In this document: piece by piece, positions 1 to 64,000 of the stretch | How positions within the stretch are numbered: the first letter of the stretch is position 1 | Layout: each line of letters starts with the position of its first letter | NCBI GenBank assembly: GCA_963920635.1 | Contig: OY987298.1 | Coordinates: 105,591,309 to 105,655,308, forward strand | Direction: 5' to 3' | DNA length: 64,000 nt | Source: Pseudeuparius sepicola | Lineage: Eukaryota; Arthropoda; Insecta; Coleoptera; Anthribidae | Position numbers and translations under genes: made by a program | Notes under the pieces: generated by a model | The model's database searches: none | Seen by the model: only the letters and a program-made list of their open reading frames with translations | What the model was told of the DNA's origin: nothing

Positions 1-1182
1 GAGCACCTAGCGTGAACCAATCGCGCCCCTCAGTGCCCCCGCGGGACCCGTCGTGTCCCCCTTTTTTTTACGCGTAATCCGGCTGAAAATATTCCTAGCC
101 GTAACCCCCATTCGACGGCTTGATCCACTCCCGTTGCGCTATTTCTCTCTGAACAAAGACAATAGACTACGAGCCGGGCACCGTTGCCAAATGTATAAGA
201 ATCGTCTTTATTCCCAATTTAAATTTAATGAGACAGGTGTCGTATAATTGCCAACCTTGTCATCAATAGCGATCGGAGTAGGGAGAGATAGAAGGGAGCT
301 AATTCCCCACGAAAATGCACTCCAAACATGATATACTGGGTGTATCGTGATCGTGATTGCATAAACGGTAGAAGATATGGAAAAAATGATAAGAACTAAA
401 TTTGTTCATCTGCTGAGCAGATTCTGCTCATGCAGAATAGAAAATATTCTATACACATTTTGCGTATGAGCCTTCTGGAAGGAGTTATTCTTGATGGAAG
501 GAATAAATATCTTGTATGGCGGCCAACTTGGATTTATGACGTCATAAAATCCAAACAGCGCAACTCGAAGGTAAACACCCGGTACTACACCATTACGTAA
601 CATACAATAAAAAGATTCTACATAGTCTCAGCATATCTTCACAAAAGGTCCCACGGAATATATTATGCTCCTGTACTATGAAGTGGAGTAGGAGAATATG
701 ACGAAGGGGGTAAAACTTAAAGTCTCAACTCCACAAACACTAGGGGGTCATCTTCAGCCGGGTAACAATGTAAAATTATCAGAGCTTCCTAGAAGTAGTC
801 AAATTTTAGTATGCGAATGAGGGAAAATTGATATATGCAAATGTGCAAAAGGCTTAGTCAAAACTTTTAATACAAAATGGAGTTTTTCGCTTTTTTTCCT
901 TCGATTCTTCCTTATTAGCTTTAATTTAGGTTATTAAATTACTTACCTAACGAGTGTTGATAGAAAATGGCAAAAAAGGGAATTTTATTTTTTCTACGAA
1001 TAGCTACAGAATCCAAGATGTTTCTAGCTGACAATGAGGATAACAGTCTTGCCAAACTTAATACACCGTTTCAGTACACGCTAGAGATAGGCTTTTAATG
1101 CGTCACCCAAAAATATAAGTATCTTAAGTAATTTAGTTGGAATTTACTATTATAGCCACTTATACATTTATTTTCGCTTCAG
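1..1182. other. Upstream intron of SDR gene A; no gene seen
   Basis: This stretch ends at the acceptor of the first visible gene A exon, so it is most simply the preceding intron. No supported coding region is visible. Around 181-212, read on the minus strand, AATAAA is followed by TATACA and then TGGCAACGG, which is the order expected at the end of an LTR followed by a primer-binding site. No partner LTR or coding sequence is present, so a retroelement scrap is only a weak possibility. Confidence 0.4.
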
Positions 1183-4100
1183 AAAGCCGTGGTACAGGGT
1201 AGCCTGCTCGGCATTCAGTACATGGGCAAGAACAACGGTGGTAAAGGCGGAGTCATCGTCAACATCGCTTCAATTCTGGGCCTGCAACAGATGGCCGGCT
1301 GTCCCATCTATGTCGGCACTAAGCACTTCGTGGTAGGCTTTGACAGGTCTATGGGCACACCTTACTATTGGGACTTGACCGGCATCAAATTCCTCACCAT
1401 GTGTCCAGGAGTAACTGACACCCCACTGATCTCGGAAGCCAATAGATTTGCCCTGCAGGGATTCCCAGATTTAGGCAAAAATTTGGCCGGAGAATTGGGT
1501 GCCCTGCCACCACAGCCGTAAGTACATAGGTACACTTTTTTATCGCTTGATTTCTATATAAATTGGTACTTGGTATTATTTAATAAAATCAATCACAAAC
1601 AAGCGGAAAATGCTTCACCTAGTTTTGTTTTATTTTCAGTCGTATTGCTATTTTTATCAATAGTTTGATAATTAAAATAAAAAAAATTATTGAAAAATAA
1701 ATCCGTTAATTCGAGTCCAATTGCTCCAATGCCAGCAAATCTTCAATACAATGCAATGACCCATGAAGTCGAGATAGAACAAATAGAAGAAAAATGGTGC
1801 GAGTATCGGAAAATTTCCGTGTTGCTTAAAATCTGAAAGCCAGCGCCACTGAACTGGATAAGGTTTTTGTGTCAGCGATTTGAAATTTCAAGGCTATTAA
1901 TTATCCAGATAATTAGGCCTTTAATTTATTCACAGGAGTGATCGACACGTATACATTTATTAAAGAGTTTTAGATATACCTACATAGCGCCAAAATTCCG
2001 CATGCAACGGTGCCAAGAAATCAGACGCCAGTGGACTATATTTAACCCATTTTCACGAGAATCACTAGGTTTATTCCGATAATATTATGAAAAAAATGAA
2101 GTTGGTATCTTTCGTTTCATAATAAATCGAATTTGAAAATAGTATACTAGGAACCACGCATGTTTGTCTGCAATAAGATATAAATAATAATATTTGCTAT
2201 TTTGAAATTGTTAATTTATAGATAAGGGTCCATCATTACGCAAAACGGAATTGATACATTAAAAAATATATCGGTAATTTGTGTGTGTTCGCTGAAGTAT
2301 TCGCGGGCAAATACTTCAGCGAACACACACGTCAAACGCCAAGATCCCAATTTAGTTTACAATAAAAAATCTGTAGACCATTTTTCACAGCAAAAATTCA
2401 AAATCTGCTTGATGATCGCATTTGAGTCACATATCAATAGCACTTATCACAGGAAAGGGGTCCTTATGATCCTCACCTTGGCTTTCGTTCGTATGTGTGT
2501 CATCGATAAAAAAACAGGGTGTCCCAGTTAAGAAGATACGAGCGATTATCTCGGTGATTTTTAAGATAAATTGGTGGTTCAAGGTTCAAAAACTAAGCTT
2601 GTGTAGTTTTTTCCAATGAATTGAATGCCGCCAAGAAAAAAAGTGAATTTCAAACAAAAAAGTTATCGCAAAATAACGTTTTTTTTTTCGAAAAAATCAA
2701 GATGGCGATTTTGTTGCATTTTTCACTAGAGTGTTAAAATGTATACTAATGTATACTCTAAGATGTTACGAGTGATTATCTCGTTATTTTTTAAAGATAA
2801 ATTGATGGTTGAAACACTAAACTTATGTAGTTTTTTTCCTAGGGATTGAGTGCAATAAAAATTTAGTTGAATTTCAAGCCAAAAAGTTATCGCCAAATAA
2901 CCGATTTTTCTATTATTCTATGGCGAATTTATTGCACATTTTCATGAGACTAGTAAATTGAATAAAAATCTGCACCGCAGGCTTGAATATCACTTCCTGT
3001 TTAGCAGAAGTGACTTTTTCGCCCCATCTAAGACTACAAAAAATTACTATTATTTTATAAAAAAAAAAACGTACCTTCCTGCTAAACCGGGAGTGATATT
3101 TGCGTATGCTGTGAAGACTTTTTTATTCAATTTACTGATCCAATGAAAAATGCAAAAAAGTCTCCAGCAATTAGGTTAAGTATTTGGTGATAACTTTATT
3201 GTTTGAAATTCAACTGCGTTTTTCTTGGTGGCATTCAATTTCTTGCAAAAAAACTACGGAGGTTTCGCGTTTCAACCATCAATTTGTCTTAAAAATTACC
3301 GAGATAATCGCGTGTAACGAGTTAGAGGAACAAAAAACGTCACTTCCGGCAAAAGCGGAAACGATATTCAAGTGTGTGAAGCAGATTTTTACTGCACTTT
3401 ACTAGCCTAATAAAAAATTCAACAAAATCGCCACCTTGATTATTAAAAAATCGGTTCTTTTGCGATCTTTTTTTGTTTGAAGTTCAATTGGTATTTTTCC
3501 TATGGCGGCATTCAATTCCTTGAGAGAAAACCACACTCTTGATGAATTCGAAAAGTAGTAATTCCCCTCAACGGTAAATACAAGGTGATTCCGTCATGAT
3601 TCTGAGTTTAGACTACGTCTAGGAAGGTAAGCACCACTGTTTACCGGTTACTTCCCATCTCACTAAGTAGTTTGTTTATATAACGTTATATGAAATGGCT
3701 TACATATTTTTTTTTTCTAGCTTTGTTGGCTTACCAAAATGTTTTATTGCTGAAGATGACTAGGTGGGTGTACATAATATGTACCCCTCACGTTATATCC
3801 TCCTACTCCACTTTAAGATATGGACTATTTCCTCTGCTTACAATATTTCTTAGTTCTTCTTAACTTTCAACAACAGTGAAATTTGGCAACAGCGGTTTCG
3901 AATATTCACCTTAGTATTTGCTTTCAACGGAGAGCGTCGACTTAATGGGGTGCTTGGGTTCGTTTGCCTAATGTTTTAAATTTGAGAAAATCACATTTTC
4001 CTTGTTAGTGCGCCTCTCCCACAGTAGAGTAATTTTTTTTCACATCATAACTGAACCACCGTGTATAAACGTTGATGACGATGAAATTGACGATCTAAAC

Positions 4101-5217
4101 TTTAGATATTTCTACTCTGGTTTTAAATTCATTTCATTTATGAATTTGTTTTTGGGACGAAAGCGGTGTTTTACCGTTATCCTTTCATTTTCGCAGTAAC
4201 TTACATAACTTTTAACTTTATATAGCATTCATTTCAAAGTTCATAACTTATTAGATACCTAATGTTATTTTATTCAGTAACCTTATATTGAATAAGTATT
4301 CCAAACCAATTACCTATAATTCAGAAAGTTTTCGAATTAAAGGATTTGTCTCGGGTAAAAGCAGTATTAGGGTTTTCGAACAAATTTGAAAATAATGTCT
4401 ATATTTAGTACCTATATCTGCCTACTGACGTTTTGTTTCGAGAAGCCGTTCGCAAATGTGAAATTTTGGTGGGTATTGGGATTGGTATGCTTTTATAAAA
4501 ATTAGTTTGTTTGGATCTGTAGCTATTAACATTTCATCAATTATATTGGCATTGTCAGGAAATGAGGATGGATTTTTGTACCTGTAAATATAAATAAATA
4601 GGTATCTTTGTGACATAGCAGGTAAAGGATAATCACTTATAAAAAAATGCACTACATCCGGGATTCGAACCCAGGATTCCTACTGGAGCCGTAGGTACTA
4701 TATTAACCAGCTAAGTTATTACAGGGGCATACGGGTTCAATCGGCTAGGCGGTATTTGTTTCAACTGTCTATTAGTAAGTAGAGGGGAGATGTAGGAGAC
4801 TCCGGCTTTTACTACAACTACTAGAAGGGATTAGAGGGTGTGGGGTAACCAATCATTATTGTCGGTGATGTGAACTACCCGTTTGTTTTCGACATATTGC
4901 GACTTAATACAAGTATCGAACGTGGAAATTCTTACCTACATTATTGTCAAGCCAAGAATATTAACGAATAAGGATGGGTTTTTGTACCTAGGCCTGTATT
5001 ATATAAATATAAATCAAGAGGGATATCTGTAGCATAGTCCTAGTGACAACATTAGCAATGTTACCAGACTCTATTATTTTGCAGAACATCGAACGTGGCC
5101 AAAGGCCTGATCAAGTTGATCACCCAGGGAGAGAACGGTAGCGTCTGGGTATCCGAAGGAAATCAGCCTATTTACGAAGTTGAAATTCCAGAGAGGACGT
5201 CACTCCGCAAGAACTAA
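1183..5217 (+). CDS. SDR gene A, 15-PGDH-like, last two exons only
   Basis: Two exons, 1183-1517 (335 nt) and 5085-5217 (133 nt), join in phase: CC before gtaagt, then A after ttttgcag. They give 155 C-terminal residues of a short-chain dehydrogenase/reductase, an NAD(P)-dependent oxidoreductase family. The catalytic Ser is in NIASILG and the Tyr/Lys pair in PIYVGTKHF, with the family's 13-residue Ser-to-Tyr spacing, so the active site looks intact; CPGVTDTP follows as in relatives. The last exon contains the family's C-terminal QGENGSVWVSEG and stops at TAA 5215-5217. Exon sizes match the equivalent exons of genes B and C, so this is a tandem paralogue. The Rossmann half lies left of the window. 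An ATTAAA at 5281-5286 is a possible poly(A) signal. Family assignment is firm; the substrate is unknown. Confidence 0.9.
2281..2330. repeat. Perfect 20-bp-stem hairpin
   Basis: GTGTGTGTTCGCTGAAGTAT is followed by a 10-nt loop and its exact reverse complement. No flanking repeat of a mobile element is evident. A perfect stem in otherwise neutral intron suggests a recent origin. Confidence 0.85.
2517..3545. mobile_element. Multi-unit foldback repeat
   Basis: About four diverged copies of one unit of roughly 200 bp lie here, two forward (about 2524-2745 and 2760-2960) and two inverted (about 3130-3320 and 3410-3540). Each carries GATTATCTCG or its complement, then a TAGTTTTTTTCC-like run, GAATTGAATGCCGCC and AAAAAGTTATCGC. 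The left end, CAGGGTGTCCCA, resembles Tc1/mariner-type termini elsewhere in the window. The right end is not sharp. No ORF is encoded. Confidence 0.6.
4649..4728 (-). pseudogene. Degenerate tRNA or tRNA-derived SINE head
   Basis: Read on the minus strand, this holds an A-box-like TTAGCTGGTTAA and a near-perfect B box, GGTTCGAATCC, at tRNA-like spacing. A 5-bp anticodon-type stem CCTAC/GTAGG encloses a 7-nt loop. The T stem has one mismatch and the acceptor ends do not pair, and loop position 33 is not T, so this is not a working tRNA. A SINE head or tRNA pseudogene fits. Confidence 0.55.
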
Positions 5218-5737
5218 ACTGGACTGGAAAATATGGCATTTTTATCCAAATATTTTATATAAAAATCTATCTGCATATAGATTAAACGTTGTTTTGTATA
5301 CGATCTCGCACCCATTTTCTTATATTAAGAAAGTAATATAGGAATCTTTATTTATATATTGCATATCTTATTTTTGAGCGGTAGGGTTTTTATAAAATAA
5401 TGTAAATGACAACTTATTTCCCGAAATTTTGGGGATTGATCTTCTAGGCTTAACGATGTCAATTTTTAATAATAAAAATATCTCACTACTACTTATTTTT
5501 GAAAGTATTGCTTGAATTATAAGTTTTAAGTGTGAAAAGCATCGACTGTGAATGTTACCCGATTCCTCCCTAGACAAAAAGTATTTATATACTTTCTTAC
5601 TTCTATAGGTGTTAAAACTTTTAAAAGTAGGTCAATCTGTTTGGGCTAAAATAATGATACTCACTTTCCTCAATGATATTTTTTATTTAAACTTCATAAT
5701 TTAAGGTGTTAATGTTGAACGAAATAGTTATTTTTAT

Positions 5738-5850
5738 GTACCAAGTCACTGAAGTTCAACTTTTTATGACTCGTGTGGAATTTAGTTGCCGAGGCCTCTG
5801 GCTGAGGCAAATAAACATGAGTCATAAAAAGAACTTCAGTGCCGAGGTAC
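5738..5850. repeat. 113-bp palindromic repeat, copy 1
   Basis: Ends are inverted: GTACCAAGTCACTGAAGTTC at the left and GAACTTCAGTGCCGAGGTAC at the right. An inner part, GAGGCCTCTGGCTGAGGC, is also partly self-complementary. A second copy lies at 9722-9827, and both are preceded by AGTTATTT. It is too short to encode anything. Confidence 0.75.
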
Positions 5851-6029
5851 AGGGTGACCCCCCAAAGAGTACCACCCCCCTTTATTTTCTTAACTTTAGG
5901 GTATTTTAACCGGAAAAAAATTATTTCTTTACTAATTTTATCCAAATTTTCAGAATCTGCTGTCAAAAAAACAATTGAGCATCAAACAAAAAAGTTACGG
6001 ATCTAACCTCACTTTTTTTGAAATTGAAA

Positions 6030-7426
6030 TCTAATGCACCTTTTGGATTTTTAAAAAAGTTCATGGCTCACTAGCTATTTTGAAAAGAGTGATTTTTTTT
6101 GCTATTTCATCAGATCTCTGTAGCTCCGTTATTTCTGATTATACAGAAAAACTGTAGAGACAAAAATTGTAGATAATTTTGGGCTTAATAAGTTAATCTA
6201 ATCCAGCATTTTATGTTGTTTGTGATTTTTGAGATATGACATAAACTTGTGTTTTTTAAATGTAAATCATAGTTGGCTGTGGCCTTATCAAATCGGCCAT
6301 TTTTTTAGCTTTCTAAAGATATAATACTCGGCATACTTATTATAAAAAATAAATGAGCTATGGCTAATTTTCTGATTTTTTTAAATTTTCACATAGTCAG
6401 CCATGGAATATTTTCATAATTACGTTCTATTTGATAATAAGACACACTTCAAACTTTCAAATATTTTATTTCTAGCTGGTAACAAAATGTAACAAAATAA
6501 AACAAAAATTATCATGATGGAGCTCCACCACATAATTATTTGCCCGTAAGAAATTACCTAGATCAGCTCTATCCAAATAGTTGGATAGGGAGAAATAGAC
6601 CTATTTCCTGGCCGCCCCAATCCCTCGATTTGTCTGTTTTGGATTTCTTTTTGTGGGGAACAGTAAAAAATAAAGTATGAGACAATTGTTGAATTAAGAG
6701 CAGCTGTTTTAGAAGCAATTGCCAGTATTGACAGGCGCTCTCTAAAAAAGGCGACAAATTCAGTTTAAAAAATGCAATATTTGCATAAATAATAATGGTG
6801 CATTGTTTGAACAGCTTTTAAAATAATAATAATTTGAATTTGAGTTTTTTAATTTTTGTTTTATTTTGTTACATTTTGTTACCAGCTAACAACAAAATAT
6901 TAGAAAGTTTGAAGTATGTCTAATAATAAAATAGAACGTAATTACGAAAATATTCCATGGTTGACTATGTGAAAATTAAAAAAAAAAATCAGAAAATTAG
7001 CCATAGCTCTTTTATTTTTTATAATAACTATGCCGAGTATTATATCTTTGGAAAGCTGGCCGATTTGATAAGGCCACAGCCAACTATGATTTACATTTAA
7101 AAAACACAAGTTTGTCATATCTCAAAAATCACAAACAACATAAAAAAAAATTAGATTAGATTATCTTATTAAGCCCAAAGTTATCTACAATTTTTGTCTC
7201 TACAGTTTTTCTGTATATTCAGAAATAACGGAGCTACAGAGATCTGATGAAATAGCAAAAAAATCACTCTTTTCAAAATATCTAGTGAGCCATGAACTTT
7301 TTTAAAAATCCAAAAGGGGCATTAGATTGAGCATTCAAAACCGCAATTATTTCCCCATTTAACCTTTGTTTTAGCCCCGCTAATTTCCGACATCCCCATA
7401 GTGGTCATCGAAAAAAACTCACCCTG
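6030..7426. mobile_element. Foldback element, copy 1, Tc1/mariner-derived
   Basis: Two long inverted arms, about 6030-6480 and 6880-7332, flank a unique centre. The right terminus ends CACCCTG before TA (7427-7428), the Tc1/mariner style. The matching left terminus is missing here but is present in the second copy (36079-37594). The centre carries a transposase C-terminal scrap on plus (6576-6680). The arms themselves encode nothing. Confidence 0.75.
6576..6680 (+). pseudogene. Tc1/mariner transposase DDE fragment
   Basis: In-frame translation gives NSWIGR, then SWPPQSLDLS and LDFFLWGTVKNKV before TGA. This matches the region around the third catalytic Asp in the transposase at 18726-19993 (NRWIGR, WPPRSPDLN, DFCIWG). 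The Asp remains but the fragment ends in a stop and lacks the rest of the domain. It sits in the loop between the foldback arms. Confidence 0.75.
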
Positions 7427-8064
7427 TAAATCAACCTTAGAGCATTATAGAAACGTTTCATGTGCGGCTCATATATACATTAAATCTCAATGATGAAATT
7501 TCTGTTTGTTTATATGGTACAAGAGGTCTCCTATTCATGCATGACATAAATGAAGTCACTTGGAACAGCAGCAAGATAACCTCAAGAAGTTACGAGTAAA
7601 AGTAAAAGCACGATCCAAAAACAGAGCAAGTGAATACGGAGAAATTGGCATTTGAAGCTTGTTAAATAACTTGTTAAATAACTATAGTTATTTCTCAGGA
7701 GTTGACAACGAAATGACGCATGCGCATACTGAGACTTTCTTTAATTTCAACGCAAATGTGCTGCAGGAGCCATTTAGAAAAAATAAGAACAAATAGTTTA
7801 AACCATAGAACTGGTTCAAACCAGGCATAGTAAATAACAAAATGACGGTATTACAGTTCACAGGATAGGCACACTTGATGCAACAAGTAGGTATTTTTCC
7901 TTCTTTCCTCAATGGGGTATTTGAACCCTCAAAACCCTCCTTATCTATTGCCCTGGAACTAACCCCTAGCCTAGGCACGTCAAAAGTGTTTACCTGTTCT
8001 TGTCAAACTCGTGGGGAGGTGTCAAAATAAGTATTATTATCATTTTATCAAAATTCTAGTGAAA

Positions 8065-11000
8065 ATGTTACCGGTTACCTCAAGTTTTAGGAGCCTGATT
8101 TATTCCTGTCTTCTCCCGGGGTAAAATTTTCAACTGATATTGAACTCCTCAAAATCAAACAATTTATAGGGGCAAAATTCATCATGATCCATTAGTTTTG
8201 GACAAAAGATTTCAAAGTGATTCGGTGCAAAAGAAAGTCGCTCTTATAACAGGAGGCGCTCATGGCATTGGATTTAATATGGCAGACCGATTATTGGAAG
8301 CTGGAGCTAGGGTATACAAAACATCGTAAATGCAATTATAATTTAGTCTATCCAATAATTTTTTTCTTTGTCCATATTCCGTATTGAACGAATATTTTTC
8401 TTAATAGTTTAAATTAAATGTACCTCTATTCTCGTTTTCAACATTCAAGCTAAAAATATTCTACCTGAAACGATTTTTTCTGATTTCTCAACATTTTTGG
8501 TTTTGTGACTTCCCCCTTTTCAATTTACCTACGTGCCTCAGTTAGTAAAGACTTTGTCCAGGGTCTTAGAGATGTAAGCAGTGCCTAAGTACCCTCTGTT
8601 ATTTATTTGGTTTTAGGCTGTAAGTCTGTTAGGCAGAAATGAAGAAAAAGGTGCCAAGGCGTGCAAATTCTTAAGTGAGAAATATGGTTCGGACAAAGTA
8701 ATATACATCCGATGTGACGCAACTAAAAAAGATGATTTAGAAGGTAGGTTACCTAATTCTCAAAGGGCCGAATTTTTTTATGGTTCTGTTTTTAGATGGG
8801 TTTAAAAAGACTCTTTCTGAATTCTGTAATTTGGACATAGTGATAAATAATGCCGGGATGTTGAAAGACACGATGTGGGAGAGTGAGATAGATCTAAACT
8901 GCGTAAGTATTTAGTATTTAGGTATATTGAAACTGGAAACTATACACCGTTTAGTCTCGACTTAAACAAGAAACCATTCGTAATAATTAACCATTTTAGT
9001 CGACTCGAAATTCTATTGGAGCCATTCATAATGACCTGTTTTCCAGTTTAAAGGGTCTCGGCACAAAAGGGTTTTCTTACTGCGTCAAGAAATTATTTTG
9101 ATCCTCATTTGTAAGCAGCGCCTCGTTCGTCTTAATCTAATCCCCGCTGACTTCCTTCCACGCCTTCATTAATTTCCTCTAAAATACTCCCCAAGCATTA
9201 TTGCATATGGAATTGATCGGAAAGGTGGTATTTTTCGTCCAAAATTTTTGATAGAACTTTCAGGAAATGTAAATGTAAACTTATTTTATCCATATAATTG
9301 GTTTACAAAGTTAAATAATGTTTTGCATTTTTCGACACGTCAAAGTTAAAAAATTGGATAGATTGATCCTGTCCTCTGAGTTGAATTGAAATGAAAAAAG
9401 ATCGTTGGTGGGTAAATAAAGTTGCAACTTATTTCAAAATCTTCTTCAGGGCCGGGGCCGAAAACGAGACAATATCGACTCTTTAACAACATAAGTACTA
9501 GTAAAACTATGTACATTCAATAACAAACACAACAAACAAACATATTAAAAATTTAACATTAAAGTTAGATTTTGCTTTCAAAAATACGAAAAATTGCATA
9601 CTCAAACGTGGTCGCAAACATGACTGTCGCTATCTTTCAAAAGCGACATTTCAAAAATAACATCGCTAAAAATGGGCCTATTTGTAAAAATTTCAAAAAC
9701 TTTTACTTAATAGTTATTTATGTACCAAGGCACTGAAGTTCAACTCATGTGGAGTTCAGTTGCTGAGGCCTCTGGCCGAGGCAAATAAACCACATGAGTC
9801 ATAAAAAGACCTTCAATGCCGAGGTACATATTATATTTTTCTTGAAATCGGAAAAAAAATGTTTTATTAGGCAAGAAAATAATAATAAGGGATCACCCGT
9901 CCACGAACCGACTACGCGCGGCGTTGCTTGACTTTACCGATCGCTCTACCTAGGACAAGTATAATGATGTACGGCACCTTCTGACAGAAAAACCAAACTG
10001 CTGCTTCTTGTGCAGCCTACACAGCAAATCTATTGATTTTCAAATTTACTAAAATATGTAAACTGAAGGATTGCGCTTCTATAGGAAACAATTTCGCAAT
10101 GTGTACGAAAAGTTAAATGGGCCTTTATCTGCCGGGTTTTGAATATTTGGTCACTTGTGACGGGCGATTTCTCCGCGTCTGACGTTTGATGTTTACATCT
10201 CGCCAAGGCCTACTTATTGAAAAAATCGTACAATAATGGGCTACATTATTGTACGATTTCTGTGCTTTTAATGACGATTTTGGGACATTTTAATGCCGAT
10301 TTCAAGAAAAACAGTTTTTTGCCATTTTTTAAGACTCAATGTACAGGGTGGTCAGATAAGATAATGCAAAGTGCTGTATCTCGGAAACTATTCGTCGTAG
10401 AGACTTGCGGTAAAAATTTTTTAGAATAAAGTGCCCAAGAGAAAAACCTGGAAATTATTTTCAGATTTCCAAGATAGTCACCAGGGGTGTAACCGCCATC
10501 TTAAACTTTTAAAGTGATTTTTCACTGAAATCCACCTAGTAATGTTACCAAAATAATACATGCTTTTTAAAGGTAAGCTTTATTCGAGTAATATTTGTTT
10601 AACACTTTTTGACACAGGTATCTATTAAAATAAAGTGGTGGGGAGTGATTCAATGTTTTTTTAAATAAACAGCTGTAACTTCTAAATGACTGAACGGATT
10701 TTAACAAACTTGGTCTCGTTGGAAAAAGCATTTATTGGTCCATCAAACCCATTTTACCCGTGATATGTCTAAATCTCATTCATGCCGCTAGAGCGCGTTT
10801 TTTTGATATAATAACAGAAAATTGCAAAATTCTCGAAAACATTAAATGCAATAATGTTACTTTTTTTTTCATAAAAATGTAGTGAAATGATACCTAAATA
10901 GGCTAGTGAAAACCGTATCTCGATACCCTATTCCTAGCTGAAAATATCAAAGAAAGAAAATTTAGATTTATCATAAAATTTTAAAAAGACGCTGTTACAC

Positions 11001-14000
11001 CGGTATTTAGGTATTCTTATTTGTCTTTTTTTAAGATTTAATGATAAACTTTCATAATTTTATCATTTTTTAATTATAAAAGTATACTTAGTTCAAAAAT
11101 TAAAAAAAACACGTGTAGGGGCATAATAATCAATGCATTTAATATGCAAGTGCAAGGTAGGCAAAATACGAAGGGTAGGCCATGGAGGAAAACAAATGCC
11201 TAAAATCAACTTGTCAACATTGGAGCTGCTGTAATGTCCACGCATCAGCGGCTCCAACAATGCATTGACTGTGATGGAAGACAGTTCGAGCATTTAAGGA
11301 AGCATAAGTTTTATAAACAAAATAGTATATTTCCTTACAAGTGCGGAAAGTGCCACTTTTCCGCACGCGATTGCAGTTGGCTGAGCGACGCGTAGCCGAG
11401 TTCAGCCAAGAAATCGAGTGTGGAAAAGACATTTCCGCAAGAGTTAGGAACACTATTTTTTCTACAAGCGGGCGGAAAAGTAAGACTCTTTTCCGCACGC
11501 ATTTACTTTTCCGCACGCATTTTAGTTTAGAAAGTGTCACTTTTCCGCACTAGTGCGGAAAAGTAGTGCGGAAAAGTGACACTTTCTAAACTAAAATGCG
11601 TGCGGAAAAGTGTACTTTTCCGCACGCTTGTAGAAAAAAACATTTTCAGTTAGGAATAGGATTTTAATATTTGTTGACAAGTTGATTTTAGGCATTTGTT
11701 TTTCCTCCATGGCCTACCCTTCGTATTTTGCCTACCTTGCACTTGTATATTAAATGCATTGATTATTATGCCCCTACACGTTTTTTTTTTAATTTTTTGA
11801 ACTAAGTATACCTACTTTAATAATTAAAAAATGATAAAATTAATAAAGTTTATCATTATGTCCTAAAAAAATACAAATAAAAATAAATACTGGTGTAACA
11901 GCGTCTTTTTAAAATTTTATGATAAAACTAAATTTTCTTTCTTTGATATTTTCAGCTAGGAATAGGATATCGAGATACGGTTTTCACTAGCCTATTTAGG
12001 TATCATTTCACTACATTTTTTATAAAAAAAAAGTAATATTATTGCATTTAATTTTTATTGCAATTTTCTGTTATTATATCAAAAAACGCGCTCTAGCGGC
12101 ATCACTGAGATTTAGACATATCATGGGTTTGATGGACCAATAAATGCTTTTTCCAATGAGACCAAGTTTGTTAAAATCCGTTCAGTCATTTAGAAGTTAC
12201 AGCTGTTTATTTAAAAAAACATTGAATCACTCCCCACCACTTTATTTTAATAGATACCTATGTCAAAAAGTGTTAAACAAAAATTACTCGAATAAAGCTT
12301 ACCTTTAAAAAGCATGTATTATTTTGGTTACATTACTAGGTGGATTTCAGTGAAAAATCACTTTAAAAGTTTAAGATGGTGGTTACGCCCCTGGTGACTA
12401 TCTTGGAAATCTGAAAATAATTTCCAGGCTTTTCTCTTGGGCACTTTATTCTAAAAAAAAGTCTCTACGACGAATAGTTTCCGAGATACAGCACTTTGCA
12501 TTCCTATCTGACCACCCTGTACAGCACGTACGTGGTAATTCAACATTTTGACCCATAAAATGGCTTTTTTCGATCTGTAGCGAGCAACACGCATAATTTT
12601 AAACTTTTGATCAATACACCTTTTAACATAAGTAATTACTGACATTTTGAGACATAAATTATTTTAAAATATTTATCACAATGGCCGTCATTAGCATTTG
12701 CACAAAAAGCCTAATGACGGCCATTGTGATAAGTATTTTTAAATAATTTTTGTCTCAAAATGTGAGTAAAATTATGCGTGTTGCTCGCTACAGATCGAAA
12801 AAAGCCATTTTATGGGTCAAAATGTTGAATCACCACGTACGTGCTGTACATTGAGTCCTAATAGTTATGAATGTTCTGAAAATTTTAAAAACTTTCATAT
12901 TCCTATCGATATTTAGAAATAAAAAGTTAAGTTAGTGATCTAATATTATAGTCTACGAATTAACATTACTTACAATTTTTAGAAATATCATAAATGATAA
13001 ATATTAACTATAAATTAAATATGGCATCTCTGATTTGAATGCCTATGAAAAAAATTAGGTATACCATATTAAAGTATTATTTTAAAACGGTAGGATAGTG
13101 TTCGTTTTCCATTTTCAATATTAGTGGGATATTTTTGAGGTGACTTTCAAATATTTTCAAAACATTTCTGATTTTTATTTGAAAATAAAAACAATTTTCC
13201 CTATAAAGTCCTGTAGAAATATCAGCAATAGCCGATAAAGTTCAAGTATTTCCAAAGTATTCATGATTTTTAATTGAAAATAAAAAAATCCAACTATAAG
13301 CTCGAAATGTAGAAATGTTAGGTGGCGATGTAATAGTAAAATTTGGGGATATTTAGGTTTCAGGGGGTGTTGATTAAAGCTACGTTGCCAGATTTTCAAT
13401 AAAAAATATACAGGGTGTTCCTCATAAGAACCGACACAGAGCAGGAGCATACAGGGGAGCCCAAAATAAGGTGATTAAACGCACCACGTTGTGGGTGTAC
13501 CTACCAAGGGCATTAATCGTCAGAAAACATAGTTCAATTGTGCCATTTTAAAGGGTTGATACAGAGTGATGCACCCTAAAAATGTGACAGAACTTTTTTT
13601 TACGTTGGCGGACTTACAAAGTTGTTACTTTGTGTTATGAAGAATTTAATTCTAACACTTTTTTACTCTTCTTATTTTTCCAAAAACTTTATCGCTTTCG
13701 CCAAAAACGCGATCAACTGAAAACACGTATTGCAGATGTGATATTTAAAATCTTTGAAAATTCAAAAGTTGGCTATGAAATTAAACGTCGGACTTGAATA
13801 AGAACTAAGTATGGAGGTAAGTTGCGTTAAATCATCTTATTTTGGGCTCCCCTGTATGCTTCTGTTCTGTGTCGGTTCTTATGCGGAACACCCTGTATAA
13901 TAGCTAAAAGCAAGTGAGTGCAAAACTAAAAAAATTACAGTACTTTTAATTAAGGGTAGCCATGAACATATTTCATTAGGCAACCCATTCGCGATATATT

Positions 14001-17000
14001 TGATTACATACAGTGTGTCCCCGTATTGTTTGGACGACTTGTAGATGACAAAAAATGTTCGACGTCAAATTTGACCTTTTCGGGTTCAGCCCTGCTTGAC
14101 TTTAAACTAATTTCTGACATAATTTTACTTGTCTTGCAAATTGTGAAAAAACAAATTTTTCACACCAGTAAAGTGTGCTTTTTGTAGGTTTTACGACAAA
14201 ATATTATAAAGGAAACTTTCAAAGTTTTTTAGCAGAAAAGAAAACCAAAGTAGGCCTAGGCTTTTGAAATTTTTTTCACCTACCCAGTTGAACCTACCCA
14301 CCTTGAACAAGTTTCCTTAATAAAATTTTGACGCAAAAGCTACAAAAAGGGCTGTTTTCTACAAAAAAAAAAAATGGAAAAAGGAAAAATCAAAGGAGGC
14401 CTACAGTTTTGTAATTGCCTATTCCCTCTCAGTCATCTTTCATTGTAAACAAGGTTCCTTAATAAAATTTGGTCATAAAACCTACAAAAAGGGCACTTCA
14501 CTGGTGTTAAAAATTAGTTTCAAGCATGTAAGAACCCCAAAAGGTCAAAATTTGAACTCGAAATTTTTTTGACGTTTGCAAATGTTGTCCAAACAATCCA
14601 GGGATACACTGTATACAGGATGAGTCACATCTAAAGGCAGAGCCGAAAACAGAAGGTAGAACTCGCTAAAATAAGCATTCAGTCATTCTTTTTAAATATT
14701 TTTTGTCTCAAAATATGTGTAATTACTTAGATTAAAATTTGTATTGACCGTAGTTTAAAATTATGCGTGTTGCTCTCTACATATCGAAAAAAGCCATTTT
14801 ATGGGTCAAAATATTGAATCACCACGCACGTGCTGTACATTGAGCCTTAACAATATCAACCAAACTTGGTACACATTATGCATTGGTAGGTTGCCATTTT
14901 GTGCAATAATTTGGCCCCATTCAGATGACCAGCGGCGTAGATACAAATAGTTACTCTAATTAATTGTAAAAAAAGGAATACGGTCCTGTGCAAAAATAAA
15001 AATTTCGCCTTTTTTAGATAGCTCATTAAATTTGGAACTAAAAGCGCCTCTTGGTATTTTTTTATTTCTGGTACAGTTTCTTCGTAATTTCGGATTTTTT
15101 AAACTAGTGCCAAGGTGATTATGCTGGCATTTAAAATAAAATTATTTGTATCTACGCCGCTGCTCATCTGAACAGGGTCAAATTATTGCACAAAATGACA
15201 ACCCATAATATGTATCAAATTTTGTTGTAATTCCTAAACGGGCTCGAAAGAAATTAAAAAATATATGTTAAAAGTTTCAACACGCTGTATATGGAGAACC
15301 AAGCGTTTTTGAGCTAATGTTTATTAAGCATATGTGCTTATTTTAACCAATTCTACGTGTTTTCGGCTCTGCCTTTAGATGTGACTCACCCTGTATATTA
15401 TGTTTGACAAAAAAATACTTTTCATTCCGTAAGCAGATGGGTGAAAGACGACTTTAGTTCAGATCTTGTACTATTAGTAATAGAATTTTTGTGCTGTTCT
15501 GATGAACCTTGCCCGATTGTTAGATATTTCCAAAGTATTTCTGATTTTTGATTAAAAAAATTAATTTTCGCAATTTTACGGTCCTGTAGAAACGATATTA
15601 GGAGATGTAAATGTGCAAAACAAGAAATCATTCTGCAGGACTCTTGCAAATTTTGCAAGAAATCTTGCTAAAAGCAAGAAATCATGCAAAAAATACACAA
15701 AAATACAAATAATAAATTGACATAAAATCTAATTACCCATGGAAGTAGATAATCGATTATGGTCTGAAATTAAAGTAGACATGGTAGCGTTGACTGATGA
15801 CCCAACGGTAGTAGGCTTTAAAAATTTGAAAATAAAGTGGTTTACATGAATTTAATCGAATGTCGAATAGCTAATCCAGAATTGATATTTTAAATAATAA
15901 AAAATGCGAAACTCGTATCTATACATTCTCTTATGTTATGAAAAGAAATTAAAAACACAATAATGCCACAGAAATTATCTTAAAAATGAGAATAACAAAA
16001 TATTGTACTACTGCAATATTGTATGCTCAGTGAACTCTTAGTATTCATACATCAATACTTTTCTCAACAAACAACGCCACATTGTTAACATTTCATATTT
16101 TCAGCTTCAGCATTTCAGCTGCTTTATACTTCAAGTATTTTCATTTTTTAATATTAAACAATTTGCGATGCTGTTGAGGAAACTTTCTGTTTAGCTAACT
16201 CCATACAAGAAATGCATTGGGGATGTCATTAGTAACGTCATAACACTATCATTGTACACTTCTTTCCATGAGTAACTAGATCTTGTGTCAACCACAAATA
16301 TTACCAATATATTTTCTTAATTTTTTGTCGAAAATACAGAACAAAGAGGCAGATGTCAAATTGAATGGGACATTTTGCTAATCCATACAACAAAAATAAT
16401 ATCAAGCATAAATTCTCTCAGTTCTTGTAAACCTTATTCCTAATGTCAAAAAATAAAAAAGTTACATTGGTTTAAATATTTTGATTTTTTTTTAGATTTT
16501 TTTTATATAATATAATAATAGTTTGAAATTGACATTTTTTCAATTTTTTATTATCCCGGTATATTTCGGAAACTAAAAAACTTTTAGTATGTTTTTTTTT
16601 TCATTATTAGTCATTCCTTGCCAAAAGCTACATATTCCGAAGTTTGTGCGTTTAGTTTAAGAAGACAGTTTGTTACTTCTTGAAAAATGTTAATATTCAT
16701 TATTCAATACGAAACTTGGACAAGGAATAGCAGGTATAGGCGTACTTCTATACCTATCATCGGGAAATCTATTCTTATAATACAGAAACCCGAATTTTCA
16801 GCTGGTTCAAAGAAAAAAAAGTACCTACCAAAAAGTTTTTAAGAGACTACTTCGAGGCTAGCTGTAACAACCAGGTTACCAAGCAAAGCAAATATATATT
16901 TCTAATCGCATTTTCTTGTTTTTGTAGAAAGGTGTGGTTCGGGGCAGCCTCCTAGCCGTCAAATATATGGGAAAGAACAATTGCGGCAATGGAGGCACAG

Positions 17001-17672
17001 TGATCAACGTTGCGTCTATTGTCGGTCTGCAGGGCCTCAGAGGGGCTCCCGTCTATGTGGGTACTAAGCACTTCATTATTGGTTTCGACCGCTCAATAGG
17101 AACGTCATTTTATTACGATTTGACCGGAATTAAATTCATGACGATGTGCCCCGGAGTGACCGATACCCCAATGGTTTCTGATGCTAGCAAGTTTGTCTTC
17201 ACCGAGTTTCCTGGCCTTGGAGCTGCCCTTGCTAACGATCTTGGATCGTTGGTACCTCAGTCGTGAGTATAAAAAGTCTAGTAAATATCGAATGCATGAT
17301 GCAATTCTCGAGATGTTTTGTGCCTATGCAAAACTATTGGGCGTTCTTTTAATTAATAACTATAACTACAGTCCAACACACGAGAGAAGTTCGATGAAAA
17401 ACTCAGTCTAATCGCCCAAGTTCACTCTGCTAACATACGGCTGTCGCTTATATTGCGTTTTTCATTAAACTCCTCTCGTTTGTTGGACTCTAGTTATTGA
17501 GTGGAGATGTTTTTCAATCAATGATTTAACTTATTTTAGTCCTGACAATGTCGGCGTAGGAACGGTGGAAATGATCTGCCAAGGAAAGAATGGAAGCATA
17601 TGGGTGTCCGAAGGAGAAGAAAATTATGAAGTAGTAATTCCGGATAGAAGAACATTTCGGGTAAACTGTTAA
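8065..17672 (+). CDS. SDR gene B, complete, 15-PGDH-like
   Basis: Six exons join in phase to 299 aa: 8065-8120, 8170-8311, 8617-8743, 8796-8902, 16928-17262 and 17540-17672. All introns are GT-AG. The start is the only ATG that opens the first exon, and its GG end fits the next exon's single G. Domains: a short basic leader (1-38), Rossmann TGGAHGIG (46-53), NNAG (126-129), catalytic Asn143, Ser174, Tyr187 and Lys191 (VYVGTK), and a family C-terminus QGKNGSIWVSEG. The tetrad is complete, so an active oxidoreductase is expected. Oddity: where 15-PGDH-type enzymes have an Asp after the second strand (gene C has GD), gene B has Gly72-Arg73, which suggests NADP preference or weak cofactor binding. 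The leader could be a mitochondrial presequence but is not decisive. The substrate is unknown. Intron 4 (8 kb) is transposon-filled. Confidence 0.92.
9722..9827. repeat. Palindromic repeat, copy 2
   Basis: Second copy of the repeat at 5738-5850. It has the same inverted ends beginning GTACCAAGGCACTGAAGTTC, the same inner GAGGCCTCTGGCCGAGGC, and the same AGTTATTT to its left. The central part is shortened. Confidence 0.75.
10223..10259. repeat. Hairpin, 16-bp perfect stem
   Basis: AAATCGTACAATAATG, a 5-nt loop (GGCTA), then the exact reverse complement. It lies about 70 bp left of the nested element cluster and is not part of its termini. Confidence 0.8.
10344..12519. mobile_element. 2.2-kb foldback element with TA target duplication
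   Basis: Ends CAGGGTGGTCAGAT and its complement, flanked by TA at 10342-10343 and 12520-12521, the Tc1/mariner signature. The arms are roughly 1 kb each and nearly identical over most of their length, for example the CTCACTGAGATTTAGAC-type and GTTTGATGGACC blocks. There is no transposase ORF. The centre (11341-11627) carries about a dozen copies of a GTGCGGAAAAGTG motif in both orientations. It is non-autonomous. Confidence 0.85.
11341..11627. repeat. Cluster of GTGCGGAAAAGTG motifs
   Basis: About twelve full or partial copies of GTGCGGAAAAGTG or CACTTTTCCGCAC lie here, several as head-to-head pairs. The one at about 11537-11579 makes a long hairpin. It forms the loop of the foldback. The arrangement looks like multiple protein-binding half-sites or repeated template switching; the sequence cannot tell which. 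Confidence 0.7.
13411..13895. mobile_element. 485-bp MITE with TA target duplication
   Basis: Termini CAGGGTGTTCCTCATAAGAA and GGTTCTTATGCGGAACACCCTG are flanked by TA on both sides (13409-13410, 13896-13897). Inverted similarity continues inward to GAGCCCAAAATAAG. There is no coding capacity. Confidence 0.85.
14011..14611. mobile_element. 601-bp TIR element with TA target duplication
   Basis: Termini CAGTGTGTCCCCGTATTGTT and the near-complement ending GGGATACACTG are flanked by TA. Inside is a second inverted pair built around CAAAGTAGGCCTAGGCTT and GTAGCTTTTACGAC-like blocks, and a related block recurs at about 40860-41040. Non-coding. Confidence 0.8.
14616..15393. mobile_element. 778-bp TIR element with a nested MITE half
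   Basis: Termini CAGGATGAGTCACATCTAAA and TTTAGATGTGACTCACCCTG are flanked by TA, and the inverted match continues through GGCAGAGCCGAAAACA. It abuts the previous element with only TATA between them. About 14690-14850 is half a copy of the MITE at 12522-12846, so that MITE landed or recombined here later. Non-coding. Confidence 0.8.
17362..17497. mobile_element. Short MITE in gene B last intron
   Basis: ATAACTACAGTCCAACACAC at the left and its near-complement ending GTTGGACTCTAGTTAT at the right give inverted arms of about 40 bp. It lies between the last two gene B exons and does not disturb the splice sites. Confidence 0.6.
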
Positions 17673-18101
17673 CATTTGCTGATTATGATGTTCCACCTGT
17701 ATTGTTTTGTATTTTGACTGTAATATACTCGTAAGTAACTGCTTGATCATGTCTCTATTTTAATTTTGTATTGTTGAATGGTAATTTACTGAATTCATGC
17801 TTAAAAAGTCGCATGGAACAAACTAGATAGTGTGATCATGGACATTCAATAAAAATGCAGGTAGATATTATTGAAAGGAATAATCGCTATTATGAATATT
17901 TTATCAAAAATTAAAAAAAAGTTTTCTTCCTCTAAAATCCATCCGGACAATGCTATATAATACTTTGCAACAAGAACCTACTGGATTTCTCTATGATTCA
18001 TAATTTTGTTTTAAGAACCAGCAACTTGTTCGTTCAGTATTTGCAAACAAAATGTGAAAAGGCCCAAACCAAATCATCTACAAGTTAAATCGAGAAAAAT
18101 C
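17673..18101. other. Gene B 3' flank
   Basis: Holds the gene B 3' UTR with AATAAA at 17848-17853, about 175 bp past the stop. Nothing else is recognised before the mariner element. Confidence 0.5.
17848..17853 (+). terminator. Poly(A) signal of gene B
   Basis: Canonical AATAAA downstream of the gene B stop codon, in a T-rich 3' context. Assigned by position. Confidence 0.55.
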
Positions 18102-18725
18102 TACAGGGTTAACTATCACTTAGTACAAAAATTTTTATGGCAGATAAAGAAAAATTAGACTTGCTAAAATAAATTTTCAAAAATTTTCTAACATTTGTCT
18201 TAAGCCTAAAAAAATTTTTTTTCAAATTGTATTAAACCCCTCAAAAAACGCCGCCTATGGACGCCCGCGCGACATGTCTAAAAATTTCGCATATGTCAAT
18301 AGCGCGGCGTTGCCACGTCTATCAATTTATCCGAGGATTCACCACAAAATTTCGATTTCCTTTTAAAAACGATTACTTTCTGAGGAACATGTAGAATGCC
18401 TATGAAACACCTACCTTACTGACATTTCCAGGATTGTTTGCACCATTTTCTGTTTTCTTGCTTTTTTACATTAAAAGTCACACAACACAACATTCACATT
18501 TTTTAAATCTGTTGGGGATCTCTTGGTTTCCCTCTGCTATTCCTTTTGTTTGAAGCGAGGTACTCAGCCTGACGACCACGACGAGGTAGATCCCCTCCGC
18601 CAGGAAAACCCCGAAGGGTAACCGAAAAATCACAACTGCACTAGCACACATTGCACAAATGCACATGCAAAGCACTACAGTAGCTGTTCAAAGAGGCCGC
18701 CGTTAACTTCGATGCACAAATTCAC

Positions 18726-19993
18726 TCAGTTAACTAAAGAAGTCCGGATACGTGCAAAAAGTCCATGATTATTCCGGATTTGAACAGCTGCACCTTCAAT
18801 TCGTTCACGTAACTGCTGCTCGTTGTCGATTTCCTGCTCGTACACAATCGCCTTCATGAATCCCCAAATACAAAAATCCATTGGATTCAAGTCTGGTGAT
18901 CGCGGCGGCCATGCAATGGGCCCTCCTCTTCCGATCCAACGGTTGGGGCATTGGTCGTCTAAAAGTGCACGAACAGGTCTCGCAAAATGGGCTGGTGCAC
19001 CATCGTGCATAAACCACATGTCATGCAGTACTTGTAGTGGCAAATTATCAAACAAAACATTTGTCAGAAAATACAAGTATCGTTCAGCGTTTAAATTTTC
19101 CGGTAGAATGTATGGTCCAATTAATCGATCTCCATAAACTCCAGCCCAAACATTGATGGAAAACCGACGTTGGAAATTAAACCGCCGAACAGCATGTGGG
19201 TTCTCATCGGACCAAATATGGCTGTTGTGTCTAAAAAAAAACAACAAAAATTAGAAATATTCACAATTTTGGCGAAGGCGTTAGGATTGACATAGCCAAT
19301 TTTATAATAAATAAAAAAGATAATATGGAGGAGAGAAAGCTATAAGTAAGTAAAAATTTACATACGTGTTTAAAACCCCAGCACGTGTGAAGCAGCATTC
19401 GTCTGTCCAAAGAATGTTGAAAACAAAGTTTGGGTCTTGGGCGATTCGATCACGTAGCCAAGTGCAGTAGGTCATTCTCACCGGAAAATCATTTGCTTCT
19501 AATGCTTGGACCTTTTGTATGTGATAAGGGTGAAGGCCGTTTTCCCTTAGAATCCTCCATGCCTGTAAATAATTGTATTGTTACATTTTAAATTTTATGT
19601 AGGTATTAGGTGAAAGCAAAGACAATCCCATCACATGGGATAGTCTTTGGTAGAAGTCAGTTTTATTGGTTTTATTTTACTTGCCTTGTTCTGAGATATT
19701 CCCAATCTCCTTGCAATAGCTGTAGTGCTTATGGAAGGTTGCTCTTCCACCAAATCAAGCACTGACTCAACATCGTCCATGTTCATTTGCCCTCCAGGCC
19801 CACCCCTTCGAGCTTGCAAAACACCAGTGTTTCGCATACGTTGTACAATGTTCACGAAAGTACGTGGGTTAGGCATATTTGCCCTGTTAGGAAAACGAAT
19901 ACGGTATTCTGCTGCAGCTCGATGTGCACTTTCATCGCATCTCCCGTACATTATAACCATGTCCGTTAACTCGGCGTTCGAATACTCCGGCAT
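18726..19993 (-). CDS. Tc1/mariner-type transposase, three exons
   Basis: Exons on minus: 19993-19685, 19562-19366 and 19230-18726, in phase, total 336 aa. The first intron has a GC donor (AAG then gcaagt), a recognised minor splice type, and it alone keeps the domain in frame; the second is GT-AG. The N-terminus (MPEYSNAEL) carries a helix-turn-helix region ending ARRLGISQNK, followed by WRILRENGLHPYH. The catalytic domain has Asp in LWTDECCFT, Asp in MHDGAPAHF and Asp in PPRSPDLNP, with 36 residues between the second and third. It would cut and paste the element at TA sites in the nucleus. No stop or frameshift is seen. Relatives of its catalytic core survive as scraps inside the foldbacks at 6.6 and 36.7 kb. 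Confidence 0.88.
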
Positions 19994-20100
19994 TTTCACA
20001 AAGACGCTGAACGATTTGCCGGGAAAATCAAGACAAAACTGGGAAATAACGCCATGTTACATTCGCAAATGCCCTCCGTCGGCTACTAGCCAAACTTGAA

Positions 20101-21081
20101 AAGGTTTGTTCCAACAGGGCCAATAACCGTCCTCAAGCACGTTCAGCGCATGCGCACTACCCCGCTGGCTGTTCCAACTGAATTATGTACCTACCGACAC
20201 GGGACGATACACGCACTGTTCCAGCCGATTTATGGATCATTTGTGTATCGTCCTTGTACGATAAAAACGGTGCCTGGTCTAAAGCAATAACCGCGTGTAC
20301 TGACATGCGCAATGTAGTCATGTGACAGAGATAAACAATAACCTCATATTTTTGTTTTTACGTAGATGGTTTTAAATCGATGGCTGGGATCGTGTTTTTT
20401 ATTTCTTGTTGGTTTTTGGCTTGTTGGGTAGGGCGGGGAATCGTTGAACAATAATTTTTTAGAGTGAAGAGTGAGGTTAGCCCACCGAACATTCGGTTAG
20501 CCACATATTAAACACGCAGGTTAGGTGCGGTCGCAAAACGTGATTTGGTCGATTTGATTCACAATCCGTTCCATCTGAAATTTTCTTTGGGATCGCACAT
20601 GAACGGTGCAAAACTAGCGCATGCGTTCTTTAAGGGTTATCATCTAGTTCATGTACAGTTCTGTGACGGTACGTAAATTCGAGTTGGAACAAATGATCCC
20701 AAAGAAAATTTCAGATGGAACGGAAAAATTGTTCAACGATTCCCCGCCCTACCCAACAAGCCAAAAACCAACAAGAAATAAAAAACACGATCCCAGCCAT
20801 CGATTTAAACCTATCTACGTAAAAACAAAAATATGATGTTAATGTTTATCTCTGTCACACGACCATACACTGCGCATGTCAGTACACGCGGTTATTGCTT
20901 TAGACCAGGCACCGTTTTTATCGTACAAGGACGATACACAAATGATCCATAAATCGGCTGGAACAGTGCGTGTATCGTCCCGTGTCGGTAGGTACATAAT
21001 TCAGTTGGAACAGCCAGTGGGGTAGTGCGCATGCGCTGAACGTGCTTGAGCACGGTTATTGGCCCTGTTGGAACAAACCTT
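20101..21081. mobile_element. Foldback nested in the mariner element
   Basis: Near-perfect inverted arms start AAGGTTTGTTCCAACAGGGC at 20101 and end with its complement at 21081. They extend to about 20455 and 20727. A second, inner inverted pair (about 20570-20600 and 20697-20725) is built on CCATCTGAAATTTTCTTTGG. No ORF of its own. I did not find a clear target duplication. It postdates the mariner insertion. Confidence 0.85.
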
Positions 21082-21684
21082 GTATGTACAGTTAGTTGCC
21101 TAGCTAGGAAGTTATGAAATGACGAACGGGGCAACGCGGAGCAGTCGAAAAAACGTTTCATAGACTCGACCGGGCCGATACGTCGCTTAATTCATACCGC
21201 CGAGGCTTCAGAACAATAAATCCTTTATCTATGCTTCAGAAGAGGTTAGATGGTGGACAAGAATTCATCAGAGGAGCTCCGGGGGTATTAAGGGAGACGG
21301 CTTGTGGTGTCGCGGTAATGAGCTTTCCGCGAGAGTAGGAACCGGTCCGGATACGAGCTAAGGTAAGGGGAATCTAATAGCGCTGCATCTGTACAGATTC
21401 AAATCGATTGTTATTTATGTATTTTTTAAATTTGTTTGAGTAAAAAGGTATTTTCACCGTTCCTAAATCAACGGCAACACCGCGGAAAATCACTTCAGCT
21501 GTCAGTACCTTCAGAAGCCAAATTGGATGACGTCATTAAAGGCGGGGATTTACAGGGAAAATAGGGGTCTTTACCCGTTTTTTTAAAGATCGTAAAAAAA
21601 ATCTAAAAATATTTTTCTATGTTTTCTTAAGCCACCCTGCGCACGTGGTAAAAATTTTTGTACTAAGTCATAGTTAACCCTGTA

Positions 21685-22529
21685 TATTAATCGCATTACT
21701 TGCAGCTTGGCCAATTGCCATGTTTATCCGCATGGATAATTTTGCTCCGCATGGAAAATTTTCGCTTCCCGAATAAATTCTATATTTGATTAAACTCTGT
21801 TTTTGTGACGCTGGGGCCGTTAAAAATTTGCAATTCTTTTACGTAACGGTTCGCTACAACCACGCACGTACCTATGCCAATAAAATAAGGTCAAAAGGTT
21901 TAACGTTCGACGTATCCGAAACCAAAAGTCTTCATCAATTATGAAAATTAAGACTTATCAAAAACACACAATAATAAATAGGTAATAAAATTTATTATAT
22001 TTAATATAAATACTCCCACATTTATTTACACATCTGTTGAAGGAATTGTAATATGGTGGACATTACTATGTTAAAAAAGAGAGCCATCAGCTACCACGAG
22101 AATTTGCGCGCGCGCTAATGTCAAAAAAAGAATGAAGAGCACAACGGCTTGTCGCCACACACGCACAGTCATCCCCGCGCGGTTATAGTTGCGCAGGCTA
22201 AAAATCAAATTGATGAACTTATGTGGTCGTTCCAAAGATTTGGCCATACACGATACTCTTTAACTATACCCCGTGCGGGGTACAGTTAAGTCTTGAATTT
22301 TCCCTTTGTGTGTGGGTGTGTGTGTGTGTGTGGGGCTCTTAATATAAAACATGTTCATTGCCTGTGGCAAGACAAGTGCTTCTCGTTCATAGGAAAATCC
22401 TCTTGCAAAGCTAAAAATTCAAAGTGATTTTTGCGTGTTTATGATGGAACCAGGAACCTTTATATTATTTATTTATTTATTTCTTTTTTCAATAATTTCC
22501 CTAGAAAGTGAAAATATCGCCATTTTTGA
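21685..22529. other. Flank between mariner element and gene C
   Basis: No gene seen. Contains a GC-rich stretch with CGCGCGCG (about 22107-22116), a (GT)n run (about 22302-22333) and an ATTT run (about 22465-22485). Gene C's promoter should lie here; the only TATA-like sequence is TTATATTA near 22460, which is weak. Confidence 0.45.
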
Positions 22530-22646
22530 ATGACTGCCATTAACTCAACTTTATTTTTTCCACCCCTTATACATTTCATTTATAGAAGAGTTTCATTCAC
22601 TTCAAATTTTTTTGTTAATGTCAGTAACAATGTTGTCAAAATTTTT

Positions 22647-25600
22647 ATGAAGATGCTTCTCATCCCAAATTTCAGATTTTCAAGAAAAATTCTAAGCAAT
22701 AATATATGTCTCTACAATGTTTCTCTGTTAAAAGGGTAAGTAGTAAGATACGCTACGCATCATAAATAAATGCCACTTGTTTTAGAAACCATTCCAACAC
22801 GGTAAAAAGTCATTTTATGCTTCATGCAAGATGTAATAGTTCTTTGGAAAGGAAGTCCGTAAGATGTAAAATCGCTATTGTTACTGGCGGCGCCAATGGA
22901 ATTGGTTACCACATCGCCCGGAATCTGCTGAAAGCGGGAGCCCGGGTAAATTCTTTTAAATAAACGATTTTCTAAACAAGGGCCAGGTAACTTATAATAG
23001 ATCAAGTTCAGGTTGCTTGAGAGTTCGAACAGAAACTTTTAACTGCTTTGTATTGAAAGATTAATGTTAAAAGAACAAAGCGAGTTGAATTGAACTCGCT
23101 CAACGGTTGAACCTATAAAAATAGACGATTTGGATTGCATTTAGAAACTGTATTATTCTGGTTAGGAATGTGTGGGTTTGAACTTGTACTTTTTGAAATA
23201 AGCATATTATATCTAAGTACCTATGATTCTCCATAAAATGTGTACCAGTTTTTGGTTTTTCGCTTATATCTGGATAATACAAAATTTAATCTAACATAGT
23301 TTGAAACAAAATTGTATCTATTAATTTTGTTCTTATCCCTAGCCGATTTACAAACCGTTGATAACTGCTATTTTTTTCAAAAGTAACTTTCACACCAGGG
23401 TTTATGGACATACAGTTTGATACAGGTCTCGTACCTTCGAAACCAATAGGTATATTTAGAACAAAAGTGGAGTCTATTCAAAAAAATTATGACTTATTTA
23501 CGTTGCATCCAATTTAGTAGGTACCTACCTAAAATTAATTGAAATAAAATTAAACACGCCGTTCCGTACACATTTTGGTACAAAAGGCATACACCCTCTA
23601 TTACAAAATAACGCACAACAAATATCTGCACTATTTGCAATAAACAAAGTTTGAATAATAATTGAGCGACGAATTATTATTTCCAGGTGGTTGTTATAGG
23701 AGATGTATCCATTGAGGATTGTGAAGTAGCGGCATGCAAGCTCAACGAAAGATTCGGAGAAAACAAAGCATTTTTCCAGCCATGCGATGTTTCTTCGAAG
23801 GCTGACATGGAAAGTAATTCTGTTAGGAAATACTATTAAGTGAAAATTTTACTGTAATCATACCTGTTACAGAACTCTTCAGGTGTGTCATGACAAAGTT
23901 TGGCAAAATTGATATAGTAGTCAACAATGCTGGGATTTTGGCTGACAACGAAGTGGAGAAACAAATAGGTACAAATATCGTAAGTTTTCCAAATGTATAC
24001 ACTACCTATAATGCGTATTCATTACGAATATTTTCAATATAATAAAGATTCCCTATCTTGTTTGTGGAGCTTACAACAATGTATATACAAGATGAACCGT
24101 AATTACATACAAGGCGCCCCAGAAATAAGTGCCAAAATTGTAACCACGTATTGAAATCATCAAAAATTTTCCAAAATTTTTTTCGAAACCCCAATTTTTA
24201 CCCGGTATTTTTTTCCTTTAAAATAAAGAGATCATTATGATTACAGAAACACCGAAAACCGCATCTCGACATCTTGATCAGGAGATACAGGGCCTTTCAC
24301 AAAATGTAGCATTTTCTATTTCTACGTATGTAAATTTTTCATTTATCATGTGTTTCCATTTTCGTAAAAATATCCTTAACGCACTCTTGTGTGTAATTTA
24401 GTGAAGTAGACGGTAAGTTTCTAAATCTAGTCGTAACAAGGTGGATATGTATTTCAGGGGCGTGCAGTCCATGGAAGCAAGGGAAGCAGTGCTTCCCCTA
24501 AACCAAAACAATGTAAAATGATAAAATGTAATTTTTGAATTTTTAAATAGGAAGCAATTAGTTTAGTTACCTAGGTATATCAAAAACGCCAAAAAATATC
24601 TTATATATCATAAATATATCAAATCTACAATATGTTATGCCTATAGCAATTGCGGCGTTGACTCAGACTGCGCCCATCCTACCGAGCGACAGTGCAGTAC
24701 AATGTAAGCTATGCCGGCCGCTTTTCTGTAGCGTTCGACAGTCGAGAGGTTATTGAACTTTCCACCCACACCGCACTGGTTGACGCGAATGAGAACGCCT
24801 GTTTTAAGCGGGCGTGGAAGCTATCGTTGCATTAGGTTCTTTGTATAGTTTAGTTGGTTTTGATCTGAGTCGGTGCGTCGCGCGCGTCGTATCTCGGGCG
24901 ATATGGAAGACAATAATACGGACGTGGACATGCAAATACCGTCAACTTCGGCTGTCGGGAATGACGTTGAAAATGTTAAAGTTGGACAATTATTAAGTAA
25001 GAAGAGTGTGTGTGAATGTGTAGTGTATGCCTTAATAATAAAGGGATTTTCAACATTAAACTTTGCGGATAAGCTTCAATTAATTACAAACGGAAGAGCA
25101 AAACCCCCTATGAAAAATTTAACCACAAAAATGAATGAATGACTTTCACAGATATCGCTGTTGTCTATTGAGATTATACATCTCCAGAACATGTTAGAGC
25201 ATCGACGTTTTTATGATGACGTCATTGACGAATTCGCAAAAAGTGATCGAAGAATCGAATTACATTACAAATAGGTAAGTTTTTAAACATTGCTTCCCTT
25301 ACTTAAAATGTCACCGCACACCCCTGATTTATTGTTTTAAATGGGAAATCTTAATTAAAATCTTAAGAGCGTTGACTGAAGGTTTATCTTCACCCAACGC
25401 TTAAGAGTAGGTATAACTTAAAAATTATAAAAGAACCGCGATCTTCTGGAACGAATTCTACACTAAATGTTTTCAGAGAAATGAAAAATAATGTTCACAA
25501 ATAAAAGAGTTAAAACTTTGTGAGCTATCCAGATATGGACGTTATAGGCCGTTTCATCTAGACCTTCAGTATCGTAACTTTTTTATATTATGCTACTATT

Positions 25601-28600
25601 TTTCGTTTCTCTGAAAATATTTTTGCGTAGAATTCATTTGTGAAGATCGCAGGTTTTTTTATTTACCGTTTTTAAGTTCTAAATTATTAAGTAAGATTTC
25701 CCATTTGAAAAACATTTTTTGTTATACAGTGTTTTCCTAAAAGGTCTTTACAACACTCTACTAGTTATAGAGTAGATAAAAAAATAGAAATGTTATATAT
25801 TTTTTAAAATTTTAGACATAAAATCTTTAGAACTAATATATTATGGTTTAATACAATCCCAATTAAGTTATGATATTCTTGGTTGGGGAGGGGCGAATTA
25901 AAATTACTTAATAAAATTAGAAATTTTACAAAAACTGTTTTTAAAAATTATACATAAGTATATAAAAAATTATATGTACCCAACAAATGTATTATTCAAA
26001 GAAACAAATAAAATGAGAATAAGGCGGCTATATTGCTATAATATTTTACTGTATGAATAAATGCGCCTGTCACGTATTCCGAAATTTTACATCTTGGAAG
26101 GTAGCTTATTTATATTGTGAATATCAATTTTCTAAAATGAATCATAATAGCTTTTTTATCGTGCACACTCTGTAGTATAGTACAGAGCGCACGCTTTGGC
26201 ATTAATTTAATTTTTTTTATTTTATAAGTTTGCGTCATTTATTTTGTCAGACACGTATTTTTTAATACACATATTTTATTTGAAAGTGAAAAAATTAAGA
26301 TTATACCTTTTGTAATCGCAAACCGTAACCCGCCATAATTGACATATTCAGATTGAGGCAATTATGAGCAATTTCAATTAAAATTAGGTGTTGTGCAAGT
26401 TATAAGCTGTATATTGTTTAGGTAGCATAGAAACTTGTATATGCAGCATAAGATAAGGAAATACAACGTAAGCCCAGCAGAGGTATTATATACGGGCCAT
26501 AGACTAAGAGCAAACACTTCCTACTTGTATTCAATAAAGATCAGTTCTTTTTAAAAACGACTTTGCGTCAACCCGCCTCGTAACTGGCGCAGTCGTTCGG
26601 ATTTTTTTCGTGACACGAAGTCCAAAATTCGGCACCTTCGGTTCGTTTCAACGATTTAGTCACAAGAAAGAACCAAAACGGAATCTCGCGATCCGCCGCG
26701 TTATCCAAAAATCGGCACTGTCGCGGACGGACACCTGGTTCCACACCCCGAGGAGTTGGCACAAGGTTGTTGAGAAGACAAGGAGGAACGTCACAGGGGA
26801 CGACATCCACACATCGGCACTGTTTCCACCCCTTTGGCATCCACACATCGGCACTGCCAGAGGCTAAGTTAAGGACCTTAGGATTAAGAAGACAGAAAAA
26901 GAAGACAACGAAGAAGAAAAATCACATGAAGACTTCGATTTTCTTACAACTGTAAGTTTTTCTTTGCTTTGTATATTTGCACAATTTTTGTTTGTTCCTG
27001 TATTTTTTGTATTTTCCCAATTTCCACATTTTTGTCATTTTTAAATAATTTTTCAAAATGCCAAACGGAGCACCTGCAATTAATTATAATCTATTAAGAT
27101 ATCAGGCGGACAATATCCCTTTATTTGACGGAAACCCCAGACTTTTGCAACGTTTCGTAAATTCTTGTGAAAATTTTATTAAGGCTTTTCAAAATTTACA
27201 AAATTTAAACGATCCAATTAATATTTGTATTTTCGACACTATCTTAGGAAAACTCAGAGATCGAGCAGCAGATTTGATTGCTTCGCGATCAGAACTAAAT
27301 ACATGGAATTTAGTAAAAACCTCCCTAATTTCGACTTTCGCAGATCAAAGATCTATCGATTGCATCATTCAAGACTTAATCAATTTAAAGCCATTCAAAA
27401 ATGAAACACCCACTCAATTTGGTATGAGAATTCAAGATGTGAGAAGTTTACTTTTTGCAAAATTGAATGCTTCTGAACGAGACAATAACGTTAAATTGGT
27501 AAAAATTACACATTACGATGAATTTGCGTTAAAAACATTTATAAATGGTTTACCCTATAACATGCAACTGGTAGTAAGGTTAAAAAATCCAAATTCTCTC
27601 GAGCAAGCAATGTCATTTGTAGTCGAAGAAGAAAATTTCGTATATTTTAAAACATCTCAGAATCAAAATCTGAAACAACCAACCTACAGTACCATAAATA
27701 CCCAAAAACCAAAATTTTTCCCACAAAGATTACATACCTATACACCTAGCTTTTTACCAGCCAATCATAATATAATTCCACCACCACCACAATTTAGATC
27801 CTTACCAAGTACATCAAATTTCGTACAACCATATTCTCCACAAATTATGTACAGGCCCCCCTTTCAAAATAATTTTCAAACAAATCAATCAAGCTTACAA
27901 AGACCAATTTTCCAAAATAACCAACCAAATTTTCAAAGACCACCCTTCCAAAATAGTCAACCTAATTTCCAAAAACCAACCTTTCAAATGAGACCTTCAT
28001 TGTTCCAAAATCAAAAAATTCCACAGCAAAGTACTGTAACAAAAAATACTTTTAAGCCCGAACCAATGGACACAACCACTTATGTAACTCAACAGAAAAA
28101 ACCTTATCAAACTCGATTATTTAGCAATTTCATGGAATCATTCCCTACCGAAAACATAAACCAACCTAATGAACAAACTTATAACAACCCTTATGAACAA
28201 ACTCCCGAAGAAGATACTTCTTTTGACATGAGCGAATTTTACAATAATTTAGACTATTTACAACCCGACACCCAAAACGAAGAAATTCAAAATTTTGAAA
28301 CTAATATCCAGACTAATCCCGATATCCCTTTGGATTTTCCCAATACTGGACAGACCAACAATATGAAGTGATAGTTTTAAACAATCTTTCAATAAACCTT
28401 GTATATATATATTTACCCGAACTCGATGCAAAATTTCTAATAGATACTGGTAGTACACGTTCATTTATTAATCAAAAATTAGCGCATACATATTTTCAAA
28501 ATTACATTCAAAATGAGATATTTTTGGTGCAAACCGCACATGCTACTTCTTTTCATGATCAAATAGCAATTTTACCCTTATTTCCAACTTTCAACACTGA

Positions 28601-31600
28601 AGGATATCATAAATATTTTATTTTCGACTTTTCAGATAAATTTGACGGATTAATTGGACTAGACCTAATAAAACAATTAAATGCTGATATTCGATTTAGT
28701 CAAAAAGCTTTAGAATCACCAAACGCGAAAATACCGATATATTCGCAAATCACCGAAGACAATTTACCACAACCGAACCCAATTTTAAAACCCACAACAG
28801 AAGTTATACCGCCAAGAACAATACAAAAAATTAAAATCCCTGTTAATATACAATCTGGCATAGGTATTCTAAATTACACACAATTGAATGAAATGGAAAT
28901 TCCCCATTGTTTAGTAAATATAGAAGATAATTTTGCTTTAACTACAATTTTAAACCCTACGGATAACCCAATTCAACTTGATATTTTTGAACCTTTTGAA
29001 GTCGAACCTGTCAACGCTAACGAAGTAAATTTTATAGAAAATTCCGATTATGAATCTGATAGTTACCAAAATTTAGAAATACACTTGGAGAACAAATTAA
29101 AAGAAAATCTAAAAAACTTACGTCTACAACACTGCAATTCTGAAGAGCGCAACCAAATTCGAAAACTTTGCCTAGAATTCAAAGATATTTTTTATTGCGA
29201 GGATATTCCTTTAACTTTTACCAACCAAATTAAACACCATATAAATTTAACTAATGATTCTCCTATTTTTACAAAAAGTTATCGATACCCAGAAGTACAT
29301 CGTGAGGAAGTTAAATTCCAAATTTCAAAACTATTAGCTCAAAATATTATTCGAGACTCAAACTCCCCGTGGTCATCACCAATCTGGATAGTTCCTAAAA
29401 AGCAAGACGCATCTGGAAAAACCAAATGGCGTATGGTTATTGATTATAGAAAATTAAATCAAAAAACAATTGACGATAAATACCCTCTCCCGAATATTAC
29501 TGAAATTTTAGATAAACTAGGACGCAGTTGTTATTTTACTACACTTGATTTAGCAAATGGATTTCACCAAATCGAAATGAACCCTTCCGATATTCCAAAA
29601 ACCGCATTTAGTACTGATACCGGGCACTATGAGTTTCTACGAATGCCTTTTGGTCTTAAAAATAGCCCTAGTACCTTCCAAAGAGTTATGAATAACATAT
29701 TAAGAGGCTTACAAAATGAAATATGCTTTGTCTATTTAGACGATATTATTATTTTTAGTACATCCCTCCAAGAACACATCTCTAGACTCCGCGAAATTTT
29801 TACCAGACTTCGAAATGCAAGATTCAAAATCCAACTCGACAAATCAGAATTCCTACGAAAGGAAGTCCAATATTTAGGTCACCTGGTTACAACAGATGGT
29901 ATTAAACCCGATCCAAGCAAAATAGCAGCAGTAAAAAATTTTCCCGTTCCACGAACGTGTAAAGAAATTAAATCCTTTCTCGGCTTACTCGGTTACTACA
30001 GACGCTTTATCAAAGACTTCGCTAAGATTACAAAACCCATGACTAAGTGTTTAAAGAAAGACGCGAAAATAGAGCACACACCTGAATTTATGCAAGCTTT
30101 TGAACACAGTAAGAATTTATTAATGAATCACCCTATATTAATTTACCCCGACTTTTCAAAACCTTTTATTTTGACTACAGACGCGAGTAATTACGCCCTA
30201 GGAGCCGTACTTTCCCAAGGACAAGTTCCCCATGATAATCCAATAGCTTATGCATCTAGGACCCTAAATGAATCCGAAATAAAATACTCGAATATTGAGA
30301 AAGAATTATTAAGTATAGTCTATGCATGTAAATATTTTCGGCCTTACCTATTCGGACGTAAATTTTATATCTATACTGATCACAGACCCCTCGTATGGCT
30401 TTTCAACCTAAAAGAACCCAATTCGAAATTAGTACGCTGGCGACTACGCTTAGAAGAATTTGACTTTGAAATCATATATAAAAAAGGCTCTCAAAATTTA
30501 AACGCAGATGCACTATCGCGAATACAACTCCATATTTACGAAAATCAATCAACAATTAATAACCCTGGCGAAGTAAATAAAGAAATTTTTGACTATTTAA
30601 AAAATATTTGTGAAAATCCAGAACTAGACGAAGACAAACCACCTGAAAACCCTATTCCAGAGACTTCACGAAAAATAAAAATAATTTCTGACATCCAAAT
30701 AAGACCTCCTAACATACAAAAATCTGATACTGTTCATACAACTAACACCGAAACTGAAAATGACGGAATCCCTATACTAGACGAAATGATTAATAATAAA
30801 ACATATCAATATTTAATTAAAAAGAATCCCCTTGAAAGAATTAAAGTTACTTTTGAAAAATTTGAAAGTCATAATATAAATCATTGCGAAATTCCTAAAA
30901 ATCCACAAATTATCTCAAATTTTATTAAAGAATATTTTTCAGGAAAACAACAAGCATATCTATATTTTTATGAAGAAGATTTATTTAATATATTCAACAA
31001 CGTATATCTAAAAAATTTTAGAAAGTTAAAATTAATACGCTGTACAAAATTACTAAACAATGTATCCAGTGAAGAAGATAAAAAATTACTTTTATTACAC
31101 CAACATGAAAGTAAAACAAACCATCGTGGTATTTCAGAAACTTATGAAAGAGTAAAGTCAAATTATTACTGGCCCCATTTAAAGGATAATGTAACAAAAT
31201 TTATTAATGACTGTGTAACGTGTCAAACTTTAAAATATAGTAGACAAAAATCGTATGTACCTCTAGTAAAAACAGAAACGCCTACAAAACCTTTTCAAAT
31301 CCTACATATGGATACTTTTATTTTTGAGAATCAAAATTTTCTCACTATATTTGATAAATTTTCCAAATTTGGACAAGCTTTTCCTTACGACAAAAACGCT
31401 AAATCTGTATGCGATAAATTAATATTATTCTTTTCATTTTTCGGCTGTCCCGAAAATATAGTTACGGATAAAGGAACAGAATTTAATAACGATCTTTTAA
31501 AAGAGCTTCTAAAAACACAAAAAATTAATATCCACTTTACGACAACAGGTCACCATGAATCTAACTCTCCCGTAGAAAGGTTTCATTCTACTTTAATTGA

Positions 31601-34600
31601 ACATTTGCGAATTCTAAGACAAAAGGAAAAATCAAAACCAATCTCAGAAATAATCCCATATGCAATAATTGCTTATAATAGCACTACTCATAACACAACC
31701 AAATTTTCTCCACATGAACTAATTTTAGGTCATACGAACTCCCGAGATCCTTTTGACTTAATATCTACAACTTTCTATACAGACTATGTCAGTTCCCATA
31801 AAGAAAAATTGGATACATTATATGAAACCGCTTTACAAAATACTGAAACACAAAAAATAAGAATGCTTGAGAAACATAATAAAAAAGGCGATGAAACCGA
31901 ATTTAAACTCAATCAAACCGTCTATAAAAAGTTTTCTCCAAGTTCTAGAAACAAAAGTAAAAAGAAATTTTGTGGTCCCTATAAAATAATTGAAATGATA
32001 GAAAATAATACAGTAAAAATCGAGAAAATAGGCGATCCCACTAAACATGAAATTATACATATAAAAGAACTTAAAAGGCCACTTATTACAGATGGACCTA
32101 CTTCATCCTTGGATGCTCCACCCGAGTCGATTCCCAGTTCCACATCCTGAATGAAAATCCAGGTATACTACCCTACAAGTTAGGAAATGCTCAAAGAATT
32201 ATAAATCATTGGACTTTTGTACAAATATTCAATATTAGTAGTATAATCAAGGAATTTAAAAATATATCCCTAAAATATAAAAATTTAATCGCTACATTAC
32301 GGAACACCTCTGAATTGAATAATGAATACTATAATTCTTTTGTTTTAATAAATAATATAGAAGAAAAAATTGAACAACAAATATTTCAAATAACTCCTTC
32401 AATCTCATTAAATCATCGGAATAAACGCGGTTTAATAAATGGTTTAGGCAGCATAGTTAAAAGTATAACAGGAAACCTTGATCAAGAAGACGCCGAAAGA
32501 TATGACACAGAAATTTTAACGTTAAAATAAAATCAAAATAACTTGAAAATAGCCATGCAGAAACAATTAACTTTATTGTCCGACTCTATTAAAACCTTTC
32601 AAAGTATCTCCAAAAATATTTCTCATAACCAACAAATCCTGGAAACAAAAATAAATGAAATAATAAGTATAATGAGAGAATATCAGTTGGATGCGATTGA
32701 TATGTCTTTTAAGATACAAACACACACTATTTTAACACAAATCTATTTAATGTGTCAGAACATATACGATATCCTAGATGAAATTGAGGTTGCTATATCT
32801 TTTGCAAAATTAAATAACTTTCATAATGCTATTATTCACCCGAAATTATTAATAAAAGAAATCAAAAATGTTGCTTCGAAAATAAAAAATGAAAAACTGC
32901 CCTTTGAGCCTGTAGCAGAGGACACATTAATGTTTGAAGAAATTTTGGAAATTAAAAGTTATGTAAAATTTGAAGAAATCATATTTATAATCGAAGTACC
33001 TTTAGCTGAAAAGAAAGCCTATAGTTTATTCCATATGTTCCCTTTACCCACGCCACATGAAAACCTATTTAAAGTAATTTTTCCAACTTCTAACTACTTA
33101 TTGTATAATGAGAAATCTTATGGATTCTCAACAAATCCTTGTAAGAAAATATTAAATAACGAATATTTATGTACTAATATAAATACAGAAAGTTTTTCTT
33201 CAAATTTCCCTTGCGAAATTGAATTGCTAAGATATAAACACAATAACACCTGTAATCAGATTCCTGTCAATATAACGGAAATTCAAGTTAAATATGTTGA
33301 AATCAATAAATGGATTATTATAGTTCCTAAAGAAACATTAGCTTTCAAAGAATGTGAAAAAAACAAAAATAATATACTTATGAAAGGAACATATTTGGTA
33401 GAACTAGAAATGCAATGTTTATTAACCCTAGGCGATATCACTATAAAATCATATAAAAATCAAAGAAATAACTTTCAAATAATTCCATTACCAAAATTAA
33501 AATTTGGCAGTGAAAAAACGCTAAAGTTACGAAACATTCCACCAATAAGTTTAAATACCTTGCATACTGAAAAAATTAATAGCATTATAAAGGAAATTGA
33601 AAATCAGAAAATAGAAAATGAAAACTTATTATCAACCCCTGTATATTATCATAAAATTGGTGTCTGGACAATTTTAATTTATGTAATCATATCAGTTGTC
33701 ATATTTTACCTTTTGTACAGGTATTTACGACCTATTATTCAAATAAAATATTTTAAACCAAAAAACATTATCAAAGAAAATGAAAACGAAATAATAATTT
33801 AGGTCGTGAAAACCTTTAGGGTTTTACGCCCTTCTAAGAGGGGAGGAGTTATAAGCTGTATATTGTTTAGGTAGCATAGAAACTTGTATATGCAGCATAA
33901 GATAAGGAAATACAACGTAAGCCCAGCAGAGGTATTATATACGGGCCATAGACTAAGAGCAAACACTTCCTACTTGTATTCAATAAAGATCAGTTCTTTT
34001 TAAAAACGACTTTGCGTCAACCCGCCTCGTAACTTGCAATAAAAAACGGTATCTACCGCGCTAGAGTGACATGTTGCGGGTGTCGGACTCGACGATTGCG
34101 CCCTTTTTTTTCGGACAAAAAGGTTTCTTCTGTAATAACGCATAATTTTTCAATAAAAATAGTAGTTTTGTAATAAAAAATCGAAACCGCCCTAAAATGA
34201 CAGGTTTAGTTGCTGTGCGTGCGGGAAAGCGCCCATTCCGCACTGTGAAAATTTTATAGTGTGGTAGTGGTAGTTAAAATGAAGCCCCTAATACCATTTT
34301 TACGACTTTTGTAATAATGATGAAAAAATGGGACTATAAAGTTAGGGATATAAAATAGTTTTATGCAGTTTCAAGTTTTTAAAAATTTAGGAAAATTAAA
34401 ATGTATTAAAAAGTTCCAAAAAGCAAAATATATATTTTAATAGAGCGTTCAAATTCGGCATTCAATTCATCTTAAGAATCTAGCTCTAGACACACTTTAG
34501 GTACTTTTTGCCTATTTCTTCGGGAAATAGGAGATACTACTTGGACCGCGCTGACTTTAATTTCTGCAAAATCTCATCTTGATATTGCTTGTGCAGTTTT

Positions 34601-37600
34601 TTCTTGTGTGAAACCTTTAGCACGCTTTCACGTTTTTTAATTTGGTATGGCGGTGGACGCTCAAGCGCCATTTTCCGCGGTTATAGACCGTCAGATAGCG
34701 ACAGATTTAGGTGCCCCATTTTCGCATACTAGCCTCGAAGAGGGTTGAAAAGCACATCGATGCTGAGTAGAATGAAGGGAAATTTACGAGTGGCCCCTGG
34801 GACACCTGGAAAATTCGATTTTCCTGAACAGAAATAAAAGGTGTATGTTGCCCATATTTCCACGCTAGCCATGTTCACTAAATGATTAATTAATAGAACC
34901 TGACTTCGGAAAACCAAAGGCTTGAGTGGCAGGTGGATAAAGGGTTGAAATAATTGCGTAGTCTTGTAAGGAAAAATCGAAATTTTGACCGATTTTTCCA
35001 CACAAACCCATCGAACGTATGAAAATGTACACGGCCACTAGCCCGAAAAACATATTGGCTTGAGTGGCGCGAATGGATAAATACATTTTGGTGTCGGAAA
35101 ATTTAACAGAAATTTTTTTAGTTTTTTCAGTTATTTTTCCATGCAAGCCTTTGAAACTATAGAAAGTTGTTGATGTGTTAGACATTGTAATGAAATTGGC
35201 ATGACTATCGGATGTGGACGGAACGAAGACTTGCGTCGGAAAGTTGCAGGAAAATTTATGAAAATTGCCATCATTTTCTCACGCAAGCCATTTGACATAT
35301 GCTTAGAAAAAGTGATTCTAAGACTATATAACAAAAGGCTTGCGTGTCGGACATGGTCACCATATTAATTATATATAATTTATTTATCAAAGAGCAAACA
35401 AAATTTTTTTAGAAATTTCCACAATTTTCCCGCACAAGCCGTTTGACATATTATTATATGATTAGAAAAAGAGAGCTGACAAAAATCTAGAAATGTTTAT
35501 GATGGGTTATTAGTTTGATTGTATAATTTAGCATACATTTTCTTGCTTATGTATAATAATGTTTTACATTATGAAAATATATTACACGGATATATATTTT
35601 TCATGTTTAGTAGATGCAGTATTGTTTTATACATATCTACATTAATTTTATAATAATTAAAAATTCACCAACCTAACTTTCTAACGAATCTGTTAAAATT
35701 ATTTAACGGATTTTAAAGTGGTGAAAGTGAAAAACATAGGTATAAAATCAAATATTACCAAAGACTTTCTTTTAAATGGTTTGTCTTTAATTTTATATAA
35801 ATCCACCCTTTCTTGTCATACATGTTTTTACTGCAGCCCCTTGAAAGAATATATAAATTTTTCTATAAAATAAACATGTTGCTTACTTACGCACAAAATC
35901 CATATTAGAATAATTTACATCTCAAATATAAATATTTTCCTTGAATAATACTATATATTCAAGGTTATGAATAAAGGTATAATGTTAGAAAAACTTAAAA
36001 TATTATACGAATAATAACCGAATAATAATACGAATAGTAAATAATAATAATAATAATAAAAATAGCTAAAATTATATACAGGGTGAGTTTTTTTTCGATG
36101 CCCACTATGGGGATCTCGGAAACTAGCAGAGCTAGAACAAAGGTTAAATGGGGAAATAATTGCAGTTTTGAATGCTCAATCTAAAGCCCCTTTTGGATTT
36201 TTAAAAAAGTTCATGGCTCACTAGATATTTTAAAAAGAGTGATTTTTTGCTATTTCATCAGATCTCTGTAGCTCCGTTATTTCTGATTATACAGAAAAAC
36301 TGTAGAGACAAAAATTGTAGATAATTTTGTGCTTAATAAGACAATCTTATCCAATTTTTTATGTTGTTTGTGATTTTTGAGATATGACATAAACTTGTGT
36401 TTTTTTAAACGTAAATCATAGTTGGCTGTGGCCTTATTAAATCGGCCATTTTTTGAGCTTTCCAAAGATATAATACTCGGCATAGTTATTATAAAAAATA
36501 AAAGAGCTATGGCTAATTTTCTGTTTTTTTTTTTAATTTTCACATAGTCAGCCATGGAATATTTTCATAATTATGTTCTATTTTATAATAAGACACTTCA
36601 AACTTTCAATTATTTTATTTTTAGCTGGTAACAAAATAAAACAAACATTATCATGATGGAGCTCCACCATATAATTATTTGGCCGTAAGAAATTACCTAG
36701 GTCAGCTGCTCTATCCAAATAGTTGGATAGGGAGAAATAGACCTATTTCCTGGAAGCCCCGATTTGTCTGTTTTGGATTTCTTTTTGTGGGGAACAGTAC
36801 AAAATAAAGTATGAGACAATTGCTGAATTAAGAGCAGCTGTTTTAGAAGCAATTGCCAATTGCCAGTATTGACAGGCGCTCTCTAAGAAAGGCGACAAAT
36901 TCAGTTTTAAAAAGATGCAACATTTGCATAAATAATAATGGTGTATTGTTTGAACACCTTTTTTATTTTAAAAGGTGACCTTTTAAAATAATAATAATTT
37001 GAATTAGAGTTTTTTAACTTTTGTTTTATTTTGTTACATTTTGTTACCAGCTAAAAACAAAATATTAGAAAGTTTGAAGTATGTCTAATTATAAAATAGA
37101 ACGTAACTATGAAAATATTCCATGGCTGACTTGTGAAATTTAAAAAAAAATCAGAAAATTAGCCGTAGTTCTTTTATTTTTTATAATAACTATGCCGAGT
37201 ATTATATCTTTGGAAAGCTCAAAAAATGGCCGATTTGATAAGGCCACAGCCAACTATTATTTACATTTAAAAAAACACAAGTTTATGTCATATCTTAAAA
37301 ATCACAAACAACATAAAAAATTGGATAAGATTATCTTATTAAGCCCAAAATTATCTACAATTTTTGTCTCAACGGTTTTTCTGTATAATCAGAAATAACG
37401 GAGCTACAGAGATCTGATGAAATAGCAAAAATCACTCTTTTCAAAATATCTAGTGAGCCATGAACTTTTTTAAAAATCCAAAAGGGGCTTTAGATGGAGC
37501 ATTCAAAACTGCAATTCTTTCCCCATTTAACCTTTGTTCTAGCTCTGCTAGTTTCCAAGATGCCCATAGTGGGAATCGAAAAAAACTCACCCTGCATAAT

Positions 37601-40600
37601 ATAATTATATAAATAATATTCTTCATGTCCGACACTCAAGCCTTTTGTTACAATAGTCTTACAATCCCTTTTTCTAAGCATATGCTAAACGGCTTGTGTG
37701 AGAAAATGGTAGAAATTTCTAGATTTTTTTAAATTATGTATAATTATTAATGTGATGACCATGTCCGACACGCAAGCCTTTTGCTATCTAGTCTTAGAAT
37801 CACTTTTTCTAAGCATATCTCAAACGGCTTGCTTGAGAAAATGGTGGCAATTTTCATAAATTTTCCTGCAACTTTCCTATGTTCTGAAAATATGAAGGCC
37901 ACACTCTACACTCAAGCCAATTTTTTTTTAAATACTCTGACATTCATAACTTTTTATTGCAATTAATTTCGTTCATGGAAAAATAACTGAAAAATCGAAA
38001 AAAATTTCCGTTAAATTTTCCGACCCCAAAATGTACTTATCCATTCGCGCCACTCAAGCCAATATGTTTTTCGGGCTAGTGACGATGTACGTTTTCATAC
38101 GTTCGATGGGCTTGTGTGGAAAAATCGGTCAAAATTTCGATTTTTCCTTACAAGACTACGCCCTCATTTCAACCCTTTAGCCACCTGCAACACTCAAGCC
38201 TTTGGTTTTCCGAAGTCAGGTTCTATTAATTAATCATTTAATGGACATGGCTAGCGTGGAAATATGGGCAACAAACACCTTTTATTTCTGTTCAGGAAAA
38301 TCGAATTTTCCAGGTGTTATCCCCAGAGGCTACTCGTAAATTTCCCTTCATTCTACTCAGCATCGATGTACTTTTCAACCCTCTTCGAGGCTAGTGTGCT
38401 AAAATGGGGCACCTAAATATGTCGCTAGCTGACGGTCTATTATGTGGAAATACAATTAGATTGTGTGGAATAAAGTGGCTTTATATTATAATTTAAACCT
38501 TTAGCCGAAGCCGAAGTTATTATATGTACATAATACTTGCAGACGGGCGTGGTGTACGGCACGCTGCTCGGCTTCGAGCACATGGGCGCCCACAAGGGCG
38601 GGGCCGGCGGCGTCGTCGTCAACGTGTCGTCCGTGTTCGGGCTGCAGCCGTGGCCGCCGTTCCCCCTGCACACCGGCACCAAGCACTTCGTGGTCGGCTT
38701 CACCAGGGCGCTGGGCAACGAAATGTTCCACGACTTGGCAAAGGTCAAGACGATAGCGCTGTGCCCCGGTATCACCGTCACCAACTCCCTGATGCGCGCC
38801 AGGGCGAGGACACTGCCCGGCTTCGAGACAATTGGGGAACAAGTGGACAAGAGCATTCTGTCCTATCCGGTGCAAGAGTACGTACGTTAGATGCCACTTT
38901 CTTAGTCCTACCATTGAGTAAAGGAATAATTTATTCCTTTACTCAATGGTCCTACCCAAAGGCATCGTATCACTAGACCCCTTTATTTATTAACCGGGAG
39001 ATAGTGACAGATTTTTGGACGTGATTTTACTCAGTATGCCTTGCAAAGGGCATTATGTGGCACATATTCTCACAATAATCAGGTATGAATCAGAGAGTCA
39101 TTCTGGGTTCTTCATGTGAAAAACTGAGTTTTCAATCATTCGAAAAATATGCGTTTTGATATGATTTTATACAGGCTGCCATGTTTTTTATAATGAAGTT
39201 CAAATAGAAAATTCCTCGGAAAACCATAGGCATACCGTTAGGGTGGGTCCAAAGGGCTATTATTGCCACGTGATCTTGTATTTTAATAATTATTTTTTCC
39301 ATGTTTCTGAACAGGCTGCCAATGAGAAGTATGCAAGTTCTTATTATGAAAATGCTGAAAAAAGGATGGCATACCGTTTGCGCATGTCCAAGTACACTTT
39401 ACATCGAATATCTCGTTTAAATGATTAAATAACATTCAATTTAAGCAGTACTTGGACATGCGCGAAAGGTATGCCATCCTTTTTTCAGCATTTTCATAAT
39501 AAGAACTTGCATACTTCTCATTGGCAGCCTGTTCAGAAACGTGGAAAAATTAATTATTAAAACACAAGTTCACGTGGCAATAATAGCCCTTTGGACCCAT
39601 CCTAACGGTATGCCTATGGTTTTCCGAGGAATTTTCTATTTGAACTTCATTATAAAAACCATGGCAGCCTGTATAAAATCATATCAAAACGCATATTTTT
39701 CGAATAATTGAAAACTCAGTTTTTCACATGAAGAACCCAGGGTGACTCTCTGATTCATACCTTTTTATTGTGAGAATATGTGCCACATAATGCCCTTTGC
39801 AAGGCATACTGAGTAAAATCACGTCCAAAAATCTGTCACTATCTCCCGGTCTATTACCTATTTCGCGCTTCCAAGATATACCTCACATTCTAAACCTCTA
39901 GCGGTTCCAACAACGCCGTGATTGTTGTCTGGTAACAATAAAAACCAAATTGTAAATGGCCGCGCAAAGACGTCAAGAAGTGAGTTTTGTGTTATCTATA
40001 AAATAGTGCTTGTGTCACAAAAGTAAAAGAACACGATGGTGAGACGGTGTTGCGGGTGCAAAAGAACGGATTTCCAAGATGAGAATCGGTCATTTCATAG
40101 GTAAGTAGGTATTATTATCTGAGGTCAGAGTTGTCGAGCAGTAGCGTCCTTTTATTCAAAAAATATCCATAAATTTCTATAGGAATTAGGTATAGAGTAC
40201 AAAGTGATTTTTATTTTATCAGATATTTTTGACTACATGTTTTGACATGTTTTTTTTAAATAACTACAACCCTTTATCTTATCCTAATTTATATATTTTC
40301 ATTTTCAGGTTTCCAACAGATTACACGCAAAGGAAAACATTGCAATTTTGGGATTTAAGCCAAACAAAATGTTACCTCGGAGAGAATTAATATGCTCGGA
40401 ACATTTTTTAGAGAAAGATTTTTATAGAAAAATAAAATTGGTGTCAGGGTATTAGCCCCCATGCCAATCCGTTGGCATTTTATGAAGATAACAGTGATTT
40501 TGCAAGTCCAAAGTAAGTATAATAATTGTTGGAGTCTGACCCGTGATTGATACACCTGTTTTATCAGTACGATTTTAGATATTACAGTACCTATCTATAT

Positions 40601-43600
40601 CTTATATCTTTCATAAAACCATCCTTCAATAAAAAATGCTTACATGAGGGTGTAAAGCGAGTCGTTTTTACTGGAGCAACATTGAGCAACTTACCCCTAT
40701 GTTAATTTAATGTTCATATTTTTGTAGATCATCAAATTTGTAGTCATCAAATGGGAAAGGAAAATTTAGATCCCCAAGCAAGACCATCTCATATGACGTA
40801 AGTGTAAGTAAATTCCATTTTTTTAGAAAAGTGCCCTTATTGTAGCTTTCACATCAAAATGCTTTCGGGGCACTTGTTTAGGATGAAAAAATGCGTAGGT
40901 GAAAATTTCAAAAGCCTAAGCCTCTAGTTCGATTTTTAAGCGTTTTCAGTTTTTTAGCAGAAAAAAAATCAAAGTAGGCCTAGGCTTCTAAAATTTTTTA
41001 CACCTACGCAGTTTTTCATCATGAACAAGTTCCCTTAAGAGGTGGTTGCCGACAGCGAAAGTGATGTTAGATTTCGTATTTTTTTAAGTTGTATAGCATA
41101 AAATCTAATAACATTTTACCTGAGAGATCTTATGATTAAAATGAAGACAGTGATGTTTGCACTAAATTTTTGCCAGGTAAAATGTTATTAGAATTTATGC
41201 TATACAACTTAAAAAAATACGAAATCTAACGTCACTTTCGCTGTCGGCAACTCCCTCTTAAAAACATATCCACGAGAAAGCTACAGAAAGAGCACTTTTC
41301 TAAAAAAAAAGTGGAATAAAGGTATGCCTCCGTATAGGTAGTTCATATAAATTTATATTTTATTTCGATATACAAATGAGAAAGGACTCTGATAACAGTA
41401 GCAGAACTTCTTCTGTTGAAGTAGATACTACCGAAGTTCATGACTTTACCAGTTCAACGTTAACAGCTTCAGAAACTGAAGCCATCATATTGAAGCAACT
41501 ACGAGAAGACCCTGATTATTTCCCAAATGACTTAATCGGCCCGAAATCCGGGTTTAAAGGAATATAGGTATTTTAGTAGTGTTTTTTTCTTCTGTTTTAA
41601 TGTTCATTTTTTAGGCTTCTCTTTCTGGAGTAGCAGCTGATGTGTTCTAAGTAGGGGAAGGTGGGACAAAGTGGAAATTCGGGGCAAAAAATCCCTATGC
41701 TGGTATGGTTGTATAGTACCATTTCTTTCCTAACAAGGGATGTAACAATTGCCGTCCTTTTTTAATACGCCAAAGAACTGGGGGGGGGGGGGTAGATACC
41801 TACTTTTAGAGAATAGTTCCATTTTGTAATATAGACTTCTATGAGTTGGTGGTGGTTTTAAAAACTGTTTTTAAATGTATAAATGTCATACTTAGGTACT
41901 TTTTGTATATTTAAAAAATAAAAAGTCCTTCTCGTTGCAGGGGAAGTGTGGAAAGAAAACATGAAGTATGTCAAAACCTAATAAAACGAAAAAATTGCGG
42001 AATGTAAGATTTGAAAAATACCTGTTGTACCAAAAAAATATCTAACCAAGATAGTAACACATAACAAATAATTTTCTTACAACTTCATGTTACGCCACTG
42101 GTGAGAGATTTGACTGGGGTCAATGACTCGCTAGTTCATGTAAACAAAAAAGACAGAGACATCATATGAATTGGAGAGAGATAAACGGAACATTATGTTT
42201 GCCGCAGTCTAATTGTATTTCAACAATGAGTTGCTGGGTCTAGTGGATACGATGCCTTTGGTCCTACCTATACTATTTTTTATTTTCCATTTTCAAAACA
42301 AAGTTTTGGTTTGGACCTTTTGAATAAATAAATATTTAATGCATGCCCTTACAAAACAATACCTATACTTTCAAGGAGCCCATATTTTTTCCATGTTCCT
42401 GTTCCTCAGGGCCGTAGATAAGGGGGGGGGGGGTTGGGGGTTGAAACTCCTCCCATTGAGAAAAAAAGAAGAGGAAACAGATAATGGTGATGTAGCTTTA
42501 GAATTTTCTATGCCTCAGTTAAATTGTCTGTATTTTGGGTGAGACAATTCAAGAATCATTCCGTAGATATATTTTCTACTAGCCTGAAATCCTGAAGACA
42601 GTTGCCATGGGTAAATCAGCAAATAATGTTCCCGTACCCACTCTTGCCCGGTCAGCGAGAGACTAGTACAAAATATAAGAATAAAATATGTTTGAAAAAC
42701 GTTCTATTATTTTCAACTAAAAACTGAAAAACACAAATAAGAAAGCTATTGAACATAAAGAAAGACGCTTTACATGCGGGATGTTATATAATAAACAACC
42801 GTATCTAGTGTGTGAATAATAAAAACTGTAAGAAATTTTGGGAATGAAAATCATAAAGATTTGTGGTAGAACAGAATATTATTATGCATGTTTTGGTATT
42901 TACCGCAAACCAAATTAAATAGGTACCCGTCAGTCCTGTTTTATTTGTATATGCTGAAAGAGGCTTAAAGTTTTAACATCGAAAACAAACTCATGAAAAT
43001 GTATAATTTAGGTACGCAAGACAACACCCATGTTTGACTAGCAACATTATTGGAGCGTTATAGAAAGATATAGAGTGTTAGGCGTAGAAATCTCCAAAAC
43101 CTTAATGTATTAAAGATGCATATATTTACCATTTAAATTGGAAACCCATGTGTTTGTTTAGTCTATAAGAAAGTTAAGAGAGATAAGTTCAAGGGTGTCA
43201 TGAGATGGACGAAAGAGACAGACGGGGAGTCGATTTCGGTCTCGCGAGGCAGCTAGTTGTTAGACACTCAGCTGAGCTGAGTGTCATACAACGTGAAAGC
43301 CGAGCTGAGTCAGCTCGGCTTTCACGTCGTATTTTTAACAAATCTAATAATTACCACTTATTGTCTCACCTCTTAATGAGGCTAACTCGGGACACATAAC
43401 ACCTTGCGATTTCTTTTTGTGACCGTACTTAAAAAACACTCTTATCCAAGTTCTTATATATAAACAACTTATTAGATCAACTCCTACGATTTCAATAAAA
43501 TAAATGCCAATCCTCATGTTCTTCAAAATGTTTTTAATTCTGTTCGAAAAAGGTGCCAGAAATGTTTGGAACAGCAATTTTTATAATGTTTCTTAAAATG

Positions 43601-46600
43601 TGTTGTTTTTTTTATTAGAATGCGTTTATTTTATGTTCGTTTTTGACTTATTATTAGATACACCCTTGAGTTTATGTTTTATTTTTTAAACGCAACTTTC
43701 ACACCAGGGTTTTGCAACTATTATGTACCTACTTCCTAAACCATATATTCTTACAAAGGTGCTCAGAAACGTTGTTGTAGAAAATTATCTTCAAAATGGT
43801 ATATAAAAAATTAAGTCAGTCTATATTATACGTCAAAAGATATATCTACATATATAATATTTGCAAAATTCATAAAAATATTTTCTTATTCTCGACCACC
43901 TTGCAGTTTCTGTTGTGGAAACCTACACCAGGGCCAATAATATTCAGGCTCAACCTATAAAAGACGACGAATCTGTTTGAGATCTTCTCATAACTTTGAT
44001 TTTGAGACTAAGTGCTCAAACTGTAGTTCGAACTGACCACCATTTCCTACGTTTACTTAAAGCTTTTCTCTTTTCTTCTTTTGAAGTCATCGTCAATTAG
44101 TTTTGACTCCAAAAGTACGCGAATATCTTAAACTTGCAGTATCGTCGCATTCCGTAGGTTGTGATGTACAAAGGCTGATGCCTGCGTTTTCAAATGAGCA
44201 CCAATACTTTTATTAGGTATGGTGTGGCTTTTCCTACACGAGGTATGAACTTTAAGGGATTTAGGCCAACAAAACAATCTGATAACTACTTCACCAACGG
44301 ATGTTGTGAGAGCATATAAAGGAACTAAATTGGCCACACCAGCGGTCGACCAACAGCAACTGCAAGGTGGTCACCTGCCGGGTTCTCCTCGGACAAAGGT
44401 AAGGGTACGCTTCTGTTCACACTCGAATCAATCAGAAAATAAGAAAATATTGTTAGGGATTTTGCTAACAGGTACCCAAGTATTCACTTTCAATGTAATA
44501 GGTATCTTCTGCATCTCAACATCTCTACATTATACGTCCAAGAACGTAGTGAGAAAATTATCTTTGAAAAAATAACAATTTTCAAAGGTTTATAACTAGA
44601 AAACGGTTGGAGATAGAGGAAAAAACCATAGACACTGTTTTGTTCCAAATTTTATATGGTTTAATTTTGTATACCTATAATTTATTTTCGATAGGACCAA
44701 CCATTATCGATCTCTAAACACCTCCGAACACAGATAAAGTGTCAAAAGAGTGCGCACAAAAGTCTGCTTACAACCCGTTTTTGAGCATTCATTAACTGGA
44801 TAAAATGTTATTATTTGATTTTCTTGTCTATTAGGAACAAAACGAGGGAATATAAACACATGATTATACATTATTTATGAAAAGAGTTGTTACTCAATTT
44901 TACAGACTATCATCATTAGAATGAAAGGTAATATCTAGTACCTCAGTTTCTATTAGAAAATAACATCAAATAAGAACATTGAAAAACCGGTAAGAATGTT
45001 GAAATAATATCGTGTATGTACCAATTATTCTTTTTCGATTCACTTGAAAACTAATAATACAAATGTACCTACGACCTACTACTATTTGGTCTCAATGTAA
45101 AGCTTTTTATGAGATCTTTCCAACGATATTTGAGATTTTGAAGTTGGGGTGAGGGTGCGTACGGAGATCCTCCATCTCCGTGAGATGCCAATTGCGCCAT
45201 TTTGGCCCCTTTCTGAGATATAAGACGTGGTAAGTTTTAAAAATGTTATTCCGTATATATAAAAAAATATATGGTGGACGTCCAAAATATTTATAAGTAG
45301 ATACCAAGATAAAGCGATTTGAAGAGACTGAATAAAATTACTTCACTCCATGATGCAACAACAGAAATGCTATAACGGTCGTTGAGGCAGAGGCTTTGTG
45401 CTTTCATTTCTGGGGACTTGAAGTATCATAAAATTTTTTGCCGGGTGCCCGCTTCGTGTGACGACGTCAAACATTGTACGTAAAAGAAGTGGCTAACAAA
45501 ATATTCATCTTATCGTTCTAGAGGCAAGTTGCAGCCGCACCGTTTAGGCCCGTAACATTTGTCCATTTTTCCTTGTCAGAGAGATTATTAGGTTTTGTAT
45601 ATCTTTGATATTTTGGGGGGCGCCGCTTATTTGATTGATTGATCTCCTCTAGCGTATCACTGACGGTGGGGGCGTTAGCATAAACCCAGTGCGAATATTC
45701 TGCATTGCAGGTCGGCTACGGGTTATTATTTCTTTAGGTCGGAATGGTTGGATCATAAAACTGCTCTGTGTGTTGTGTGCTTTTGCAATTCTTTAGTGTC
45801 CATCTAATAAACTTAGTGCTTCTGCAGGAATCGAAATAGGCTCTTATGTAGTATCACGGAAAATATAGTTCCACAACAGAAAGCTCCTTAACAATACCTG
45901 TCAAATGAACTCAAACTACAGACTCCAAAAACAAGCAGATTGCTTTTCTTATCAAGTGATATTTTATCAAAATATAATCTTCCCAATTCGTAGATTACCC
46001 AACATTTAATAGTGGACCTCAATATCAATGCATTTGGAAAATATTAAGCTTCAAAGTTGGAGTCCATTTGACAGTTGTCAATAAGGAGCTCTCTGTTCTG
46101 AATATATTTTCTGTGGTAGTATGTATAGGTACATACTCTGTCTAACTTTTTATCAAGAATTTCGCATATCATGCGAAATAAAAAGTTTTTCATTTTATCG
46201 ACTCTATCAATAAATTTAACACCATAGGATGCTTTCTCTGTTTCCTGAAATTGTTTGAAGTAGATTTGTAACTTAGTTATATTTTACACATTTTGCAAAT
46301 AGCAATTTTATCGGATTTGGGTTTTATTTGGAAAAAATTCAAAATTTCTGATGATTTAATTGACTCTTTGGGGCTATAATTCCTAATTTCTCAACTATAT
46401 TTTTTAGCTAACAAAATTCCATACACTTATATTTTATTATAACTATGAATATGACTGATGTTCAAGCACGAACTATCAATTTGATATAAAGTGGAAATGT
46501 AATCTCTAGGAGCTGATTGCGGGAAATGAATGGGCGGTTCGCCTACCTTGTTCGTCGTACCCTGTCTTGTAGAAGTATGACCGGCGAATCTTCGAATCTG

Positions 46601-49600
46601 CGGGAGGGCCCTCCGTGGTCTCGTACGGCTGGATCGACGCCCGTCGGTTAGGAAAATCGCGGATAGCGGGCACATGCGGTGTGAATAGGACCACCTCTGT
46701 TTCGGCACTGTCCTTGATTTTACTTTTCAGCGGCACTAGCGAAGCCCCGGTTTCTTCTGGCACGCACGCGCATAGTAATAAGGGCGGGCGAACCAATTCC
46801 ATGAATTCAAATATCCAAGAAATTTAAACTTCTTAACAATAACATCTAATCCTTCTAATACCCAAAAGAAAACTGATTTGTTTTGAATACTTATAATATA
46901 ACCCATTTAATACTAAACAACTGATGAAAACTTTAATTATACTTGTATTTTCATTTTGTCACATCCATCTATACTTTTTAGCGGTGAAATAAGTAAACAG
47001 AATCTAATCTCTACACCTTCTCGATGGTTTTTCCAAAAATGTCTTTTGCCTATTTATTTTCTTTTATTATCACTTACCTACAACACTTTTGTGTAACCAC
47101 ACAATAATTATTACCACCTGAGCTTGCTTCTGGCAAATAAATTTGAAATAATGCTCCTAAGTAAATCCTTTCTTGGATTAATATATTATATTCAAATTTT
47201 GTAAAATAGGCAACAAGTGCATACGATATTTTCTTGAACCAGTAGATATCATTTTCCTAAAAATCTGTGGTCGGACTTCCACTGTCGTTTGGAAACGTCG
47301 CGTTTAGAAATAAATCAAGACAATGGACAATACGCGATCAGGTCTTTATTGTTGCCGGTGACGAGAGCAGCGATTAATTGATGAATTCTCTCCTCAACTA
47401 CCACTACCACCTTTATAGAACAACTCGAAAAACCAACAAATTTCAGTCGATATTTTTATTTTACAAACTACGCAAATTCTTCAATCGTTAGGTTGTCGCT
47501 AGTTTATTTAATCACTCTCTCTTATATGGTAGAGGTAGGTACATGAAAAACCAGCACAAACAAATATCTAATATTTTTATTTTCACAATTTTGCATATTA
47601 CAATTTCACATTTCTAAATTGTTTACTTAACTCATACTTAATAATGATGCCTTTCAACTTTTCCAATTCGTCTATATGTCGTTGCAATCTCTCACAGATC
47701 ATTTTTCAGAAGTAAATATAATACAAGTCGTTTTACCAACCGGACCCAAGCTACTTAAAAAATACCTTATCTCTTCGTTCTTGAGCTAATTTATCCGTAA
47801 ACCGCTGGGGTAGAATAGTCTTGAAGTCTGCGAATTCCACAGCCACCTTTTCACCATACTTAGTATTTATTATCTTAAAACTCTGAACCTAAAACTTTTC
47901 AACCAGATTTTCCAGCAACAAAGTCATATTTAGATTATTTAAGAAGGGCATGTTTCTTATCAATTTGTTGCACACAAGTAAACACTGTTAATGATCACAG
48001 TTGAACCTCACTATATAGCTATTTCAATGGAAAGGAGTGAATGGGATGTAGTGGGGGATCCAACCCTCACCCTACACCTAACCGATAACCTACTATGAGA
48101 GCATGACGCCAAATCGATATCTCCCACCAACACCTATGAGAGTATCACGCTAGACAAGTCTCGACAAGTTTGGCGTCATACTCTCATGGTCTTACTACTA
48201 GCGAAAATTTGCACTTAACAATTTTTTTTATAGATTCGCCGCTGCAGCTAAAACCTAAAACCGCAGTTACTTTTGCAGGCGGTCGTTGTTTTCCTACAGC
48301 CTCCGCAAGTACCTCCTGCCATTAGTTAATTTTCAGATAATCTTGTTACCATGTTGTGTCAATGTAATGCAACAAATTAGTATTCCCGCAAATGCGGCTT
48401 ACCTCACGCCCGAGTTCCGTTTGCTTTATCAAATAATGAAGTCTTTATTTCCAGGGCGTGCGAAGTGGGACAACATTTAATCAAACTACTTGAAGACGGC
48501 CAAAACGGGAGCGCGTGGGTTGCCGAAGGAGGAGAGCTGTACCAAGTCAACTTCTATGATAAAAAGTTAATGAAACCGCCAGAGAGGGCGCAAGGTTCCA
48601 ACGATTGCGATATGTCAGATTGCGTTCCGAAAAAAGGAAACATTGCCGCGCCGGAGACCAAAAAATCAGAACAAAAGCAAGCTGCCACTGAAGGCCAGAA
48701 AAGGGATTCAAAGTTAAGAAGTCGATTTGCCAAGAAATGGCAGAAAGCTAAAATACAAGACTCTGTCAAAAGTGACGAAGGGAAAAAAACTGATTCTATC
48801 AAGAATGAACCCATAGAAAGCGGGGGTAAGCTGTCTCAAGTGGTTGTGGGAGAAAGTAGAAAGGTACCAGAAACTGCCAAAAGAGGCCCCGAGAAAAAAG
48901 CTAAACCTGCCAAGAGAGAAGCGGTAGTGGGACAAACTGGAAAGGTGCCAGAAACTTCTACAAAAAGTGTAGAGAAAAAAGTTTCCCCTGAAAAAACAAT
49001 CAAAAGCAAGGACGATAAAAATGAAAAACAAAATACCCATAAAAAGAAAGACTGCTCAAGTGAAAAGGCCGACAAAAAGCAAAGTTCCGAACCTAAAAAC
49101 ACGCAGACAATAGTGGGTCAAGCTGCGAAGGCGCCAGAAACTTCTAAAAAGAGTGAAGAAGGAACAGTTGCCCCTGAAAAAACAACCAAAAGCAAGGATG
49201 ATAAAAAGGAAGAACAAAATATCCACAAAAAGAAGGACCGCTCAAGTGAAAAGGTCGACAAAAAGCAAAGTTCCGAACCTAATAAGAAAAACGCTCCAGG
49301 TAAAAAGAAGGAAGAACATAGCAAGAAAGAAGACGACCCTTGTAAAAAGAAGGAAGACCCTTGTAAAAAGAAAGATTCTAATAAACAGATAGAGTCCTCA
49401 AGTAAAAAAGAAGACAAGAAGGCGGACGATCCTTGTAAAAAGAACGAAGATCCTTGCAAAAAGAAGGAAGACCCTTGTAAACAAGACGACCCTTGCAAAA
49501 AGAAAGACGACCCTTGCAAAAAGAAAGACGACCCTTGCAAAAAGAAAGAAGACCCTTGCAAAAAGAAAGAAGACCCTTGCAAAAAGAAAGAAGACCCTTG

Positions 49601-50150
49601 CAAAAAGAAAGAAGACCCTTGCAAAAAGAAAGAAGACCCTTGCAAAAAGAAAGAAGACCCTTGTAAAAAGAAAGAAGACCCTTGCAAAAAGAAAGAAGAC
49701 CCTTGCAAAAAGAAAGAAGACCCTTGCAAAAAGAAAGAAGACTCTGGCAAAAAGAAAGAAAACCCTTCCAAAAAGAAGGACGACCCATCTAAAAAGAAAG
49801 AAGATGCCTGCGAAAAGAAAGAAGACCCTTGCAAAAAGAAGGAAGACCCTTGTAAAAAGAAGGAAGACCCTTGTAAAAAAGACGACCCTTGCAAAAAGAA
49901 AGAGGACCCTTGCGAAAAGAAAGAAGACCCTTGCCAAAAGGACGACCCTTGCAAAAAGAAAAAAGACCCTTGCGAAAAGAAAGAAGACCCTTGCAAAAAG
50001 AAGGATGATCCTTGCAAGAAAAAAGATCCTTGTGAAAAATATAAGTCAAAAACAAAAGATTGCGGTAAATATGAACTTAAGGAGAACCCTAATAAAAATT
50101 CCGAAAAATTAAAAAATGCCGAATCTGGGGATGCTCCAAAGGAAGCATAA
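22647..50150 (+). CDS. SDR gene C: dead-site SDR fused to a DPCKKK-repeat tail
   Basis: Six exons join in phase to 837 aa: 22647-22735, 22786-22945, 23687-23813, 23873-23979, 38543-38877 and 48455-50150. The first 57 residues are rich in Arg, Lys and Ser with a single acidic residue and fit a mitochondrial presequence; an in-frame ATG at 22530 would add 39 residues. The SDR core has TGGANGIG (63-70), GD with Asp89 for NAD, NNAG (143-146), the Asn of TNI and Ser191. The catalytic Tyr is His204 (LHTGTK), one base from Tyr, while Lys208 stays. After the conserved NGSAWVAEG the frame runs on into about 520 residues of Lys-rich tail, ending in nearly 30 DPCKKK-type repeats, the motif of Drosophila Don Juan, a sperm mitochondrial-derivative protein. 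I infer a non-catalytic sperm component. Introns 4 and 5 hold an errantivirus and many repeats. Confidence 0.87.
22946..23686. other. Gene C intron 2
   Basis: Intron between the first Rossmann exon and the 127-nt exon. I see no gene, repeat or mobile element in it. Confidence 0.5.
23980..24454. other. Start of gene C intron 4
   Basis: Opens with gtaagt after the 107-nt exon. A GATACAGGG motif at about 24285 resembles a Tc1-type terminus, but I found no partner. No gene. Confidence 0.4.
24455..25326 (+). mobile_element. Internally deleted hAT transposon
   Basis: Terminal inverted repeats begin CAGGGGCGTGCAGTCCATGG at the left and the near-complement ends CACCGCACACCCCTG at the right. The 8-bp flanks (ATGTATTT, ATTTATTG) match at six positions, compatible with a worn hAT duplication. 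It carries a plus-strand remnant (24873-25270) joining the start of a transposase to its very end. The 872-bp size and missing centre make it non-autonomous. Confidence 0.7.
24873..25273 (+). pseudogene. hAT (ZMYM1/TTF-type) transposase, N- and C-ends only
   Basis: From 24873 the frame reads an acidic N-terminus, then FSTLNFADKLQLITNGR and KPPMKNLTTKMNE, then stops at 25140-25142. In another frame just downstream comes LLSIEIIHL, FYDDVIDEFAK and a stop, which resembles the C-terminus of ZMYM1-like hAT transposases. The catalytic centre between is absent, so the deletion joint is near 25140. The family name rests on my memory of these proteins. Confidence 0.6.
25337..25707. mobile_element. Imperfect foldback, about 370 bp
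   Basis: Outer ends AAATGGGAAATCTTA and its complement TAAGATTTCCCATTT are inverted, and further inverted blocks (GAATTCTACACT / GTAGAATTC, TTTTCAGAGAAA / TTTCTCTGAAAA) follow. It sits 10 bp from the hAT element. Non-coding. Confidence 0.6.
25821..26060 (+). pseudogene. Non-LTR retrotransposon RT C-terminal fragment
   Basis: One frame reads SLIQSQLSYDILGWGGA-like sequence, then LQKLFLKIIHK, NYMYPTNVLFKE and RIRRLYCYNILLY. This is the thumb/C-terminal region seen at the end of LINE reverse transcriptases. One TAA interrupts it after WGGAN. It lacks the catalytic core and any 3' tail. Confidence 0.6.
26061..26393. other. Left flank of the errantivirus
   Basis: AT-rich intron sequence with no recognised feature. 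It ends with the target sequence TGCA (26394-26397). Confidence 0.5.
26398..26585 (+). repeat. Errantivirus 5' LTR
   Basis: 188 bp, from AGTTATAAG to CGTAACT, with AATAAA at about 26532-26537 (CAATAAAGATC). It matches the 3' LTR base for base on reading. The last T begins the primer-binding site. Confidence 0.93.
26585..26602 (+). promoter_or_regulatory. Primer-binding site, tRNA-Ser type
   Basis: TGGCGCAGTCG follows directly on the LTR. It complements the CGACTGCGCCA 3' end that I associate with insect tRNA-Ser, the primer of the 17.6/297/ZAM group. Confidence 0.7.
27058..28371 (+). CDS. gag: Errantivirus Gag
   Basis: 437 aa. It forms the particle core that packages element RNA in the cytoplasm. 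The N-terminal two thirds (about 1-200) has the retrotransposon Gag fold pattern, including FDGNPRLLQRFVNSCENF and LKPFKNETPTQFGMRIQ. The C-terminal third is Gln/Asn/Phe/Pro-rich with repeated FQNNQPNFQRPPFQN-like units and no CCHC zinc knuckle, as in many errantiviruses. The ATG follows a 450-nt leader. It ends TGA 28369-28371, and pol lies one base back (-1). Within the overlap is CCCTTTG at 28326-28332, in the correct register for a -1 slip. No internal stop. Confidence 0.92.
   Translation: MPNGAPAINYNLLRYQADNIPLFDGNPRLLQRFVNSCENFIKAFQNLQNLNDPINICIFDTILGKLRDRAADLIASRSELNTWNLVKTSLISTFADQRSIDCIIQDLINLKPFKNETPTQFGMRIQDVRSLLFAKLNASERDNNVKLVKITHYDEFALKTFINGLPYNMQLVVRLKNPNSLEQAMSFVVEEENFVYFKTSQNQNLKQPTYSTINTQKPKFFPQRLHTYTPSFLPANHNIIPPPPQFRSLPSTSNFVQPYSPQIMYRPPFQNNFQTNQSSLQRPIFQNNQPNFQRPPFQNSQPNFQKPTFQMRPSLFQNQKIPQQSTVTKNTFKPEPMDTTTYVTQQKKPYQTRLFSNFMESFPTENINQPNEQTYNNPYEQTPEEDTSFDMSEFYNNLDYLQPDTQNEEIQNFETNIQTNPDIPLDFPNTGQTNNMK
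28326..28332 (+). promoter_or_regulatory. Candidate -1 frameshift slippery heptamer
   Basis: CCCTTTG fits X-XXY-YYZ with gag codons CCT and TTG, about 37 nt before the gag stop and after the last pol-frame stop (TAA near 28314-28316). I could not fold the downstream RNA for a pseudoknot. Confidence 0.5.
28368..32150 (+). CDS. pol: Errantivirus Pol (protease, RT, RNase H, integrase)
   Basis: Open for 1260 codons in the -1 frame relative to gag; the listed start is where the frame clears gag, and translation is expected by frameshifting. Order of domains: aspartic protease (LIDTGSTRSF, about residue 26), reverse transcriptase (VIDYRKLNQKT and the YLDD catalytic box, about 456), RNase H (TTDASNYALGAVLSQ, about 603), integrase zinc finger HHCC (from about 910) and integrase core (HMDTF, TDKGTEFN, SPVERFH, about 980-1070). 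All named catalytic residues are present and no stop interrupts, so the polyprotein looks functional. It copies the RNA into DNA and inserts it. Confidence 0.95.
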   Translation: MIVLNNLSINLVYIYLPELDAKFLIDTGSTRSFINQKLAHTYFQNYIQNEIFLVQTAHATSFHDQIAILPLFPTFNTEGYHKYFIFDFSDKFDGLIGLDLIKQLNADIRFSQKALESPNAKIPIYSQITEDNLPQPNPILKPTTEVIPPRTIQKIKIPVNIQSGIGILNYTQLNEMEIPHCLVNIEDNFALTTILNPTDNPIQLDIFEPFEVEPVNANEVNFIENSDYESDSYQNLEIHLENKLKENLKNLRLQHCNSEERNQIRKLCLEFKDIFYCEDIPLTFTNQIKHHINLTNDSPIFTKSYRYPEVHREEVKFQISKLLAQNIIRDSNSPWSSPIWIVPKKQDASGKTKWRMVIDYRKLNQKTIDDKYPLPNITEILDKLGRSCYFTTLDLANGFHQIEMNPSDIPKTAFSTDTGHYEFLRMPFGLKNSPSTFQRVMNNILRGLQNEICFVYLDDIIIFSTSLQEHISRLREIFTRLRNARFKIQLDKSEFLRKEVQYLGHLVTTDGIKPDPSKIAAVKNFPVPRTCKEIKSFLGLLGYYRRFIKDFAKITKPMTKCLKKDAKIEHTPEFMQAFEHSKNLLMNHPILIYPDFSKPFILTTDASNYALGAVLSQGQVPHDNPIAYASRTLNESEIKYSNIEKELLSIVYACKYFRPYLFGRKFYIYTDHRPLVWLFNLKEPNSKLVRWRLRLEEFDFEIIYKKGSQNLNADALSRIQLHIYENQSTINNPGEVNKEIFDYLKNICENPELDEDKPPENPIPETSRKIKIISDIQIRPPNIQKSDTVHTTNTETENDGIPILDEMINNKTYQYLIKKNPLERIKVTFEKFESHNINHCEIPKNPQIISNFIKEYFSGKQQAYLYFYEEDLFNIFNNVYLKNFRKLKLIRCTKLLNNVSSEEDKKLLLLHQHESKTNHRGISETYERVKSNYYWPHLKDNVTKFINDCVTCQTLKYSRQKSYVPLVKTETPTKPFQILHMDTFIFENQNFLTIFDKFSKFGQAFPYDKNAKSVCDKLILFFSFFGCPENIVTDKGTEFNNDLLKELLKTQKINIHFTTTGHHESNSPVERFHSTLIEHLRILRQKEKSKPISEIIPYAIIAYNSTTHNTTKFSPHELILGHTNSRDPFDLISTTFYTDYVSSHKEKLDTLYETALQNTETQKIRMLEKHNKKGDETEFKLNQTVYKKFSPSSRNKSKKKFCGPYKIIEMIENNTVKIEKIGDPTKHEIIHIKELKRPLITDGPTSSLDAPPESIPSSTS
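32151..33802 (+). pseudogene. env: Errantivirus Env, interrupted by one in-frame stop
   Basis: Env-like reading frame running from just inside the pol end (the start is normally supplied by splicing, so the exact 5' end is unclear) to TAA 33802. The surface part begins with an NPGILPYKLG-like stretch. A furin-type site RNKR is at 32417-32428, followed by a glycine-containing hydrophobic stretch, the usual place of the fusion peptide in errantivirus and baculovirus F-type proteins. A TAA at 32528-32530 breaks the frame about 33 codons after the cleavage site. Downstream the frame is open for 419 codons with several Cys and one C-terminal membrane span (about 33660-33730). It is broken as read; sequencing error or recent mutation are both possible. 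Confidence 0.8.
33836..33846 (+). promoter_or_regulatory. Polypurine tract
   Basis: AAGAGGGGAGG directly before the 3' LTR, the expected plus-strand primer site. Confidence 0.8.
33847..34034 (+). repeat. Errantivirus 3' LTR
   Basis: 188 bp, same sequence and same AGT...ACT ends as the 5' LTR. It is followed by the target duplication TGCA at 34035-34038. Confidence 0.93.
34039..34683. other. Gene C intron between errantivirus and foldback
   Basis: AT-rich, no gene or clear repeat seen. Confidence 0.5.
36079..37594. mobile_element. Foldback element, copy 2, nested
   Basis: Second copy of the 6030-7426 element with both termini: CAGGGTGAGTTTTTTTTCGA on the left and its complement ending CTCACCCTG on the right. 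TA precedes the left end; the right flank is CA, so the duplication is worn or lost. Each arm is roughly 500 bp. The centre (about 36719-36814) repeats the transposase scrap, with extra small indels. Confidence 0.8.
36719..36814 (+). pseudogene. Tc1/mariner transposase fragment, second copy
   Basis: Same segment as 6576-6680 but with deletions around the WPP motif, so the frame is broken. SWIGR and the FFLWGTV region are still legible in different frames. Confidence 0.6.
38543..38877 (+). CDS. Gene C exon 5: SDR active-site exon
   Basis: 335 nt, the same length as the equivalent exons of genes A and B, with acceptor cttgcag and donor gtacgt. Visibly far more GC-rich than its surroundings and than the paralogous exons; the third codon position is nearly always G or C in the first half. 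It encodes Ser191 and Lys208 but has CAC (His204) where A and B have the catalytic Tyr codon. ARARTLPGFE replaces the family's variable substrate-side loop. Part of the 22647-50150 gene. Confidence 0.88.
38910..38950. repeat. Perfect hairpin, 20-bp stem, 1-nt centre
   Basis: ACCATTGAGTAAAGGAATAA, one T, then its exact reverse complement. It starts 32 bp after the exon donor. No target duplication. Confidence 0.9.
38993..39850. mobile_element. 858-bp foldback
   Basis: Arms of roughly 400 bp starting ACCGGGAGATAGTGACAGAT and ending with the complement; the centre is at about 39430. The TAGACC-AGATAG-GACAGATTT terminus is shared with the 34684-38442 foldback. No transposase scrap is recognised. 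Confidence 0.85.
40036..41567 (+). pseudogene. THAP-domain gene fragment, frameshifted
   Basis: Exon 40036-40100 opens MVRRCCGCKRT, the first Cys pair of a THAP zinc finger, and ends at gtaagt. Exon 40309-40512 continues FPTDYTQRKT, then must change frame near 40338-40345 to read LGFKPNKM, ELICSEHF and the rest of the THAP C2CH module, then meets TAG. Another in-frame piece, 41376-41567, is acidic and Ser/Thr-rich (TASETEAIILKQL) and ends in a stop. THAP domains bind DNA in regulators and in P-type transposases. It lies inside gene C intron 5 and is broken as read. Confidence 0.65.
40840..41310. mobile_element. TIR element with a nested palindrome
   Basis: AGAAAAGTGCCCTTATTGTAGC on the left (about 40835) mirrors GCTACAGAAAGAGCACTTTTCT on the right (about 41280-41302). 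The inner CAAAGTAGGCCTAGGCTT block also occurs in the 14011-14611 element, so they are relatives. A separate near-perfect palindrome (about 41035-41270, arms beginning AAGAGGTGGTTGCCGACAGC) is inserted in it. Confidence 0.6.
41568..43262. other. Gene C intron 5, no gene seen
   Basis: AT-rich, with two poly-G runs (about 41779-41791 and 42421-42432). No coding region or recognisable element. Confidence 0.4.
43263..43285. repeat. Perfect hairpin, 11-bp stem, 1-nt centre
   Basis: GACACTCAGCT, one G, then its exact complement. The next hairpin begins five bases later. Confidence 0.9.
43291..43327. repeat. Perfect hairpin, 18-bp stem, 1-nt centre
   Basis: ACGTGAAAGCCGAGCTGA, one G, then its exact complement. 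It shares the GAGCTGA core with the hairpin just to the left. Confidence 0.9.
43328..46507. other. Gene C intron 5, no supported gene
   Basis: AT-rich. A TATAAA at 44315-44320 is followed about 80 bp later by CAAAG then gtaagg; this could be a nested promoter with a short first exon, but nothing downstream supports it. Confidence 0.35.
46508..46802 (-). CDS. Candidate exon of an unknown gene
   Basis: A GC-rich island in AT-rich intron. On minus it is open for 98 codons from ATG 46802 (MELVRPPLLLCACVPEETG), through FTPHVPAIRDFPNRRAS and SYFYKTGYDEQ, to a stop at 46506-46508. A plausible donor (CAAG then gtaggc) lies near 46540. Base composition and a balanced residue mix resemble a real exon more than a chance ORF. 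I do not recognise it. The overlapping plus-strand ORF is less protein-like. No partner exon is found within gene C's intron. Confidence 0.35.
46803..48454. other. End of gene C intron 5
   Basis: No gene seen. Includes one short inverted-repeat element (48092-48189). Near 47300-47345 AATAAATC and GTCTTTATTG occur, but no LTR pair is evident. Confidence 0.4.
48092..48189. repeat. 98-bp inverted repeat (MITE-like)
   Basis: TATGAGAGCATGACGCCAAA on the left and the near-complement ending GACTCTCATG-type sequence on the right. A third, internal TATGAGAGTATCACGC copy lies between them. Confidence 0.55.
48455..50150 (+). CDS. Gene C last exon: SDR end plus Don Juan-type tail
   Basis: The acceptor ttccag and phase match the previous exon (GA then G). 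The first 44 codons are the counterpart of the final exon of genes A and B; where those stop, this frame continues for about 520 codons. The tail begins with three degenerate modules, each opening VVGES/VVGQT/IVGQA, then K-PET, of which the last two also share KSKDD and KKQSSEP. It then has nearly 30 units of DPCKKK plus E or D (about 49339-50035), coded by an almost perfect 21-nt repeat. The tail is extremely basic, Cys-periodic and probably disordered until cross-linked or metal-bound. Stop at 50148-50150; AATAAA follows at 50346-50351. Confidence 0.88.
49339..50035 (+). repeat. Coding minisatellite, 21-nt unit (DPCKKKE)
   Basis: Unit GACCCTTGCAAAAAGAAAGA plus one base, repeated nearly 30 times with some 18-nt units. 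The middle block (about 49495-49735) is almost invariant at DNA level, while the outer units have diverged, as expected if copy number changes by slippage or unequal crossing-over in the middle. Confidence 0.92.
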
Positions 50151-51074
50151 TTATACCATATTTTAGTGTCGGTTTTATCAGCGCGTTGATTGTGAAGTAA
50201 ATGTATATGTGGAAAGGAATGCATTTCTTTTTTAATTAAAACAAAGTACAAAATCCGCAGTCCCAGTTTTTGGTAGGAATTGCTTCTTAAATAGTCGACT
50301 AAATTTAATTTTGGGGAAGCTTTTTCTAATTATCTCTGTGCTGCAAATAAATAATTATGAAAACTCTCGGCTTTTCCAATTTACCAAAATAATAGCCGGG
50401 GACTTTAGAAGTTACAATGGGTAGAAGAAACATTCAATGCCCTTTCTTTCTAGCACTGGCACAGAATTCCTACCGATATAAGTATCTCCGCCGGTAGTCT
50501 TACGTTAATAAATAGCTGAGGGCAAATATAAACACTTTATATAGGTACTTTGCAGTTATACATTATACATACACGATTCCCTTTGAATATACAGGGAATA
50601 TTGCAACACTAGATCGTATTTTAGTTTTTTTATTGAAAATAACATGAAACAACTTTTTCTGTGAATATTTTTACAAAAGCTATTACGCGATTGTCAATAA
50701 ATTAGGTGGTACGAGTAGATATACATTCATACCTCGGGATATCTCAAGAGTTTGGTCTATCTAAAGATTTTCATTCTCGGTACTATTGCTGGACTCTTTT
50801 TATCATTACTGGCTTAGTGCAGCAGCAAAAAAAATCCGCAGTAGGTACATCAAAACATTGCTAGGATACCATGTCATGTTTTATGAAAATTGTTTGGTAT
50901 AATTTTGTCCAAAATACCAGGAACACTGCTCCAAATTAATATGTATTTAATAATTATGGATAATTTACTTATCCTGTATGATACACAGTTTAATTAAAAA
51001 AATAAATTTTTACGATTTTTGAACTATTAGGTAATTAGGAACTACATCATTACAATACAGAATATCGAGCAATA
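50151..51074. other. Gene C 3' flank
   Basis: Carries the 3' UTR with AATAAA at 50346-50351. Nothing else recognised. Confidence 0.45.
50346..50351 (+). terminator. Poly(A) signal of gene C
   Basis: Canonical AATAAA about 200 bp after the stop. Assigned by position. Confidence 0.5.
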
Positions 51075-51947
51075 CAGTGTGGATAGAAATTGTGGAATAT
51101 TGCTTATATTTCTTAAAATATTCCTCATATGAAAAACTTGTTTTAATAAAAGTGTTAGGGGAAATTATTTCCCGTTTAGTGACATCAAGCAATCTTTCGT
51201 AGCACAAAAAATGTGGTTGCCATGGTAACCTGAATACGACACAATACAATTTTAATGAGAAAAAATAGAAAAAAAAATAAGTTTTCTATTATGCTATTGC
51301 AAATGTTTATCAAAATAATAATTAACATCAAGTTAGCCATTCCAAAATAAGAACATTGGGAAACTGTCACTAGCTGTCAGTTGCTTGTAATTGTGTGCAT
51401 TGTTACAGTAAACGTACTTTTTTTACTCAACTTTCTGTGTAGGTACTTAGTAATTTATAATGGCGCTTGAATTAAGTGAAACGGAAAGAATACAGGTTAA
51501 CATACTAAGTACTTAAGTACACAGAAAATTGAGTAAAAAAGTACGTTTAGTGTAACAATGTAGGTACACAGTTACACAGCTAGTGACAGTTTCGCATTGT
51601 TCTGATTTTGGCATGGCTAACTTGATGTTAATAATTATTTTAATAAACATTGTCAATAGCATAATAGAAAACTTTTTTTGCATTTTTTTCTTATGCGACC
51701 CCATTAAAACTGTATTGTATCGTATTCAGAAAGTTCCAATGTATCAATTTTCACCAAAAAAGTAAATGGTGCCATTTAAAAAAATTAAATCGGTTACCAT
51801 GGCAACCACATTTTTTGTGCTACGAAAGATTGCTTGATATCACTAAACGGGAAATAATTTCCCCTAACACTTTTTTTAAAACATGTTTTTGATATGAGGA
51901 ATATTTTAAGAAATATAAGCAATATTCCACAATTTCTATCCACACTG
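51075..51947. mobile_element. 873-bp foldback with transposase start in its loop
   Basis: Termini CAGTGTGGATAGAAATTGTG and the complement are flanked by TA (51073-51074, 51948-51949). The arms are roughly 370 bp. The loop holds ATG at 51460 reading MALELSETERIQ, the opening I know from insect mariner-like transposases, before the frame stops in the right arm. Confidence 0.8.
51460..51495 (+). pseudogene. Transposase N-terminal fragment (MALELSETERIQ)
   Basis: Twelve codons matching the start of mariner-type transposases containing LSETERIQ. The fragment is cut off by the right foldback arm. It is too short for more than a tentative call. Confidence 0.45.
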
Positions 51948-51949
51948 TA

Positions 51950-53567
51950 TAATACTCGTAATCGCCCAGATAATCACAATGACATAATATGTTTGATGTG
52001 CGATGTACGAGGCACGAAAGGTAAGGAGGTTGGTACAAAGGAAATATACAGGGTGTCCAAATAAGAGAAGACGCAGACTAATCTTGGAAACCGCTAGTCG
52101 TCTTTTCAAACCCTCTGGTGGATGCAGTGAAAAACGAAAAGACAGCATTCCTCTAACGTTTGAAGATGACCCAACACTAATATTGTACCATATTTTTTAT
52201 TTTTCAACCGATTTCAAAAAGTCAAACGGTCCTGCATTCCAGACAAAATTACCTTTAAAATAGCGCATCACAAGCTGGCAGTGCCATTTAAGATTTTAAA
52301 GTTGCAGGTGGTGGGGGAACGAGGAATGAGTGAATTACCACTACGCATATTTTATAGTTACTAAAAAGAACCGCTTTCGAATAAAAGTAGGCGGGTCCCA
52401 GCGATTTTTAAAATTACTTTGCATTACTGAAGTATTAAGCATGACTATTTTTGAAATGAACACACTGTATAGATACCTACTCTCCTACTCATCACTGGCC
52501 GAGTTCAATGTATACACAAATCTGAAAGCGCTTTAAGCGCTCTGTAAATATTATATACTAAAGCCTGTTCTTATCTGGTCACTAGATTTATGTTTGATGT
52601 CCCTAGAATTTACCAAGCCCCTGAAATGATACGTGATGGCAGAGCCATACTAAGAAAATTTGATGTTTTGTTAGTACCTACCTATAATGACCTTATTTAG
52701 TTTAAATTGTTTTTTCGACTTTGTTTCCTCTTTGTTCGCTTTATAATAATAATATTTAGAAAATGTGATGGAATGCCAGTAATGCCACCGCCCGCGGAAC
52801 TGTTGCGCGCGTCTGTAAGTCGAATTTCGAACTTTAACTTCTAGTTTCGATGTTTTAGGTTAGGTTTGCGTTTGCGCCTGCAATTGCGGTAAGTCGAATA
52901 CAAATTATTTGATATTATTTCCGAATTTTGTATTATGAATTTTAGGCGGAGATCTAGCCTCTGGCAGATAATATGAACAGGAAGTCTGAATGATTTGTAA
53001 AACAGCAGTTCACTCATTGTGTAAAAACTACAACCAATATGGTTAAAATTCAAAATATGTGTGGATTGTAGTGTGACGATAAAAAACATAGCAGTAGGTA
53101 CTGGCGTTAAAACAGAACATTCACGTGCATTTATCAACACCACTATACAAGTAATGTGAACATTATCAAGGGCAATACTCTCATCACATATCTAACTGTA
53201 TGTTAAAATTGAGTTTTCTTTTGACTCTTGAGGCCGAGGTCAAAAGTCGAAGTGATGAAGGAGTATAGTAGAGAAATTCAGAATCCAGCGGCAATAAATT
53301 AGAAATTAATTTGTTACAATGACATGTATAGGTAAAAGGTAAGAATTAAACTAAATAAATAATTCGTATGTTTAAATATTACAAAATTATATTTTAGGTT
53401 ATCCGGAGAAAATATGTATCCAGATGTTATGTAATTTAATAATAAAACTGTGTCGACAATGGTACAAGTTGTGCTAATATCATGCGCATCGGTTGCTGTC
53501 TGGAGACACCGTGTACCTTCGACAAAAGGTCGGAGCATCGTACCAACAAGGGTGAAAATATGTTGTA
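51950..53567. other. Intergenic, no gene seen
   Basis: One Tc1-type left end, TACAGGGTGTCCAAATAAGA, is at about 52048, without a clear partner. Nothing else is recognised. Confidence 0.4.
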
Positions 53568-53967
53568 TTAAGACTAAGGAATGTACAACAGGTACGTGGT
53601 AATTCAACATTTTGACCCATAAAATGGCTTTTTTCTATCTGTAGCGCGCAACACGCATAATTTTAAATTTTTGGTCAATACAAATTTCAATCTAAGTAAT
53701 TACTCACATTTTGAGACAAAAATTATTTAAAAATATTTATCTCAATGGCCGTTATTAGGTTTTTTGCGCAAATGCTAATAACGGCCATTGTGATAAATAT
53801 TTTTAAATAATTTTTGTCTCAAAATGTGAGTAATTACTTAGATTAAAATTTGTATTGTCCAAAAGTTTATAATTAGGTATATGTGTTGCTCGCTACAGAT
53901 CGAAAAAAGCCATTTTATGGGTCAAAATGTTGAATCACCACGCACGTGGTGAACATTGAGTCTTAAA
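53568..53967. mobile_element. Palindromic MITE, whole copy
   Basis: 400-bp near-palindrome, the same family as 10329-12861, opening TTAAGACTAAGGAATGTAC and closing ACATTGAGTCTTAA. The centre is around GGCCGTTATTAGG...CTAATAACGGCC. Non-coding. Confidence 0.85.
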
Positions 53968-56173
53968 TAATCCTTAGCGTAAAAAAAGGAATGACCTAAC
54001 AACGATAACGATACCTACTATGCGTTCGATAAGGCTCCGGAGGTGCTGAACAATGACAATATTTTGGGTTATTTTAATATTGTTTAGAAGTAATCAGGAT
54101 TCTAGTTATTGTCATTATAATGTAAGATCAATAATAAGATATTTAAGATCAATTCCATCTTTGGATAAACAATGTTAATTTACCCATTTGGTGTACTGTA
54201 CTTTTTTAACAGATTATTTTGCTGAAAAAAATATTGCCTTGACAATTTTGTAAAAATACTGCAATTCTCAATAATTCTTGAGATAGACTAGGCTTGAGAA
54301 CTCAAGAAACTCTTTTATTTGGAAATATGAAAATAAATAATAAACAGATAGGCAATGCTTGAAAACTGAAGTGAATTTGGAAGTACTTATAGCTGTTTAA
54401 AAATAATAATATAGAAATCAGTTGTTTTTTTATACGATCGTTATAAAAACTTTACTTTTTTTAACCTTTTTAAATGCCTAAAGTATATATATTTTTAACA
54501 AGTTAAAAAAAACTTACTTTTTTTCACTCTGAGCAGTTTAGAGTGAAAAAAAAGTTAACTTTTTTTCACTCTAAACTTCCTTACTACGTTTACATGGAGT
54601 TTGGAATCGAATTCAGTGTAATGCAGTTTGGTGTTTTCATAAATGGTAAATGTGGCGTTAAATCCCGAAAATAAGAAAATTTATTTTGAGATTCAAATCA
54701 ATCTCAAAATCTCTTCATGCGGTTTTAAATAATTCTAGAAACATATTCAAATCGATTTCAATACTATGTGTAAACGTAGTGAGACCGCGATCTAAATATT
54801 ATAATTCTCGTAATTGAAAACCATAGTGCATTTATATGGCCTTTAGTATATTCATGGGATTGCGTGCACTCACCTGCGGTTCGTGCGCGCAACTTTCCCA
54901 TTCATGAAAAAAAGTACTACTTTATGCACTTGTTGCATAAATAACTATTTCTAAACTTTGGGAGATATATTTTATTGGTTCAATAGGTACTTCTACTACA
55001 ACTTCTCTAATCTGTCGGGATAAAATAAAAGTAGGTGCGTTTTTTGGAGCTTTAAATGAAAATTATGTATACTAAACACTTTTTACTTACTAAATACCTA
55101 CCTAATTCATAATTTTAACTATATATTTTTGTAGATAGTTCAGTATAAATATTGTTTGTACGATGTTACAAAAAATGTCAGTACCTACTTGGTAAATTTA
55201 TTCTCCCAACAGTAGAGCAAAAGCAAACTAATTAAAGTTAATCGACGTCTCCTGCGCTAAAGACTATGATATCATCATTTTGTTCGTTAGTGTGGCAAAC
55301 TCATTGTGCATGAATCGCCTAAACTTATTATTGTTTGTTTGAAAGGCTTTCGAAAACCTGTTCTTATGACTTTTACACCATTGTCAAGATACAAATTCAG
55401 GGCCGGCTACAATTTTTTCATACCCGTGATTTTCACGATAACCTTTTAGCGATTTTTGTATTTAAAACCTGAGACCACAGGGTTAATCATGACACCACAA
55501 AACCCCCAAATACTAAATTTGAACAAAATATATAGGTACAAATATGTACAGGGTATTTTTTCTGGGGCCATATCAAAATGCTGAAATTTTTAAAAATAAA
55601 AAAAAACTGTATACGGATCAAGACTGCTCTGGAATCATCAAAAATGCCTATTAATAAACACAAAAGTAATTTATTTCTGAACAAAATGCCAACCAACAAA
55701 TAAAAACAATTTAAATTGTTAGACCTTTCTCAACAAAATCTGTCGATATATTTTCTGTGCATTTCCTGTTGTGACACACCAGCCACCTTAACTGATATGG
55801 ACTGGCAGACTCCTGTATGTTTTGACTTAGTTCGTTTATAGTGTTTGGGGTAGTTTTGATATCTATTAAATATGATTAAACCCACAATTATTATTAACTA
55901 CCATTTAACTATAGAATACGACGAGAATAAAATGGGGCGGCAAAAGTATTCCGGTTCTCATAAATTTATATTTAACGCCAACGTCAGGGTTGCCTGAATG
56001 AACCAACGTTGCGCGGGGTCCTGTGCTAATTTCACAGGTAATTTGCTGGCTCGTGCCTTGGCGCTGACTTTTATGGAATTTAACGCTGTAAACAGTGGCG
56101 GGATAACAACTTTTCTGCTGTAATAGGTTCATTGCTCACACCGGTTGCCGATGGTTCCATTAATAATAATATA
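53968..56173. other. Intergenic, short inverted repeats only
   Basis: Contains an inverted pair of about 200 bp (54585-54785; arms around ACTACGTTTACA) and a run of AGAGTGAAAAAAA/TTTTTTTCACTCT repeats (54516-54577). A TACAGGG end lies at about 55547. No supported gene; a minus-strand frame at 55905-56132 is open but unrecognised. Confidence 0.4.
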
Positions 56174-56454
56174 TGCAACTATAGTATGCAAAGCACTATT
56201 TTAGCGCACGAGAGTCAAGGTTGTTGGAGTTTAAAGGTTGCATCGTAACTAGGGAAACGAAAATCCACGATCTTACCCGTATCGGGACGCCATGTTGGTG
56301 ACGTCCGTCAGTTCCTTTTCGTCGTTTTTGTGCGGTCTGTGCTTTTAGTTTTCGAGTTTTAAGATTCTAATAACCGTTTTTCATAAATGTAAGTAAGAAA
56401 ATTCACGTAGGTATTTTAAATTCTCAATTCATATTTACATAATAACTTTGGTAG

Positions 56455-58120
56455 ATGCCTGATGGACATTTCTGTGGGATTGCTAGTTGCTCAAGCAAAT
56501 ACCGTAAGGTTGATGGCAAAGAAATTATTGAGCGGGTTAGCTTTTTCACCTTTCCTAAAGATGATATCATTTCCAAAGAGTGGATACGACTGTGCCATCA
56601 AAAGCCAGCTTTTGTATATAAAGTTAACAAACGTATATGTGCAAAGCACTTCCAACATGAAATGTGCTTCCAACTTTGATTTAAAATTATTCAGTGTTAT
56701 AGACTTTCTCGAAATCACGGCTTGTCGTATCATGTTAGATCAAAAAGTTATCACGGATATGCAGTCAAATGTAACTTTATTTAACTTCTTTTAAAAAGCT
56801 GAGCTTTCGTTCGTATACCTTTGGCTGCATACCCGTGATAACTTTTTGATCTAACATTATACAGTGTGCCCAGGGATTGAGTGCAGGTGGGGTGTAAATG
56901 ACAAAAAAAATTCGAGTTGAAATTTTAGCTTGTCGGGATCACCCCTCTTGGTCAATCTGGCATACATTATTTTTAAGTTGTTATTTAAGTGTAATTGGGA
57001 AAAGGGTCAAAACACTAATGAACGGCTATTGCTTTGGTATGGGCATGTCTCCTGTTTGTGCTGATTTAGTTATGTCGGAATTTCATCAGTGTTTTCACCC
57101 TTTTCCCAACTAAAATTAAATAAAAACTATTTAATTTTTGGGTCACCAACCTTCATTAATTATAATTTTTAAGTCTGAACGACTTTTTTTAAGTAATAAT
57201 TTTTGACAATTTTTGAAAATTTTGAAACACATCCTGTACATTAATTAATCGGACTGATTTTTTCGACTTCTTAGTTTTAGCGTTGATTGAGCTCAACGTT
57301 TTTAGACCAAGCAAGGCTGATCCCCTAAAGGTCAAATTTCAACTAGAATTTTTTTTGTCATTCACATCCCACGTGCACTCAATCCGTTTTTATCTAAATA
57401 CAAGTACCTATTGAACTAGAACAGTTTTACAGTTTTTAACAAATATTATAATATACTCCTGGACAAAATTAACGCACCTACATACAAAATTTCAAATTAT
57501 ATTTTAAATTATTTTGCGTTTCTACCAAGAATATAGTAGCACAGACCTATATAGCGTCGATGGCTCAATCAACGCTATATGACTTTATAGGTCTGTGATA
57601 GTAGATTTTCACTTAATTTCCATTAATTTATTAAAAAAAAATGCAATTTTTGTGGAAATTTATTATGTCGGTGCGTTAATTTTAACCAGGAGTTTATTAT
57701 TATTGTTACATTTTAGCTATCACATCTTTGCATTTGCCACCCGAAACCATGCCTTCTGAGAGAAGTATACGGACAGAGAAGCGCCAAGCAATAAGAGAAG
57801 AAAAAGCTACTGTTAAACAAATGGAAAAATATTTTTGCAAGCTGCACAAACAAGATTTTAAAGATAAAATCAAAGTTGTCACTAACACTATGCAATATAT
57901 ATCAAGGAATGTTGACGTACCTACTGATTTATTGAAATCTTTCTGCAAATTAAGGGTGTTTATTAGAATGAAGTTTCTAAATTACAAAAGAAAAGAAGAC
58001 GATATGGATAAAAAAAGAGGAAATCAAATTAAAAAACAACAGCAAAAACAATTATATTCATTTTCAGTGCAAGCCACTTCGTCACAAGTAGCCAAAAAAA
58101 TGTGGAAAATTGTGAATTAG
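56455..58120 (+). CDS. THAP-domain protein, probably two coding exons
   Basis: Exon 1 opens at ATG 56455 directly after a ttggtag acceptor; a 5' exon ending AAAT-gtaagt lies near 56390. It encodes a near-complete THAP finger of about 74 aa: CGIASC, FFTFPKDD, EWIRLC and ICAKHF with its C2CH ligands. The frame stops at 56679, so either the donor lies just before or the protein is truncated. Exon 2 (57717-58120, acceptor ttttag) adds about 130 residues, basic and helical, with METMP-less entry at LHLPPETMPSERS and ending AKKMWKIVN. The join between them is not proven. The intron holds three small elements. THAP proteins bind DNA; this one's target is unknown. Confidence 0.5.
56862..57400. mobile_element. 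TIR element inside the THAP intron
   Basis: Left end CAGTGTGCCCAGGGATTGAG (about 56864) and right end CGTGCACTCAATCC are inverted, continuing through AATGACAAAAAAAATTC. Just to the left (about 56692-56860) is another palindrome around ATCAAAAAGTTATCACGG. Non-coding. Confidence 0.65.
57457..57692. mobile_element. Mariner-like MITE with a nested stem-loop
   Basis: Ends CTCCTGGACAAAATTAACGC and GCGTTAATTTTAACCAGGAG are inverted. A short stem-loop around CACAGACCTATATAGCG (about 57541-57598) is inserted; CACAGACCTATATAGG recurs near 60327. Confidence 0.7.
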
Positions 58121-58700
58121 TACTTACTAGTAGTATTTTTATTATTAATATATAAATCAATAACGCAATGTTATATTTGTATTCTTTAACGCAATGTTAT
58201 ATGTGTATTCTTCTTTTCCTGATTACAACATTATTTCCTTCGTTCTTCCCGCTTTACTGCCAGTTTTTTGAATATGAATTTTACATTTCGAAGGACCACT
58301 GTAGAGAAAAATTATAATTACATAAAAAAGTAGGAAGTTTGATCATTCCGTTAAAAAGTAAGAAATTATATAGATACGACGAAATTATGTAAAACCCTTG
58401 TGTATTCTATATTCAGGCTATAATAGTAAATAAATTCCTACTTTTTACTTTTTTAAAAATTGCATCTTCACTTAAATTGGGCGAAAATCATTAATTATTT
58501 ATACTCTTATTCAAACTTGGGAACTGAGTGACGTATTCGCGCGCTTTTTTACTCTAAATTCCGATTGGCTGACCTCCCGATGTGGTTACGATGCAACCTC
58601 TAAACTCCAACAACCTTGCACGAGAGTGACTTGAGTGTGAGTATTTTGACGAGCCAACACTGTCAACAGTTACGCTAAAGGCGCTTTGCACGCTAGTTGC

Positions 58701-60536
58701 ATAGAATATATTTTCTACAACTGTTTTAAGTGTATAAAAAGCAAGCTGAAATGGTTCTAAACTACCCGACTAATAATTATTTAATTTAAATTAAATTAAA
58801 ACCATCTTATGCTTGGGTTTTCTGTCTGAGGGTTTCAATGGTACTTTCCAATAGGTCTGATTTTGCATTCAGTAATTTAAAAAATAAATATCTTATACAG
58901 GATGTTAAAACTTAATTTAAAAAAATGAATTTTTTACCTACATTTATAGGTACCTACTCTCAATTTTGTTGAAATTTGGTACGGACTTTTTGTTAAGTAT
59001 ATATACTGAGCAACTAATTTTTTTGTGAAAATTTAGTAAAAAAATTAGAAGAATAAACAGAACAAAATGAGGTTTCTGCGTTAAAAACAATTTTCAGTCA
59101 TTTTTTACTCTTGTAAAATCTCTATTTTGGATTTTGTATACGATGGATTGCAACTATGCTTCATCCAGTCAAAAAAGAGTTAGTTATTATTTTCTTGATA
59201 TATCAAGCTCAAATTTGTTTTGAATTTTCTGTTATATTTTGCGCAAAATATACAGGGTGTCTCAAAAAGCTGTGCCTATAACTTGCGATCCAAATATAGA
59301 GGGAGCCTAAAAAAGTGTTTTTTATATTTTGTGTTTCAAAAAACTGTGACTCTCACTTGCGGTCAAACCTACTCCTCTGACGGATTCCAAAGAAGCTACA
59401 AATCGAGATGCCTGTTATTCAAGCAGTGTTGCAGTACCTACATGTGCTGCCAGACCGCGTTATTACGGCCAGTCTTTCACATTGTCGGAAAGGGTCCCAA
59501 GTTTTCAATATAGTCTTCTCTTGTCCTTTTGTGAGATGTCACCTTAAATATCATGCTTTTAATAAGGGTAATATTGGAGAGAGGTGCTTTAAGGAAGTGT
59601 TGCTTGCATCCAATTAAATTAAACAAATGTTTTTTCGAATAAATGTTTTTCGAACAGATGTTTTTCGAATAAATGTTTTTTCGAACAGATGTTTTTCGAA
59701 CAGATGTTGTTCGAACAAGGGTTTTTCGAACAGTTATTTTTCGAACTTCGAACAAATGTTTCTTCGAATAAATGTTTTTTCGAACAGATGTTTTTCGAAC
59801 AAATGAGTAAAGAAATATAAAGAGCAGGTACAGTTGTCAATTTATTGAAGACTGGAAACCCAATCATGTCCATATCACCTACTAACAAACAATATCGACG
59901 CAATAATTCAACATCCAACCCGCCACTGATGCCGTGCGTGACTCACGCAAGCGCTCGCCAAAATCACGGCCTTTTTCCGACCTTGACAGTGTCGATAAAT
60001 GTTCCACATTTCCGCAAATACGCCTATCGACCTAATAAGTACATCACGAAAAGAGTGGCAAAAAGTCACGTGGTTCGCATTTGTAAGTGGGTTAAAAGAT
60101 GAATCGATAGCGCGCACTCATATCACGGCCGTTTTATGTCGCCAGCGCCCTTCCTTCCGGTCCGGCTGCTGGGTGCATCAAAAATTCAGGATTGTCTGCC
60201 GATAATTTCGGGATTTTATAATAAGTTTTAAAAATCTTTATAGTGATTTTCTTTCGGGGAAATTTTAAGCCGACCGCTCACTCCAATATCGGGGGCACGA
60301 GTTTAACAGCAGTTAGGTATATAAGCACAGACCTATATAGGTACCCATTTATACTTACATACAGGGTGTCCCAACGAAAACGAGCCACCTGGAATATTTC
60401 CCAAAATACTCATTATTTTGAAAATCGCAAAAACATGCCAAAAGATTCACGAAGAGGGGCATATTTGGCCATACTAACCGTTAATATAAATTGCACCCTC
60501 ATCACTCCAGCGCTAGGTACTGCACGCGACTACAGT
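58701..60536. other. Intergenic, tandem repeat, no gene
   Basis: Tc1-type left ends TACAGGGTGTCTCAAAAAGC (about 59251) and TACAGGGTGTCCCAACGAAA (about 60360) occur without clear partners. A tandem repeat lies at 59630-59810. No supported gene. Confidence 0.4.
59630..59810. repeat. Tandem repeat, TTTTTCGAACAGATG unit
   Basis: About eleven units of 15-17 bp varying between TTTTTCGAACAGATG and TTTTTCGAATAAATG. Both variants alternate irregularly, so the array grew by local duplication. Confidence 0.85.
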
Positions 60537-61286
60537 TGTAGAGCGGGAACTGTAGCGTACCCGACTAGCGTGGATTCCAGCTGCGAGCGCAAATTGAAAA
60601 AGCGTAATCAAATTTAAGCTCGAATTTAAGCATTTATTTACGACTAGTCAAGAATTGTCCAGTTATACAATTGTTTAACCCAATCAGAAAGACCTCACCA
60701 TAAGTCCTGGGCTGGGGTTGATACCCTAGCCAAACGCGGTCCGTGTGTGGAGATCTTTACGACCCCAAACTCTCCTTCAACCTGGCAATAGGTATACTGT
60801 CTGTTCCCCGCTAGGCCACTGCCAAAACACTCCCAAATACTGTGAGGTGCACCAACGGCCTTGGCGCTTCACCGTCGAGGTTCCTGCCAGCCAACGCTCT
60901 GGAATCCCTTACGGCGGGCACGCCGGCCACGCACCGTACTATCACGAAGAATAAGTCGGTAGTCGGTACCAATCAGGCTCCACTTCATTTCCGCGGTCGC
61001 GATCGCCCGCGGTGCGCCCACAGGCACTCACTTCCTTGCCCGGCAGCCTCGCTCCGACTGCCCCCGACTTCCCCCGGTCGCTCCGTTGGTTTCGTCCAAG
61101 GCGACCGAAAACATCCGCCCCTCTGGGCACTCCGCACTACCACATCTGTGGCTGGGCACTCCGCACCACCACTAATATCTATTTACTATTTAGAACTAGG
61201 TTTTATCCACAACTAACAACCCACTAAACTATAACTATAAACTAAAAATAACGATTAGGGATCCTTAGGTCGGGCGCGGCACATCA
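60537..61286 (-). repeat. Putative 3' LTR of the minus-strand gypsy element
   Basis: On minus, a G-run polypurine end (CTGGGGGG) is followed by TGATGTGCCGCGCCC at 61286, the usual TG start. AATAAA is at 60633-60638 (complement), and CTACA occurs near 60537 or 60551 as a possible end. GC-rich, with a direct repeat GTGCGGAGTGCCCAG. The 5' copy is outside the window, so the left edge is unresolved. Confidence 0.55.
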
Positions 61287-61335
61287 CCCCCCAGTTTAAG
61301 TAAACCTAACCATTGAGGGTTTCAGGGAGCTTAAA

Positions 61336-64000
61336 CTAAATTAAGTCAGCTCCACCAATAGCTGGTCGATAAGGCTTTATGTTTTGGATATTATGATTAC
61401 CCAAGAAAGTACCTGTTACTTGATCAGTTATAGCGTAAGAGTTTGGACCGACTACTTTACTCACAGTAAAGGGACCCTTATAAAGAAGGAAGAACTTCTT
61501 AATTTCACGATCTGCTGCTGAAGACGCCTCATGTGCCTTTATCAATACCAAATCTCCGACAACAAAACTTGCAAACGTTTTCCCTTTATTTTGACGCGCC
61601 TGGCGTCTCTGAGCCTTGGAAGTCAACCTTTCATGTGCAAGGAAAACAAAATCCTTCATATTCTCTGGACATTCAGGATAGGGAATAAGTTTAAGGAACT
61701 TATTCTCCCGTGAATTCTGAAAATGCACCTCATTTGGAGTAAACCCAGTCGAATCATGGGTGACATTGTTAAGCCAACCTTCCACTTCAGTTAAACAGGT
61801 AGCCCATTTAGTATGTTTGTGATAACACTGAGACCGCAACAACCTCCCTATTTCTTTGTTAACCCGCTCGGTTTGGTTACCCTGTGGGTAATACACAGAA
61901 GTATGCGAAATCTTTATCCCTAAATCCCTTAATACTTTATACCACGACTTACTCGAAAAACATGTTGCATTGTCACTAAGAATAGTCTTAGGAACCCCTA
62001 TTTCAGGAAAATATTTATTAGTGAGAACACTAAGTATAGATCGATACGTGCCTTGTTTTAGAGCATATAGCCTCATTAACTTGCTAAAAGCGTCAACAAT
62101 AACTAAAAGAATTGTGACACCTGCACGTGACACTGGTAGAGGACCAACTAAATCGAGACAAACCACTTCTTTTGGACCTCTAGGAACCACACTGTGTGCT
62201 TCGCCATGTAAAGTAGAAGAAGTCTTACTTCTTTGGCACAGGTCTTCAAGTACTTATTATATTTCGGACACGATTCCTCATTTTCGGGAAGTAATAGTAT
62301 TTTACCAAATAGTCGAAACATTTTGACGAACCAAAATGACCATTTGATTCGTGCTCTTCCCTTACAAGAGAGATAACCATACCCTTAGGGATAACAACTT
62401 TAAAACTAGGAAGTTCAGTTGAACCCCGTCTAAATAACACACCTTCATGTACCATAAACCATTTCTTAAATCTGGGTGGACATCCTTCATCTCCTAACCA
62501 CCGTAAAACCTGTTTACAGAAGTCATCTTCTTGTTGTAAAGGTATTAGCTCACGAAATTGACACTTAAGAACCTTTTCCAACTTTTCTGTCTGAGTCACA
62601 GCAATCATAATCTTTTTGTTCTCCCAATCAGGAACTTCCTCTAGTTTCGAATCCTCATCTTTAATGGGATACCTACTTAAAATGTCTGCCATAACATTTT
62701 CTGATCCTTTACAATACAACACATCGAAACAATACTCTTGGACATATAGGATCCATCGAGAAATACGCGCGTTCACTAACCTACATGATTGCATAAAAAC
62801 TAAACTTTTATGGTCTGTAATGACAGTGGTTTCACGACCTAAAATGAACACACGCCACTGTTGGAGAGCAGCAATAACAGCTAACGCTTCCTTCTCTGTC
62901 ACAGTAGAATTTAGTTCGGCGCCTTTGAGAGTCCGACTATAAAAAGCAATAATATTTTTTTCACCTTCGTCACTTAGCTGGAAGAGGCATGCCTCTATAC
63001 CGTACGCTGAACTGTCAGTTTGTACAAAATACCGTTTGGTAGGGCCGGGATGGTGTTGCATCACGACATCACAAAAACCCGCTTTAATTGCCTCGAACGC
63101 TTCTTGGTGCTCGGGTTTCCAGCTCCAACGGCTACCCTTCTTCAACAGGGGGAGTAAGGGAACGGTCAGATCCGAAAATCGCCCACAAAACCTGCGATCA
63201 TAATTAACAAACCCTAAGAAGGATCTAAGTTCCTTGAGATTTCTTGGATTACGAAAATCCTGGATAGCCTTAACTCTATTTGGATCAACACTAATCCCAT
63301 TTGGTCTTAGGATGTGACCCAAAAACCTTAACTCTTCTTTAGCGAATTCACATTTCCGCAACTTGACAGTAATGCCCACTTCTCTAAACTTTTTGAAAAT
63401 GATATTCAGATGAGCTAAATGATCTTTGTAACACTCAGAGTAAACGAGTATATCGTCGACATAAGCCAGTACAAAACCTTTGACTTCTTCGCCGAGAACT
63501 ATGTCTAAACCTCGTATAAAACTACCTACCGATGTGCTTAAGCCGAAAGGCAAAACCGTGAAGACATAGGTGTAGCCTCCGTACGCAAAGCCCAAATACT
63601 TCTGGTGAGGGCCATAAACGGGGATCTGCCAGTAACTAGCAGTTAAATCGATTAAAGTTAAGATCTGCCCAGGCGTAAAATGACCAATGAACTCGTTTGG
63701 ATTCGGAGGTGTGACGTGGTCCCGAACCATCCGTTTGTTTATGTGTCTAGCGTCTAAACATACGCGAATTGAATCATCCTTTTTACGCACCACAACCAAA
63801 GGGCTAATATACTCGGTTTGGGCCTTCTTTACAACCCCCCACTTTACCATTTCCTTCACCTGCCTATCAACTTCTTCCTTATAGGCATGTGGAACGGGAA
63901 ACGATCTCAGATAGAAAGGAGACTCGTCCCTGAGCTCAATTTTATGTTCATACTTCGAAATTCTACCTGGATTATCGGAAAATATGTCTCGAAAAGACAT
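61336..64000 (-). pseudogene. pol: Ty3/gypsy Pol, frameshifted, cut by the window end
   Basis: On minus, 64000-62246 is open for 584 codons: reverse transcriptase (VCLDARHINKRM; YVDD catalytic box), RNase H (QTDSSAYGIEACLFQ, ITDHKSLV) and the first part of the integrase zinc finger (HESNGHFG), then a stop. A second frame, 62190-61336, holds the integrase core (VVCLDLVGPLPVS, LSDNATCFSS, NQTERVNKE) and a chromatin-end region. The two frames differ by one register around 62246-62270, in the Cys pair of the HHCC finger, so Pol is broken there. Protease and gag lie to the right, outside. This is an older, different lineage from the errantivirus, and I see no env before the LTR. Confidence 0.88.

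Follow-up and report, generated by a model that had tools for sequence, protein, structure and literature searches.

Drosophila Don Juan carries DPCKKK repeats, and we know of no enzyme domain in either Don Juan or Don Juan-like. Don Juan is located in mitochondrial derivatives (PMC10645079), and DJ-GFP lies within the major one (PMC6388916). Drosophila paracrystalline material also contains the S-Laps, duplicated enzymes with changed catalytic residues, of which recombinant S-Lap1 and S-Lap6 are inactive; in the parts of PMC6388916 drawn on here, no repeat tail is mentioned for them. A further enzyme, Bb8 GDH, has been found in the insoluble fraction of the sperm paracrystalline material (PMC6388916; PMC11012351). 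For beetle sperm a crystallised mitochondrial matrix is described in PMC9143785, none of its proteins being named in the parts of that source used here.

The window analysed here is a stretch of 64,000 nucleotides from Pseudeuparius sepicola, whose genome measures 769 Mb, and lies within a contig of 153.6 Mb; it holds a gene, gene C, which joins features of these systems. Its Lys-rich end, with 21 exact DPCKKK units, is of the kind that Don Juan and Don Juan-like carry; unlike these two, as far as is known, gene C also has an enzyme domain, the likeness lying in the Lys-rich repeat motif. With the insect 15-hydroxyprostaglandin dehydrogenase-like SDRs it shares the whole classical SDR domain, including TGGxxGIG, NNAG and the Asn, Ser and Lys of the active site, but departs from them in the exchange of the catalytic Tyr for His, in its leader and in a tail of about 520 residues. 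Like the S-Laps, the tailed SDR and the tailed GABA transaminase (GABA-T) described below are duplicated enzymes with changed catalytic residues, although the S-Laps are another enzyme family.

Gene C within a tandem of SDR genes

Joined from genomic DNA, gene C comprises six exons on the plus strand (Table 1) and 837 codons with no internal stop; its introns are GT-AG in five of five cases, with phases 2,0,1,0,2, and exon 6 sits within a 589-codon open frame. The preliminary description had proposed a single phase-consistent gene model, which holds in its coordinates, in the 38877-48455 joint and in its phases, which are those of the neighbouring gene B. The start codon is uncertain, as in-frame ATGs at 22530, 22647 and 22653 share one open frame.

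Table 1. Coordinates of the features, counted from the first letter of the window unless a contig and locus are named
Feature	Position	Strand	Remarks
Gene A exon 5	1183..1517	+	335 nt; catalytic Tyr kept
Gene A last exon	5085..5217	+	ends RKN*, without tail
Gene B	8065..17672	+	SDR copy in tandem; 6 exons including a leader exon; catalytic Tyr present, tail absent; 299 aa
Gene C exon 1	22647..22735	+	presequence-like leader; 5 K/R and no D/E in first 30 residues
Gene C exon 2	22786..22945	+	end of leader, then TGGANGIG cofactor motif
Gene C exon 3	23687..23813	+	127 nt, length common to A and B
Gene C exon 4	23873..23979	+	107 nt; NNAG motif, catalytic-site Asn
Gene C exon 5	38543..38877	+	335 nt; SDR-site Ser and Lys kept, Tyr replaced by His
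His204 codon (CAC)	38669..38671	+	replaces active-site tyrosine
Gene C exon 6	48455..50150	+	last ~45 SDR residues, then tail and stop codon
Gene C tail	48576..50147	+	from residue 314; 524 aa, 30% K, 6.3% C, net charge +48
DPCKKK array	49335..50042	+	28 DPC units, 21 exact DPCKKK
Two adjacent DPCKK(K)-repeat genes	contig C9, L010 6758-9457 and L011 5116-7023		900- and 636-codon frames

The product of gene C matches PF00106 (adh_short) with an E value of 1.8e-42 (145.5 bits; curated cut-off 26.6), and its closest solved relatives are photoreceptor dehydrogenase 5ilg (E 3.7e-42) and 15-PGDH. This match and the presence in the alignment of TGGANGIG, NNAG and the catalytic Asn, Ser and Lys bear out the whole SDR fold that had been claimed; the exchange of Tyr for His, also claimed, is confirmed at position 204, so that the Asn-Ser-Tyr-Lys tetrad is incomplete. 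The product is thus a member of the SDR fold that has probably lost its enzyme activity. The leader had been called presequence-like, and its composition agrees with this; the leaders of the 7 tailed SDRs measured contain 3-6 K/R and 0-1 D/E in their first 30 residues, and the gene C product may be imported into mitochondria, as its leader suggests.

Gene C is one of three SDR genes, A, B and C, that follow each other on the plus strand. Gene A, whose start lies 7.9 kb beyond the left edge of the window, reaches to 5217; a search for its leader exon found none. The last four exon lengths are common to A and B (127, 107, 335, 133), and B and C agree in all five intron phases as well as in the lengths of exons 3, 4 and 5. 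Both A and B end in an exon homologous to exon 6 of C, with RKN* and RVNC* respectively, so the earlier claim that the tail begins inside the exon that ends its neighbours is correct; an origin of the tail by read-through of the ancestral stop would fit this arrangement.

The repeat tail

The tail had been described as about 520 Lys-rich residues with nearly 30 DPCKKK units. Its length and composition stand, but the array consists of 28 DPC units, only 21 of which read exactly DPCKKK; they are spaced 6-7 residues apart, save for two breaks. Adjacent units differ chiefly at synonymous sites: over 25 pairs of neighbouring seven-residue units, pN/pS is 0.23 in frame, as compared with 0.66 and 1.64 in the shifted frames, values which, since pairs from a tandem array are not independent, amount to a strong indication of in-frame constraint on the repeats and to no formal test. 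Taken together, the PF00106 match, the like architecture in other beetles and the in-frame constraint of the repeats place gene C beyond chance. A sequence search of the PDB with the exon-6 open frame gave no match up to E 1. A search with a Lys-rich query also came upon about 7 kb of repeat DNA in G000 (C1:2894460-2901185), with frames of about 2271, 2279 and 2281 codons.

Tailed SDRs in other beetles

Among the matches listed, the proteins nearest the SDR come from species that we take to be leaf and longhorn beetles. The SDR tree has 20 rows, made up of the three window genes and 17 pieces of 16 proteins from listings of 120 and 42; P0005, P0011, P0012, P0015-P0021, P0125, other pieces of P0121 and P0124 and everything else listed lie outside it, and the exon-wise trees also exclude Prorops P0121a. 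Over the whole domain, a nine-row clade (support 99/94) unites gene C with the tailed beetle SDRs, while A and B fall outside; exons 2-4 support it at 98/95, and exon 5 alone gives an unsupported grouping (82/77).

An SDR with a C-terminal extension is found in Phaedon, Rhamnusium, Leptinotarsa, Gonioctena, Exocentrus and two Brassicogethes proteins, that is, in seven of the eight rows of the clade from outside the window; the eighth, Acanthoscelides P0004, cannot be judged, as the predicted protein breaks off ahead of the last SDR exon in a short basic stretch. The fusion is thus old and predates this species. Phaedon P0002 (507 aa) comprises a leader, the SDR and 13 DPC units, and the partial record Rhamnusium P0001 has two; Leptinotarsa P0123, Gonioctena P0003 and Exocentrus P0122 carry other Lys-rich tails with 0-1 DPC, the tail of Brassicogethes P0009 is Pro-rich, and Brassicogethes P0124 also extends behind its second SDR. 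As DPC content varies so much, the shared trait is the tail and not DPCKKK itself; judged across these orthologs, this Lys-rich extension changes fast, DPCKKK being one of the forms it takes. P0001-P0004 and P0009 come from a search that also admitted untailed lengths, P0122, P0123 and P0124 from one that admitted long proteins only (at least 0.55 times the query, about 460 aa for the SDR and 557 aa for the GABA-T used below), so that untailed members of the clades could be missed. Exocentrus P0122 contains an A-like and a C-like SDR within one predicted protein, which suggests that Exocentrus has the same tandem order.

Loss of the catalytic tyrosine

The gene had been presented as an SDR pseudoenzyme fused to a tail; the tyrosine is indeed lost in gene C, but this is not a property of the fusion, since the loss affects two of the nine rows of the clade. 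In the full alignment the tyrosine is missing from four of 20 SDR rows: gene C (H), P0006 (H), P0010 (F) and Brassicogethes P0009 (T), the last having lost the Lys as well. Within the tailed clade only gene C and Brassicogethes P0009 are affected; the tyrosine is kept in the remaining seven rows, namely all six other Chrysomeloid rows and one of the two Brassicogethes rows, so that in these orthologs a role as enzyme is possible.

P0006 is a tailless metagenome SDR that has the same exchange of Tyr for His and lies outside the tailed clade; either the change has independent origins, or the history of exon 5 is a different one. In gene C, which is otherwise AT-rich, exon 5 has a GC3 of 0.89, as compared with 0.34-0.46 in the other exons. 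Among columns invariant in six orthologs, gene C departs at 12 of 59 in exons 2-4 and at 14 of 50 in exon 5; when each of the six orthologs is left out in turn, it departs at 0-8 of 50-67 invariant columns. Exon 5 may have been replaced, or it may just have evolved fast. A transfer of exon 5 from another SDR, considered in view of its GC3 and of the His in P0006, may have taken place, but the exon-5 tree gives no supported placement; GC-biased conversion as the source of the changes in gene C finds no support, the amino acids being hardly skewed (GARP 0.30 in exon 5, against 0.26-0.30).

A GABA transaminase with the same tail

A genome search with the tails yields at least three further genes with DPCKKK, of which one lies on contig C4 and two lie on C9 (among the best 77 of 145, 83 of 159 and 71 of 89 candidates scored). 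The C4 gene has eight exons, with GT-AG introns and one weak donor (gtccat), and its product of 1012 residues consists of a GABA transaminase, which solved structures match at E 2e-111, and of a 520-residue tail behind it that contains 30 DPCKKK. The product has the same whole aminotransferase class III domain as eukaryotic GABA transaminase (1ohv, 4y0d), from which it differs by this tail and by K329R and R192E, whereby both the PLP lysine and Arg192 are lost. The numbering, which we take to be the 4y0d index plus 9 (K329, R192, F189, S137), was checked by index. The alternative assignment of the PLP lysine to the second lysine of FSKK was discarded after an index check on the alignment, which places it at the first; it is this first lysine, in the catalytic place, that is absent from the tailed copy.

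The GABA-T tree has 12 rows, the P. sepicola gene and 11 pieces drawn from 10 of the 120 proteins in a listing restricted to long ones. In it the C4 gene forms a 100/100 clade with Exocentrus P0161, Phaedon P0162 and the first half of Leptinotarsa P0160; K329 and R192 are lost in all four rows of this clade and kept in all eight others. The tails of the Exocentrus and Phaedon proteins (144 and 135 residues) are Lys-rich and without DPC; that of P0160, which merges two GABA-T copies, is not readable. Three further GABA-T copies adjoin the tailed one; by eye in the alignment, all three keep both residues, and they stop directly after the enzyme domain, without a tail. A duplicate that lacks catalytic residues thus stands beside intact copies twice in this genome, SDR C beside A and B, and the tailed GABA-T beside its three neighbours. 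By eye, the four tandem GABA-T genes (L009, L043, L044; C4 2622-2650 kb) also adjoin cullin-like frames; in Asbolus P0163, cullin domains and a GABA-T are predicted in one protein, so this gene order may be shared.

The GABA-T array gives a pN/pS of 0.07 in frame over 25 pairs (0.99 and 1.28 out of frame), and that of the 636-codon gene on C9 gives 0.08 in frame over 7 pairs; across the three arrays the shifted frames range from 0.66 to 2.46. The 900-codon gene on C9 yielded no unit pairs at seven-residue spacing. The SDR array is written mostly GAC CCT TGC and the GABA-T array mostly GAT CCC/CCT TGT; neither was therefore recently copied from the other. In the two C9 genes no Pfam domain was found, nor a presequence-like start in the open frames seen, so that the DPCKKK motif is not tied to mitochondria; they are candidate partners of the tailed enzymes.

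A structural role and its alternatives

The reading favoured here, as plausible if not quite probable, is that the tailed SDR is a non-catalytic structural protein of mitochondria, with the mitochondrial derivatives of sperm as its likeliest place. Gene C would be the third copy of a tandem 15-PGDH-like SDR cluster, whose Lys-rich, Cys-containing C-terminal extension would date from an ancestor shared by several beetle families and which, in P. sepicola, additionally lost its active-site tyrosine. Its product would be imported into mitochondria and fold and oligomerise as an SDR does, perhaps with NAD binding retained, the folded domain serving as an oligomeric brick which gives a regular assembly. 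In the tail, acid-Pro-Cys would alternate with Lys runs, placing a cysteine at about every seventh residue, and the charged tails of neighbouring assemblies might be linked via salt bridges and disulfides. Each tandem family, SDR and GABA-T, would have kept working copies while one copy became tailed, and the GABA transaminase duplicate would have gone the same way, down to the tail motif. Such a protein would most likely reside in the mitochondrial derivatives of sperm, within their matrix; in Drosophila, this is where inactivated enzymes, the S-Laps, are packed.

A wider version of this model takes DPCKKK-type tails as a recurrent assembly tag: in leaf and longhorn beetles, tandem duplicates of two or more unrelated enzymes would have become independently tailed, with Lys/Cys-rich ends, and non-catalytic, and would build up, together with DPCKKK-only partners, a crystalline and cross-linked scaffold in the sperm mitochondrial derivative, as the beetle counterpart of the S-Lap crystal. 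We regard it as possible but doubtful.

The strongest alternative is that the tailed SDR and GABA-T act in the larval or adult soma, for example as a mitochondrial scaffold or as a tethered gut or fat-body enzyme, with a likeness to Don Juan that is due to convergence of Lys/Cys repeats. It draws on Leptinotarsa larvae, second instars with RNA measured at 72 h, in which proteasome RNAi reduced the ortholog LOC111509358 to 0.10-fold and the HPGD-like LOC111509361 to 0.15-fold, both being among the five most significantly lowered genes in the RNA-seq, according to the part of PMC12639069 used here. As LOC111509358 was quantified in larval RNA it is transcribed in larvae, and it is not sperm-only unless the signal comes from the larval testis; a purely sperm role is thus not the simplest reading of the data in this part of the source. 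The control larvae may have moulted on, and larval testes may contribute to the signal. The catalytic tyrosine kept in seven of the nine rows of the tailed SDR clade also speaks for the soma; against it stand the tailed GABA-T clade, whose lack of both catalytic residues in all four rows fits a structural role, and the site of the mitochondrial structure of inactive enzymes described in the parts of PMC6388916 used here, which is sperm. Larval transcription and a Leptinotarsa tail that is not DPCKKK are what holds the structural role in sperm mitochondria to its tentative grade and makes the somatic one, though rather unlikely, the next to be considered; the tyrosine kept in the six other Chrysomeloid rows and the untailed GABA-T neighbours pull in opposite directions and leave this weighting unchanged.

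It is improbable that the tail is a slippage-grown repeat, tolerated and without a task on an ordinary enzyme, and His204 the loss of one species. Repeat number and type do vary widely among orthologs, and the prevalence of the tyrosine in the clade would agree with a working enzyme; but the array has its low in-frame pN/pS (with the dependence of its pairs noted above), the same motif occurs on an unrelated enzyme of the same genome, and an extension is present in every non-window row of the clade that can be read.

A model for yet another reading, in which the SDR has been turned into a reserve of Lys and Cys, is the SDR-related Drosophila Fbp2, a proposed Met reserve. The larval transcription of the Leptinotarsa ortholog (PMC12639069, in the part used) and the extreme composition of the tail would suit such a storage protein, but the presequence-like leaders and a regular unit of 6-7 residues, in place of mere composition, make it very improbable. 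That the gene model is an artefact, made up of an SDR gene that stops at exon 5 and an independent repeat-protein gene that begins in exon 6, is hardly credible in spite of the long introns (14.6 and 9.6 kb, the longer one holding an LTR element), as the SDR C-terminus opens exon 6 in the right phase, the same exon exists in A and B, and the same joint recurs in other beetle proteins.

The structural reading has a known kind behind it, that of enzymes recruited as structural proteins; such a tail on an SDR and on a GABA-T may be new. The titles and abstract openings searched name no SDR or GABA-T with such a tail, which does not imply its absence from print, and as a text string DPCKKK occurs in two papers of the collection searched, whose titles and abstracts deal with analgesic peptides and with arthropod anti-inflammatory peptides. 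Two unrelated enzymes in one genome have taken the same path, from tandem duplication through 3' growth of a Lys/Cys-rich tail to loss of active-site residues. In beetles, surplus enzymes seem to have become building material repeatedly; this would be a repeatable case of enzymes becoming structure, in which the intact sister copies are built-in controls. If the sperm mitochondrial derivative is the true site, the tailed enzymes become candidates for the components of the crystalline matter in beetle sperm.

Mobile elements in the window

The 14.6-kb intron 4 of gene C contains a gypsy/errantivirus-type LTR retroelement (26398-34037, plus strand), which is by its sequence a young insertion. 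Its terminal repeats of 191 nt are 99% alike, and it includes pol (RVT, RNaseH, integrase), an env-like frame (Baculo_F, 1e-26) and a gag-like frame without a Pfam match. To the left of exon 5, nested long inverted repeats (34683-38440; arms of 69-296 nt, 82-98% alike) are probably another mobile element, and directly behind exon 5 a palindrome is visible by eye around CCATTGAGTAAAGGAATAA (38543-38960 region). Between genes B and C lie fragmented transposase-like frames (18726-20056, minus strand), of which the piece 18726-19250 matches DDE_3 at 3.2e-6, slightly under the curated cut-off. The integrase-core open frame of another retroelement is found at 61336-62253 on the minus strand (rve, 2.9e-12).
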